Assembly (NCBI GenBank): GCA_943736015.1
Contig: OX031071.1
Span: 34,628,619-34,692,618, forward strand
Source of the DNA: Tridacna crocea
Lineage: Eukaryota > Mollusca > Bivalvia > Cardiida > Cardiidae
Reading direction: 5' to 3'
Length of the DNA stretch: 64,000 nt
The position numbers and the translations under genes were made by a program. The notes beneath the pieces were generated by a model. That model saw only the letters and a list, made by a program, of their open reading frames with translations, did no database searches and had not been told where the DNA came from. Shown in pieces: positions 1 through 64,000 of the stretch; position 1 is the stretch's first letter; each line of letters opens with the position of its first letter.

Positions 1-118
1 ACTTAAGAAGAGTAGAAAACATAGTGGGAAAAGGAGAAAATGCTGGTTACCAGCATTTTCTTCTTTTCCTGCTATGTTTTCGAAAGGATTGTTCCTCAAG
101 GTCGTTAAAAGTAGGGAC
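1..118 (-). mobile_element. TTAA hairpin MITE, partial, cut by window edge
   Basis: The palindromic core (aacatagtgggaaaagg ... centre GGTTACC) and the arm ending in gtcgttaaaagtaggga are present. The outer terminus is missing and the copy is joined head-to-head to the next copy at about 118/119. Confidence 0.75.
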
Positions 119-321
119 TTTTAACGACCCTGAGAAGAAAAGCTTTTGAAAACATTGTGGGAAAAGGAGAAAATGCTGGTAACCAGCATTTTCTCCTTTT
201 CCAACAATGTTTTCTACCCTTCCCAAATCGAATTTCAATTTTTGATTCACATTTAATTTGTCGTCTGCAAATGCTTTCAATTTAGAATACTCCAAAACTT
301 TGTCGTTTGGTAAAGGGTTAA
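119..321 (+). mobile_element. TTAA hairpin MITE, lacks its left terminus
   Basis: It starts inside the left arm at cttttaacgaccctgag, then has the core with centre GGTAACC and the right arm gtcgtctgcaaatgctttc. It ends ggtaaagggTTAA at 318-321. Confidence 0.8.
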
Positions 322-448
322 TGTAATTTGTTGCTCCTTAGGCTTTGGCATGCAGGTTGTTAACAAGAAATCTAATCAGGCATAATTACTCATGCATGTT
401 GATTATGTCCATGAATGAAAGGGTGAATGTCCTATTTGTTTCTGCCAG

Positions 449-616
449 GAGTTTTGTGAAGAACCAGACAGGCCCAAGGTCCAGCCCACACCTGGAGGGC
501 CCCTACCTCCAACCCCATAGCCAACCTGTACACCTAGCCAAGCTTGGTCCAGGCCTCCAGCTCCACCACCCATCTCTAAATTGCCTTCACAGCTAATTAG
601 TGATGAAATGGATCAG
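449..616 (+). CDS. Unknown acidic/basic-tailed protein, exon a (internal)
   Basis: First recognisable exon of an unidentified + strand gene that probably begins left of the window. A strong acceptor (ttgtttctgccag) ends at 448 and the donor CAG|gtcagt follows 616. The reading frame continuing in phase 0 into the next exon is rich in Pro (PPAPPPISKLPSQLISDEMDQ at its end). This frame holds an in-frame TAG at 518-520. The same bases form an alternative acceptor (ctacctccaaccccatag), so the true exon may be 521-616, which is also a whole number of codons. Either the shorter exon is used or the longer one is a poison/alternative exon. No family is recognised. Confidence 0.5.
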
Positions 617-716
617 GTCAGTACTTTGTTTGTTGACAGTCATCATCATGTAAGATTTTTGAGAGCTCAATTTGACAGGTCACATGATACCAGTCTGCGA
701 AATGTGATGAGTGGAT

Positions 717-2230
717 TTATTATACCCCCAACAAAAAATTTGTGGGGGGTATACTGGAATCACTCCGTCTGTCCGTCCGTTCTGTTTTGTCCGGAGCATA
801 ACTTTGTCATCTTTTGATGAATCTTTCTCAAACATTGTGTACATCTTTGTCATAATATGCCATTGTGCACTTGTCATTTTCATTGTGATCGGTTGAAGTG
901 TCTTGGAGTTATGGCCCTTGAAATAGTAAAAATAGGTTGGTTTTACTTTGTCTGTTCTCTAGCTTAAGGAATGTTCAACAAAATTTCACCAAACTTCTTG
1001 AAAATGTATATGGGCATAAAATCTAGGCTAAGTTTGATTTCCAGTGAAGTCGCATAAAGAATAGCTGAGTTACGGTCCATGAATCAGTTTAAAAAAAAAA
1101 AAAAAAAAAACAAGATTTTTTACTTTGTCTACTCTCTTACTCGAACAACGCGCTACGAAATTTCACCAAAACTTTCTGAAAATGTTTGTGGGTACTAAGT
1201 CAAGGTCAAGTTCGATTTCCACCCTAATTACAGAAATAGTACCTGAGTTGTGGCCCTTGAATTAGTAAAAATAGGTTTTCTTTATTTTGACAGCTCTCTA
1301 ACTGAAATTATTTCGGCAAAGAACATCAAATTTTCTGAAAATGTTAATAAGCATACAGAGCATTGGCGCTAAAAAATTACAGATGGCCCTAAAAAAATAT
1401 GTCTGAGGGGCCACCCGGCGCATTAAAAATACGAGCCATGCAATGTAGGTATGATGATTACTAGGGACAAATTCATCGGAAGTCTGTTTTGTTTGAATCA
1501 ATTTCACTACCGTGTGAATATGCGAGCAGAGTTGTCGTTCGTTATCTCACCATACATGAATGTGAATGATCCGGAGTGCAAGAGAGTGCTGCCGTTTTAT
1601 GGATCGTAATGGCAATCCTGATTGGCTTAGTACTTAAATAAAGTTGGGTTCCCCGAATTTTGAGCCAATGAGTTTCGTTTTCACAAACAGATAACGGTTT
1701 CGAAAAGAAGAATTGTAAATCTAAACTAAGCTATTTTGGTCAAACAAAGCCAAAAGAGGCTAAGACAAATACCAAGCTCTCTGGGCAACCCAAAAAGCCG
1801 AAGTGAGATACTTCCTTTTTCTTTGGCCCTTGAAGCGCAGGAAATTCTTTGTTAATAAGAATCAATAAAACATGTAGCTAACTGCTAAATTATCATACAA
1901 AATGTTTGATTTTTATTGGGTATTCTGTCTCTAGTCTATAATTATATTCAATTTATGTCCGAAATTCAGTCATGGCCCCATGTTGTAAAAGTGGCCCCAC
2001 TGTTTGGGCTTGGACGGGCCATTGGCCCCGTAAGGTAGAATGCTTGGCAGAACTCTGAGCATAACATCTAGGTCTAGTTTCCCCTGATTGGACTGAGATA
2101 TTTCAGTAATAAAACCTATGACTTTGGAAACCTTAGGATTGGGAACTTTGTCATCTCCTCTGATGGCTTATTTATTTAGTGACAAGTATTTGCAAGGGGG
2201 TATTAATCACCTTTAGTGATAGCTCTAGTT
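717..2230 (-). mobile_element. Pearl/Helentron-like element, family P2, minus strand
   Basis: The left edge carries the 3' hairpin of this family (tatacccccaac ... tgtggggggtata) followed by a gtccgtccgt microsatellite. The right edge is gggggtattaatcacc then tttagtgatagctctag, the reverse complement of the family 5' end seen at 40,789. Internal segments repeat the pattern 'ttatggcccttgaa...ctgaaaatgttta..ggcat' about every 150 bases. About 1,360-2,052 is extra sequence interrupting one unit. There is no coding capacity. Confidence 0.6.
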
Positions 2231-2462
2231 GGACTTGATTCAACTGCATAAAACTCTTGCTACTGTAACCCTTTAAATGCTGAATGTACCCTTTATAAAC
2301 TCATAGTGGGGGGTGGGGAGTCATTATGTTTCATTAAATTTTTATTACATATGTAAATAGGGCTGCACATATGCATAAGGTCTAATAGAATTGTTTTAAA
2401 ATTGTCAGATTCATCTGGTTTGATGATTTCATTAAATTACTATTACTCAATTATCTTTACAG

Positions 2463-2543
2463 GAAGAACAGTCAGACTTGATTTTGTGTCCTTCCACTGG
2501 GAAATTTATGTTACCAACTGGAAATGAACTGAGATATTCAAAG
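2463..2543 (+). CDS. Unknown acidic/basic-tailed protein, exon b
   Basis: Acceptor ttatctttacag and donor AAG|gtagca bound 27 codons in phase 0 on both sides, reading EEQSDLILCPSTGKF then MLPTGNELRYSK. It joins exon a (ends ...DEMDQ) and exon c (starts LLMGQ) without a frame change. I recognise no domain. The composition and codon use look like a real protein, unlike the AT-rich surroundings. Confidence 0.65.
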
Positions 2544-2571
2544 GTAGCATTTCACATAATATATTTGTCGT

Positions 2572-2752
2572 AGTCCAAACTGGAATCTAAGCAGATCCGG
2601 AATCTGCCTAGACCAAATTAGAATTCTATTTTGGTCCAGACCAAATTAGAATTCTACTTTGGTCTACACGGATTCCAGATCTGCCTAGACCAAATTAGGA
2701 TTCCAGTTTGGCTAGGCAGATCCAGAATCTGCCTAGACCAAATTGGAATTTT
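2572..2752 (+). repeat. Degenerate direct and inverted repeats of a ctagaccaaatta motif
   Basis: Units related to gcctagaccaaattagaatt occur in both orientations four to five times directly after exon b. They are intronic. Confidence 0.6.
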
Positions 2753-3296
2753 TAATTTAAACCCAAAAATAAAAGAGGTTGTTAATCAGAAATTCAGAGT
2801 AAGAATAAATTTTGAATGTTTTGCACTTTAGCAGGAAAAAAAAATGTAGGAAATTGAGCAATTGGGGGAAAAAAAGATATTGCTTTAATTAGAAATACCT
2901 GTACCTTTTAGTTGTAAACATATGTGGAACTGTTTGATTTAATAAAAAGAAATCATGAAATAATCCAATATTAAAATACCGGTAGTAAGCATTTTTGGAA
3001 TAGGAGATTTTTTTTTGTAATTTCCTAAGAATTCTACCACAGAGTTTTAGTTGTAAACCTGTTTTATTTCTTTGTAGGGTTGATATTATAAATAATATTA
3101 AAACAGCAATTACGTAAACGCTGTTTTAAAAATGAGAAAAATTATTAATGAATCGGGTAGAAATTATGATGGGAAAAGGAGAATCGTTCATAAATGGTAA
3201 TTTATAATATGTGATGGGTCAACCTGTCTACCTGGCACAAGTATGATGTGTGAAGACTAGTGAAAGTTGAAATTGTTAAAATATTGATAACCCTTT

Positions 3297-3516
3297 ACCA
3301 CTCAATGCTGACTCTAAACAAACCTGAGAAAGGAGCCTTTTGAAAACAATTTGCGGAAAAAAGAAAATTCTGGTAATTAGCATTTTTTTCCTTTTCCCAC
3401 GATATTTTCTACCTGATCAAAGAAAAAATGCTCAATCTTACCCACATTGAAATCTTTGTCTGCAAATGCTTTCAATTTGGACAAGACTAAAAGTTTGTTG
3501 TCTGGTAAAGGGTTAA
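3297..3516 (+). mobile_element. TTAA hairpin MITE, diverged full copy
   Basis: It runs from ATAAccctttaccactcaa to tctggtaaaggGTTAA. The core centre has decayed to ggtaattagc. It lies in the intron between exons b and c of the unknown gene. Confidence 0.75.
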
Positions 3517-3642
3517 TTGCCAAATTAGGTGTAAAAGTATGGATGTGTGATATCTTTTTGACCAATCACACATACAGGGACCATCTTACCAGATGACTAA
3601 TTCTACCAAATAAAACTGAAATCTGGCAACCAAATGCCAAAA

Positions 3643-3836
3643 TCAAAATTCTGTTCTGTATTGTTTGTTCCCCACACCCCAAGGATGCTTCTGATAAAGT
3701 TTTGTGAAATTCTGGCCAGTAGTTTCAGAGGAGATGTCATTTAAAGAAAATGTTGACAACACACGACAACAGACAAAGGACTTAGCCCCATCACAATAGC
3801 TCATTCTGGCATTTTGTGCCAGGTGAGCTAAAAATG
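3643..3836 (+). mobile_element. Pearl/Helentron-like 3' end fragment
   Basis: The fragment ends in the hairpin ctggcattttgtgccag followed by gtgagctaaaa, the layout of the P1 and P4 3' termini but with a different stem. Only the last 200 bases or so are recognisable. Confidence 0.6.
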
Positions 3837-4021
3837 TGTCAACAGAGACTTTAAACCCCAAATAAACAAACAAATTAATCACCTTTAGTAATAGTATGAT
3901 TGCTACTCGTAAAAAAAAGAATTGTTTAGAGATGAGCAGGAAGGGGCGTGGGTATTGGTTTTTGTGATAGAAACCCGCCTCTAGTTTGGAATGTTTTATG
4001 TAATGTTTTTTGTGGTTTCAG

Positions 4022-4058
4022 TTGCTGATGGGACAGGTCATAGCAATACTGAAAAAAG
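4022..4058 (+). CDS. Unknown acidic/basic-tailed protein, exon c
   Basis: A short exon reading LLMGQVIAILKK plus one base (G). The acceptor is ttttttgtggtttcag and the donor is consensus-perfect (AAAG|gtgagt). It exits in phase 1, which the first two bases of exon d complete to Gly. The hydrophobic run followed by two Lys could be a short helix; no family is recognised. Confidence 0.65.
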
Positions 4059-4244
4059 GTGAGTACCATTATCTTTTATGTCTATAATTGTATGGGCGCT
4101 GTATTGTGTCCTTGAGCAAAACACATTTACTTCCCTTAGTACTGGAAAGTAACTGAAGTACCCAGGAAGCAGTGGTCTCCATCCCAACATGGCCAAAAAA
4201 TGTGCTGACTGGGATGCTGCGCAACAATACAAACAAACAAACAC

Positions 4245-4895
4245 CAGTATTCAATATTTTGACACATAAAATGCCAGTATTCAATGTTTTGACCCATAAA
4301 ATGCCAATGTTCAATATTTAAATTTCATCAAAACCTAAACTTAATTGTTGGTGGTTTGTGGGTTATAAAAATTTTGACCCATAAAATGCAGTATTCAATA
4401 TTTGAATCTCATCAAAACCTAAATTGAATTGTTGGTGGTTTGTGGGCTATCAATATTTTGACCCACAAAACTCCAGTATTCAATATTTTGACCCATTAAC
4501 CCATTACCACACAATCCCGACTTTTAACAACCCTGGGAAAAAAGCCTTTTGAAAACATTGAGGGAAAAGGAGAAAATGCTGGTAACCAGCATTTTCTCCT
4601 TTTTCCACAATGTTTTCTACCCTTCCAAAATCAAAATTCAGTTTTTGATTCACATTTATTTTGTCGTCTGCAAATGCTTTCAATTTGGACTAGTCCAACA
4701 TTTTGTCGTTTGGTAAAGAGTTAAACCAGTGTTCAATATTTTGATCCATTAAACACATATGTTCAATATTTTGACCCATAAAACGCCAATCTTCAATATT
4801 TTGACCCATAAAACGCCAGTATTCAATATTTTGACCCATTAAACACCAATGTTCAATATTTTGACCTATAAAATGCCAGTATTTAATATTTAAGA
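4245..4895 (+). repeat. 30-bp minisatellite, interrupted by a MITE
   Basis: Units of about 30 bases (ttttgacccataaaatgcc then agtattcaata) recur on both sides of the MITE at 4,496-4,724, with looser copies to 4,490 and tight copies from 4,725 to about 4,890. Confidence 0.8.
4496..4724 (+). mobile_element. TTAA hairpin MITE, full copy inside a minisatellite
   Basis: It is bounded by TTAA at 4,496 and 4,721. The flanks read ...gaccca|TTAA and TTAA|accagtgttc. Joined through a single TTAA they restore the array unit seen intact near 4,840 (gacccattaaacacca), which proves a TTAA target duplication. Confidence 0.9.
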
Positions 4896-4907
4896 ATGTT
4901 TAAGAAA

Positions 4908-5240
4908 TAATCTTCTTTCTACCATGGTATATCGTTCAATAAATCACAGTTGTGAGTTATGCGGCGCAATAAATAATCCACGAGGGCGATAGCATAACTC
5001 ACATTGTGGTTTATTGAACGATATACCACGGTAGAAAGAAGATTATTTCGATTCTAACAAGGCCAATTCTTAGTGAAATGCAAACAAGTTCAAACTTGGA
5101 GTAAAAACGCGGATGAAGATTACGTTCCATTGAATAACTCACTCATTGAATGACGTCACTCTACATGGATTGTTGCAGATTTTACCATGTTTTCCTTGCA
5201 CTGTGTTTATAGAGCTAAAGTCGCGTGTCATGTTAGAATA
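4908..5240 (+). mobile_element. Foldback element, copy 1 (second copy at 18,650)
   Basis: An inverted repeat of about 55 bases (aagaaataatcttctttct ... agaaagaagattatttc) encloses a 25-base spacer. A tail of about 185 bases follows, itself flanked by attctaaca and tgttagaat. The tail contains the CRE-like palindrome tgacgtca. The copy at 18,650-18,970 is collinear. Confidence 0.75.
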
Positions 5241-5929
5241 ATATTTATATAAGACAGTGTGACATGTAATGTCACACAATTAATAACTGGTTCTTAGGTG
5301 AGCAGAATCAGGGCCTCATGTATGAAACCAGGAACATATTGGGACAGATCAAGTTACTTTAATTACCGGTTTCTCAGTCAGTTTGTTATGAATATAACTA
5401 TTATAAAAACAACTCTTTTTATAATCCAGGAACACCATAGTCTCAAGTACAGTTGTACCAAGTACCTGGAAGAATGCAGTTAGTAGAAAAAGACTGATTG
5501 TATCAAGTATGTAAACTATTTGACAGATCCTATCTCTCTATCTTGCATGATTTAGGAGTCGTTGCCCTTTGTTATTTTTGATACTTCAGTATGTCCGGAA
5601 CATAGCACAAATACTCAAGGATTATCAATTTGAAACTTCCTAGGTAGATAGATTTTGTGAAAAGTTCTGTATGTTAGAAACATTACTCTGGTAACAGAAT
5701 AGACCCTGATCAGACATCTCCTACAGGGTCTACTCTGTTTGCCTATAGGATCTTTTAGCTTAAGGTTAACTATCTACCCTGAAAAAGTTTACGAGGTTCA
5801 GGCTATATTGTAAGAGGTATGTTATTGAATGTTTATGAGGAGTCAAAATTATTCAAAAATTCAAAACAGGAAAATGGTTAAGTGTGGCTGTAGACAGTTA
5901 AAGCTATGCTACAAAATCATTCATATTTA

Positions 5930-6290
5930 TCATACCCCCGAAGGGCAGAATTATGTTATGCCTTTGGTTGTTCGTCTGTCTGTCAGTCCATTTGCAATTT
6001 TGTGTCTGCTCTGTATCTTTTGAACCGCATCATGGAAATTGAAATAATTTGGCAGAAATATCAATCAAAATGAGAGGATGTGCAGAGCGTTGTTTGGCTA
6101 GGTTCAAGGTCAAGGTCACATTTGAAGGTCAAGTATCTTAATTATTGTAAAGTTTGCGTATTTTGTGTCAGCTCTGTATCTCTTGAACTGCTTGAACAGA
6201 TAAAAACTATTTGGCAGAAATATTAACCAAACTGAGAGGATGTGCAGAGCATCGGTTTCAGATGATTCGGTTCAAGGTCAAGGTTACCCT
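5930..6290 (-). mobile_element. Pearl/Helentron-like fragment, family P3 type, minus strand
   Basis: It starts catacccccgaagggcag then gttcgtctgtctgtc, the reverse complement of the kind of 3' end seen at 46,080-46,134. Two internal units of about 110 bases (tttgtgtctgctctgtatc) follow. A MITE at 6,291 interrupts it and related sequence resumes to about 6,600. Confidence 0.55.
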
Positions 6291-6518
6291 TTAACTCATT
6301 ACCAAATGACAAAATTTTGGACTAGTCCAAATTGAAATCATTTGCAGATGACAAAATAAATATGTATCGAACTTTGAAATTTGATTTGGAAAGGGTAGAA
6401 AACATTGTGGAAAAAGGAGAAAATGCTGGTTACCACCATTTTCTCTTTTTCCCACAGTGTTTCCAAAGGCTTTCTTTGTCTGGGTCGTTAAAAGTCGGGA
6501 TTGTGTAGTAAAGAGTTG
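6291..6518 (-). mobile_element. TTAA hairpin MITE, full copy
   Basis: Bounded by TTAActcattaccaaatgac and gtagtaaagagTTGA. The centre is GGTTACC with one arm change (ccaccatt). Confidence 0.85.
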
Positions 6519-6846
6519 AGGTCAAATTTCATACTGGTGTAAAGTAAGAACAGTTTGTGTCCACTCTGTATCTTTTGAGCCGCTATATGTAAATGGCAAC
6601 TATTTTTGTTAAATGTATCTATAATGATTGATATCAGAAATTCATTATATAACAAAAAAATCCTCACATTTCAATACCCTTGGGCGCATATTGCTACGCT
6701 TTGCAGTGCTCTTGTATAACTTTGATATTCAATTGTCCAAGACAAGAGGCAAACTGAAAACAAAAGATGAATTTCAGCCTCTTGTGTTTTGATTAATTCT
6801 AAATATGATATTTTGCTCTTTAGTAGATGCAAATGATTTACTTCAG

Positions 6847-6932
6847 GTGATGATGAAGATAACAGTGCATCAGAAGCAGAATCTGAGGAAATTTGCAGAC
6901 CAAGTTCAAAACGCCAGAGATGGCCTAGATAA
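6847..6932 (+). CDS. Unknown acidic/basic-tailed protein, last exon
   Basis: Acceptor atgatttacttcag, then 28 codons ending in TAA at 6,930-6,932. The peptide begins with an acidic run (DDEDNSASEAESEE) and ends ICRPSSKRQRWPR. The Lys/Arg tail could be a nuclear signal, which is inference. The entry phase fits exon c exactly. The exons a-b-c-d chain is supported by four consistent splice phases. I do not recognise the protein; a conserved nuclear factor is possible. The 3' UTR probably runs into 6,933-7,100 (aataaa near 6,993). Confidence 0.65.
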
Positions 6933-7149
6933 GAAGAATGTCTTCTCTCAAAAGAATTTATGGAACATATAAACAGGAAAACCATCCCAGAAAATAAAGA
7001 AGCCAGAATTGTGATTAATAAGTTTGCCACCTTCAAAAACAGAAATATTCATCAAATTAAGAGTAAAGTTCAACATCTGATCAAACTTTACAGTAAGCTT
7101 CATTAATGTTATGACACAAACTACAAGGGTTATCCAGAAATAATCCCAA

Positions 7150-7358
7150 CATTTTAGACACGTCCAAATTGAAAGCACTTGCAGACAACAAACTAAGCAT
7201 AAATCAAAAATTGAAATTTGTTTCCATTAGGGTAGAAAGCATTGTGGGAAAAGGAAAAAAAATGCTGGTTACCAGCATTTTCTCCTTTTCTGACAATGTT
7301 TTCAAAAGGTTTCTATCCCTGATCCGTAAAAACCAAGGATTGTTTGGGAAAGGGTTAA
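7150..7358 (-). mobile_element. TTAA hairpin MITE, truncated at one end
   Basis: It begins inside the arm (attttagacacgtccaaatt) and ends tttgggaaagggTTAA. It belongs to the variant whose terminus reads GGGAAAGGG rather than GGTAAAGGG. Confidence 0.8.
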
Positions 7359-7359
7359 T

Positions 7360-7985
7360 AGATTTTTTTTTTTTGACTTTTAGATGATTATGTCAAAGGT
7401 CAAGGTCACAGTGACCAAGCATATGAGGGGGACATATATGTCTCACAAACAATGCTTATTTTCAAAACATCAAAAACATCAAAGGTTTATGATGTGTATG
7501 TAACAAATATACTGGGTGTATGATTGTCTCATGAGAAACATTGACTTGGAGATATTTACTGTTTAGTTATCACTTGTTATGTATTGAACCTTGATAAAAT
7601 TAAATAATGAAATCAGTAAACTATGTTAAAATATTGAATATTGTTTGCCTTTTGATTTAGCCAAAAGCAGTCATCTTGGATTGAAAGTGGCATTGCTTTA
7701 CAGCGTTTTAGACGAACTCTATGACGAAATTTAATTAGGATCCGACATCGGGTACAGAATTTACCCATAACACACCCCCTCGCCCCATTTCAAGGATTGT
7801 TACAATTGGGTATATGGGCAAATTCTGCGTATTTCTTACAGTGGAAGTGAATGGAGAAATTTTTGTCCATCAACCGATTTTGACGAAATTTCGTCATAGA
7901 GTTGGTCTAAAAACTTTATACATTTTAAGATATGTTTCATTATGATCATTCGAAATATACTTGAAATATCAAGAAAAAGTCAGTG
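7360..7985. other. No gene seen
   Basis: AT-rich sequence. A short 'aaggtcaaggtcacagtgac' segment at about 7,400 is typical of the 3' part of pearl-like repeats. I see nothing else to annotate. Confidence 0.5.
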
Positions 7986-7989
7986 ACAT

Positions 7990-8590
7990 TGGCAGGTAGT
8001 AGTAGTAGAAATAGTGGTGGCAGTATTAGCAATAGTACATATAGAAGAAGTATGAAAGTTGTCCCAGAATTACGTAGACTTTTGTTATAACTTTCATAGT
8101 AGTTAAGGCAGAAATAAACAATTTCGGGAGCTGTGAACATTATATCTTTTGCACAAGTTTACAAAATTTCAGCGCGGTATCTTGTCAGATTCTACAAGCT
8201 CTAGAGATGGATAAGGGTGTCGGAAGCGGGGCAGTTTATGGGGACGTCATGACGACGTTTGTATTTTTATCACGACAAAGTTTAATGTTAGGGCTCATGC
8301 TATCAACAAAGTCTCTATTGACCTCTACACACCTATATAAATGTGAACCTACTGATAGAGCACATTCTTCATATTCAGATTCCATTTCATTATCTTAAAC
8401 ATCTTACTAAGCAGTAGTAGTTGAAGAAATAGTAGAAGAAGTAGTTGCAGCAGCAGCTGTATTAGTAGAAGTAGTAGTAGAAACATCAGAAGCAACAACA
8501 CTGTTAAGGCAAGAAAGGGGGTAATAGAATACGAGTAGTAGTTGTAGTTATGGTAGTAGTAGTAGTTGTAATAGTAGTAGTATCAGCATC
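7990..8590 (+). repeat. Scattered (GTA)n-type trinucleotide repeats
   Basis: Interrupted tagtagtag / gcagcagc runs lie at about 7,995-8,040 and densely at 8,405-8,590. Confidence 0.75.
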
Positions 8591-8695
8591 AGCAGCAATA
8601 ACAATGCCGCAAGGAAAAAAAAGGGGGGTAATTTCTCTACGGGGGTCCTTTCTCTTCATGAGGGGGTTATCTACTACAGCTAGAGGGGGCCCTTT

Positions 8696-9590
8696 TTCGG
8701 GAACAAGACAGTTCTCCGACAAGACAGTTCCCCGACACAAGTTTTGGAGACAGTTCCCCGACACTTTTGAAGACAGTTCCCCGACACTTTTATTTCATGG
8801 AAAATTACCTTTTATGCTGTAGAATTAACACAATTATAATTCATAATCATGAGAAATTGAAATATTCGTGGATAATTGATGTTGTGATCGAATTATCTGT
8901 ACCCTGTGAAGAAGATTGATATATATATAAAATGACGGGTAGCTCTATTTTCTCGTGGATGAATTCACAACGAATCACGACTGTATTGAACATAGGAGAG
9001 TTTTAAGGGCACTTTTAGCCAGCATCAAAGTTGATAAAAGAATAGAGAGTATTTTGTTTTGATTCTATAAAGTCTTTAAATAATTTGTAGTTATCTGCTT
9101 TTCCCTGTTTCATAATACATGTAATAGGCCTACAGTAGAGAGGGCGGTGGTGGTGGGGGTTACTGAGGGAAATACCTGTTCTTTATCTTGTAAAGTCGAA
9201 CAATTATACATGTACATTGTAGTTCTCTGTTTCTATGTATTTAGAATTCGGGAGAATGTACACGTATTTCGATAATGTCTTGATATTTTGTACGATAGCC
9301 TGTCAAATTGCTCCATCAAACTAGGTAATAGACTTTACCACTCTGATCAAATGTAGGTACTCGATCGCCAATCTCATGTACAAAGACTTAAATTCGTCAC
9401 AAAAGATCACTTGTCCATAAAATCCTCCATCAAAAATTCTTTTTTATGTACGATAAAATTTATTTTATTGTTTGACATCGAACAAAAGTGTCGGGGGAAC
9501 TGTCTTCAAAAGTGTCGAGGAACTGTCTCCAAATCTGTCGGGGAACTGTCTCCAAAACTTGTGTCGGGGAACTGTCTTGAAACCCCCTTT
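8696..9590. mobile_element. Foldback element with arms made of a gacagttccccgacac array
   Basis: The left arm (8,700-8,795) holds four copies of gacagttccccgacac with spacers. The right arm (9,490-9,585) holds four reverse-complement copies with matching spacers, for example acaagttttggaga against tctccaaaacttgt. About 700 bases without a gene separate the arms. Outer flanks are rich in runs such as cccgggtcatt. Confidence 0.65.
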
Positions 9591-10215
9591 TTCTACGGTC
9601 TGGGGTCATTTCTCTACGTAGAATAATGACCCGGGTCATTCCTCTACGTAGTAAAATGACCCGGGGGTCATTTTGTAAGGGGGATCATTTCTCTGCATTA
9701 CACCGGCTTCGAGGTAGCAGTTAGGTTAGATTAATAGTTGGGTGCTCAAGCATCTCTAAATAGTATAAACAACGATTTAATTGTAACATGGTCGAGGCCC
9801 CTCCAGCAAGAACATACCCCGTCGATGCAAAGTTTAAGCTCGCACCGAGAGGTGTTTATCTGCTATATATAGACCGCCTGTTCCATTTCAAGGAGAAATG
9901 GTTTTACTGAATTTGCATATTAACGTTCCATGAACGTTACATAATTATGTACATGTATACATATGTATATACACATTACCTTATTTTTGCCGAGTGGACG
10001 CTTCCATTCTTGTGTGTTGTTTGTCCATTTTACAATTTAACATTTTTAGGGTGCAAGGTTGATATTAATCTCATTAGCTTAACATACATGTATATTGGCG
10101 TTCCTTTCGAGCAAACCGTGTAAACCCTGATGAGACACCGCGTTTCTTCTGGGATTGCACTTTTGCCTATGTCCAACAAATAGGACGCTATGCACAAATG
10201 GGTTAATGAGATGGG

Positions 10216-10515
10216 TTGTGGGATATGACCCACATTCCCCAAATATATATTTTATATATTGCATATTCACATTAGAACGGATTGTGGGATATGACCCACG
10301 TTCCCCAAATATATATTGTATATTCACATTAGAACGGATTGTGGGATATGACCCACAATACAGAAATATATATTGTATATTCACATTAGAACGGATTGTG
10401 GGATATGACCCACATTCCCCAAATATATATTGTATATTCACATTAGAACGGATTGTGGGATATGACCCACAATACAGAAATATAAATACTGTATATAGCC
10501 TTGTGGGTCATTGAC
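10216..10515 (+). repeat. 57-bp minisatellite with a palindromic core
   Basis: Five units begin ttgtgggatatgaccca at 10,216, 10,282, 10,339, 10,396 and 10,453. Most are 57 bases; the first is 66. The segment after the palindrome alternates between ttccccaaat and atacagaaat types. A related palindrome (gtgggtcattgacccac) follows at 10,502. Confidence 0.9.
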
Positions 10516-10704
10516 CCACAGTGTAATGTCCCACAATGATATCTATAACTTTTTTTGTAAAAACAAAAATAAAGTAAAATGAAGTCAATAGATGCATTGT
10601 ACATCTCGAAATACTTCCAAATATAGCGTTTATTATCTCCCTGCCCCCTGGAAAAAAAAGATCCCACAACCCATGATACAAAGACATGACCCATAAACCA
10701 TGCC

Positions 10705-10705
10705 T

Positions 10706-10748
<43 letters not shown>

Positions 10749-11233
10749 GAAACTCATATGAAAAATAATACAAATCATCAATAATTAAGATTCATAAAAT
10801 TACAAATTAATTTTTTTTGATGGTGTTCCCTTGAAAGGCTACGTAGCCTCTTAAGGTATTTTTAGATTTCGCGCCAAAAATCAATAAAGCATTGTGGGAA
10901 TGCCAAGTGACTGGCACGTGACTCATAACGGGTAAAATCCGTTACATAACAAATGTAATAATTATTTTCCATAATGTCTTCTTTGGACCCTATGTTTGAA
11001 ATTTAATCTGTGTATTCCTGTATGTAAATGAGCGAATTGATCATCTAAAAATAGAAATTGTCCCCCGTCGATGTCAATCTGGGCCGTAGTAAATCTCTAA
11101 TTTCTCGTGTTGTCGGACGGTGTTCGACTACTGGCGTTTTATGAATGAAAATTAAAAGGCTTTGGGAGTATAAGGATGATTTTTTTGCACTTTTGTACAA
11201 ATTTCTTCCCAAAATCTGAAGGGACATCTTTAA
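10705..11233 (-). mobile_element. 545-bp TTAA MITE (type B), copy 1
   Basis: Collinear with copies at 20,236, 22,656, 26,017 and 46,436. The mid-element palindrome ggctacgtagcc is present, and the right end reads tctgaagggacatctTTAA. The left end is replaced by a (TA)n run at 10,709-10,746. Confidence 0.8.
10709..10746. repeat. (TA)n microsatellite
   Basis: An uninterrupted at-dinucleotide run of about 38 bases. Confidence 0.95.
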
Positions 11234-11424
11234 TACTGTGTATAAACGGAGATAGACATTTGTCGTTTGCATTTTTTGTGGATTTCAGAAGTCCAAATGT
11301 TTGTGTGACAAAGCTATTTTTAGTGAAACATCTCCTTATCGGTCAATGTAGATCCAAGATCAGACTGCACGCTTTGTATAGTCTGATTTCGATCTGGGCT
11401 GTACTCAAAAGGTCCTTGAGTCAC

Positions 11425-11990
11425 GTTTATCAGTCTATGGGTTAAAATACATATATCAAAATACTGCAAAGAATGGTTGTATCAAATCTATATAACAGGT
11501 ATTGGACAGTCTATGGGTTAAAATACATATATCAGAAATACTGCAAAGAATGGTTGTATCAAATCTATATAACAGGTATCGGACAGTCTATGGGTTAAAA
11601 TACATGTATCACAATACTGCAAAGAATGATTGTATCAAATCTATATAACAGGTGTCGGACAGTGTAGATCAAGATCAGACTGCACATTTTGAATGATTGT
11701 ATCAAATCTATATAACAGGTATTGGACAGTGTATGGGTTAAAATACGTGTATCACAATACTGCAAAGAATGGTTGTATCAAATCTATATAACAGGTATTG
11801 GACAGTGTAGATCAAGATCAGACTGCACGTTTTGAATTATTGTATCAAATCTTTATAACAGGTATCGGACAGTCTATGGGTTAAAATACATGTATCAAAA
11901 TACTGCAAAGAATGATTGTATCAAATCTATATAACAGGTATCGGTCAGTGTAGACCCAAGATCTCAACTCAACTGCTGTCTAATCTGATC
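11425..11990 (+). repeat. Composite tandem array, about 70-80-bp units
   Basis: Units of the form cagtctatgggttaaaatac ... gattgtatcaaatctatata ... acaggtatcgga repeat about six times. Some units swap the 'tatgggttaaaa' part for 'tgtagatcaagatcagactg'. The last piece matches the dispersed 60-bp hairpin family annotated at 30,852 and elsewhere. Confidence 0.85.
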
Positions 11991-12047
11991 TTGATCTACA
12001 CTGTCGAATAAAGAAGAATAACCCTATTATTTTTCAATATTTTCTTG

Positions 12048-12196
12048 CTTTTCGTAACTAGCATTTTTTCCTTTCCCACAATGTTTTCTGCCCATCCCAA
12101 AACAAGTTTTAATTTTCAAGTCCCATCTATTATGTCGTCTGCTAACACTTTCAATTTGTACAAGTCTAGAATTTCGTCATTTTTTAAAGAGTTAAT
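12048..12196 (+). mobile_element. TTAA hairpin MITE, right half only
   Basis: Starts near the core centre (taactagcatttttt) and ends aaagagTTAA at 12,193-12,196. Confidence 0.75.
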
Positions 12197-12526
12197 TAAA
12201 TTTATGAAATGGAATCTTCCTCGGGATCACGACATTTGTCTTTGAAAGAGGAAAAAACATTTTGGGAAATGAGCCCAGGATTTTCTCCTTTAAGAGCAAT
12301 GTTTTTTTTTAAATACTTAAAGATTGTTTCGTAATAGAGATGTACAAGCCGACACCGAGTAAGGAATAAAAGCACGGAGTACGGTATTTCAGAGAGGGGG
12401 TCATCTCAGAAGCTAGGAGATTATCGATAAATGTAATCCGCTAATTACTCTATCCGCGTCTACCGTTTTTCTGTCGTACCTGTATGGTTTTTACACGCCC
12501 AGGATTTCAGTCCGATCATTTTTCCC

Positions 12527-12820
12527 ATCTTTACATTTGGACCATCCTCGGATACCCCGGGTTCTCCCTATTTGCTACGCTACATCGACCCTGGGACAAT
12601 TGACTAATAAAACTTTGAATCAGCCGCCGAAAATCGATACGAAACGTCATAGCGTACAGTCCACTCGCCCATCACAAAATGATGATGGAACCAATGAAAA
12701 GCCAGCATTCGCCCAGCGGCAAAGCGAGGGAAATTCAATTAATTGTCCCAGGGGTGGATGTAGCGTAGCAAATAGGGAGACCCCGGGTTATCCGAGGATG
12801 CATTTGGACGTAAATTTGTC
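12527..12820. mobile_element. Foldback element, arms about 75 bp
   Basis: The left arm 12,536-12,604 (atcctcggataccccgggtt ... ctatttgctacgctacatc) is repeated in inverse at 12,737-12,810. The spacer is about 130 bases. No coding potential is seen. Confidence 0.75.
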
Positions 12821-13024
12821 AAAAAATGACACTGTATTATTGACAGAGTAAAGTCCGAATATAAAAGAGAAAACAAAAATGGGCTGGAACACAGGCTATG
12901 TTTTTTTTACTATTAAATCTTTACTAAATTGCCTTTTTTTTAACCAGACCAAATAAAAACAATTGTAGACGAATAATTAAATGTGGCTTAAGTGGAGGTT
13001 TCTGTCTTTGATTAGGTACATGTA

Positions 13025-13105
13025 GAAAACATTGTGGGAAAAGGTGAAAAATGTTTGTCACTAGCATTTAGTCTTTTTCCCGCAATGTTTTCAAAAGCCA
13101 TTCAT
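13025..13105. mobile_element. TTAA hairpin MITE core fragment
   Basis: Only the palindrome (gaaaacattgtgggaaaagg ... cgcaatgttttcaaaag) is left. The centre has decayed to gtcactagc. Confidence 0.65.
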
Positions 13106-13196
13106 GATCAATGCCTTCGAGCATCCGAGGGATAAGTATCGACCAATACGTATTATCTTTTTTTGGACTGCATAGCTTAACCTGAGTTGAAACTGT

Positions 13197-13760
13197 TACG
13201 AGTCAGGCGTAACTAGAAAGAAGAAGCCAGCAACAAACGATAACAATTAACAGAATTTATTAACAAAATATCAAATAAACAGTGACAATATTACAATAGT
13301 ACAAAACAATACCTTAGACGTTAAATTCAGAAGACAAACTATTCCAGTCTTAATTCCAATCTGATCCTGATCCAAACTGAATGTAATCCAAGCACACGAA
13401 GTAATCCTCACTTAAGTCTAGTCTGATCCGAATCCAAACTGAATGTAATCCAAGCACTAATTATGACACAAACACAAAATAATCCCCACTGTAGTCTGGC
13501 AATCATGTATTAACTAGTGAACACTGAGATGTAAAAAGCTTTTCCTTTTATAATAACAGAGAAACTTCCAGAAAATTCATGTTAAAATCAGTTGCATAAC
13601 TTCTAGTAAACAGATTGTAAAAAGGCCTGGAAACTTCCAGCACAATATTCTACAAGAGAGAATCCAGTTCTAAAAATAGCAACAGGGGAAAACCATTCAA
13701 AAATAGATACACACATGAACAAAGCTAATAATAACTGGGCATGTACATAACAAAACTTTA
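13197..13760. other. AT-rich region with a 79-bp imperfect tandem duplication
   Basis: The phrase tccaaactgaatgtaatcca occurs at about 13,373 and 13,432 inside two similar units of roughly 70-80 bases. No gene, clear terminus or target duplication is visible, so I cannot assign a family. Confidence 0.4.
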
Positions 13761-14104
13761 AGCCTGTCGTAGGTTTTCTGAGTGCTAAAATGCCATCTAA
13801 TCATTGTAAAACCATTGGCACGTATCTCACTGCTCAGGCGTCGACGACTCGTGTAATGGGTAAATAAGATTTTATATCGTTAAATTTCGCATAAATTGAA
13901 AAAGAATAGTTTAGGAGACTTTCGTCAATTTTCCCTCTGGCTTTTGATTTACTTCTTGGCATTAATATTGGTATAAATAAAGAGTGATTTACGATTGCTC
14001 CAAAATGTGCCATGTTCATGCAGAGGCTCCCTGAAAGCCGTTTTCCTGGCACATTTGTGACAAGAGTATGCAAGCTCCTGCATATGAAACCAAAATATCA
14101 CTCA

Positions 14105-14335
14105 GGGATGTTCTGGCAAAAGGGGGCTTAGTGCATCTGCGAAAAGTATCACGCTGACCTTGGCAGAAAATTTTGGCTATTGATCAGTTTTGTATGTCAA
14201 AGGACCAGTCAACCTCATTATTTAGTAGGTTGTTTAAAAAGGTAGATGTCATGTACCCATAACTATATGATGACTTATTTGGTACCATGGATAACGGAAA
14301 TGCATTAAACCCCCCCTTTTTTTTCCAGATAATTG
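14105..14335 (+). mobile_element. MITE of the 'ggggcttaatgcat' type, copy 1
   Basis: It starts gcaaaagggggcttagtgca and ends atgcattaaaccccccct, giving complementary ends. Similar elements lie at 19,490-19,725 and 29,695-29,912, with tail-only fragments at 20,960-21,005 and 32,610-32,660. Confidence 0.6.
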
Positions 14336-14868
14336 CGGGTTGGATACTTAGATGAAGCAAACCTTTCTCCGGCTTTTTTCACCGCTCTGGTGCATGTAAG
14401 AAAGGTAGTCAGTTATATGCAAAGATATATGCAAAGAGAGTTGTGTGAGAAAGCCAGGAAAACATGAGTACCTTTAATTTGTTTCCGTGGAATATATGAA
14501 AGGAATCTACTCGCATTTGCAAAAAACAAAAAGTCAACATCAAACGATTTCATGTACGCTGGCCAACCTCTGTCATTTTTTTTAAGAAATTAGTCATTTT
14601 AACATGTTTATTTTACAGTCGTTCAACAAATATTTATTTTGCTCGGAAATTAATGTAGATGTCAAATTTTATATTTATGTCAAAAAGATATAACAAACCC
14701 ATGGTAAAGTGAATACCGACGAGTTTTTATGCACTGGTTTGGGGCCAAAAAATCATGAATTTAAATCATGAAGTAGCAAGATCTCTGAGAGACTTTAATG
14801 ACTTTAATTAAAGTAGCATGTACAATTGACATGATAAAAAACGAAAGCAAATGAAAACACAGCATCAT

Positions 14869-15045
14869 TTAAAACCTTACCACACCACAAAATTTTGGAC
14901 TGGACCAAATCGAAAGCACTTGAATACAGCAAATTAAGTGTTGCTAAATTTATGTCTCCTACCTTTGATTGGAAAGAAAATATTATGTGGAAGGGATAAA
15001 AAGCTAGATGCAACATTTTCTCTTTTTCCTCCACTTTGTCGATGT
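14869..15045 (-). mobile_element. TTAA hairpin MITE, strongly diverged
   Basis: The arm ttttggactggaccaaatcg is clear. The core is reduced to tattatgtggaaggg ... cattttctctttttcc. Confidence 0.5.
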
Positions 15046-15098
15046 ATAGGCCTATACAATGGTCCTCTGTTGCATAAAGGAGAGAACTGAAGGAAAAT

Positions 15099-15573
15099 TG
15101 GCATGAAATACATTCTGCTGTTGGGGCGATAGATGGAACAAGCCATGAAATATACCGACCAGTTCAAAACCAACAACAGTTTTATTCTGGCCATAAAAAT
15201 TATCACTTCCTTCATACCCAAATTATCGTTGACAATGAAGGTATGATTAGATATGTTGAGCCTGGTTTTCTAGGTTTACCTTTTCCTGTCGATTGTGTTT
15301 TTCTTACGGGCCAAATTTACCCAAATGGACACCCATTCATAACGCTGTATAGCACATCTCCGCAGAATACAAGGTCAAGAAAGGGTAATGTGTGAGAGGT
15401 ACAACAGATACTACAGGAGGTATAGAGTGTCTGTTGAACATGCAATCTCTCAGGTACAGGGGTACAAAACCTTGAGTTCAGTTTGGCATCACCCCCGACA
15501 GTTTCTCGGTGTGACCGTAAGGGTATGCTCTGCTTTGGTATGCCGAAAAAGACGCATCAGTCTCATAATGTAA
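15099..15573 (+). pseudogene. PIF/Harbinger (DDE_Tnp_4) transposase fragment
   Basis: The first frame (15,099-15,394) reads WHEIHSAVGAIDGTSHEIYR, then the fYSGHK..YHFLHTQIIVDN block, then GLPFPVDCVFLTG. This is the order of the DDE_4 family: the AIDGT block with the first catalytic Asp, the YSGH..H...Q block, and a second block where the usual NDA reads VDC. A TGA ends that frame at 15,392. The next frame, from the ATG at 15,388, continues with RYNRYYRRYRVSVEHAI, matching the family's 'R..VE.aig' region that carries the catalytic Glu. A single frame change and loss of the N-terminal half mean the copy is dead. No terminal repeats were identified. The diverged MITE at 14,869-15,045 abuts its upstream side. 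Confidence 0.65.
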
Positions 15574-17857
15574 CAAGAGGACCATGATGGTCCTAAATCG
15601 CTCACCTGAGTACCAAGATGTAAAATCAAACTTGTGACCCCTAGGCAGCGCCAGTTTTGACCCTAGGGGCATCCTTAGAAAAAAACTTAATAGAGGTCCA
15701 CTAGAAGATGCTACTTACAAAATATCAAATTTCTACGCCTTCTAGTTTCAGAGAAGTAGAATTTTAAAGTTTTCCTTCTTTGTTCCTATGTTTCAAACTT
15801 GTGACCCCTGGGGCAGGGCAATTTTGACCCCAGGGGCATCGTATGTAAAGACTTTGTAGAATTTCACTAAGAGATACTACATACCAAATATCAAAGCTCT
15901 ACGCCTTCTAGTTTCAGAGAATAAGAAATTTAAAGTTTTCCTTCTTTGTTCCTATGTTTCAAACTTGTGACCCCCGGGCGGGACCAGTTTTGACCCAAGG
16001 GGCATCATATGAACAATCTTGGTAGAGGTTCACTAGGAGATGCTACGAACCAAGTATCAAAGCTCTGCACCACCTAGTTTCAGAGAAGAAGAATTTTAAA
16101 GTTTTCCTTCTTTATTTCTATGTTTCAAACTTGTGACCACCGGGGCGAGGCCAGTTTTGACCCAAAGGACATCATATGAACAATCTTGGTAGAGGTCCAC
16201 TAGGAGATGCTACATACCAAATATCAAAGCTCTGCGCCTTCTAGTTTCAGATAAATAGAATTTTAAAATTTTCCTTCTTTGTTCCTATAATACAAACTTG
16301 TGACCCATGGGGTGGGGCCAGTTTTAACCCCAGGGGCATCATATGAAGAATCTTGGTAGAGGTCCACCAGGAGATGCAACATACTAAATATCAAAGCTCT
16401 ATGCCTTTTAGTTTCAGAGAAGTAGAATTTTAAAATTTTCCTTCTTTGTTCCTATGTTTCAAACTTGTGACCCCAGGGACGGGGCCAGTTTTGACCCCAA
16501 GGACATCATATGAACAATCTTGGTAAAAGTTCGCAAGGAGATGCTACATACCAACTCTGCACTTTCTAGTTTCAGAGAAGAAGAATTTTAAAGTTTTCCT
16601 TCTTTGTTCCTTTGTTTCAAATTTGTGACCCCCGGAGCAGGGCCAGTTTTGACCCCAGGGGCATCATATGAACAATCTTGGTAGAGGTCCACCAGGAGAT
16701 GCTACATACCAAATATCAAAGCTCTACGCCTTCTAGGTTCAGAGAAGAAGAATTTTGAAGTTTCCTTCTTTGTTCCTATGTTTCAAACTTGTGACCCCCG
16801 GGGCCGGGCCAGTTTTGACCCCAGGGGCATCATATGAACAATCTTGGTAGAGGTCCACTAGGAGATGCTACATAGTAAACATTAAAGCTCTACGCCTTCT
16901 AGTTTCAGAGCAGAAGATTTTTAAAGTTTTCCTTCTTTTTTCCGCAGTTTCAAACTTGTGACCCCCGGGGCGGGACCAGTTTTGACCCCAGGGGCATCAT
17001 AGCAACAATCTTGGTAGAGGTCCACTAGGAGATGCTACATACCAAATATCAAAGCTCTATGCCTTTTAGTTTCAGAGCAGAAGAATTTTTACGTTTTCCG
17101 TCTTTGTTCCTATGTTTCAAACTTGTGACCCCGGGGCGGTTCCAGTTTTGACCCCAAGGGCATCATATGAAAAATCTTGGTAGGGGTCTACTAGGAGATG
17201 CTACATACTAAATATCAAAGCTCTGCACCTTCTAGTTTCAGAGAAGAAGATTTTTAAAGTTTTCCTTATTTGTTCATAAGTTTCAAACTTGTGACCACCG
17301 GGGCGGGGCCAATTTTAACCCCAGGGGCATCATATGAACAATCTTGGTAGAGGTTCACTAGGAGATGCTACATACCATATATCAAAGCTCTGCACTTTCT
17401 ACTTTCAGAGAAGAAGAATTTTAAAGTTTTCCTCCTTTGTTTCTATGTTTCAAACGTGTGACCCCCGGGGCGGGGCCAGTTTTGACCCCAGGAGCATCAT
17501 ATGAACAATCTTGGTGGAGGTCCACTAGGAGATGCCACATACCAAATACCAAAGCTCTACGCCTTCTAGTTTCAGAGAAGAAGATTTTCAAAGATTTTGC
17601 TATTTTTTTCCTTTCGGTTGCCATGGCAACCAGAATTATGGCTGGAATTTAATCTCTTGAACAACTTTGGTAGAGCTTCACCCAAGGAACATCCCTACCA
17701 AGTTTCATCAAGATTGTCCCAGTGGTTTAGGAGAAGAAATTGTGGACGACGGAAGACGGACGACGGACGACGCACGACGGACGACGCACGACGGACGACG
17801 GACATTGGGCGATCACAAAAGCTCACCATGAGCACTTCGTGCTCAGGTGAGCTAAAA
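15574..17857 (+). mobile_element. Pearl/Helentron-like element, family P1, copy 1
   Basis: The 5' end is acaagaggaccatgatggtc then tcgctcacctgag. The body is about 12 tandem units of around 165 bases, each with 'aacttgtgacccccggggc', 'gttttgaccccaggggcat' and 'ggtagaggtccactaggag'. The 3' part has the gttgccatggcaacc palindrome, an acgacggacg microsatellite (about 17,745-17,805), and the terminal hairpin gagcacttcgtgctc then aggtgagctaaaa. There are no open frames of note. Organisation matches non-autonomous pearl elements known from bivalves; the assignment is by structure. Confidence 0.75.
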
Positions 17858-18180
17858 AGGGGGAAGTTTAAAACGTTTTAAGTGAAAACTCAATATACAT
17901 GTACAAGAATTCTATGACTTATTGAGAAATGCATTATTGGAATATAGTTTTCTTTGAGTTTTTTGCTATTGATGCCTCTTTCGCTTATACCGCCTTATGA
18001 ATACCGGTTTTAGGGGTGTTTTTTTACCCTAAAAATGAGGTGTGCGATGCACAATCGTTTTTTTTTTTAATGTAAATATTTGTTTCGCTACGATCTGTTG
18101 AGAGAATGTTAAGATCAGGACAGAATGTTGTGGTACCATCATACTGAAGTGATTAGGTCTAGAATGGAGGAACAATTGAC
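17858..18180. other. No gene seen
   Basis: AT-rich unique-looking sequence between a pearl-like element and a MITE. Confidence 0.5.
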
Positions 18181-18409
18181 TTAACCCTTTCCCAAACGAC
18201 AAATTTTTGGACTAGACCAAATTGAAAGCATTTGCAGACGACAATTCAACTCTTGCTGAAAAGATGATCTCTGTCTGTGATAGGGTAGAAAACATTGTGG
18301 GAAAAGGAGAAAATGCTGGTTACCAGCATTTTCTCCTTTTCCCACAATGTTTTCAAAAGGCTACTATTTCAGACCCGTAAAAACCAGGGATTGTTTGGGA
18401 AAGGGTTAA
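18181..18409 (-). mobile_element. TTAA hairpin MITE, near-intact copy
   Basis: TTAAccctttcccaaacgac to tttgggaaaggGTTAA, with a perfect core palindrome centred on GGTTACC. Its middle segment (tcaactcttgctgaaaagat) is shared only with the copy at 23,594, defining a subgroup. Confidence 0.9.
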
Positions 18410-18649
18410 GAAACCGTGAAGGGTTTTACCAAAGGAACTTGTTCATTTTTTTTAGTTCATGTTTGGTTAGTTTGGGTAGTTTACTTGTATTGCAATAGAC
18501 CAAAGAGTGGTAAACTAAAGTCCACAATACGATCCAAAGAAGAGTTACGGCCAAACGTAACTCAGTGTGTTACATATGTTACAATTCCCCATAGAAATAT
18601 TATAGACATCGTTTTGATTCTCTGAGAAGTGAAATTTTAGCGTGGTCTA

Positions 18650-18972
18650 TTTAAGAAATAATCTTCTTTCTATCGTGGTATATCATTCAATAAACCACAG
18701 TTGTGAGTTATAAGGCACAATAAGTAATCCACGTGGTTTATTGAACGATATACCACGATAGAAATAAGATTATTTCGATTCTAACATGGCCAATTCTTAG
18801 TGAAATGAAAACAAGTTCAAACTTAGAGTAAAAACGCGGATGAAGATTATGTTCCATTGAATAACTCACTCATTGAATGACGTCACTCTACATAGATTGT
18901 CGCAGATTTTACCACGTTTTCCTTGCACTGTGTTTATAGAGCCAAAGTCGCGTGTCATGTTAGAATTAAAAG
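18650..18972 (+). mobile_element. Foldback element, copy 2
   Basis: Collinear with 4,908-5,240: inverted arms, short spacer (here aagtaatccacgtgg), then the attctaacatg ... catgttagaatt tail with the tgacgtca site. Confidence 0.75.
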
Positions 18973-19143
18973 TACCTTGCAAAAGCAGACGATCGACAGC
19001 GAGCGTCTCTTAAATAGCGAATTACCTTTATCGATAGTCTCGTAGATTTTGAGACGAACCCCTTGTCTAAACTCCGTATATCTTGTCAAATGTCCGTATT
19101 TGGTGTCGGCTTGTACATCTCTAATAGAAGGACTTGTAGACGA

Positions 19144-19372
19144 TTAACCCATTACCACATAATCCCTACTTTTGACGCTCCTGAGAGAGAAGCCTTTAGA
19201 AAACATTTTGGGAAAATGAGAAAATGCTGGTAACCAGCATTTTCTCCTTTTCCCACAATGTTTTCTATCCTTCACAAAACAAATTTCAATTTTTCAGTCA
19301 CTTTTATTTTGTCGTCTGCAAACGCTCTCAATTTGGACAAGTCTAAAATTTTGTCGTTTGGTAATGGGTTAA
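19144..19372 (+). mobile_element. TTAA hairpin MITE, near-intact copy
   Basis: TTAAcccattaccacataat to ttggtaatggGTTAA, centre GGTAACC. The terminal variant CCCATTACC / GGTAATGGG is symmetrical at both ends. Confidence 0.9.
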
Positions 19373-19385
19373 TTTCATGTCGCGT

Positions 19386-19490
19386 GACTTTTAACACACA
19401 ACGATCCTGTGAAAACTTTTTGAAAACAATGTGGGAAAAGGAGAAAATACAGTTAACCAGCATTATTTTTACCTTTCCAAAAACAAATGC
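19386..19490 (+). mobile_element. TTAA hairpin MITE, decayed fragment
   Basis: The arm cttttaacacacaacgatcc and half of the core (aacaatgtgggaaaagg) remain, directly after the preceding copy. Confidence 0.55.
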
Positions 19491-19725
19491 GCAATCCTCT
19501 GTGAAAAGGGGGCTTAATGTATCTGCGAAAAGTATCGGCCCAGGTTATAGTCCATTAAGCTGATCTGGGACGAAACTTTTCGCTATCGGTCAATGTTTCT
19601 GTATGTCACAATATATGTCTACCTCATGGTTAAGACGGCTGGGAAAAAAGTCGCTATTATTATGTAATGATGTGTCAGGAGTCATTCATCATATAAATCT
19701 ATTTAGCCCCCTTTTACTAGGACGT
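19490..19725 (+). mobile_element. MITE of the 'ggggcttaatgcat' type, copy 2
   Basis: It runs from ctctgtgaaaagggggctt to atttagccccctttt. The inner block gcgaaaagtatcggcccagg ... cttttcgctatcggtcaat is itself a loose inverted repeat. Confidence 0.6.
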
Positions 19726-19757
19726 TGCTCAAGTGGTTACTGTAATTATGGGGTTTA

Positions 19758-19986
19758 TTAACTCTTTACCACACGAGAAAATTTTAGACTGGTCCAAATT
19801 GAAAGCATTTGCAGACGACAAAATAAAGGTGACTGAAAAATTGAAATTTGTTCTGGGAAGGAGAGAAAACACTGTGGGAAAAGGAGAAAATGCTGGTTAC
19901 CAGCATTTTCTCCTTTTCCCACAGTGTTTTCAAAAGGCTTCTTTCTCAGGGGCGTCAAAAGTAGGGATTGTGTGGTAATGGGTTGA
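19758..19986 (-). mobile_element. TTAA hairpin MITE, near-intact copy
   Basis: TTAActctttaccacacgag to tggtaatggGTTGA, centre GGTTACC. Both arms carry the same change (acactgtggg / cccacagtgt) relative to the common aacattgtggg form. Confidence 0.9.
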
Positions 19987-20235
19987 TATCAATATTTAGT
20001 ACAAGAAATGTCAATGGTATTATGGGTTTTATCACAATTAATATTTAGTACAAGAAATGTCACCGGTATTGTTTCATTTTCACAGGCGGTAATTTAAGAA
20101 TTTAACTACACCATGTACAGTAAAACATTTCGATCTTTGTAAAAATGAGTGGAAGCTGACAGTTTGACTAAATTATCGTAAATCAAAAGTGCACCAGACC
20201 TTTTTTGTAAATTATTTTGCAAAGTCAGACCTAAT

Positions 20236-20785
20236 TTAAAGGAGGCCCTTCAGATTTTGGGACAAAAAATTTACAAAAATACTAAAAAAAAAATCTTAAA
20301 TTTCCCTAAGCCTTATATTTTTCATTCATAAAACCCCAGTAGTCGAAAACCATCCAACAACAAGAGAAATTAGAGATTTACTACAGGCCAGGTCGACGCC
20401 GAAGGGAAACACCGTTTATTTTTGCATGAGAAACTTGCTCATTTACACACTGGAAATACACAGACAAAGCTTCAAACATAGCGTCCGAAGAAGACATTAT
20501 GGAAAATAATTACATGTTTGTTATTTTATGAAATTTAAGTGTCATTAGTCACAAGTGCAAGTCACTTTACATTCCCACAATGCTTGTTTTGATTTTGGCG
20601 CGAAATCTGAAAATAGCTTAAAGGGCTACGTAGCCTTTAAAGGGAATACCACCCCCAAAAAATATTTTTGTAATATTATGACTCTTAAATATTGATTATT
20701 TGTATTTTTTTTTTCATATAAATTTCAGTGATATATATATTTTTTGCTTTGGTGTGATGTGAAAAACCTAAATACCCACCTTTAA
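20236..20785 (+). mobile_element. 545-bp TTAA MITE (type B), copy 2
   Basis: TTAAaggaggcccttcag to aatacccaccttTAAgg, bounded by TTAA. Contains ggctacgtagcc and the E-box-like and 'cattcccacaatgc' blocks shared by all copies. Confidence 0.85.
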
Positions 20786-21009
20786 GGTCATATATCTATG
20801 GTTATTCACCGAGTCTCCTTATTGTAAAGTGTTTGTAGAATGATAAAATAATCTTGTCAGAGAGACATTGTTGACTTTGACTATCTGTTACTTTATCTAT
20901 AGCCTGCACAGTCCGAGCAGGCTGACTTGAGCAAACGCTTTTCGCCATTGTACGATGGATCCCGCTGATGTATTAAGCCCTCTTTTCACAGAGCATGGCT
21001 TATAAAATT

Positions 21010-22330
21010 ATATTTTGGAAATCAAAAGGAAGCAATGTCTTCTTTTATAAAAAAAAACCCGGCCCAGCCATTACTATTCTTGAAATACACTTAATTATTG
21101 CTATCGGTAATACAGACAGGATCATAGAAGGTTTTTAGGGCAAGTTTTATCATCGACGTTCATAAGATAGACTTGTTTATCTTATTCAGTTGGTTCAAAC
21201 TTCACTTGTAGACCGCGTGATATCTCTATCACTAAACGTGGACACTTGAACACCCCTGCTTATCACCATAACAAGTAATAACTGATCAATAGTTCAATAA
21301 TTAGGACACTAAGTACAGTTAAACGTGTATTTCGTTTATCGAAGTTTTCAACAATTTTTCACTTTAATTAGAGCATCTACGGAATAAACGTTTTTATCTT
21401 TCAATACACCAATGGCATTCTAAACCAGGATAAACATCTCTCAGATGTTAACTGTTTGCTCTAGTTTAACCTTAAAAATATGCAATTATTACGGATATAA
21501 GGAAAAAAAATCACAACTCTTTTTAAGAGTCAATGTAAATTGTGTAAACTGTAATCTCGAGAGAAAAACAGAAACAACTTGTTTATCATTTGAACTGCAA
21601 ACATGAAAAGGCGTAGAAATATGCCAGAATATGGCTGTTCAAAGTTTTGACCGCAAAATCTATATATCCATTTAAAAAAGGTATGAAGGCATATTTTAAC
21701 CCACGGAGGTACAGTAGACACGTGATATTTTGAATAGAGCAGTTGTAACAATATGATTTATTACACTTATTTGAAAAGAAACAAAAACGGCTGAAAAAAA
21801 GCCTCCTACTGGACTTAACGAAATTTTGGGTACTGCCGCGTTTAGTTTCCTTTTCACAAATAGCATAGCATTTTCCCACTGAAATACAAGCAATTGACTT
21901 TGGTCTTGATATGGGCCTAAGATATAAATAAAAATACATGTACATATATATTTAGAATACTGGAGTATATGGACATTCTTTGCTTCTGTAAAACTCTCAA
22001 TTTTTCACCCGTAATTTTCACACTTGCGGGATTGTTTCTTGTTTTCTTTTGCCTATCATCAAATTATAATGTTATAACGACATCACTCAAGGGTCGATAT
22101 AAACCTATGATTCCTGTAGTTCATATCCAATTTAAATGTCGGGAAAATTTACTGTTATGATATATGAGCCGTGCTGGCATTTTACAGATCCAACAGTCTA
22201 GTGGCCTAGGTGTAAACCAGGTATAAACCGCTATAACTTAACCAAAGCATCTTTAACCGTTTACCAAAAAATAAGACGTTAGTAACTCTTTGCCAGGCAA
22301 AAGTGCTGTAGATTTGTATATACATGTATG
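21010..22330. other. No gene seen
   Basis: AT-rich sequence with no long open frame of plausible composition, no splice-consistent exon and no repeat shared with the rest of the window that I can see. Confidence 0.5.
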
Positions 22331-22374
22331 GAAAACACTTGTAAATGACAGATCAAATGCAGCTCAAGTCTTTG

Positions 22375-22495
22375 AGGAATAGAAAACATTATGGGAAAAG
22401 GAGAAAACGCTGGTTATTATTAACCCTTTACCACACAATCCCTGGTTATCACTACCCTGGACAAGAGAGCTTTTTCAAACATTTTGGGAAAATTA
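22375..22495. mobile_element. TTAA hairpin MITE fragments (two)
   Basis: A half core (gaaaacattatgggaaaagg) stops at gctggttatt and is followed by a new terminus ttaaccctttaccacacaat with its arm. Confidence 0.6.
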
Positions 22496-22499
22496 ACAT

Positions 22500-23364
22500 A
22501 GATGAAGCTTCAAACATAGCATCCGATGAAGAGATCATGGAAAGTAATTACATGTTTCTTATGTTATAGAATTTAAGCGTGATTAGTCACGTGCCAGTCG
22601 CACAACATTCCCACAATGTTTTTTTTTTACTTTTTGCGCGAAATCTAAATATAGCTTAAAGGTAGGTATTTACAATTTTTATATCACACCAAATTAAAAG
22701 ACATATATATCACTGAAATTTATATGAAAAAACAATACAAATTATCAAAAATTAAGAATCATAAAATTACAAAAAAAATTGTTTTGATGGTATTCCCTTA
22801 AAAGGCTACGTAGCCACTTACGCTATTTTTAGATTTCGAGCCAAAAATCAATGAATCATTGTGGGAATGTCAAGTGATTGGCACGTGACTAATAACGCTT
22901 AAATTCCATTACATAACAAACACGTAATAATTATTTTCCATAATGTCTTCTCCGGACGGATGTTTGAAACTTCGTCTGTGTTTTTCTGTATTTAAATGAG
23001 AGAATTGATAAAAATAGAATGTGTCTCCCGTTGGTGTCAACCTGGTCCGTAATAAATCTCTAATTTTTCGTGTTATCGGATAGTTTTCGACTTCTGGGGT
23101 TTTATGAACGCAAATTTAAAGGCTTTGGGAGTATAGGGATGGTTTTTTGTGCATTATTGTAAAATTTTCGTCCCAAAATCTGAAGGGCCACCTTTAAGAG
23201 GCTATATAGCCTTTTAAGGGAATACCGTAAAAACACAAAATAATCTCATTATTCTTAATCATTGATGACTTGTATTGTTTTCTTTTTCATATAAATCTCT
23301 GTGATAGATTTTCTTTTTGTTTTAAATTTGGTGAGATGTGAAAAACCTGAATACCCACCTTTAA
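22500..23364 (+). mobile_element. 545-bp TTAA MITE (type B), host copy split by a second copy
   Basis: The left part (22,500-22,655) and right part (23,198-23,364, ending aatacccacctTTAA) are the two sides of one copy. The split is at agcTTAA|gagg, where intact copies read agcttaagaggctacg. Confidence 0.75.
22656..23197 (-). mobile_element. 545-bp TTAA MITE (type B), copy nested in another
   Basis: A full-length copy from TTAAaggtaggtattta to agggccaccTTTAA, in opposite orientation to its host copy. Confidence 0.85.
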
Positions 23365-23369
23365 GATAT

Positions 23370-23590
23370 CTACCAAACGAATACATTTTAGACCCATTCT
23401 TAATCAAAGTGTTTACAGACGACAATCGAAATTTTCAAACGGGCTAATGTGATGAAAACTGACACTCAAAGAGTAGAAAACATTGTTAGAAGTGGAGAAT
23501 GAGTAAAAGTAACTTATCAAATCAATTTTTTCAAAAGCTGCTGTTTACGTGGTCATCAAAATACGAGATTCTGTGGTTAGGAGAATTTAC
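23370..23590 (-). mobile_element. TTAA hairpin MITE, strongly diverged
   Basis: Recognisable arm segments (acattttagacccattc; gtcatcaaaatacgag) surround a decayed core. Confidence 0.5.
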
Positions 23591-23593
23591 CCG

Positions 23594-23824
23594 TTAACCC
23601 TTTCCCAAACGAAAATCTTTGGACTAGACCAAATTGAAAGCATTTGCATATGACAATTCAACTCTTGCTGAAAAGATGATTTCTGTCTATGATAGGGTAG
23701 AAAACATTGTGGGAAAAGGAGAAAATGCTTGTTACTAGCATTTTCTCCTTTTCCCACAATGTTTTTCAAAAGGCTACTATTCCAGACCCGTACAAAACCA
23801 GGAATTGTTTGGGAAAGGGTTTAA
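23594..23824 (-). mobile_element. TTAA hairpin MITE, near-intact copy
   Basis: TTAAccctttcccaaacga to gggaaaggGTTTAA. The centre reads cttgttactag, a symmetric change in both arms from the usual ctggttaccag. Confidence 0.9.
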
Positions 23825-23954
23825 CTTACTGCACTCTGTCTCACCTACTCTTTATCTAGACAACAACCGTCCTTGATAGGTTGCACCAAAGAAGTCCTCG
23901 CATACTTATTTACAAATAGCAAAACCTTTGACCAATGTCAGGTTGCTCGTACTG

Positions 23955-24365
23955 CGCCGAGTGACATAAAGCGATAGTTTTTACAGAGGTATAACTAAAA
24001 AGTAAATTTAAACCGTGCTTTTGTGATTTCCTTATCACGCAGCGGCAACATTCAAGACAATGTTGAAATCAAAGCGTTGAAAACGTTGATGTGGCATTTG
24101 TCAAGGAAGCGGCTGTATGAAATTAATAATTTGAAAGCAAGAGGGCCATTATGGCCCTTGGATTGCTCTTCTCTGTCAATAGGCGACGAAGTGACATGGT
24201 TCAATAGTTTTTACAGAGGTATTAAACCCCCTTTTTACAGAACACGACTCATTTAGTTAGCTTTAAAGTTTAAGTAAAAAGTAACCTTAAATTGTGCTTC
24301 TGTGATTTCCTAATTACCCAGCGGCAACAGCCGAGACAATATTGAAAAAAGTAGCAGGCGAAATA
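23955..24365 (+). repeat. Imperfect direct duplication around a pearl 5' end fragment
   Basis: The block atagtttttacagaggtat ... gtgatttcc ... cagcggcaac occurs at about 23,975-24,065 and again at 24,205-24,345. Between them, at 24,140-24,178, is agggccattatggccct then ggattgctctt, a P1-type 5' end. Confidence 0.6.
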
Positions 24366-24539
24366 GTGACTGCGCCTTGAATGGTGGGGGTATGGTTTTA
24401 AAATTGTAAATGTAGCAAACATTGTGTAAAGTGGAGGAACATGTTTGTTTTAAGCATTAATTTCTCCATTGCCAGTAGTGTTCTAAATCATATTTCGTGA
24501 AAAGAAAAAAGAAATGGGATCAGTTGGTAATTTCGTCCG

Positions 24540-25290
24540 TTCGTCTGTCTGTCAGTTCGTCCAATCCCATCTTGCCCATTCCCATTTCGCCAGAATTCTT
24601 CCCGTTTCGCCCATTCTTTTTTCGCCCTTTCCAACTTCGCCCTTTTCCCATTCCGCCAAATATCTGTCCTGCCCATTATCTCCTGCTAGATGGCAATCTA
24701 TAAATCAAATCTTCGAAGAATATGAGGTGCGCAGACAACGCTGTCCTGCCCTTTTCCCGTTTTGCTCAATTTCATTTTCGCCCACTTTTCATTTCGCCCA
24801 GAAGCCATCTCGCCCAACTTTCCCATTTCGCCCAAAGACCATTTCGCTCTTTTCCCACAAGGCCCCTTCCCATTTCGAGCAAACGCCATTTTTCTGATAT
24901 CTGGGCCCATAACTAGTGAAAAGTTCTCTAATAAGTTAATTCCTCAATTGATCGTAATGATTATACGCCTGTGGTAAAGAAAGAGTTTGTAGGCTACAAC
25001 ACGTAAGGGTCAAAACGGTGATGGGGCGAGCTGATAACTGGGCAAAATGGCATTAGGCGAAGTGGTGAAAGGGCGAAATGATTAAGGGGCGAGATGGGAT
25101 TGGGCGAATCGGCAAAGTTTAATTGGCAAAAGGGCGAAACGGTAATTGGGCGAGGTGGCAATGGGGCAAATTGAAAAAGGGCAAAATGGGTAGGGGACAA
25201 GGCGGCAAATGGGCGAAATGGGAAGAAAACTTTGGCGAAAAGGGAATGGGCGAAATGGAATTGGGCGAACTTGGAAGACACCGTCTGTCA
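24540..25290. mobile_element. Foldback element made of degenerate cccatttcgcc repeats
   Basis: The left arm (24,550-24,885) is a C/T-rich string of variants of cccatttcgccc at roughly 10-20-base spacing. The right arm (25,010-25,290) is the G/A-rich complement (gggcgaaatgggcaa). The outer ends match as inverted repeats, starting gtctgtcagttcg and ending gaagacaccgtctgtcag. The spacer is about 120 bases. Open frames here come from low complexity. Confidence 0.7.
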
Positions 25291-25419
25291 GTCTACCTGG
25301 CTGATTCCAAGAATTAAGTAGAGAGTCAAGTAATGTTTTTATCGTTGCAACCTATATAACGTTGATGAGACTTGTCACATGTATTGTTTGTAGCATTCAG
25401 AAAATAAAGTATTTGATTT

Positions 25420-25580
25420 ATTCACAAATTGAATGCATTTGCAGACAGCAAACTAATGTTTAACTCTTATGGAGGAGTTTCGGATATCAGATAAAAGAAA
25501 ACATTGTTGGAGATGGAAAAATGCTGGTTACCACTTTTTTATGTCCTCACAATATTTTAAAAAGGTTTTGCTTTCAAACA
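25420..25580 (-). mobile_element. TTAA hairpin MITE, diverged fragment
   Basis: Arm aaattgaatgcatttgcaga and a decayed core (aaaacattgttggagatgg ... ctggttacca). Confidence 0.55.
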
Positions 25581-25717
25581 TCTTTCAGTCTTTTTCTTTT
25601 GTGGCAAAACCTTTAGAATTTTACTGAAAGCAACCCCCCCCCTCCAGTAGACGCAGCCAAGTCGTTGGTATCTCTTTGTCGTCACATCACAGTATTGTTT
25701 GCGTTATACTTAATGGT

Positions 25718-25862
25718 TTAACCCTTTAATCCATAAATACTCATTTCTACGCATTGCTTGTAGGAACCTTTGGAAAACATTGTGGTAAAAGGTGAAATTG
25801 CTCGTGACGAGTAATTTACCTTTTGTCACAATGTTTCGTACACTATCTAAAGGTGTCACATA
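25718..25862 (+). mobile_element. TTAA hairpin MITE, subfamily 2, truncated
   Basis: Shares the TTAAcccttt terminus and the outer core aaaacattgtgg but has the alternative palindrome centre attgctcgtgacgagtaat. Compare with the full copy at 60,959. Confidence 0.7.
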
Positions 25863-26016
25863 AGAAATGGCTTCATCCTTGCTGTTATTTATGGTCAATT
25901 AGAGATACCATAGAAATGCCTTGTGGGGTAAATGGTCAATCAGCTGGCTTTATGAATGATCGTAAAAACATGTTAATTATTGCAACTTTAAGACTAGTTC
26001 TATCAATAGTTTTGTC

Positions 26017-26562
26017 TTAAAGGTGGCCCTTCAGATTTTGGGACGAAAATGTTATAAAAATGCAAAAAAAATCATCCTTATACTTCCAAAGGCTTTTACT
26101 TTTCATTCATAAAACCCCAGCAGTCGAAAACCATCCGACAACACGAGAAATTAGAGATTTACTTCGGCCCAGGTTGACACCAACGGGAGACACGTTCTAT
26201 TTTTAGATTATCAATTCGCTCATTTACATACAGGAATACACAGACGAAGTTTCAAACATAGCATCCGAAGAAGACATTATGGAAAATAATCATTACATGT
26301 TTGTTATGTAATGTAATTTAAGAGCTATGAGTCACGTGCCAGTCACTTGACATTCCCACAATGCTTTATTAATTTTGGCGCGAAATCTAAAAATAGCTTA
26401 AGAGGCTACGTAGCCTTTTAAGGGAACACCATCAATTTTTTTTTTTATAATTTTATGAATCCTAATTAATGATGATTTGAATTAATTTTTCTTATGAATT
26501 GGAGTGATATATACATTTTTTTGATTTGGTGAGATGTAAAAATTCTAAATACCCACTTTTAA
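26017..26562 (+). mobile_element. 545-bp TTAA MITE (type B), copy 4
   Basis: TTAAaggtggcccttcag to taaatacccactttTAA, with the ggctacgtagcc palindrome. Confidence 0.85.
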
Positions 26563-26681
26563 ACAGAAAATGGATTGTTGATGATAAAGATTAAACATCC
26601 GACAGAAGGATAGGACAAATACGTCTGTTATCAGTGATAAAACATTGACGTCATGAACAAAGGTCCAGTGTTCTTATCGTT

Positions 26682-26903
26682 TAACTCCTTACCATAAAAC
26701 TAAAAGTTCTATTTGCCCAGTATTTGCAGAAGACAAAAAAGATATATTTATGACTTAATTAGAATTTGTGGTTTGAAGGATTAAAAAACACTGGGGGCAA
26801 AGAAGAAAAATACAGATACCTGAATTTTCTCCTCTTCTCACAGTGTTTACAAAGGTCTCGACTTTTTGGGTGGTAAAAAATCGGGGTTGTGTGGTAAAAT
26901 ACA
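26682..26903 (-). mobile_element. TTAA hairpin MITE, old diverged copy
   Basis: The terminus TTAActccttaccataaaac, a core acactgggggcaaag ... ttctcacagtgttt, and gttgtgtggtaaaa at the other end. Confidence 0.6.
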
Positions 26904-27067
26904 TAGCGTTCATCTTACGAATTTATAAAGAAATTGCCTTTTTTCCTCCACACAAGTATCTTTTTTTTTTTCTCATTTTATGTATTTTCAGCACTTTGAC
27001 AAAAAATGTGTAACAGTCATTCTATAAAAGACCATACGACAATACTTTGATTTGTCGCCTTGTAAGG

Positions 27068-28119
27068 TTTTTAGCTCCACGGACCGAAGACAAGCGACCT
27101 CAAACATGGCTCTGTGTCCGTCGTGCGTCAGTCCGTCCTTGCATCAATTTTTTTTTCTAAAACATCTTCTTCTCTGAAACTGCGTACCCAATATTTACAA
27201 GACTTCGCAGAAATGAACCTGCCATGGCTATCTTAAGGACTTTGCTTTTCAGAAGAATTGGTTTCCTTTGTAAGGGACTGTAAAATATTGAAACTCTTTG
27301 AAATTCGTATTGTTCGGAAGCAAGAGACTTAGAGCTACCAATTTATGCTTGCTGCTTCATTTAATAAAACCCTACTACTTTCTTTTTAAATTATAGGCCC
27401 AGGGTCAAATTTAGTCCCGTCCCGGGGGTCACAAATTTTACATAGACTCATGTTGCGAAAACTTTAAAACTCTTCTGGTTGTTAACCAATGGCTATGGTC
27501 TGTCGACCACATTTAGCATGTAGCTTTATCTAATAGACCTCTAGAAAAATTATCAAAACTTGAGCCCTAGGGCAGAAATTGGCCCTGCCCCGGGCTCAAA
27601 AGTTTTACATGGACTTATATAGATATGATAATAAATAAAAAACAAACTTCAAATTATAAACCGTATGGCCCAGAGCTATCAAATTTAACATGTAGCTCAA
27701 TGAACCTCTACAAAAATTGTTCAGTCTGTAGCCCTGGGGTAAAAAATGGCCTTGTATGGGGATTGCAAGTAGCACATGGGATTTTATAGTGAAAACTCCT
27801 TGATCTTTACTGTAATCCCAAGGGTTATCAAATTTGGTAGTTATAGGTTCGTCTAGTGAATCACTTCAGATAATCTTTTCTCCTTTTTCCACAATGTTTT
27901 CTACCCTGCTGGAAACAAATTTCAATTTTTGATTTGCCTTCATTTTGTCGTCTACAAGTCCTTTCAATTTGGACCAGTCTAAAAGTTTGTTTTTTGGAAA
28001 AGACAGAAAATGTAAAAATCTTGTTCGAAACCATTTGGTGTATACTTGTAGTATTTGGTGTCTGTAATTTGTACATATTCGCAAGTTTAGTCATACAGGG
28101 CCTTTTTGGTCCTCTTGTT
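27068..28119 (-). mobile_element. Pearl/Helentron-like element, family P4, minus strand
   Basis: The left edge ttttagctccacggaccg is the reverse complement of a P4 3' end, with gtccgtcgtgcgtcagtcc just inside. The right edge is acagggcctttttggtcc then tcttgtt, the 5' end in reverse. Internal units of about 150 bases carry 'ccctgccccgggctcaaa'-like blocks. A MITE fragment sits at 27,868-28,005. Confidence 0.6.
27868..28005 (+). mobile_element. TTAA hairpin MITE, right half
   Basis: Starts within the core (ataatcttttctccttttt) and continues through gtcgtctacaagtcctttc to ttttttggaaaagac. Confidence 0.7.
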
Positions 28120-28139
28120 ATGGTTTGGCATAGTTAGAT

Positions 28140-28600
28140 GAGAAATATGATGGAAAAATAAAAAGATGTTACTTATTATCTAATTAACTATCAAATATTT
28201 TATAGATCTACACGATGTTTTTTGACAATCACAAATACAAAGACGGACGCTATGTCCTTGTAATTGTGAGGATCACACAGTGTAGATGGAGGAAAACTGT
28301 TGTTGAAGTGAAATTCCCCCTACATCATAATCCTTCACAAAGTTAAAGGTTGAATTTTCTCTCATTCTGTCGTATGAAAAGTCCGGGTCGATCAGATCAT
28401 CAAAGATAGATATATATGTCAAAGATTTCGGTGAAAATTGTACATGTCGGAAGGTAGGGACACTACTCAGTAATAATATTCTATCTATTTGTTACAATGT
28501 TACAATGTTTTGGTTTTTACTAATTCTTATATCCGCAAGAAAGGAAGGTAATAGTCGAAATAGCATGGTGTAATAGGACGAAACCCACGCATGGCACTTG
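28140..28600. other. No gene seen
   Basis: AT-rich sequence without a recognisable repeat or exon. Confidence 0.45.
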
Positions 28601-28680
28601 TGGGAGATCACGTGATAATTTTATCCACTATGATTGGACAGAGATAAAGATCCATTGGGTCATACTGTGGACAGCTTTAT

Positions 28681-28858
28681 AACTGTATGTTAGCAGCAGC
28701 GGATAATAGATTTCTCTCCGCCGCCGATCTCTGCTTTAACCACCCAGGAAGAATTATATTAACATACAGACGAGGCCAGCAGATTCTCGCTATTAGTACA
28801 TCTAGATCCACTCGCATTGAATACTTTCCAAGGACTGTGACAACACACACTCTAGGAG
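28681..28858 (+). other. Possible non-coding first exon of the TRIM-like gene
   Basis: The segment is less AT-rich than its surroundings and ends in a strong donor (AGGAG|gtgagc). Just upstream are a cacgtg E-box within atcacgtgat (about 28,610) and a reversed CCAAT box (gattgg, about 28,630). Its own reading frame would not join the downstream ATG in frame, so it would be a 5' UTR. The link to the gene 5 kb downstream is inference. Confidence 0.25.
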
Positions 28859-28869
28859 GTGAGCAATTG

Positions 28870-29450
28870 CCCTTTTTTATCTGATTTATAACGTTGATAG
28901 ATTGAGTTTTAAGTCATTTTTCCGTTTAAGCCCATTCGACAATATATTTTATGTTTTAAGGGGCACAAATCTAGATACGCATGTACTAATCGTGCTCTGT
29001 ATTCCTTATGTAAATCAAAACATAACTTTCAGGATTATTTGTGGATGACTTTTAGCATACAGGAAAACAGTGCAGCAAGAGTGCATTTCTACCCTTTTTT
29101 GGCCAAAAATTACATTTGGGTTACATTTTGTAAGTAGACGAGGCTAAATAAATTTATTACATACCTAGTAGTGAAATACTGGAATTTCCCAGTGTAACAA
29201 ATTTTGATATCATCACCAGTGACGGTATCAACTTTCACTTTCACTTCCTATTGTAATTTAGGGACTACTTTCTTTTTCATTAAGCACTTATAGATAGTAT
29301 TAATTGTAAGTTTTGTAAAGTTTCGTTTTGTTCTTTTAAATTATGTATTCATCCGCACTGTGTCCTTGATTTCTTCTCTCTATCCAAAGTATTGATTTTG
29401 ACTTTCAAACGAAAAATTAAAAATAATAATGTTAATAAGATATATAATAA
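28870..29450. other. No gene seen
   Basis: AT-rich sequence. Nothing recognised on either strand. Confidence 0.45.
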
Positions 29451-29457
29451 ATAGAAT

Positions 29458-29608
29458 TATCAACTGGTTATTTTTTATATGAAAAACATCTCACTCGGAT
29501 ACGTCGTAAGGCGTTAAAAAAAACTTGTGCTCCGCACTCGTTTTTTCAACGCCTAATAACGCATCCTCGTGATATATTTTTCATATCAAAAATAACCAGT
29601 TGATTATC
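29458..29608. repeat. Imperfect inverted repeat (foldback)
   Basis: The outer arms tcaactggttatttttta and aaaataaccagttga, with inner matching atatgaaaaac / tttttcatat, enclose a centre that is also partly palindromic (aaggcgttaaa ... ttcaacgcct). Confidence 0.75.
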
Positions 29609-29694
29609 CTCTATGTCTTTTTGTAAAGTCTAGTAGCTAAGTATTTCGTGAAAACAATTAGCCGTAAAAGCCTGTTGTAGATCTTTACTGTGCG

Positions 29695-29912
29695 TGCTCT
29701 GTGAAAAGGGGCTCAATGCGATTAGCCTTTGCAGACTGAAGTGGACGGAAACTTTACACTATCTTTAAGATTTCTGCATTTCAAAGGATGATTCTACCTC
29801 ATGATTCATTGGGTTGTTTGACAAAAAAGATTATATGTATCTATGTTTAGGTGATGTCTTGTTTGGTATAACACATCACAGAGATGTATTAAGCCCCCTT
29901 TTGTCGGAGCAT
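29695..29912 (+). mobile_element. MITE of the 'ggggcttaatgcat' type, copy 3
   Basis: Ends are gctctgtgaaaaggggctc and aagcccccttttgtcgg then agcatggc, complementary to each other. Confidence 0.65.
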
Positions 29913-29920
29913 GGCTCATA

Positions 29921-30148
29921 TTAATTCTTTACCACACAATGACGACTTTTGACGACCCTGACGCAGAAGCCTTTTGAATACATTTTAGGAAAAGGAGAAA
30001 ATGCTGGTAACCAGCATTTTCTCCTTTTCCCGCAATGTTTTCTACCCATTGCCAATAAAATTTCAATTTTTGATTCACATTTAGTTTGTCGGCTGCAAAT
30101 GCTTTCAGTTTGGACTAGTCCAAATTTTGTGGTTTTGGAAAAAGTTAA
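29921..30148 (+). mobile_element. TTAA hairpin MITE, near-intact copy
   Basis: TTAAttctttaccacacaat to ggttttggaaaaaGTTAA, centre GGTAACC. Confidence 0.88.
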
Positions 30149-30287
30149 TGTATGTAAAGGATAAGTTATTGTTATAATAATTGATAAATTTACCGCGGGA
30201 TTCAAACCTTCAAAATATAGTTCTGGAACCAAATATGGAATTTGAATCCTACATTCTTGCAATCTTTTATGAAATTAAATGATTAAG

Positions 30288-30553
30288 CTAGACCTACCTT
30301 CGTAGAAGTAAGGCGAAGGTTGATCATAATTTCATCCGACACAAAACTCCCTTAGGGCTCACACAGATTATGACGCAGCGTGACCAGCAATCCAGGTTGT
30401 CATACTTTAGAGTACTTATGGCGCAGTAGTTGCATAATTTTGTAAGGAATCGTTGGAAGGGTGGATGACGGTGGGCGTGTTAGTCCTAAGGGAGTTTTGT
30501 GTCGGATGAAATTATGATCAACCTTCGCCTTACTTCTACGAAAGTAAATCTAG
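30288..30553. mobile_element. Foldback/TIR element with 69-bp near-perfect arms
   Basis: The left arm 30,288-30,356 (starting ctagacctaccttcgtagaa, ending aaaactcccttagg) is repeated in inverse at 30,485-30,553 with only about three or four mismatches near the outer end. The spacer of about 128 bases shows no gene. Such well-matched arms suggest a young element. Confidence 0.8.
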
Positions 30554-30589
30554 TTTAATAATTTATTTTCATCCAACACATAACCTCCC

Positions 30590-30818
30590 TTAAGACTTTA
30601 CCAGACAATGAGGACTTTTAACACCAATGAAAGAGAAGGCTTTTGAAAAACTTTGTGGGAAAAGGAGAAAATGCTGGTAACCAGCATTTTCTTCTTTTCC
30701 CACAATGTTCTCTAGCCTATCAAAGACAACTCATTTCATATGAGCCACATTGAAACTGTCATTAGCAAATGTTTTCAATTCGGACAGGTCTAAAATCTTG
30801 TCATGTGGTAAAGGTTAT
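30590..30818 (+). mobile_element. TTAA hairpin MITE, full diverged copy
   Basis: TTAAgactttaccagacaat to tgtggtaaagGTTAT, centre GGTAACC. The right arm is of the rarer cattgaaactgtcattagc type also seen at 53,880. Confidence 0.82.
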
Positions 30819-30851
30819 GCTGCGTTGCTTGACTCACTGGCCTCTTGCAGA

Positions 30852-30933
30852 CAATGTAGATCAAGATCGGATTGCAAAGAACATGGATAGAACATGCAGT
30901 CTGATCTTATATCTATAATGTCCGGTTGTTTAG
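30852..30933. repeat. Dispersed 60-80-bp hairpin family
   Basis: cagacaatgtagatcaagat ... gcagtctgatcttatatct ... ataatgtccgg folds back on itself. Related hairpins occur at 31,470-31,530, 32,100-32,163, 32,965-33,015, 35,638-35,697, 37,376-37,440, 38,656-38,715 and 61,565-61,630. Confidence 0.7.
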
Positions 30934-31210
30934 TCAAGCACATGAAAAAAAAAACCCGAGTTTCCTTGGATCATATTTCTGTTCGTCAAACGACTTTGTG
31001 TTTATTTATTTGGTACTGAAAGAGCTTAATCAGAGGGTAGGATGGTCCGTATTCCCAGCATATCCAATTTCTTTCCGAGGGTTGATGACAGTCATTGTTA
31101 CATGATTCATTCATGTCTGTCTCACCGTCCATCTCTTTTTTCCACGATAGTAATGTGGAAAAGCAGAAATTCTTTCGAATAAGCAAAAGTCCTACATGTA
31201 TATGCTTGTT

Positions 31211-31415
31211 TTAATCATTTACCAAAAGTGTTTCTTAGCTTTCCCCGTGACAAACAGCTTTTGAAAACATCGTGGAAAATGCAGAAAATGCTGGTATCGA
31301 TTTTCTAAAGTCCTTTTTACGACAATTCTCATAATTTAGGACACAATCATATTGTCGTCTGATAATGCTTTGAATTTGGACTGGTCTAAAATTTTGCCGA
31401 CTAATAGAGGTTTAA
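31211..31415 (+). mobile_element. TTAA hairpin MITE, diverged copy
   Basis: TTAAtcatttaccaaaagtg to actaatagaggTTTAA. The core has lost its centre. Confidence 0.65.
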
Positions 31416-31758
31416 TTCGCTAGAAAACAACATGAGATTGGACTCGTCCAAAGTGAAAACAACTTACACATATTGTATAGACTAGGATCAGGCTTCACAG
31501 AGCGTACAGACTGACCCTAAATCTACACCTTTCGTTTACTCTACTAGGTAAAAATCACTCGTTACTATCACTGATGATTGTTATTGATACATTGAAAATT
31601 TTCTCTTACCGTGGAACATTGTCTTTGTGAGAAAGCAGCTAGATCTAGTAGATCTAGCTTGTAAAGACAATTGATTGTAGATTAGGATTAGACTACTAGA
31701 AACGTTCAGATCCATGGCTTATCTAGTCTGGTAAAAAGTTAATTTTACACTGTAAATT

Positions 31759-32130
31759 GTTCCTAACAATACTAAGACAGACTTAAGGTACTTACGTAAA
31801 TAGTATAGATTAGACTTGTTCCCAACAATAATGAGACAGACTTAAGGTACTTACGTTAGTATAGATTAGACTTGTTCCCAACAATACTAAGACAAACTTA
31901 AGGTACCTACGTAAATAGTATAGATTAGACTTGTTCCTAACAATACTAAGACAGACTTAAGGTACTTACGTCCTAACAATACTAAGACAGACTTAAGGTA
32001 CTTGCGTCCTAACAATACTAAGACAAACTTAAGGTACCTACGTAAATAGTATAGATCAGACTTGTTCCTAACAATACTGAGACAGACTTAAGGTACTTAC
32101 GTAAATAGTATAGATTAGACTACACAAAGT
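31759..32130 (+). repeat. 59-bp / 36-bp tandem array
   Basis: Long units (ttcctaacaatactaagaca ... gacttaaggtacttacg ... taaatagtatagattagac) and short units lacking the last part repeat seven or eight times. Confidence 0.85.
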
Positions 32131-33304
32131 GTGCAGTCTATTTCTGAGTCTACACTGTCCGTTTTCCCGTTTTTGCAAACATTGATTTCCATGCATTGAT
32201 CATAATTTAGTCAGTGTTACATTGGATTTGTTCCTGTCACATCACAGAACATTGGTTCGACTTTGTAAGACAGTGGTCAAAGATTTGTCCACCTACCACG
32301 ATTAATCCCGGAAATATTGCAGAAGACGGAATAAAAGTTTTGGGTTACAAATAAACCGATATGCTTGAAGTATCGTTGTGGGAGAATGCTTCTTTTTCCA
32401 CAATGTTTCCGAAATCGCCGACTTTGATGAAAAAACTCGGTACATTTAAACATATGAACCATGCTCTGGTAAATGAGGGTTTAGATCGTGGACTGTGCAG
32501 GGTGACCGACTCAATCATGAAGTACAGTGGTCCTTGAACATACAGAAAATTGACCAAGAGCAAAAACTTTCAGCCCAGGTTAGCCTTCGTGGACTGTACA
32601 GGGTGACCTGGGTTGATACATTAAGCCCTCTTTTCTCAGAGGATGACACATATAGAGGGAGTGGCAAACCTTGTCCATTCTGTAAAGCAGCTCAAAGTTA
32701 TTGATGCCTTCTTAATGAGTGACGTCATATTGTGACGTCATTTTTGTCTTCAGTCTCAGCGTTTCATTACATTGCACTTGTATCTCTAGCGGTCTTTGCT
32801 TTAGACTTTTAGGTGTGGACAAATCTGCAGAAATTGGATATTCTGGACATAGTCTATTATGAGTAGAATCTATTTCTATCATTTATAAACATTCTAATTA
32901 ATATTTGAACAACTTTCTAGCGTTTTTTGTTTCAAGAAAATCTTTTTAATGGTTGTTAAGAGTGCATATTAAGATCAGATCATGGAACGTGCAGTCTGAT
33001 CATAGATCAACACTTAATTTTCCAAGTTTTTCTTTGTTAGAAATATCAAGGTCTGGATTTACTGACTGTAACGGACAAAATGACAGAATGTTTGTTTAAA
33101 CCGCTTTCAACAGTAGATCTAGATATAATTATACCAAAGTGACAGCATACTGTTAACCTATATTCAGACATTTTGATGTTTTTATCAAATAAAACTGTCA
33201 GTTAAATAGATCTAATAAAATCATGAAATTTTTTTATCTAGAGCCTTAAGAACGATTTATATCAGAAATATTTTATCTAGACCTGAACCTACATGCAGTA
33301 CAGT

Positions 33305-33515
33305 TACTGTAGATCTAGTCTAGATCTAGTCTAACTTCATTGTATAGATCTACTTTTTTTTTTCAGATTCCGTCGAAAGACTAGACACAGGTCACATTTG
33401 AGGCACACTGAGTTTGTTGAGAGCTTGGTAAAAATATTTAAGGTAAATAGATCTAGATCTAGATCTAGTCTAACATTTTTTAGGTTATAGGACGAAATTT
33501 ATAGATCTAGATCTT
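33305..33515. repeat. tagatc-rich low-complexity stretches
   Basis: Clusters such as gatctagatctagatctag occur at about 33,310-33,335, 33,450-33,475 and 33,500-33,520. Confidence 0.7.
33367..33427 (+). other. Possible non-coding exon of the TRIM-like gene
   Basis: A T-rich tract and cag precede it, and TTG|gtaaaa follows. It would be a 5' UTR exon in the 5 kb before the coding exon. This rests only on the splice signals. Confidence 0.2.
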
Positions 33516-33865
33516 GATCTAGTTGCCTTAGCTTGTTCATCAGTTCTTGAATTAATGTAAGAAGTTAATTGAGACCTGTCTGTTGATTGGCTGAGCAAAA
33601 ATATCTGAGTGGAACTTAAGGCTATTCTCAGAATAAAAAAAGGAATTAAAATTTAAAACACGGTTAAATCGGAGAAGTTAAGATCTTAAGGCTAAATATT
33701 CTCAGAGAAAAAAAGAAAATTTGACATTTAAAACACGGGTAAATCAGGTCATCTTCATTGTTGGTTAGAACTGTGTTTTTACTACGTTTTAAACTTTTAA
33801 TCAGACTAAATCGTAGAGGCCAGGGCACCTGTCAGGGCTCTCCCGGAATTTATTTTACCATGCTT

Positions 33866-33996
33866 TAAGAAAATATTGTGGAAAAAGGAGAAAATGCTGG
33901 TAACCAGCATTTTCTCCTTTTTCCTCAATGTTTCCCGAAGCTTATTTCTTCATTTCCGTCAAAACATGGTATTGTTTGATACAGAGTTTAGTTGAC
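33866..33996 (-). mobile_element. TTAA hairpin MITE fragment next to the TRIM-like coding exon
   Basis: The core (aaaatattgtggaaaaagg ... ctcctttttcctcaatgttt) and one arm (ttcttcatttccgtcaaaac ... gatacagagTTTA) end about 23 bases before the splice acceptor of the coding exon. Confidence 0.75.
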
Positions 33997-34026
33997 CAAA
34001 TGATCTTTATCTATCGCAGACACACA

Positions 34027-35487
34027 ATGGCCGAGAACATTCTATATGACAGTTTGGAGAGTGAGGAAGAACAGTCGTACAGCTTGTCGGATATCACGGA
34101 CGTAGACACGGAAACATCGGAAAAATTGAATGAAAAATTTCAAGAATTGAGCGTGAAAGAGAGTGGAAGAAAAGGAGCGAAGTGCGAGAGTTGTGTGCGG
34201 GAGGAGTGTCCGGAGTCTGAGGGTGATATGTGGTATGAGAGAGCGAGAGAGCTGTATGGGAGGGTGGCTGTTTTTTTCTGTTTTCTTTGTAAGATGTTTG
34301 TTTGTGCGGAATGCTTGCCCAAACATCAGTGGCATGATGGACAGAAAGTGGGGAGAGAAGAGGGTGAGGGAATGGAAGAACAGAGAGAAAGAGAGAGAAA
34401 TAAGGGAAAGGGATTGGATAAGGAAACTAAGAGAATGCGACTACAAACAGAGAGCGAGAGAAAGAAGGAGAACGAGGGAAATGAGAGTGACAGAATGAGG
34501 GAAAAGAGAGAGAGAGAAAGAAAGCGAAGGGTGTATATTGAAAAGCTTTTTCAAAGTGAGAATGAAACAGAGAAAACAGAAAAATTGTTCACCAGCCACG
34601 CCGTTATTTGTGATCGCGTTCACGTAAAACACGAATTGGATCAGGACGAGGATTGTGTGATAACTGGATTGTGTGGACTGGAGAACAAAAGGTTGGTAGT
34701 CTGTGATTGTTGGAATTCTTGTATTAAAATATTTAAACTGGGAAGTCACGTGCTACAACGTTATATACGGTTTGTAGGGTCTGAGTCTGAACCTCGGGAT
34801 GTTACAGAAATAGATTTAAAACAGAATTATACTGAACCGAACTTAATGTCCGGCAGTAGTTCTTATATTTCTGTAACAGACCGGGCGGATCCGGATAAAC
34901 AATGTTTGATAGCAGTAACGTTACCAGGGAAACGTCAAATAATGTTTATAGATTTAAGCAAAAAACCCGCTAAAGCACAAAAAACAATAAAAACAGAGAA
35001 AGAATGTTATTATATACAGTTTTATGATGACAAGATTTTTGCCCTCTGTAGTGAAGATCCTGACTCTCGCTGTTCTGTTTATATTTACTCTACAGACGGA
35101 GACACGCTAAACAAGTTTGACATTGGTATCGAGCGTTACACTGATCTCGCCGTTGTTTCTGGACGAGTCTATATAACGGATAGGTACAATAACAAAGTAC
35201 AATGTAGAAATGTTGAGGGTAAACTTATCTCAGAAATAACAATTGAAGGGTTGGGGCCTGCAGGAATCAGTGTAGACCCAGATAACAACGTTTATGTATG
35301 TGCACTGTGGCACAACAAAGTTTATAAACTGGATGCTGATCTGACTCGATACAAGTCGGTGTTAGATCAGACTACAGATTATATAGAGAGTCCCTTGGCT
35401 CTGTGTTATTACGGAGACAAATTATTTATCAGCCATGCCGGGCCACAATCTTTACGTAAATTTGTTACTGTGGTCCGACTGCTGTAA
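34027..35487 (+). CDS. B-box / NHL-type beta-propeller protein (TRIM-like, no RING)
   Basis: One coding exon of 486 residues. A strong acceptor (gatctttatctatcgcag) ends at 34,019 and the ATG at 34,027 has a good context (acacaATGG), so I prefer it to an in-frame extension back to 33,928, which would cross the splice site and a MITE. Residues 1-50 are acidic and Ser-rich. Residues 53-103 show paired metal ligands: CESC at 53-56, CFLC at 85-88, CAEC at 93-96, and His 100 and His 103. This is a B-box-like zinc finger, though the first loop is long. Residues 107-168 are almost only Arg, Lys and Glu. Residues about 195-486 hold repeating blade motifs (RVYITDRYNNKV, GISVDPDNNVYVCALWHNKV), as in NHL propellers of TRIM2/3/71-type proteins. 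With no RING it may act as an adaptor rather than a ligase; bivalves have many such TRIM-like genes. The exact role is unknown. Confidence 0.85.
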   Translation: MAENILYDSLESEEEQSYSLSDITDVDTETSEKLNEKFQELSVKESGRKGAKCESCVREECPESEGDMWYERARELYGRVAVFFCFLCKMFVCAECLPKHQWHDGQKVGREEGEGMEEQRERERNKGKGLDKETKRMRLQTESERKKENEGNESDRMREKRERERKRRVYIEKLFQSENETEKTEKLFTSHAVICDRVHVKHELDQDEDCVITGLCGLENKRLVVCDCWNSCIKIFKLGSHVLQRYIRFVGSESEPRDVTEIDLKQNYTEPNLMSGSSSYISVTDRADPDKQCLIAVTLPGKRQIMFIDLSKKPAKAQKTIKTEKECYYIQFYDDKIFALCSEDPDSRCSVYIYSTDGDTLNKFDIGIERYTDLAVVSGRVYITDRYNNKVQCRNVEGKLISEITIEGLGPAGISVDPDNNVYVCALWHNKVYKLDADLTRYKSVLDQTTDYIESPLALCYYGDKLFISHAGPQSLRKFVTVVRLL

Positions 35488-35830
35488 CGACACCTCGACC
35501 TGGACATTGTATATCATTGTGGACTTTAGTCATCGGACATTTAAATCTGCACCACAATGTATTCTTTTGTTACCATGGTTACCATGTTACCCCCTTTTCA
35601 ACCCATACGTGACTTTGAAGGTTTTTTTTTTTCGCGGAGATTGTAGACAAAGATCAGTCTGCACATACGTGCAGCCTGATCTTTGCCACATTCCCCGCTT
35701 TTGTATAAATAAGTTTAATAAACAATTGCCATTTCCTGCCGATAAATTTCACGAAATCTATTTTTGTGATAATTTATTTTAACGGACATTCGGCGGGACG
35801 TGGAATAAATAAGTTTTTTCTCAACATTTC
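35488..35830 (+). promoter_or_regulatory. 3' UTR and polyadenylation signals of the TRIM-like gene
   Basis: AATAAA occurs at 35,717-35,722 and again at 35,804-35,809. The segment contains the hairpin at 35,638-35,697. Confidence 0.5.
35638..35697. repeat. Hairpin of the dispersed family in the 3' UTR
   Basis: ttgtagacaaagatcagtct then gcacatacgtgcagcctg then atctttgccaca pairs over about 22 bases with a small loop. Confidence 0.7.
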
Positions 35831-35834
35831 GTTG

Positions 35835-37100
35835 TAGATCTACTTTGTTTAGTATGCTAGCTGTCGTTGGAAATCTTGTCATCATTTATTTATTTGGCTT
35901 TTTTTATTTATTTTTGATCAAGTAATTTATTCTTATTGCCAATTATAATCGAACTTGCCCCACCCACTCCCTCCGAATCATTTGCTATGAATTCACGAAT
36001 TTAACTTTAACACCCCCCCCCCTCCCGTTTGAAAAATTTCACAATTCTCGATAATCTGTGAACATTAATTGACTTCTAAACGTGATTCTATCAAACATTG
36101 TTTATCCGGAAAAAACAATGTGGCAGCAGTGTTTTATCTATATGCATCATTATCGCCGTTCTGAATGTTTTCTCTCCACAAAAACTGCTGTCAAATCACA
36201 GACTACCTTTCTTCTTATCTAGTCCCCATAATTCACATGTGGTTGTGTTTTTTATCGATAATTACGGGTTTGCATTTGTTCATTTTCCGGTCCAATTCGT
36301 GTTTTACAAGAGAGAGAGGGAGAGAGAGATGATTGGAATTTTACGAATGTTTTTTTTTTCATATTTATTACCTGTAGTCTTGATCGCTATTTTTGATTTA
36401 AAAAAAAATACGTACATTCTTTGTGTACATTTTTGCTGCGTAATTGTATATATCATGTATTTATTCAATAAGAGACTACGTATTACATTAGGAAAATAAC
36501 AAAAAATGTATGTCTTGTGCTTTTGTCACCTATTTCAATACTGACATGTAGTTCAATGACAAACCATACTTTGATGTTTAATTTTGTCATAATAATCTCA
36601 ATAGCTTCCTTTTAAAATACTAAATACGTTTTCAAGTCAACAATTTGTCCAACATTCTCTTCTTATCTTTCTGATTTAATGTACTTCGTAATTTCAAACA
36701 TACTCTATTTAATAAATTTTGAATAAATGTCGAATATTTGTATTTATGTAAACTCGTTGTTTTGTTATAATTTCTGCACAAAAATATCATTGAAAGCTTC
36801 CAGTTATATACATGTATTACCCAAAGGCCTTATCACAGGTAACTGACAATAAAAACACATCTTTGATGATTTGTGGATTAGAACCTCAACTCCGGCTGTC
36901 TACCTATGCATTGTTTTGGTTTTTGGTGTTTTGATACCGTTTTCAACAATATTTCAGTTATGTCGTAGCAACCAGTACAACTATCCAGGCTTTGCAGAAG
37001 TTTCTTACATCAGTGTTTCACATTCTTTTTGCAAGCCACTGGCTGCTCAGTGCTTTCCTTACATAGACATTATAAAAGACAACTGAATCCTGTCCCACTG
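35835..37100. other. No gene seen
   Basis: AT-rich. A 133-codon open frame at 36,098-36,499 has the hydrophobic, Phe/Ile-rich make-up expected from T-rich DNA, and I do not treat it as a gene. Confidence 0.5.
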
Positions 37101-37375
37101 GCTATTATTAATTCTTGAGGACAAATTTGGTCGAGCCGAGACCCCAACTGGCGACCCTTTGATAACAAACTGTGTACTTTGACCGAGGTACCGCGCTTGA
37201 CACACAGCGTTGTTAATGCAGGAGTTGTAAGTTCAAATTCCTGGACTAGACATATCCTGCATTTTACACATGGACCTCGACTTAAAACCTCCAGACTGGA
37301 TACATTGATCTACCATGTAAAAACCTAAATTTTGCTAATTTCAAAGATACTTCGAGGAAAAAATATTTCTTTATC

Positions 37376-37440
37376 AGACAATGTAGATCAAAGATCAGAC
37401 TGCACGTCCTGTTCAGCCTAATCTTGATGTACACTGTCCG
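37376..37440. repeat. Dispersed hairpin family member
   Basis: cagacaatgtagatcaaaga ... gactgcacgt ... cctaatcttgatgtacac then tgtccg. Confidence 0.75.
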
Positions 37441-37699
37441 AAAGTTTTTTTAGTCGCTCTTACCAGTCTGAGATTGAATGGATGGATAGACCAATGATTG
37501 GATGGATAAATGAAGTAACTGTGTTGTAATCATCAGTCTAAATATAACTTCTGTTGCAAGTAAGCCTTATCCTGTTGGAATAAAATAACGTTACAGTGGG
37601 TGTAGATCGAGATGATACATGAAGTCTAATCAGTTCTTATAGACATAAAAACATTGGATACGAGCATATACAGGACACGCCTGCACACAAAAAAAACAG

Positions 37700-37855
37700 A
37701 AGCATTGTGGAATAGGAAGTAATGTTGAAAAGCATTTTTTTTCTCTTGCCCACGATAGTTATCAGACTTTTCAAAGACCAATACCAGGCTTCAAGCCACA
37801 CTTGATTTGTTATTTGCAAATGTTTCAATGCGGACCAGTCTAATATTTTGTTGAT
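37700..37855 (+). mobile_element. TTAA hairpin MITE, diverged fragment
   Basis: aagcattgtggaataggaag and the right arm (gttatttgcaaatgtttcaa ... ccagtctaatattttgttg). Confidence 0.5.
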
Positions 37856-37859
37856 TGAA

Positions 37860-38060
37860 TGGTGTTTAACACCACTTTCAACATTATTTCAGTCCTATCA
37901 TGATTACAGCTTACATATTCAATGTATGTCAAGAAATTCACTAGAACAAGGTAAGGGCTCTAGAAGTGTATTGCCCAAGAACAGTCCCGCGAAGCTGGAA
38001 CCCGAGACCTCCAGGTAATGACCCCTACATGTTACGAGCTCTACACCTTAATACTTCAAT
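37860..38060 (-). mobile_element. tRNA-headed SINE
   Basis: Read on the minus strand, 38,045-37,985 has a box B-like tctcgggttccagct after a tRNA-like segment (gagctcgtaacatgtagggg). The body ends with the segment that on the + strand reads caacattatttcagtc. That segment recurs near 36,943, 54,305 and 55,690. Confidence 0.5.
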
Positions 38061-38209
38061 CCATGCAGGACCCTAAAATTTTGTTTCATGGCTAGGAGTT
38101 GTTTGGTCGCTGAAAGACCATTAGACCCCTTTTCTCCAAAACCCTATATGGCCTTCAACACTTGAAAAGGCGCATTTGAACACTTGCTTTACGTGTCGTC
38201 TCCAATCAG

Positions 38210-38510
38210 CATGTGCAGTCCGCGCAGGCTAATCCAAGACAGCACTTAACAACTACATAAGACTTCGTGCTACATTAGACTTGTGCAAAACAGAAAATAC
38301 CATCATGAAAAACAGAAAGTGTTGTTTGGGGTGAACCTGTGCAGACGGCGCAGGCTAATCCGAGACAGCACTTACATGTAACAACTACATGAGACTTTGT
38401 GCTACATTAGACTTGTGCAAAACAGACAATCATAAAAATGGAAAGTGTTGTTTCGGGTGAACCTGTGCGGACTGCGCAGGCTGATCCGAGACAACATTTT
38501 ACTCAAATGT
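38210..38510 (+). repeat. About 125-bp tandem repeat, 2.4 units
   Basis: gcaggctaatccgagacagc ... ctacattagacttgtgcaaa ... gtgttgtttggggtgaacct repeats at about 38,225, 38,350 and 38,475. Confidence 0.8.
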
Positions 38511-38814
38511 CCGACAGTCCCTTTTTGCATATTGCATGCCATATTGTGTTAAACTGCGACATAAATCCGTCGATGATGCGCAGCCATGAGTAAATAACTC
38601 AGTAACTATTGAGATTTAAAGATTAATTTTGTGGAGAAATTCAGTCATGATATCAGACAGTGTAAATCAAGATCAGACTGTACAGACTATGAAGTCTAAT
38701 CTTAAATCTACTCTGCCCAAATAAGTACATTTAAGTGAACTCATGAGCTGCAGAGCTGATTATAGTCCTGGTTTAAAGAACTAGACAAGTGGAAGAACTG
38801 TTATATACGAGCCA

Positions 38815-39015
38815 TACTTTTTTCAATAGGGAGCTTAATGGATCTTTGAAAAGTATCGACACAAATCAGTCTGAACAGTCCATGCAGGCTGACCTTGCTC
38901 GAAGCTTTGTGCTATTAGTCAATGTCAGTCCGAGCAGTCCATGCAGGCTGACCTTGCTTGATACTTTTTGCTATTAGTCAATAGTCTGTATGTCAGAGGA
39001 CAAGTCTTCTTCATG
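38815..39015 (+). repeat. Duplicated ggctgaccttgct element
   Basis: The block cagtccatgcaggctgacct then tgct ... tgctattagtcaat occurs twice in tandem (about 38,878 and 38,937). It is related to the inner part of the MITE at 19,490. Confidence 0.65.
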
Positions 39016-39900
39016 ATTCAATCAGTTGTTTACACTTCACTAAAAAGTTCGACCTTCACAGGAAACTTTGACTTTTTCATGGGACTGTCCTTTGACAAGG
39101 CACCTAAAAGCCCCAGTCAAGCAATGTTGATTGCCAGAAACGTGACTTAGTAACATGCAGTGGTATGACCGAAATAATGTTTAAAGTGACCTAAATCAAC
39201 AAACAATAAATCCGTCTAGGTCCTTTGTGATACAGTGGTTGGTGTTGGTCCTGTAACCAACATGTCTTGGGTTCCATTACTTCTAGTAAAGCAAATTAAG
39301 CAATGATGTCCTTGGACAAGTTACTACAGAGTCCCTGCCTATCATCTGCAAATCTTTTCAAATCAATATTCAGCCATCTGTCTGTTTGATGTCACTGAAG
39401 TATAAGATAAAAAGAAATCATAATTATACCAACAACATAGGCAAACTAAAATACTTTATATTTCACACTTCTAAATTCCAAAATATTTTCTGTATGAGCC
39501 TCACTTTGACTATTATATGGACTTAGATAACATCCAAAAGCAGCCAATGATTTTCACATAATACACATGACTATGTGTAACAGTTACTGTGACACAACTG
39601 AGATAATCTTGAGATTGATTCCAGCCCAAGGCGTTTTGACGTATGAGTGTCCCTGGGCAATACACTGCAAAGCATCAGCCTAGTACTTGAGAGACCCAGG
39701 AAAGAGAATCATAGATAAGTGGCCTTTAATAAATTTGTTGTACAGTCAGGTGGCAGGGGACTTTGAAACTTGTTTACAGCTGTGGTAAATCATGTCGCCC
39801 CGAGCGGAAGGCTGCTTTCCCACATAACCATTATCTTAATAACTATCTGTAGTGAGAGAGAATCCTGTTGCAACTACTAAAATCAATCTTCAAAAAGAAA

Positions 39901-39978
39901 ATGGCCCAGCTGGGGATTTGAACAAGTAACCCAATGGTCTCAAGCCATGTATGTCACTAAGCCACGTGGCTCAGCCAT
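39901..39978 (-). mobile_element. tRNA-like head of a SINE
   Basis: On the minus strand: acgtggcttagtgacata (box A-like) and acttgttcaaatcccc (box B). The SINE body probably extends left to about 39,600. No anticodon arm good enough for a functional tRNA is seen. Confidence 0.5.
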
Positions 39979-40013
39979 AGTTTGAAATGATCGCGTTTTG
40001 CAAATAACTGGCA

Positions 40014-40242
40014 TTAATTCTTTACCAAATGACAACATGTTAGACTGGTCCAAATTGAAAGCATTTGCAGAACACAAAATAAAAGTGACTAAAAGTTTGA
40101 AATTTGTTTCCAGCAGGGTAGGAAACATCGTGGGAAAAGGAGAAAATGCTGGTTACCAGCATTTTCTCCTTTTCCCATATTTTTTTCAAAAGGCTTCTTT
40201 CTCAGGGTTGTTAAAAGTCGGGATTGTGAGGTAAAGAGTTAA
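40014..40242 (-). mobile_element. TTAA hairpin MITE, near-intact copy
   Basis: TTAAttctttaccaaatgac to gaggtaaagaGTTAA, centre GGTTACC. One core arm is damaged (cccatatttttttc). Confidence 0.9.
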
Positions 40243-40517
40243 ACAGCAAGCTCAAAAGCACATCAATATTTCCAAACACTGGCTGTCATGTACTACCTGA
40301 ATTGGTGTTTAAAATACCAAAATGACAAACAATTCTTCAGGTTTATGATTGATTGAATTTTATTTATCCTCACCACCGGTTTTTCATAGGAACAACGCCC
40401 CATGAAAGCTGTTAGTATCATTACGGGGGATAGTGCAGATACAGGACGAAATTTGGACCGGCTAAAAAGTTTGTTGTTTGGTAAGCACAAAAACCCCTCA
40501 TCAAACAATCCCAAATT

Positions 40518-40750
40518 TTAACTCCTTACCACACAATCCCGACTTTTAACGACCCTAAGAAAGAAAGAGCCTGCTGAAAACATTGAGGGAAAAGGAGAAA
40601 ATGCTGGTAACCAGCATTTTCTCCTTTTCCAACAATGTTTACTTTTCTTCCCAAAACAAATTTTAAATTTTCAGTCACTTTTATTTTGTCAAGTGCAAAT
40701 GCTTTCGACTTGGGCAAGTCTAAAATTTTGTTGTATGGTAAAAAGTTAAA
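40518..40750 (+). mobile_element. TTAA hairpin MITE, near-intact copy
   Basis: TTAActccttaccacacaat to tatggtaaaaaGTTAA, centre GGTAACC. Confidence 0.9.
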
Positions 40751-40788
40751 AACAGTCAACCGACAACGGAAAAATTTTTGAAAACTAG

Positions 40789-43700
40789 AGCTATCACTAA
40801 ACGTGATCGTACCCCCCAACAGATCCTTGTCACAAAACAGATTAATGTCACAGGAATGTAAAATAAGTGACTGGAGAGTCAATTATACCAGAGCTATCAC
40901 TGAAGGTGATGACTATCCTGCAATGGCTTCTTGCCAAAGAATTACTCTTTGTCATAGACTGAAGACTTGGAGAGAATAAAACTTACTTGATATATTTTTT
41001 TTTACCAGTTGGGACAAATTGAGACTGGTTTAAATGAAAACGTTTTGCAGACAACAAATGTCTTCAACATCTGCACCAAAGCAAACTTAGTAAAGGTGGT
41101 TTTGTTACCAATGCCCACCTATAGGAGGTAAGACACATTTGCTGAATTGATTTTAAGAATTTAGAAAAGGCAAAAATATGGTATGCAAATCATTGCAAAA
41201 AAAATTATTTGGTGTAATAGTTTTTGACATAGAAGCTGTGTTAAAAGTATTCTATCAAAAGTATAATTCATTTTCATCAATTCAGCAAGGGCACCATCAT
41301 AAAGACAACGACAAAAAAGGGCTTAGCTCTTGGAAATTTTATTTAATTAACTAAGAACAATTTATGATATGCATATCTTTGCTGAGTGCAAAGTCTATCC
41401 ATGAAGTTTGAAAGAAATTTGTCCAGAATCATCAAAGGGCCATAACTCCATGAAACCTAAATAAACCATAACCAAAATAGGATATGCACATCTCTGCTTG
41501 ATACTGAGTCTATTTGTGTAGTTTGAAGCAAATCTGTCCAATAGTTGATGAGAAAAAGAGCGGACAAGAAATTTCATGAAAGAGCCATAACTCAGTGAAC
41601 TAGAGGACCATGATGGTCCTATATCGCTCACCTGAGTACTAAGCAGTAAACGTCTACAATGAAGATAAATACCAAATATCAAAGTTCAAGGTCAAATAAT
41701 TCTGACAGGGTACGTAACTGGGCAAAATGCATCTTCTACATTTAGAGAAGAAGATTTTTAAAGTTTTCCGTCTTTGTTCCTATGTTTCAAACTTGTGACC
41801 CCCGGGACAGGGCCAGTTTTGACTCCAGGGGCATCATATGAACATTCTTGGTAGAGGTCCACTAGGAGATGCTGCATACAAAATATCAAAGCTCTGCATC
41901 TTCTAGTTTCAGAGAAGATGATTTTTAAAGTTTTCCTTCTTTGTTCCTATGTTTCAAACTTGTGACCCCCGGGACGGGGCCAGTTTTGACCCAAGAGGCA
42001 TCATATGAACAATCTTGGTAGAGGTCCACTAGGGTATGCTATATACCAAATATCAAAGCTCTGTACATTCTAGTTTCAGAGAAGAAGATTTTTAAAGTTT
42101 TCCTTCTTTGTTCCAGTTTCAAACTTGTGACCCCGGGGGCTGGACCAGTTTTTGACCCCAGGGGCATCATATGAAAAGTCTTGGTAGAGGTCCACTAGGA
42201 GATGCTACATATAAAATATCAAAGCTCTGCATCTCCTAGTTGCAGAGAAGAAAATTTTTAAAGTTTTCCTTCTTTCTTCCTATGTTTCAAACTTGTGACC
42301 CCCGGGGCGGGGCCAGTTTTGACCCCAGAATATTAAGAATCTTGGTAGAGGTCCACTAGGAGATGCTATCTACCAAATATCAAAGCTCTGCATCTTCTAG
42401 TTTCAGAGAAGAAGACTTTTAAAGTTTTCCTTCTTTGTTCCTATGTTTCAAACTTGTGACCCCCGGTGCGGGGCCAGTTTTGACCCCAGGAGCATCATAT
42501 GAACAATCTTGGTAGAGGTCTACTTGGAGATGCTACATACAAAATATCAAAGCTCTGCACCTTCTAGTTTCAGAGAAGAAGATTTTTAAAGTTTTCCTTC
42601 TTTGTTCCTATGTTTCAAAATTGTGACCCATGGGATGGGACCAGTTTTGACCCCAGGAGCATCATATGAAAAAACTTGGTAGAGATCCACTAGGAGATGC
42701 TACATACCAAATATCGAAGCTCTGCAACTTCTAGTTTCAGAGAAGAAGAATTTTGGAGTTTTCCTTCTTTGTTCCTATGTTTCAAACTTGTGACCCCCAG
42801 AGCTGGGCCAGTTTTGACCCCAGGGGCATTATATGAACAATCTTGGTAGAGGTCCACTAGGAGATGCTACATACCAAATATCACAGCTCTACGCCTTCTA
42901 GTCTCAAAGAAGAAGATTTTTAAAGATTTTGTTGTTGTTTTCCTTTTGGTTGCCATGGCAACCAGAGTTATGGCTGGAATTCAATCTCTTGAACAACTTT
43001 GGTAGAGCCTCACCCAAGGAACATCTCTGCCAAGTTTCATCAAGATCGGCCCTGTGGTTTAGGAGGAGAAGATGTTTAAAGAAATTGTGGATGACGGACG
43101 ACGGACATTGGGCGATCACAAAAGCTCACCATGAGCACTTTGTGCTCAGGTGAGCTAAAAATCAATGAACCATAACCAACATTTCATATGAACATCTCTG
43201 CTTGATATTGAGTCTACCTGTGAAGTTTGAATAAAATTTGTCCAATAGTTTATGAGAAATAGAGCAGACAAAAGGCTACAGACCGACCAAGGGACGGACA
43301 GCTGAGTTAAAATTATTCTATCAAATGTATAATTTATTTTCATCAATTCAGCAAGGGCACCGTCATAAAGAAAACAACAAAAAAGGGCTTAGCTCTTGGA
43401 AATTTTATCTAATTAACTAAGAACAATTATGATATGCACATCTTTGCTGAGTGCAAAGTCTATCCATGAAGTTTGAAAGAAATTTGTCCAGAATCACCAA
43501 AGGGCCATAACTCCATGAAACCTAAATAAACCATAACCAAAATAGGATATGCACATCTCTGCTTGATACTGAGTCTATTTGTGTAGTTTGAAGCAAATCT
43601 GTCCAATAGTTGATGAGAAAAAGAGCGGACAAGAAATTTCATGAAAGAGCCATAACTCAGTGAAAAATCAATGAACCATAACCAACATTTCATATGCACA

Positions 43701-43880
43701 TCTCTGCTTGATACTGAGTTTACCTGTGAAGTTTGAATAAAATTCATCCAGTAGTTTATGAGAAATAGAGCGGAAAAAAAGCTACAGACTGACCGACGGA
43801 TGGACAGACGGACGGACCGACCAACCGACAGACAAGCTGACTCCTATATACCCCCCAAACAGAGTTTTGGGGGGTATATT
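40789..43880 (+). mobile_element. Pearl/Helentron-like element, family P2, with a nested P1 copy
   Basis: The 5' end is ctagagctatcactaaacgt then gatcgtacccccc. The body has two long related units starting tcagcaagggcaccatcata at 41,282 and tcagcaagggcaccgtcata at 43,344. The 3' end has gacggacggaccgacc and the hairpin tataccccccaaaca ... ttttggggggtata at 43,849-43,878. The P1 element at 41,601-43,158 lies inside the first unit. Confidence 0.7.
41601..43158 (+). mobile_element. Pearl/Helentron-like element, family P1, copy 2, nested
   Basis: 5' tagaggaccatgatggtcct then atatcgctcacctgag; about eight units of roughly 165 bases; the gttgccatggcaacc palindrome; gacggacgacggac; 3' hairpin gagcactttgtgctc then aggtgagctaaaa. 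Units are close relatives of those at 15.6-17.6 kb. Confidence 0.8.
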
Positions 43881-43888
43881 AATGAGGG

Positions 43889-44029
43889 AAATGGAGAAAA
43901 TACTAGTAACCACAATGCTTTCTACCCTATCAAAGGCAGAAATTGTCATTTTAGCGATACCTAATTTGTTGTCTGCAAATGTTTTTAATTTGGTTCAATC
44001 AAAAATTTTGTCGTTTGGTAAAATGTTGA
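43889..44029 (+). mobile_element. TTAA hairpin MITE, internally deleted
   Basis: A partial core (atggagaaaatactagtaac then cacaatgctttctaccc) and a full right arm to gtttggtaaaatgTTGA. Confidence 0.7.
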
Positions 44030-44034
44030 ATACA

Positions 44035-44263
44035 TTTACCCATTACCACACAATCCCTACTTTAGACGCCCCTGAGAAAGAAGCCTTTTGAAAACACGGT
44101 AGGAAAAGGAGAAAATGCTGGTAACCAGCATTTTCTCCTTTTCCTATAGTGTTTTCTACCCCTCCCAGATCAAATTTAAATTTTTTAGTCACCTTTATTT
44201 TGTCGTCTGCAAATGCTTTCAATTTGAACCGATCTAAAATTTTGTCGTGTGGTAAAGAGTTAA
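44035..44263 (+). mobile_element. TTAA hairpin MITE, near-intact copy
   Basis: TTTAcccattaccacacaat to gtggtaaagaGTTAA. The core arms carry matched changes: aacacggtaggaaaagg on one side and ccttttcctatagtgtt on the other. Confidence 0.88.
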
Positions 44264-44269
44264 GGTAGT

Positions 44270-44840
44270 AGACCCGTAATACTTCTAGTGCAGAATGACA
44301 TAAAATTTCTTACTAGTTAAAAAATATGGATTTATACAGCTATAATAATTTTGCACATTTTTAACCGGCCAGAAATTCTTTTCATGTCTATCTTGAAATT
44401 ATTTGTTGATACTTTTGTAAGTTTCCAGAAAAGAAAGGTATATCTTCCTATGTAATGAGAATATAGTATTTTTCGATTTATAAATTATAATTTCAAGAAG
44501 GACAAAAAGGAAAAAGTGGCTCGGTTAAAGTAGTACAATGATACTCATTTTCAATCATAACAAATTTTGTAGGATAATATTATGGAGGAAATAGCTGTTT
44601 TCTCTTACGGGTCCACAACCTTAATGGACTATTCAACCCATTACCACACAATTGCATTCTTTTTTTCCTGCACTGCCTTTGGATTAGGACCAGTAGAGAA
44701 TTTTGTTGCCTGGGAAGGTGTTACCCTTTTACCTCATGGCAAATTTTAGACATTTCCAAAATTGAAAGCATTGTCAGGCAACAAACATCATGGGAACCAA
44801 ATGATTGGATTGGTCTCTAAGAAGTTAGTAAACATAGTGT
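44270..44840. other. No gene seen
   Basis: AT-rich. Weak decayed MITE arms at about 44,640 (cccattaccacacaatt) and 44,735-44,790 (ttttagacatttccaaaatt). Confidence 0.45.
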
Positions 44841-46134
44841 AACAAGAGTTTTGCAAAGCGGCGCATATACGCCCGAAGGGGCTTGTCATTGAAATGAGCT
44901 GAAATGACGGAAGGGCCATGAATGAAGAGTAGTTAATCTCCATGATATGTGAAAAATATTAAAGGGCAATAACTTAAAAAAAGAAGGGTGGCACAGTTAC
45001 AAATTTTGTGAATTGCTGTTCTCCACAAGGTGTTCTATCAGGCTTGAAAGGTTCAAGATCATAGCTTTTATATTTTAGAAATTATGGCCCAGACATAAAT
45101 TCAAAGAGAAAACTAACAAAGGGCAATAACTCAAAAAGAAGGATGACAGAGTTATGGTTCTTCAGTGCACTTCTTCATAATGTGTTCTATTAGTCTTTGA
45201 AGTTTCAAGATGATAGGTTTTATAGTTTAGAAGTTATGGTCTGGACAAAAATTAAAAGTACAAAAAATAACAAAGGGCACTAACTCAAAAAGTAAAGGTC
45301 ACAGAGTTATAGTTCATGGGCACTGCACTTCTCCATCATGTGTTCTATCCGTGTATGTAGTTTCAAGTTGATACCTCTTAATGTTTGGAAGTTATGGCCT
45401 GGACAAAAATTGAAACTAAAAAATGAACAAGGGCAATAACTCAAAAAATAAAGGTGGCAGAGTTATATATCATTGGCACTGCACTTCTGCATAATGGGTT
45501 CTATCAGTGTATGAAGTTCCAAGTTAATAGCTTGTAATAGTTTGGAAGTTATGGCCTGGACAAAAATTCAAACTGAAAATTAACAAAGGGCAATAACTCA
45601 AAAAAATAAAGGGGGCAGAGTTATGGATCATGTGCACTGCACTTCTCCCTAATGTGTTATATCAGCATATGAAGTTCCAGGTTAATAGCTTTTATAATTT
45701 GGAAGTTATGGCCTGGACAAAAATTCAAACTGAAAATTAGCAAAGGGCAATAACTCCAAAAATAAAAGTCACAGAGTTATGGTTCATGTGCACTGCACTT
45801 TTCCATAATGTGTTCTATCAGTGTATGTAGTTTCAAGTTGATACCTTTTATGGTTTGGAAGTTAAGGCCTGAACAAAAATTCAAAGTGAAAAGTTGGTTA
45901 TTTTCAGTAATCAAGGGCAGATAATTTGAGAACGCAAACAGCCATCAAAATTCTAAGACCCAGGTGCACAACTAGACATCATGGAGATTCATTGTGGCAA
46001 GTTTCAAATAATTCCGATGAAAACTGTAGGAGGAGTTGCACACACAAGAAATTGCTAACGGACGGACGGACAGATGGACGGACGGACGGATGACCGGGGG
46101 TATAACATAATACGACCCTTCGGGCGTATAAAAA
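44841..46134 (+). mobile_element. Pearl/Helentron-like element, family P3
   Basis: 5' cgcatatacgcccgaagggg; six tandem units of about 156 bases (aaagggcaataactcaaaaa ... gcactgcacttctccataat ... gaagttatggcctggacaaa); 3' gacggacggacagatggac, then gaccgggggtataac, then cccttcgggcgtataaaaa. The two ends pair (atacgcccgaaggg / cccttcgggcgtat). Confidence 0.75.
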
Positions 46135-46220
46135 GGAGAAAATGCTGATAACCAGCTTTTTTTCTCCTTTTTCCACAATGGTTTCAAAAGCTGCTTCATA
46201 AGGATTATCAAAAGTCGGAA
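46131..46220. mobile_element. TTAA hairpin MITE core fragment
   Basis: aaaaaggagaaaatgctgat ... tttccacaatggtttcaaaa then gattatcaaaagtcgg. It abuts the P3 element. Confidence 0.65.
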
Positions 46221-46310
46221 AGATGCTGAAAAGGATAATGAAACCAGACAAGATAAGTAGACAAGGCTGTGTTTTAGATAGTGTTTCATACCAAACATTA
46301 TGCACAATTG

Positions 46311-46414
46311 TCATCTGTGGAATTTCAGTACAGATAAAAACTCTGGCCAACTTCTTCTGGTCAGTACTGTAGTCATTTTAAGTCCATGTGTCTTCATAAT
46401 TTGTTCAATATCAT
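46311..46414 (-). CDS. N6AMT1: N6AMT1 last coding exon
   Basis: Acceptor tttattatttttcag at 46,415 onward on the minus strand, then 33 codons and TGA at 46,313-46,311. The peptide DIEQIMKTHGLKMTTVL then TRRSWPEFLSVLKFHR aligns with the C-terminus of human N6AMT1 as I recall it (EILKIMKTKGLQGTTAL ... LSVLKF). The exon enters with two bases that complete an Asp codon begun by the previous exon. A 545-bp MITE begins only 22 bases beyond the acceptor side. Confidence 0.9.
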
Positions 46415-46435
46415 CTGAAAAATAATAAACAATAT

Positions 46436-46981
46436 TTAAAGGTGGCACTTCAGATTTTTGGACGAAAATTTTACAAGAATACAAAAAAAAATCATCCTTA
46501 TACTCCAAAAGCCTTATAATTTTCATTCATAAAACCCCAGTAGTAGAAAACCATCCGACAACAAGAGAAATTAGAGCTTTACTACTGTCCAGGTCGACAC
46601 CGACGGGAAACACAGTCTATTTTTACCTGAGCATCTCGCTCATTTACACACCGGAAATATACAGACGAAACTTGAAACATAGCGTTTGAAGAAGACTTTA
46701 TGGAAAATAATTACATGTTTGTTATGATATGGGATTTCAGCGTAATTAGTCAAATGCCAGTCTCTTAACATTCACACAAATCCCTTTTTTATTTTTAGCA
46801 GGAAATCTAAAAATAGCTTAAGAGGCTACATAGCCTTTTAATGGAATACAATATAATTTTTTTTTTATTATTTTATGATTCTTTATTATTGATGATTTGT
46901 ATTGTTTTGTCATATAAATTTCTGTGGTATATATATTTTCTAATTTGGTGGGGTGTGAAAATTCTAGATACCCACCTTTAA
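46436..46981 (+). mobile_element. 545-bp TTAA MITE (type B), copy 5
   Basis: TTAAaggtggcacttcag to tagatacccacctTTAA. It ends on the same TTAA that begins the hairpin MITE at 46,978, so two different elements share one target site. It lies in the last N6AMT1 intron. Confidence 0.85.
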
Positions 46982-47090
46982 CCCTTAACCACATAATCCT
47001 GAGTTTTAACGATTATGGGGAAGATGGCTTTTGAAAACATTGAGGGAAAAGGATAACATGCTGCTTACGAGTATTTTCTCCTTTGTTTAC
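46978..47090 (+). mobile_element. TTAA hairpin MITE, left half
   Basis: TTAAcccttaaccacataat through the arm and a decayed core (tgctgcttacgagtatt). Truncated at about 47,090. Confidence 0.7.
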
Positions 47091-47437
47091 ATCTTTGTTG
47101 ACTCAATAATTAGAATTTTTATTTTGAAAGGCTGCAGGGTCCAAGAAATTTCAGAATTCTTACTTGTCCTCCGGCCATTTTGCACTTGTCCTACAGTTAG
47201 ACAACGAAGCATAACCCACTTGCCCTCAACAAATGCTTACTAGTAAGGACGAGGGGACGAGTGGATTTTTTGGACCCTAGGCTGGAACAAATTTTGGAGA
47301 AAGACTTCTTCTCTAGCCAAGACTGATTAAAATCATGTTTCTCTCTTCTCCAATGAATGATCCAGGTTGAAATTTGTGATCCCATAGATACGCATATTCA
47401 TTGGTTGCATTCCAGCTGTTCTAAAAGTACCAATCAG

Positions 47438-47715
47438 AGCTATCCCTAAACATAAATATGCCCTCCCACCAGCTCCTTGTCACAAAAAAGGTCTTTGTCA
47501 CAGAATGCAGAATGGTTTAGTACAAAAGTGTTTAAAAAATGGTTAAGAGGAGATAATTAAGCAACAAACTGCAGCAAGATCATGAAAATTGCACATACAC
47601 AACTTCATATATATGTAGGAACACTCAAATATTCTGTGTAAATTTGAGCTCAACCTGTAAAACTGATCAGATTATTTTGCCGGACAAATTTGTGTCTACG
47701 GATGGACGGACGGTC
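47438..47715 (+). mobile_element. Pearl/Helentron-like 5' fragment, family P2
   Basis: cagagctatccctaaacata then atatgccctccc resembles the P2 5' end. It continues to gtctacggatggacggacgg, where it stops. Confidence 0.5.
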
Positions 47716-47764
47716 TTACGAGATGGACCTTGTGAGGTCGAATTGCTCTTTATTCAATACACCC

Positions 47765-47915
47765 AAACAACCCCACAAACTTAACCCCACAAGCTAACCG
47801 TGACCCCACAGACCCTAAACCTACAAACCCTAACCCTAACCCCATACCTACCAGATAGACAGAAGGAACCCCATAGAGACTAAATGTACAATAACCCCTA
47901 ACCCCACAATGTCGG
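47765..47915. repeat. Degenerate (aaccccacaaa)n with a short telomere-like run
   Basis: Repeats of ccccacaaac/ccctaaacc type. At about 47,820-47,845 the phrase aaaccctaaccctaacccca gives two and a half copies of CCCTAA. Confidence 0.6.
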
Positions 47916-48034
47916 GCTCGTAAAGGTGGACAGACAGAGAGCCAAGAAGATTCCAGTGTATCCCCTCCACTTTGTTGTGGGGGGGGGTAAAAATAGCATG
48001 TCACGTTTGCTATCAATCACCAGCAGAATGTAAA

Positions 48035-48263
48035 TTAACTCATTACCACACAATCCCTACTTTTGACGACCCCGAGAATGAAGCCTTTTGAAAACATTGT
48101 GGGAAAAGGAGAAAATGCTGGTAACCAGCATTTTCTCTTTTTCCCACCATATTTTCTACACTTCACTAAACAAATTTCAAATTTTCCGTCACTCCTATTT
48201 TATTGTCTGCAAATGCTTTCGATTTGGACAAACTTAAAATTTTGTCATTTGGTGACGAGTTAA
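48035..48263 (+). mobile_element. TTAA hairpin MITE, near-intact copy
   Basis: TTAActcattaccacacaat to tttggtgacgaGTTAA, centre GGTAACC. In the last N6AMT1 intron. Confidence 0.9.
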
Positions 48264-48309
48264 AATGCTGATCATAAAGACCCATTGTCTGATAGACTGG
48301 AAAGCAAAC

Positions 48310-50834
48310 AAGAGGACCATGATGGTCCTATATCGCTCACCTGAGTACCAAGCAGCAAAGGTCTACAATAAAGATAAATACCAAATATCAAGGTTCAAGG
48401 CTAAATGATAATGAAACAAGAGCAGCAATTTGTCGCAATTTGACTTGAGACTTTGAAGTTCCATTCCAGACAAGCAAGAAATACTGTAAGAATGAAGATC
48501 AAAGTGGAATTAAATAAAATTCGCACTAGGTTGAGTTATTGTTCTTGCGAATTGTACTCTGTAATATTGCAACAAACATGCATACCAAGTTTGAAGTCGT
48601 TCTGACTTGAGATGACAAAGTTATATTCCAGACACGCACTAAATGCTGTAAAAATGACATTCAAAGGGAAATAACTCAAAGACAGCACGAATTAGAGTTA
48701 CAATTCTTGTGCACTGCACTTCCAAATATTGCAACAAATAATCATACCCAATTTCAAGTCATTCCTACTTAAGATGACAAAGTTTTGCTCCGGACAAGCA
48801 AGAAATGCTATGAAAATGAAGTTCAAAGGGAAAATAACTCAAAATTCAAGCTAAGACGAGTTATGGTTCTTGTGCACTGCACTCCATAAATTTACAATGA
48901 TCATGCATATCAAATTTGAAGATCTTCAGGCTAAAGATGACAAAGTTATATTCCAGACGAGCAGAAAATGTGTAAAAATGACAATCAAAGGGAAATAACT
49001 TACAGACAGTATAAGGTAGAGTTATGGATCTTTCACATTGCACTCTGCATTATTGCAACAAACACAAATGTCAAGTTTCAAGTCAATCAGACTGGAGATG
49101 ACAAAGTTATGCTCTGGATTAAGAACTATTATAAAGAACTTTCTAATTCAAGGGCAAATGACTCCAGTTGTTTGCGTCCGATTACACCCATAATTAAACT
49201 CATCCAAGATCTTATGGTTATATATATTTTGGCCAAGTTTACAGCTGATTGGTTAAAAATTGTAGATGCTAGAGAGTAAACAAAGTGCAGTATAGCAATT
49301 TTTTAATTCAAGGGCAAATAACTCCAGTCATTCCGGTCAGATTAGACCCATAATCGAACTCATCCGAGATCTTATGGTCATATATATTTTGATCAAGTTT
49401 GGTGCTGACTGGTAGATATTTGTAGATGCTAGAGTGTAAACAAAGTGAAATACAGTAATTTTTCTAATTCAAGGGCAAATAACTCCAGATGTTCTGGTCT
49501 GATTTCACCCAAAATCAAACTCATCCGAGATCTTATGATCATATATATTTTGCTCAAGTTTGGTGCTGACTGGTAGATATTTGTAGATGCTAGAGTGTAA
49601 ACAAAGTGAAATACAGCAATTTTTCTAATTCAAGGGCAAATAACTCCAGATGTTCTGGTCCGATTACACCTTAAATCGAACTCATCCGAGATCTTATGGT
49701 CATATATACTTTGACCAAGTTTGGCGCTGATTGGTTGATATTTGTAGATGCTAGAGTGTAAACAAAGTAAAATACAGCAATTTTTCTAATTCAAGGGCAA
49801 ATAACTCCAGTTGTTTGCGTCCGATTACACCCATAATTAAACTCATCCAAGATCTTATGGTTATATATATTTTGGCCAAGTTTACAGCTGATTGGTTAAA
49901 AATTGTAGATGCTAGAGTGTAAACAAAGTGCAGTATAGCAATTTTTTAATTCAAGGGCAAATAACTCCAGTCATTCCGGTCAGATTAGACCCATAATCGA
50001 ACTCATCCGAGATCCTACGGTCATATATATTTCGATGAAGTTTGGTGCTGACTGGTAGATATTTGTAGATGCTAGAGTGTAAACAAAGTGAAATACAGCA
50101 ATTTTTTCTAATTCAAGGGCAAATAACTCCAGATGTTCTGGTCCGATTACACCCAAAATCGAATTCATCCGAGATCTTATGGTCATATATACTTTGACCA
50201 AGTTTGGCGCTGACTGGTTGATATTTGTAGATGCTAGAGTGTAAACAAAGTGAAATACAGCATTTTTTCTAATTCAAGGGCAAATAACTCCAGATGTTCT
50301 GGTCCGATTACACCCAAAATCAAACTCATCCGAGATCTTATGGTCATATATACTTTGACCAAGTTTGGCGCTGAATGGTTGATATTTGTAGATGCTAGAG
50401 TGTAAACAAAGTGAAATACAGCAATTTTTCTAATTCAAGGGCAAATAACTCCAGATGTTCTAGTCCGATTAGACCCAAAATCGAACTCATCAGAGATTTT
50501 ATGGTCATATATACTTTGACCAAGTTTGGCGCTGATTGGTTGATATTTGTAGATGCTAGAGTGTAAACAAAGTGAAATACAGCAATTTTTCTAATTCAAG
50601 GGCAAATAACTCCAGATGTTCTGTTCCGATTAGACCCAAAATCGAACTCATTCGAGATCTTATGGTCATACATGTTTTGACCAAGTTTGGTTCTGACTGG
50701 TTGATATTTGTAGATGCTAGAGTGTAAACAAGAAAATGTGAACGGACAACGGACGGACGGACGACGGACGCCGACGGACGGTGAGTGATCACAATAGCTC
50801 ACTCTGAGCACTTTGTGCTCAGGTGAGCTAAAAA
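48310..50834 (+). mobile_element. Pearl/Helentron-like element, family P1 ends with a different array
   Basis: The 5' end agaggaccatgatggtccta and 3' end gagcactttgtgctc then aggtgagctaaaa are as in copies 1 and 2. The body has about four loose units of roughly 155 bases (48,430-49,130; gttcttgtgcactgcactcc), then ten tight units of about 161 bases (49,148-50,740; aagggcaaataactccagat ... ttgtagatgctagagtgtaa), then cggacggacggacgacggac. The shared ends with an unrelated core mean the array is the exchangeable part. Confidence 0.75.
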
Positions 50835-51038
50835 CATAGATGAGCAATATTTACTGCAACATTCACAGTAACAAATCAGTTAAATAAAGTTTTTTCGATT
50901 CATACCATCAACATGAGTTGATGAACTGTAAAGGCGCACGTGTAGATTTTACTAAAAGGGTCATGTTACGCATTTGAATGGTTTTCTACGATGTAAATCT
51001 AGCGGTGAAAATATTATCGAAATCCAGATGGCCACAAA

Positions 51039-51258
51039 TTAACTCTTCACGTAACGACAAAATTGTAGACTTGTCCAAATTGAAACACAACAAAATAAAC
51101 ATGGCTCAAAAATTGAAATTTGTTTTGAGAACGGTAGAAAACATTGTTGGAAAAGGAGAAAATACTGGTTACCAGCATTTTCTCCTTTTTCTTCAATGTT
51201 TTCTAAAGGCTTCTTTCTGAGAGTCATCAAAAGTAGGGACTGTGTGGTAAAGAGCTAA
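51039..51258 (-). mobile_element. TTAA hairpin MITE, full copy with a short internal deletion
   Basis: TTAActcttcacgtaacgac to gtggtaaagagCTAA, centre GGTTACC. The arm lacks the 'gcatttgcagacg' segment. Confidence 0.85.
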
Positions 51259-51259
51259 C

Positions 51260-51316
51260 TCATGGCTCAAAAGTTATAATTTGTTTTGGGAAGGATAGAA
51301 AACATTGTGGGAAAAC
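51260..51316 (-). mobile_element. TTAA hairpin MITE fragment
   Basis: catggctcaaaagttataat ... gatagaaaacattgtggg then gaaaa, broken at the SINE that follows. Confidence 0.6.
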
Positions 51317-51430
51317 AACCTCGAAACCCAAGATTATTTGTCCATCATGGGTTCAAATCGAGCCAGATGCCGTTTGTATTCCAGCTATGCATTTTACGCG
51401 AACTTTCATTTTCATAAGACGGGGTTTGTT
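51317..51430 (+). mobile_element. tRNA-headed SINE, 5'-truncated copy
   Basis: Box B-like gggttcaaatcgagccag then atgccgtttgtattcc, collinear with the better copy at 51,590. Confidence 0.55.
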
Positions 51431-51589
51431 GGAGATTTGCCATTGAGCCATTAATCCCATTAAATTTTGTTCTCCAAAATTGAACTTTCTATGGGCTTTG
51501 AATCATCAATAAATGATGACTGTAAGGGGGGAGTGTTATGGGAGACCACTTCTTTGTCCCAATTTAAATACAATACCGGACCACTGCGT

Positions 51590-51740
51590 TAGGAAGACAT
51601 CTCTTTAACTCAGTGGTTATGATAAACCTTGAAAAACGAGGATATTTCTCCAACAGGGGTTCGAATCCTGCCAGATGCGGTTTGTATTTTAGCCATGTAT
51701 TTGTTGCAAACTTCCATGGCTATGTTTGAGGCAGTCAATG
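51590..51740 (+). mobile_element. tRNA-headed SINE
   Basis: Box A (taactcagtggttatga) and box B (ggggttcgaatcctgcc) are spaced as in a tRNA. The body gcggtttgtattttagcc follows. Not a plausible functional tRNA because the stems are incomplete. Confidence 0.65.
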
Positions 51741-52073
51741 ACTGACGTAAGATTTGGCATAATCTAAAAGGCTTTGTTGTTTGGTAGAGAGTTTAGAGCT
51801 GAGACAAGGTAACAATAACAATGACATAAAATTACAAAGAGTTTGAGCCGTGCAAAAGGTTATTTAATATAAGGTAACTCTGTGCTGTATGATATCAAGC
51901 AATTACTCATATATATAAATTTTATTTCATCAGCTTGTGGTTAATATTGGAAAATGTTTATTGAAACTAGAGGTGCTTGAGCGCCTGTATCGCTCCACAG
52001 GCCTGATTTTTCTGTAACGGTGAGGAGAAGTTTTTAGCAATTACCATTCATTCCTGCATTTTAGGTCACTAAA

Positions 52074-52246
52074 GAAAAACATTGTGAAAAAAGAAGAAAA
52101 TAATAGTAACCTACATTATCTTAGTTTTACACAATAATATCTACCCTTTTTGATAAAATTTTTACTAATTTGAAGATTTATTATGTTGTCTGCAACATCT
52201 TTCAATTATGACCAGTTATAAAAATTTTGTCTTCTGGTTATAGTTA
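52074..52246 (+). mobile_element. TTAA hairpin MITE, strongly diverged
   Basis: aaaaacattgtgaaaaaag ... cacaataatatctaccct, and arm gttgtctgcaacatctttca. Confidence 0.5.
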
Positions 52247-52504
52247 AAGAAGGTCTTGTTACAAACCATTTTGGGTGGGGAAACATCAAGATACAGAAAA
52301 AAAAATATATTGTAGCAATTGTTTTATTGAAGTTGCAGGATCAGTTTGATTGGATAACAAAATGCCTTATCACAACAGTAAAGCCCTGTCCCTCTTTGTA
52401 CTAGGTCACCAGTAGGTCAACAAACCTTTACCAGAACTAACAGAAGTGCAGAGGTTCTCTTGTTTTATATGAAAAGGATTATAGATTATGTAAAGCAACC
52501 ATCT

Positions 52505-52727
52505 TTAACTCTTTACCAAACGACAAAATATGGGATGTGACCAAACTGAAAGCATTTGCAGACAACAAATTAAAAATTGATGAAATGATGATTTCTCTCT
52601 TTGATGAAAACACTGAGAGAAAAGGAGAAAATGCTGATTACCAGCATTTTCTCCTTTTCCAGTAGTGTTTTCCAAAGACTTCTTCTTTAGGGACGTTAAA
52701 AGTCAGGAATGTATGGTAAAGACTTAC
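52505..52727 (-). mobile_element. TTAA hairpin MITE, full copy
   Basis: TTAActctttaccaaacgac to tatggtaaagacTTAC, centre gattacc (one arm changed). Confidence 0.85.
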
Positions 52728-53210
52728 CACCACAGGAACTAACCTGCAATACAACAGTGAAATCCAACCAATAGTTTGAGAGAAGAAATTTTTCAAAGAT
52801 TTTACTTTTTACCATAAAAGGAAAATGAATCTCCCATAAAAGCCATGTTTTTTTATGGATCCTTTTTCTTTTAAGGAATTCTGTAGACCTCTACCTAAGG
52901 AACATTCCTGCAAAATAATAATGCTATCCAATTAGCGGTTTGGGAGGAGAAGATTTTTAAAGGTTTTTTACTTTGGTTGCCATGGCAACCAGAATTATTC
53001 ATGGAACACAATTATTTGAAGGAATTTAAAAGAGGACCACCTAAGGAACATTCCTGTGAAATTTGGTAAAAATCCAGTCAATAGTTTCTGAGGAGAAGTT
53101 TTTTAAAGAAAAAGTTTACGGACGCACGTACGAACGAACGGACGGACGGACGCACGACGGACACAACGCCATGACAATAGCTCGCTGGCCTTCGGCCAGT
53201 GGAGCTAAAA

Positions 53211-53276
53211 AGGAAAGGTATGCGAAAATAACAAGTGCCGTAAGGCACGAGTTATTTTCGCAGACCTTTCCCTTTT
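53211..53276. repeat. Inverted repeat hairpin
   Basis: gaaaggtatgcgaaaataac ... aagtgccgtaaggcac ... gttattttcgcagacctttc pairs over about 30 bases. It directly follows the P4 element. Confidence 0.75.
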
Positions 53277-53520
53277 GAAGCAAATATTTTCCCATATTAA
53301 CCAAAAACTGATGAAATAAATTATATATTGTATTTCCTCTGATAATATTGTCAACAAATGCCACTCTTAAAACTAGTTGTCTCAAGTAGAACAAAATTGT
53401 AGTTTCAAATTTTCGGCAGGAGGAAAATATTCACTGTGAAGGGGAAATAATTCCCCCCAGCTTTAATTACAACATTTCTTTACCCATAACATTTCTAAAA
53501 TTAGACACATGAAATATAAT

Positions 53521-53976
53521 ATAACCCTTTACCACACAATAACGACTTTTAACAACACTGAGAAAGAAGCCCTTTAACTCTTTCCCACACGAAAAAATTT
53601 TAGACTGGCCAAAATTGAAAGCATTTGCAGACAACAAAATAAAGGTGACTGAAAAATTGAAATTTGTTCTGGGAAGAGAAGAAAACACTGTGGGAAAAGG
53701 AGAAAATACTGGTTACCAGGATTTTCTCCTTCTCCCACAGTGTTTTCAAAAGGCTTCTTTCTCAGGGGTGTCAAAAGTAGGTATTGTGTGGTAATGGATT
53801 AAAACATTGTGGAAAAAGGAGAAATCGCTGGTAACCAGCATTTTCTCCTTTTGCCACAAAGTTTTCTGCTCTATCAAAGAAAACTTGCATCATTTGAGCC
53901 GCCATGAAATTGTCTTCTGCAAATGCTTCCAATATGGATAGGTCTAAAATTTTGCTGTGTGGGGGTAAAGGGATAA
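53521..53976 (+). mobile_element. TTAA hairpin MITE, host copy split by another copy
   Basis: ATAAccctttaccacacaat at the left and ggtaaagggATAA at the right. The sequence is split at agcccttTTAA / TTAAaacattg by the copy at 53,574. Its right end lies 14 bases from the donor site of an N6AMT1 exon. Confidence 0.85.
53574..53802 (-). mobile_element. TTAA hairpin MITE nested in another
   Basis: TTAActctttcccacacgaa to gtggtaatggaTTAA, with matched arm changes (aacactgtggg / cccacagtgtt). Confidence 0.9.
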
Positions 53977-53989
53977 ATAGTGACCCTAC

Positions 53990-54131
53990 CTGGATCATTT
54001 TCTTTTATAATAACCAGGTAAAACAGCCCATGTTTTGACAACCGTTTGGGTATTATAGGGAGTACTTTGTCTATTACTTCCCTGCCTCTTTCCCCACCAG
54101 CCCAAGAAGCCTCGATACCATGACTACCCAC
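53990..54131 (-). CDS. N6AMT1: N6AMT1 exon with the GSHGIEA/WAGG block
   Basis: Acceptor ttgtttctag, donor CCAG|gtaggg. 47 codons plus one base. VGSHGIEASWAGGERGREVI then DKVLPIIPKRLSKHGLFYLV then IIKENDP matches the human exon (GSHGIEAAWAGG.NGREVMD... GLFYLVTIKENNP) almost residue for residue. This part forms the last strands of the Rossmann-like methyltransferase fold and part of the substrate side. Confidence 0.95.
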
Positions 54132-54667
54132 CTAGAAACAATGGAAAGTTAAGTTTAACACATGTTATTTTAATTAAGGAAATATCACACTGATACAAAA
54201 TATACAAAGCTTGTAAATATCTGATATTATTATCCCTTCAAGAGCACATATTCTTATTACTGTTATTCTGGGCATGAGCAATCAACAGATTACTCTATAT
54301 ATATTTCACATCCTTTTCAACATTATTTCAGTTTTACATCACGGAGGGCGGCGCTACTGTCTGCTTACACACATAACCATTGTCGAAAAAATAATAAGCT
54401 GTGAGCAATTAAAACATTCATTCACAATGGTTATCATCAACTCTTGGAGAGAAATTGGCCAAGCTTGCAAGTCAAAACAGCAACCCTCTGTTTCCAAGTC
54501 CCAAAGCTATCAATTGTGCTACTGGTACTCGGCGGGAATTTCAGCTGTGGACCACAAATTAAAGTTATGTTTGAGATATGGCCTACACTGTTTGTTTTTA
54601 TTAAATCATTTGTACCAATTGCTTACTAAAAGCTTAATTCTACTAATCCCACTTGATTCAACTCCGC

Positions 54668-54745
54668 AAACATGGTCGCAAAAGGAGAAATGCTGGTTAC
54701 CAGCATTTTCTCCTTTTTCAACAATGCTTTCAAAATCTATTTTTC
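54668..54745. mobile_element. TTAA hairpin MITE core fragment
   Basis: catggtcgcaaaaggagaaa ... ccagcattttctcctttttc then aacaatgctttc. Intronic. Confidence 0.6.
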
Positions 54746-54771
54746 TTTTTTAATGTGGTTAAAACTCAAGA

Positions 54772-55000
54772 TTAACTCTTTACCAAATGACAGAACTTTA
54801 GACTGGTCCAAACTGAAAGCACCTGCAGACGACAAAATAAACGCAATTCAAAAATTGAAATTTGTTTCCATCAGAACAGAAAACTTTGTGGGAAAAGGAG
54901 AAAATGCTGGTTACCATCATTTTCTCCTTTTCCAATAATGTTTTCAAAAGGCCCATTTATCATGGTGGTTAAAAGTTGGGATTGTGTAGTAAAGTGTTAA
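54772..55000 (-). mobile_element. TTAA hairpin MITE, near-intact copy
   Basis: TTAActctttaccaaatgac to tagtaaagtgTTAA, centre GGTTACC. In an N6AMT1 intron. Confidence 0.9.
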
Positions 55001-55061
55001 AGCCTACATATTTTAAGGGAAAACCAAGTGGTAGATATAACAGGTGACTTTGTTAGATCTC

Positions 55062-55160
55062 TGAATGGTTACCAGCCTTTATCTCCTCTTCCAGGTATGT
55101 TTTCAACATTCCTGTCTCTCTAAGGGTCATTCAAATTCAGGAGTTTGTGTTTATAACACA
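55062..55160 (-). mobile_element. TTAA hairpin MITE, decayed fragment
   Basis: ggttaccagcctttatctcc ... tatgttttcaac ... agggtcattcaaattcagg. Confidence 0.45.
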
Positions 55161-55339
55161 AGTTATGGACAAAAAAAAAAAAAACAAGTACTATACCAGA
55201 TATAATAATTGAAGAATTTGTGGATGAATCCTCATGTGGCGGGGGAATACATAGTATGCTGTTCTTTCCCAGAGATATATGTAAAGGTATAGCTTGTGTT
55301 AATATAAGGGGACACTTATACTGCCTTGCTATAGAGCTA

Positions 55340-55415
55340 GCTTTTGTAGCGACGTGGTAGAGAGTTTGCCTTGAGACCCAGAGGTCCAGGGTTCAAACAA
55401 CATAAGGGACAGCTA
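55340..55415 (+). mobile_element. tRNA-like SINE head
   Basis: agcgacgtggtagagagttt (box A-like) and aggtccagggttcaaac (box B) with tRNA-like spacing. Confidence 0.45.
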
Positions 55416-55472
55416 ATTGCGAAATCTGTTACAATAAGAGAAGACACTGTCACTACTGTAACATACATGTAC

Positions 55473-55556
55473 CTCGTCACTTGGTGTTACAACATAGGGT
55501 GGATTAAACAACAAAACATCCACCTGATCTGTAAGTCTTTCTGATAGACCACTCAC
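55473..55556 (-). CDS. N6AMT1: N6AMT1 catalytic-motif exon (NPPY)
   Basis: N6AMT1 (HEMK2), working with TRMT112, uses S-adenosylmethionine to methylate the Gln of the GGQ motif in release factor eRF1, acting in cytosol and nucleus; other reported substrates (histone H4, DNA adenine) are less settled. This exon of 28 codons reads VSGLSERLTDQVDVLL then FNPPYVVTPSDE. NPPY is the signature that holds the target amide of glutamine methyltransferases. Acceptor tcttttttcag and donor GAG|gtacat. Both sides are phase 0 and join the flanking exons exactly as in the human gene. All six exons lie on the minus strand in order: 63,455-63,393, 61,434-61,348, 59,251-59,161, 55,556-55,473, 54,131-53,990, 46,414-46,311. 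Confidence 0.95.
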
Positions 55557-55712
55557 CTGAAAAAGAAAATAAAACATCTATAAAAGCTATTATGAGCTTA
55601 TTTTCCACCAATTGACAAATACTATATATTCTGCGATACCAAATTAGATGGACTGGTCGATTAGATTGATTGAAAGGTGTTTTATGCCACTTTCAATATC
55701 ATTTCAGTCATG

Positions 55713-55954
55713 TTACCTCTTTACCAAACAACCAAGTTTAAGACTGGTCCAAATTGAAAGCACTTGTAGAGGACAAAATAAATGTGACTCAAAAATTGAA
55801 ATTTGTTTCCAGCAGGGTAGAAAACTTTGTTGGAAAAGGAGAAAATGCTGGTTACCACCATTTTCTCCTTTTCCTACAATATTTTCAGAAGGCATGTTCA
55901 GAAGGCTTCTGTCTCAGGGTCGTGAAAACCAGGGATTGTTTGGGAAAAGGTTAA
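55713..55954 (-). mobile_element. TTAA hairpin MITE, full copy with a small internal repeat
   Basis: TTACctctttaccaaacaac to tttgggaaaagGTTAA. The phrase cagaaggc is duplicated near 55,884-55,906. Confidence 0.87.
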
Positions 55955-56027
55955 GATAACAGTTCACATATTCATGTGTTTTCTGGGTTTCGCCAGTACA
56001 AGGTTTGGGATCTTAAACCAGAAAATT

Positions 56028-56125
56028 TAAGACTTGCCTAAATTGAAATTTTTGCAAAGAAAAAAAAAAATTAAGAAATTATTTTGGGAACAGTAGAAAA
56101 AAATTGTGGGAAAAAGGGAAAAGTA
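56028..56125 (-). mobile_element. TTAA hairpin MITE, decayed half
   Basis: aatttaagacttgcctaaat ... gtagaaaaaaattgtggg. Confidence 0.5.
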
Positions 56126-56205
56126 CCATCATCTCAGTCCAGCTGTTTTAGAGAGGAAGATGCTTGATGAAAAGTGAATCCATAGGACACACACAGGGCC
56201 ATGAT

Positions 56206-56427
56206 AACCCAATACCACACGATCGCTACTTTTGACGATACTGAGAAAGAGACCTTTTGAAAACATTGTTGGAAAAGGAGAAAATGCTGGTAACCAGCAT
56301 TTTCTCCTTTTCCCACAATGTTTTCTACCCTTCCCATATCAAATTTCGATTCTTCAGTCACATTTATCGTCTGCAAATGCTTCCATTTTGGACCAGTCTA
56401 TAAATTTGTCGTTTGAGAAAGAGTTAA
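56206..56427 (+). mobile_element. TTAA hairpin MITE, near-intact copy
   Basis: ATAAcccaataccacacgat to tttgagaaagaGTTAA, centre GGTAACC. Confidence 0.9.
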
Positions 56428-56443
56428 AGGCCCATATACATGG

Positions 56444-56610
56444 CTACACTTTCAACACAACATCCAAAATGGCGGTGTCAACTGACACAGGTCTGTCTGA
56501 CTACACTTTCAACACAACATCCAAAATGGCAGTGTCAACTGACACAGGTCTGTCTGACTACACTTTCAACACAATATAAAAAATGGCGGTGTCAACCGAT
56601 ACGAGGCTTC
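56444..56610 (+). repeat. 57-bp minisatellite, nearly three units
   Basis: Units start ctacactttcaacacaacat at 56,444, 56,501 and 56,558. Each has ccaaaatggcggtgtcaac. As 57 is a multiple of three the open frames here are repetitive artefacts. Confidence 0.9.
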
Positions 56611-56745
56611 CACAAGACAAACATAATGAGTACCTTGCACAATATTATTTCAAGTTTCCCTTGATATTTGTCATTAAAGAGGAGGGGATGGATTGTTTTT
56701 GAAAATAAATGAATATAGTTACTAAATAATCGTTTGTTGTCTTTA

Positions 56746-56973
56746 TTAGCCCTTTACCACACAAATCCGACTTTTGACGACCCTGATAAAGAAAGCAAAT
56801 AAAAAACATTGTGGAAAAAGGAGAAAATGCTGGTAACCAGCATTTTCTCCATTTCCCATGATGTTTTCTACCCTTCCCAAACCAATTTTCAATTTTTCAG
56901 TCACATTTATTTATCATCCTCAAATGCTTTGAACTGGACCAGTCTAAAACTTTTTCATATGGTAAAGAGTGAA
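56746..56973 (+). mobile_element. TTAA hairpin MITE, near-intact copy
   Basis: TTAGccctttaccacacaaa to tatggtaaagagTGAA, centre GGTAACC. Confidence 0.88.
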
Positions 56974-57165
56974 ACAAATACAGCAATTAAAACGAGGTGT
57001 CCCTTTAATTTGTCAGGTAAACATATTGCGAAGAGTCCAAACTGATTCAGTGTAACTTTAAGAGGATAACCAAATTGTACTTTGTAGTAACTAACAGTCT
57101 TTTATTTTTGACAACAAATCATGTAAATGCATAGTTACTAACCTCCAAGTTGTTTAAATCCATGT

Positions 57166-57471
57166 TTAACCCTTCACCAAACATCCCTGGTTTTCATGAT
57201 CCAGAGGAAGAGACCTTCTGAAAACATTGTGGTAACCAGCATTTTCTCCTTTTCACACAATGTTTTCTACTCTTTCTAAAGTCAAGTTTTAATTTTTGAA
57301 AACATCGTGGAAAAAGGAGAAAATGCTGGTAACCAGCATTTTCTCCTTTTCCCACAATGTTTTCTACTTGTTTAAAGTCAAGTTTTCATTTTTGAGTTAA
57401 GTCTGTTTTGTTGTCTGCAAGTGCTTTTAATTTGGACAAGTCCAAAATTTTGTCGTTTGGTAAAGGGTTAA
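57166..57471 (+). mobile_element. TTAA hairpin MITE with two palindromic cores
   Basis: TTAAcccttcaccaaacatc to ttggtaaaggGTTAA, about 306 bases. The core plus following 'tctactctttctaaagtcaa' is duplicated in tandem (57,215-57,290 and 57,298-57,375). Confidence 0.9.
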
Positions 57472-57760
57472 ATGAAAAAATGACAAATTTCTATCACAGT
57501 GACATCACAAAGTTAATCTAGCAAACTGCATGTTTAACCAGCAATGTTAATCCTCAGTGACATCATTGAATTGGGGCACTCAGAAGGGAAATTCTTTGTT
57601 GTCAGCGTACTCAATTTGCGAGTACATAAACTGGGAAGTTTTAATGAAAACATATTGATATGGTAAAACTTTGCAGAATAATAAATCTGTTCTACAGTCA
57701 GGGGGCTTGGGACTTGGAAAGTTGTTAATGGCTGTGGCAAATTTATGTTGCCACTTCATC

Positions 57761-58188
57761 TTAACCCTTTACCATCCGACTTTTAACGACCCTGTGAAAG
57801 AAGCCTTTGAAAACATTGTGGGAAAAGGGAGAAAATGCTGGTAACCAGCATTTTCTCCTTTTCCCACACTGTTTTCTTCCCTTCCCAAAACAAATTTCAG
57901 TCTCTTAGTCTCATTTATTTTGTCGTCTGCAAGTGCTCCCAAGTTGGACTAGTCTATAATTTTGTCGTCTGCAAATGCTCCCAAGTTGGACTAGTCTATA
58001 ATTTTGTCGTCTGCAAATGCTCCCAGTTTGGGCTAGTCTATAATTTTATCGTCTGCAAATGTTCCCAATTTGGGCAAGTCTATAATTTTATCGTCTGCAA
58101 ATGTTCCCAAGTTGGACTAGTCTATAATGTTGTCGTCTGCAAATGCTCCCAATTTCGACTATAATTTTGTCCTTTGGTAAAGAGTTAA
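57761..58188 (+). mobile_element. TTAA hairpin MITE with a 42-bp internal tandem array
   Basis: TTAAccctttaccatccgac to tttggtaaagaGTTAA. The right-arm segment starting tcgtctgcaaatgctcccaa is present six times at exact 42-base steps (57,923; 57,965; 58,007; 58,049; 58,091; 58,133). Confidence 0.92.
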
Positions 58189-58418
58189 TGTCTTCACTTA
58201 GTAATGGATTCATAAAAATAAATAATGTTGTCACCTTGTCTCAATGTTTCTGTGATGTAGTATACCAAGCTAATTTTTATAAAATCCATTTTGTCCAACA
58301 TAGATCTGATAAACTCATGAAGTAAACTGATCCCATCACATACAGACCATTGACCAATAGCTAACCCTGTCAGTCTGTGCAGGCTGACTTAGGTTGATAG
58401 TTTTTGCATTTATCTATT

Positions 58419-58520
58419 AACCCTTTACCAAACGACAATATTCTAGGCTTGTCAAAATCGAAACCTTTTGCAGATGGCATATTTGACTTGATTCGGTCTG
58501 AAACATTTTTTTTTTTCAGT
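58419..58520 (-). mobile_element. TTAA hairpin MITE, arm only
   Basis: TTAAccctttaccaaacgac then caatattctaggcttgtc and gcagatggcat. The core is replaced. Confidence 0.6.
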
Positions 58521-58690
58521 CTGACAGATTTTCAGGCCTTGTTAGACCGAATGCTTTACACCTTTTGTGAACTTTCGGGAAGTCTGACAAAGATATAAAA
58601 TAAGAGTTCAGTACTGATAGTAACCCATTGATATTTTCACATCATTTGCTGTAGAGTTTACAATATTGTGGGAAAAGGAGCACATAGCAC

Positions 58691-59122
58691 TTAACTCATT
58701 ACCAAACAACAGTATTTTAGCTTGTCCAAATCAAAAGCTTTTGCAGAAGACATATTACAAGAGACTAAAAATTTGGAAGTTGTTTTGTGAAGAGTATAAA
58801 ACATTGAGGGAAAAGGAGAAAATGCTGGTTACCAGCATTTTCTCCTTTTCCAACAGTGTTTTCTAACTCTTTTCCAAACAACAAAATTTTAGACTAGTCC
58901 AAATTGAAAGCATTTGCAGACAAAAAAATAAATGTGACTTAAGGGTTGAAATTTGTAATGGGAAGGGTAGAAAACCTTGGGGGAAAAGGACAAAATGCTT
59001 TTCCGACAATGTTTTCAAAAGCCTTCCCTTCCAGGGTCCTAAAAGTAGGGATTGTATGGGAAAGAGCTAAAGGCTCCTTTCTCAGGGTCGTCAAAAGTAG
59101 GGAGTGTGTGGTAATGGGTTAA
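58691..59122 (-). mobile_element. TTAA hairpin MITE, host copy split by another copy
   Basis: TTAActcattaccaaacaac to gtggtaatggGTTAA. Interrupted at gtgttttCTAA / CTAAaggctcctttctcagg. Confidence 0.85.
58863..59070 (-). mobile_element. TTAA hairpin MITE nested in another
   Basis: CTAActcttttccaaacaac to tatgggaaagagCTAA. The core is shortened. The second end lies about 90 bases from an N6AMT1 exon. Confidence 0.85.
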
Positions 59123-59160
59123 TCCCTGTTTTCACAGAATAAAGACTCATTCATACTTAC

Positions 59161-59251
59161 AAGATCAGTTACAACTTGATCAGAAACTACTTCATTCACC
59201 TCAGCGGTTTTCCTTGAAGTTTCTGCTGCTCTTACATTGATATCTGTACAT
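59161..59251 (-). CDS. N6AMT1: N6AMT1 exon with the CTDIN block
   Basis: Acceptor cttttcttgtag, donor CTT|gtaagt. The exon reads CTDINVRAAETSRKTAEV then NEVVSDQVVTDL, after one base completing an Ile codon. The Asp of CTDIN is at the position that binds the ribose of S-adenosylmethionine in this family (human CTDINPEAA...TLETA, ...VITDL). Confidence 0.93.
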
Positions 59252-59429
59252 CTACAAGAAAAGTCGGAAATACAAAGTTACGACCCGTGGTCTGTGAACA
59301 GAGTATTTATTGTAACTGCAAAATAAATCAGCAAGGGTCTGTCTGTGCTGGCTTACATGATTGGAAACATTTTGCTTTTTATTCACTATGAAAACAAAAC
59401 TCTAATGTTCACTATCTCGGCTATTACCT

Positions 59430-59515
59430 ATTTAACTCTTTACCAAACTACAAAATAGTAGATCTGTCCAAGTTGAAAACATTTGCAGATGACAACAAGA
59501 AAAAGTTGATGCAAA
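59430..59515 (-). mobile_element. TTAA hairpin MITE, arm only
   Basis: TTAActctttaccaaactac then gtccaagttgaaaacatttg. Confidence 0.6.
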
Positions 59516-59691
59516 GCATCAAAGTCGCCGCAAAAAAAAATGTTCAATGCTTCAAGAAAGCCAGGTCAAATCAGTAAATGTCAGTTTTAATCAACAGATT
59601 TCTTAACACATTATGAAATTGATGTGAAATGTGAACCTATATCAAAACTTGTCTTCTGTTACAGTATCTAATACCCTAGCACAGCGCTCTC

Positions 59692-59868
59692 TTAGGTCTT
59701 TTCCAAACGACAAATATCAGACTCTTCCAAATTCAAAGAGTTGGCAGATGACAATTTAAAAATCTGCAAAAATGGTGGAAAATTCGCTAGTAGTGGGAAA
59801 AGTATTTAACAAAGAAGAAATTGCTTATAACATGTGATAACCCGTATTTGTTTGGGAAAGTGTTGAAA
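59692..59868 (-). mobile_element. TTAA hairpin MITE, old diverged copy
   Basis: ggtcttttccaaacgacaaa ... gattgcttataacatg-like core ... gtttgggaaagtgTTGA. Confidence 0.5.
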
Positions 59869-59937
59869 GCAGGGCTAAGTTACTAAAATGTTGCTGTCCT
59901 AGGAAAGTATGATTCAAGAGGACGTAAGCTTGCAAGG

Positions 59938-59993
59938 CATGCTTTCAATTTAAACAAGTCTAAAACTATACTATTTGGTGAACAGTGTTAATA
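59938..59993 (+). mobile_element. TTAA hairpin MITE, right end only
   Basis: catgctttcaatttaaacaa ... tatttggtgaacagtGTTAA. Confidence 0.55.
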
Positions 59994-60299
59994 AGGAGTC
60001 ATGGTTTTGCATCGCGCTTTATGAACAACAAAGTGAAAAAGTGGCCTCTCTCCAGATTTTTTTCCACAAATTGAATTTATGCAGAGCTCGTTGAAAAATA
60101 AACAAAGGAGTTCTAAACTATCTTTGTTTTAAAAACTAAACTTAGAAAGAAGTAACCAATAATGGTCAGATACAATTATAACCATACCCGTTCTTCGGCA
60201 GAATTTAGCACAGTTTCAGCAATGTACAATTTTAGCAGTGGTCATTCAACAAAAAACACAAATAGTAGGAAAAAATATCTACAAAATAATCAAAATGAT

Positions 60300-60445
60300 A
60301 ATCAAACCTGTGTACGAAGTTTGTACGAAAAGACCAACTGGGTACGAAATTACCAAAATAGAAAGTATAAGTAGGTACGAAATGACCAAAATCGTACGAA
60401 ATGACCTAGGTACGAAATTAACAAGGTACGAAATGACTGGAAACC
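60300..60445 (+). repeat. gtacgaaatgacc short tandem motif
   Basis: Variants of ggtacgaaatgaccaaaat occur about eight times at 10-20-base spacing in an N6AMT1 intron. Confidence 0.75.
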
Positions 60446-60467
60446 TGTACAGCGGCGACTAATAATT

Positions 60468-60629
60468 GTGGCTCAAAATTTGAAATTTGTTTTTGGAATG
60501 GTAGAAAACATTGTAAGAAAAAGGAGAAAATTCTGCTTCCTAGCATTTTCTCCTTTACCCCACAATGTTTTCAATTTAACTCTTCTTTCTCAGGGTCTTT
60601 AAAACGCCGGGACTGTGTGGTAAATAGTT
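60468..60629 (-). mobile_element. TTAA hairpin MITE, truncated copy
   Basis: gtggctcaaaatttgaaatt, core with gcttcctagc centre, to gactgtgtggtaaa. Confidence 0.7.
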
Positions 60630-60958
60630 TTTAAACACTTTTTCCACAAGAATATTTTTAAGAAAATATTACAGTAACTGTTGGAATAATACATGCTTAG
60701 AAAATGGTCTAGAGGTAAAAATGTTTCAAAACTCTTGAAGCCTAAATTTCCAACAATGTTTTCAAAAATCATTTCTTCTGCACAAAGTGTGCACAAAGGA
60801 AGATCAAAATGAAATTCTTACAAATTTTTAATGTGGACACAAATGAGAGATCATGGCAGTGGGGCAATTTCCTCATTTGTCATAATAATCTCAAAACACT
60901 AAAATAGCTGCAGAGGCAAAGTATGCTTGCAAGCATAACAAGCCTTATACTTATCAGC

Positions 60959-61188
60959 TTAACCCTTTATTCCATAGATACTCATTTTGACGTATCAACA
61001 AGAGACAGGTTTTGAAAACATTGTGGGGAAAGGAGAAATTGCTCGTAATGAGCAATTTCTCCTTTTCCCACAATGTTTGCCACTCAATCAGATATTTGTA
61101 TCCTCAGTAGTCCATATTTTTGACATCATATCTTTATTTGCTGCTAAAATGGAAGAGCCTCAAATTTGCATATCAGGTAAAGGGTTAA
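60959..61188 (+). mobile_element. TTAA hairpin MITE, subfamily 2, full copy
   Basis: TTAAccctttattccatagat to tatcaggtaaaggGTTAA. The outer core aaaacattgtggggaaaggag and cccacaatgtt are kept. The centre is aaattgctcgtaatgagcaa instead of atgctggtaaccagcat, and the arms outside the core differ from subfamily 1. Confidence 0.88.
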
Positions 61189-61347
61189 AAGCAAACTCCC
61201 AACCAAATACATGCACAAGAAGCATTTTCCAAAATATGCAAAAATACAAAGTTAGTAAAATATTCAGTCTTTCAATCAAGAATATTCCTACATGTAATTG
61301 TATTATGTCAAAATGAAACATTTTAACAAAGCAAATTAATAACTCAC

Positions 61348-61434
61348 ATTGTAAACGTTGTAGATCCAAGTTCTTGTGCTAAAAATGTTGAACAAATACC
61401 AGAACCTGATCCAATTTCAACACACAACATAGGT
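61348..61434 (-). CDS. N6AMT1: N6AMT1 exon with SAM-binding motif I
   Basis: Acceptor ttcatttcag, donor AAT|gtgagt. One base plus 28 codons plus two bases: PMLCVEIGSGSGICSTFLAQ then ELGSTTFT. EIGSGSG is motif I, the glycine-rich loop for S-adenosylmethionine (human ICLEVGSGSGVVSAFLA). Phases fit the exons on both sides. Confidence 0.95.
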
Positions 61435-61564
61435 CTGAAATGAATAAACATCTTATTTGGCTTTTTATGAGTGTATAATATTTGTCTATTTATGTCCTGG
61501 CTCTAACATGCTTATAGTAATATACGCCTTTAAATAGTCCCTTTCATAAATATAGTTGCCTTTG

Positions 61565-61630
61565 CAGCATTTGTAGATCAAAATTAGACTGCATAAATGT
61601 GCAGTCTGATCTTTGATCTGCACTGTCTGT
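61565..61630. repeat. Dispersed hairpin family member
   Basis: tgtagatcaaaattagactg ... cataaatgtgcagtctgatc ... tttgatctgcactgtctg. It sits in an N6AMT1 intron. Confidence 0.75.
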
Positions 61631-61915
61631 TTTCCTGAGATACTGCAACTTTGCAATCTTGTTCTGCAATTGTGTGACTCTTATTTCTAGTCTCAAAATC
61701 TCAGTTTGATTTATTTGTTGCAAGCAGTAACTGTTGTTCCTTTTTCACAGAAATTTTTACCCTGCTAATGGACATATATACAGAAACAGTTCTTATTGGT
61801 TCAAGTGCGCCTTTTCCCACAATATTATAAGCTCTACATCAAATGAACTGAAAATGTCAAGGAGCTACAATCTTGACTCTTGATTCATAGTTTTAGTTGT
61901 TTATGCAGTAGCATC

Positions 61916-62142
61916 ATAAATCCTTTACCACACAATCCCTGATGACCCTGAAGATAGGCCTTCTGAAACCGTAGTGGGAAAAGGAGAAAATGCTGGTAAA
62001 CAGCCTTTTCTACATCTGTCACAGTGCTTTCTACACTTTAAATGATCAAGTCCATACATGTTTTCAATTACCTTTAATTTGTCATCTGCAAACACTTTCA
62101 ATTTAGACAAAAGTAAAATTTTGTTACTTGGTAATAGGTTAA
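61916..62142 (+). mobile_element. TTAA hairpin MITE, diverged full copy
   Basis: ATAAatcctttaccacacaat to cttggtaataGGTTAA. The core centre reads ggtaaacag. Confidence 0.8.
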
Positions 62143-62149
62143 CAGAGCT

Positions 62150-63070
62150 ATAGATAAGAGTGAGATATGGTATTCTAAATCCATTATTTCTCAACGAGAT
62201 GATTCTAATGAGTACGCACAATATAGGGTTTAGTGGAGCATAAACAATATTTTCAATTTTGAAATCAAAATCACTCCTTCTATCTGGAGCTCTGGGTTAA
62301 GTAACCTCTTGGGTAAGAGAACTGATTCTAGAGGGCATCCCATCGGTTCTGAGAATTCAGAGAATCTTTTCAAGCAATAATATTTACTGTCTGCATTTCA
62401 CTTCTACTTCCCATTGAGATGCAATTATGATATAAACACAAATGCAGGGATCTTCATGTATTTATCTATCAAAAGAATGTTGCCATTCTCCAGGGTTTTT
62501 ACAAAAAAATCCTGATTGGAATTTCTGGTCTGATTAAGATTAAATGCATACATGTGTAGCACTGCTGTTTTCCGGAGGTACGTTGAATTCTGGAATTTGC
62601 CAAAGTCATACACATGTCTAAAGTAGCATATCCAGTTGCCCATCCTGGGCATGCAGAGATGCTACCCTAGGCCTGCATTTAAAAATATATAAATTTATAA
62701 TGGACTTGAGATGGTACAGTGTACAGTAAATGTCCAAATATTGTTTTTGAGACTAGGCCTGCATGTAGACAGGGTTCAGCACACTTCACAATACACAAAT
62801 TGTACAGACCTGTAATATCATAGATCTCCACAAGGTTGACATTGTGAACATCAGACTAGTCTGCCAGAAAATGAATGCCTAATCCAGAGCACAATAACAA
62901 ACAGGTTTCACTGATACGTTCTTTGAAATACATGTTTTACACCTGACCTTTCTTTCAAAATTGTTATTTTATATGATAGAAATAGATATAAATACTCTTA
63001 GATCAATAGTTTTCCAACAAAAGAAAAAAAAAAGAAGAATCCAAATGAACGAAATATACAGAGGTTTTTA
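62150..63070. other. N6AMT1 intron, nothing recognised
   Basis: AT-rich intronic sequence with no exon-like or repeat structure that I can identify. Confidence 0.5.
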
Positions 63071-63072
63071 CT

Positions 63073-63270
63073 TAACCCTTTCCAAAACAATCCCTGGTTT
63101 TCACGACCCTGAATAATATTAATGTGGGATACATAGAAAATACTGGTTACCAGCATTTTCTCCTTTTCCCACAATGTTTTCTACCCATTCGGAAACAAAT
63201 TTCAAATTTTGAGTCACATGACTTTTGTCTCCTGCAAATGCTTACAATTTGGACAAGTCTAAAATTTAAA
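63073..63270 (+). mobile_element. TTAA hairpin MITE, right end lost
   Basis: TTAAccctttccaaaacaat, damaged left core (gggatacatagaaaatactgg), intact right core and arm to gacaagtctaaaattta. Confidence 0.75.
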
Positions 63271-63392
63271 CTAATTCCATCAAAATTACGCCGCGTTCGA
63301 ATGAAATAAGGGACGAAAATATAAAAGCGTGGATACCTATGACATTACTTACTTGACGCTTTAAATATTTGGAATCAAACCCCCTTACAAAC

Positions 63393-63455
63393 CTGAGGTT
63401 TCTGATCAGCTCCAAATCCTTTTCAATTGCATCTATCAATAAAAATGCGGTCCCC
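63393..63455 (-). CDS. N6AMT1: N6AMT1, most upstream exon seen
   Basis: Reads FLLIDAIEKDLELIRNLR and ends at a donor, CTCAG|gtttgt. It joins the motif I exon in phase. It matches the human segment TFLLLDALE... that precedes motif I. Upstream the homologous YEPAEDT block is missing in this frame. The bases ggggaccgca before FLL could be a decayed gaggacaca with one extra base, or the exon may start at the acceptor-like gttctgtgtttag ending at 63,456. No ATG or further coding exon is visible out to the right edge. Confidence 0.7.
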
Positions 63456-63876
63456 CTAAACACAGAACCTAACCGAACCTTAGCTATTTTTGCCGAACCT
63501 AAGTTGTTTTTGGGCCATACAGTGTTTGTATGACCTTTACAAGTATATTTTCTATTTCAGAAACAGTTTAAAAGTAATAATTCGCAAGAAAATGCAGCCT
63601 TTTGTGATATATAATGATATATTTGGACCATATCGTTCAACGAACCTAAAAACTCGCAGGACTGTCCGCCATATTGGAGGCTATTATAACCCGGGAATGC
63701 TATATACACCGGTAACAGCCCGTTTTTCCCGGATATTGTATATTGCATTGTTTCCATCCACTTCAAATTTTCAGTCTTTTTTTTTTTTATCAGAGTAGCA
63801 GTCGAATTCACTACATACAATGCATCTTGATATAATTGTGGAATTTCTAAATCTGAATGAATTCTTTAATTTTCTA

Positions 63877-63990
63877 ACCCATTTCCAAACACCAATTTCT
63901 ACACCGTCCGAAATCGAAAGTATTTGCAGACGACAATGTTTATTATGGTAGAAACCATGCAGTTTTATGTCGAGTATGGGAAATTTAGAA
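63877..63990 (-). mobile_element. TTAA hairpin MITE, decayed half
   Basis: taacccatttccaaacacc ... cgtccgaaatcgaaagtatt then gcagacgacaa, then a damaged core. Confidence 0.55.
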
Positions 63991-64000
63991 GGTGTTATTG

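Follow-up and report, generated by a model that had tools for sequence, protein, structure and literature searches.

Mirror changes in the palindromic core of a TTAA-flanked MITE from Tridacna crocea distinguish subfamilies, and inserted copies decay nearly one arm at a time

The window analyzed here (the whole 64-kb stretch of Tridacna crocea contig OX031071.1) contains many copies of a TTAA-flanked miniature inverted-repeat transposable element (MITE) with a 67-nt palindromic core. After insertion, the two arms of this core decay nearly independently. Between subfamilies defined by the flanks of the element, average divergence is much lower in the core than in the flanks, and the shared changes are mostly mirror changes, with complementary substitutions on both sides of a pair. 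Paired change thus belongs mainly to the transposing lineages. An earlier note on this DNA had proposed that the arms change together. Mirror pairing is indeed more frequent than chance predicts, but most of the excess comes from five subfamily-diagnostic pairs, and one-sided changes dominate single copies. Private changes are unfiltered and nearly independent, whereas shared changes have passed through transposition and are mostly symmetric, so that a demand for symmetry in spreading elements is the simplest account. We give about an even chance to the reading that dyad symmetry is held in source elements and lost one side at a time in inserted copies.

An abundant TTAA element with an internal palindrome

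A profile, first built from 8 copies in the window and rebuilt from 146 full copies, describes an element of 229 columns with TTAA at both ends. The element has no coding capacity, being too short for a transposase, and is a non-coding, TTAA-flanked MITE of the piggyBac type. Target duplication of TTAA is seen at the nested copy at 53,574, the host flanks of which, once joined, form an uninterrupted element with one TTAA. Of 103 near-full copies, 53 have an exact TTAA at both ends and 70 have at most one mismatch per end. The consensus ends, CTCTTTACCA and CCCTTTACCA, pair at 16 of the first 19 positions. Immediately after TTAA, one end starts with CCCT and the other with CTCT, only one of which fits the terminal inverted repeat motif CC[C/T]T given in PMC2872659. 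The piggyBac transposase domain (PF13843) has at least 118 matches in the genome, the best of them with long open frames, and none of the 14 control genomes was positive. On contigs C10, C18, C3, C4, C5, C9, and C15, these matches form groups with identical scores and open-frame lengths; such identical groups on different contigs suggest recently active piggyBac families.

The inner 25-mer of the core occurs exactly at 231,766 sites in a pattern search of the 1.05-Gb genome (31 contigs), and the reversed control pattern at none. A whole-genome nucleotide search with the full core as query, of a kind that skips very common words, returned no match. The family makes up 17.6% of the window; in 190 kb sampled at fixed places on 18 contigs, its share is 13.7%, and this sample extrapolates to about 580,000 core-bearing copies in the genome. 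None of 271 cores lay outside matches to the full-length model. Of 361 non-overlapping model matches, 225 span the core after removal of overlaps between loci. Pair counts exclude the 30 copies retrieved by way of a perfect inner core and thus rest on 195 unselected copies, or on 185 once 10 near-identical ones (9 from the tandem arrays L009 and L011, 1 in L007) had been dropped.

The core occupies columns 108-174, off-center in the element. Its consensus is an exact palindrome with 33-bp arms and one center base. The palindrome, which the earlier note called loop-less and put at about 64 bases, is near-perfect in the copies, is 67 nt long, and has a center base. Folded as single-stranded DNA with DNA parameters, the core reaches -39 kcal/mol (z -13.7). 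Among the copies singled out in the earlier note (Table 1), those at 19,758 and 53,574 indeed both carry the mirror change T8C/A60G, common to 22 of the 195 unselected copies, and the aggaaaagg/ccttttcct pair at 44,035 corresponds to G12A/C56T, likewise a true mirror pair. The change reported as mirror at 23,594 proved to be G31T opposite C37T, that is, a T:T mismatch.

Table 1. Copies of the MITE in the window discussed in the text
Feature	Position	Strand	Remark
MITE copy, main type plus mirror change T8C/A60G	19758..19986	+	
67-nt palindromic core of the 19758..19986 copy	19865..19931	+	read from sequence; folded
MITE copy, mirror changes 8/60 and 12/56 plus two one-sided changes	44035..44263	-	core about 44090-44156
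MITE copy with T8C/A60G, nested inside another family copy	53574..53802	+	
Host copy split by the nested 53574..53802 copy	53522..53975	-	joined flanks continuous, single TTAA
MITE copy, G31T facing C37T	23594..23822	+	non-complementary
MITE copy, core identical to main consensus	18181..18409	+	
Partial subfamily B copy (14/54, 21/47, 26/42, 31/37 type)	25718..25851	-	further private changes
Copy with mirror changes 26/42 and 31/37	60959..61188	-	

Several other repeats lie alongside the family. A small tandem array at 57917-58161 (5.8 units of 42 bp) overlaps a MITE copy in its left part (model columns 17-68) and so appears to have arisen from the MITE. Satellite-like arrays are present at 15626-17612 and 41728-42930 (167-bp units, the same family in two places) and at 49140-50731 (161-bp units). 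A 527-codon open frame at 33904-35487 matches the NHL repeat (PF01436, E 1.3e-10). Palindromes are also found outside the family, accounting for 39 of the 137 with a score of at least 15 in 254 kb (loci L003, L004, L006, L008, L012, L017, and others). The subtypes of one such group, with half-sites CAGCCTGCGC / CAGACTGCAC, differ on both arms, which looks like the same both-arm behavior in an unrelated repeat.

Mirror and one-sided changes within copies

In the 38 core-spanning copies of the window, 158 pairs are changed on one side, 17 are mirror pairs (in 10 copies), and 12 are changed on both sides without being complementary. The 195 unselected copies contain 846 one-sided and 197 both-sided pairs, 143 of the latter mirror. 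Shuffling right arms among similarly diverged copies gave an expectation of 70.7 mirror pairs (standard deviation 8.1), and 143 was reached in 0 of 300 shuffles; with partners slid by 1-3 positions, 14-23 mirror pairs were counted. Among 399 carriers of variants found in 15-30 copies, 200 had the complementary partner (38.2 expected), as did 18 of 468 carriers of variants found in at most 8 copies (10.4 expected). Thus, the mirror excess sits in common variants.

The 185 collapsed copies yielded 789 one-sided and 193 both-sided pairs, including 139 mirror pairs. Five subfamily-marking pair changes account for 90 of these 139 and have 39 one-sided carriers. The remaining 49 compare with 25.1 under independence. 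Doubles at non-partner positions are in excess by a factor of 1.38; scaled by this factor to allow for unequal copy age, the expectation is about 35. Against the scaled expectation of 34.6, the Poisson p is 0.012; without pairs 12/56 and 20/48, the count is 35 versus about 29 (p 0.15). Non-complementary doubles number 54 (43.2 expected). Some mirror excess in private changes possibly remains.

At two of the 33 pairs, classes of double change were counted genome-wide. For pair 28/40, with all other inner positions perfect, there were 8,867 one-sided transitions and 2,668 one-sided changes of the second type. Mirror A/T (247), mirror T/A (34), and both-sided non-complementary changes (128) all exceed the numbers predicted by independence (84.8, 7.7, and 51.0, respectively), as copies of unequal age should produce. 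An age factor common to the classes cancels in the ratio 4 x 247 x 34 / 128^2, which is 2.05 (95% interval 1.25-3.38). The corresponding counts for pair 32/36 (675, 164, and 484) give 1.89 (1.48-2.42). At these two pairs, the excess of each mirror class is thus about 1.4-fold, a figure that is an upper bound on arm copying because differences in the kinds of mutation among copies also raise the ratio.

The likeness of arms leads to a similar estimate. In a balanced comparison, the arms of one copy were 6-11% more alike than the arms of its nearest flank relatives (n 56-157 depending on the setting), also without the diagnostic pairs, and part of this likeness is to be expected where the two compared copies differ in age. 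Strong ongoing homogenization of the arms was rejected on this result. A first comparison, in which own arms appeared less alike (0.140 versus 0.120, n = 167), was discarded as unbalanced: it set the own mismatch of one copy against a mean taken with its neighbor. Arm copying in inserted copies is at most weak, and the within-copy effect is not the main source of the pattern.

These figures bear on foldback copying alone, whereby a polymerase copies one arm from the other by template switching during replication or repair, with no selection on the palindrome. The mechanism has been published for RNA stems (PMC8794818) and yeast quasi-palindromes (PMC3820800) and would fit the small mirror excess in single copies. 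The center base (core column 34) also seems to speak for it: T>A is present in 16 of 159 main-type copies and makes up 16 of 25 center changes compared with 428 of 1,180 changes of T in the flanks (p 0.005), an over-representation that inversion of a loop would give. However, none of the 44 unselected main-type copies whose inner arms are perfect has T>A, although the arms of such copies should exchange most readily, and 1 of the 30 copies selected for such arms has it; inversion of the core through its arms was accordingly dropped as an explanation. Moreover, single copies show a small effect, and it is among the shared changes that mirror changes predominate. Considering also the shared changes described below, foldback copying alone appears unlikely as the origin of the pattern.

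Changes shared between subfamilies

Across 121 near-full copies, the ratio of core to flank divergence falls from 0.61 in the closest pairs to 0.39 in the most distant ones, and core pair distances are below those of the terminal repeats in 9 of 9 bins. In 10-column bins, divergence is 0.055-0.130 in the core, 0.099 and 0.110 in the outermost bins, and up to 0.313 in the flanks; the copies were gathered by similarity to the element, and these values may overstate core conservation.

Subfamilies were defined by clustering 149 of the 185 copies by their flanks only. The main cluster contains 135, 103, or 77 copies depending on the threshold; subfamily B has 9 copies, and subfamily C, obtained at the finest of the three thresholds, has 4. 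The differences from the main type amount to four mirror pairs in B and three in C; neither consensus has a one-sided change, and the consensus cores of the flank clusters have all 33 pairs intact. Of 36 settings of threshold, cluster size, and majority, 32 give three to five shared mirror changes and zero to five shared one-sided changes. Private changes are mirror in 49 of 963 cases (914 one-sided), and the difference between shared and private changes has p <= 1.5e-4 in the same 32 settings, the other 4 having no shared changes; the known shared mirror changes number only five, each of which the test takes as an independent event. The core type with both 26/42 and 31/37 changed is present at 29,913 exact sites in the genome. 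Carriers of 8/60 are closer to one another in their flanks (0.278) than to the rest (0.330). A flank-derived tree, on which changes were mapped for 191 of the 225 copies with arrays and pre-selected copies still included, is of supporting use only: on internal branches, true pairs co-changed 6 times (5 complementary) against 0.3 expected, and control pairs 38 times (10 complementary) against 3.8; on terminal branches, the respective numbers were 73 (39 complementary) against 36.4 and 1,168 against 761.7.

One-sided changes are also shared in places. A7T has 13 carriers, none with the partner change, and is common to four flank-related copies. Two related copies, L013/6038 and W/52505, share 11A, 32A, and 56A, all without partners. 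The five one-sided shared changes obtained in one setting stem from A7T and a three-copy cluster that includes these two copies. Core symmetry is thus a strong tendency of lineages but no absolute rule.

Several flank-clustered candidates for one-sided subfamilies (44 T>G, 38 A>T, 60 A>T, 58 C>G, and 31 G>T) were rejected, as they trace largely to L009 (6 copies) and L011 (5 copies). In these loci, MITE copies lie inside tandem arrays (L009:718-9049 and L011:811-8377) with units of about 1.6 and 1.85 kb. The one-sided core changes shared within the arrays spread by duplication, not transposition.

Could ancestry without function produce the same picture, each large subfamily stemming from one founder that happened to be a perfect palindrome? 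Shared ancestry had been named beforehand as the finding that would undo the claim of paired change. It does cover most mirror pairs in single copies, 90 of 139 being subfamily markers, and the two arrays show how freely one-sided changes spread by duplication. It leaves unexplained, however, that the shared changes are mostly mirror: no reason is given for founders to change on both sides, and the probability that ten independently placed changes form five complementary mirror pairs is 5e-9. The flanks, moreover, diverge far more than the core between subfamilies. We therefore regard founder ancestry alone as improbable.

Four of the five shared pair changes (14/54, 21/47, 26/42, and 31/37) are flips of the pair, from A:T to T:A or from G:C to C:G. 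Flips make up 208 of 1,012 non-diagnostic core changes (20.6%; p 0.007 for the difference), which further weakens the case for foldback copying alone. They also speak a little against pairing as RNA because a flip cannot pass through G:U. Selection of the core as an RNA hairpin, for instance as a source of small RNAs, would agree with the near-perfect inverted repeat, and hairpin microRNAs derived from MITEs are reported in PMC1784062. However, the one-base center leaves almost no loop, and no Rfam family was found at its cut-off in the 64-kb window. We consider an RNA hairpin very unlikely.

A possible demand for symmetry and comparison with known systems

The earlier note had offered a choice between a selected hairpin and foldback copying. 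Copying in inserted copies is at most weak, as judged by the 6-11% and about 1.4-fold effects, and the shared mirror changes still call for either selection on symmetry or copying coupled to transposition; copying could, for example, be limited to transposition itself, a variant of the foldback mechanism that may apply here. Under the reading that we favor, elements that still transpose would have to keep the dyad symmetry of the core, either because the same factor (a homodimer of the transposase or of a host protein) reads both half-sites or because the DNA must fold. One-sided mutants would seldom start large new lineages. A lineage would shift when both arms had changed, through rare template switching from arm to arm or through a second mutation, and inserted, dead copies would be free of the demand and drift one side at a time. 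A more specific version, which we put forward tentatively as one possibility, is that the core is a long dyad-symmetric cis element and that the MITE spreads only if a homodimer (of the transposase or of a host factor) reads both half-sites, so that the core sequence would drift only by changes in both of them. If so, successive subfamilies would record the co-evolution of a binding site and its factor, and several hundred thousand dead copies would provide a neutral control within one genome.

Paired change in an inverted repeat is often taken to prove a selected structure. In a single family with both shared, transposition-filtered and private, unfiltered changes, selection, foldback copying, and ancestry can be separated by counting. 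The result also bears on how a perfect-palindrome repeat came to cover about 14% of the sampled sequence.

In titles and abstract openings of the open-access literature, a scope that leaves most subscription papers outside, we found no TTAA MITE reported to have an internal palindrome that changes in pairs between subfamilies. The PALTTAA repeats of Caenorhabditis elegans (a Repbase name) are, going by the name, palindromic with TTAA ends; they are not known for paired changes. Transposons of the piggyBac superfamily (PF13843) share the TTAA target duplication with the present MITE, which differs from them in coding for nothing and in having CC[C/T]T at one end only. Comparable elements are the CMITEs of Acropora corals, TTAA-flanked piggyBac-type MITEs with an interior more conserved between families than the terminal repeats (PMC2872659). 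By description, the two resemble each other in TTAA class, conserved interior, and occurrence in tandem arrays; the CMITEs are about 100 bp long compared with 229 bp here, the word "palindrome" is absent from the main text of PMC2872659, and the passages considered mention no paired changes. The present analysis thus bears on the conserved interiors of some TTAA MITEs, a question left unresolved for CMITEs (PMC2872659). Template switching from arm to arm has been proposed as the source of mirror changes in the stems of RNA genes (PMC8794818) and in yeast quasi-palindromes (PMC3820800). Those systems and the MITE core have in common that the two arms of an inverted repeat show mirror changes. 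Unlike in the RNA genes and yeast reporter assays of these reports, paired change here is strong between subfamilies of a mobile element and weak within its inserted copies.
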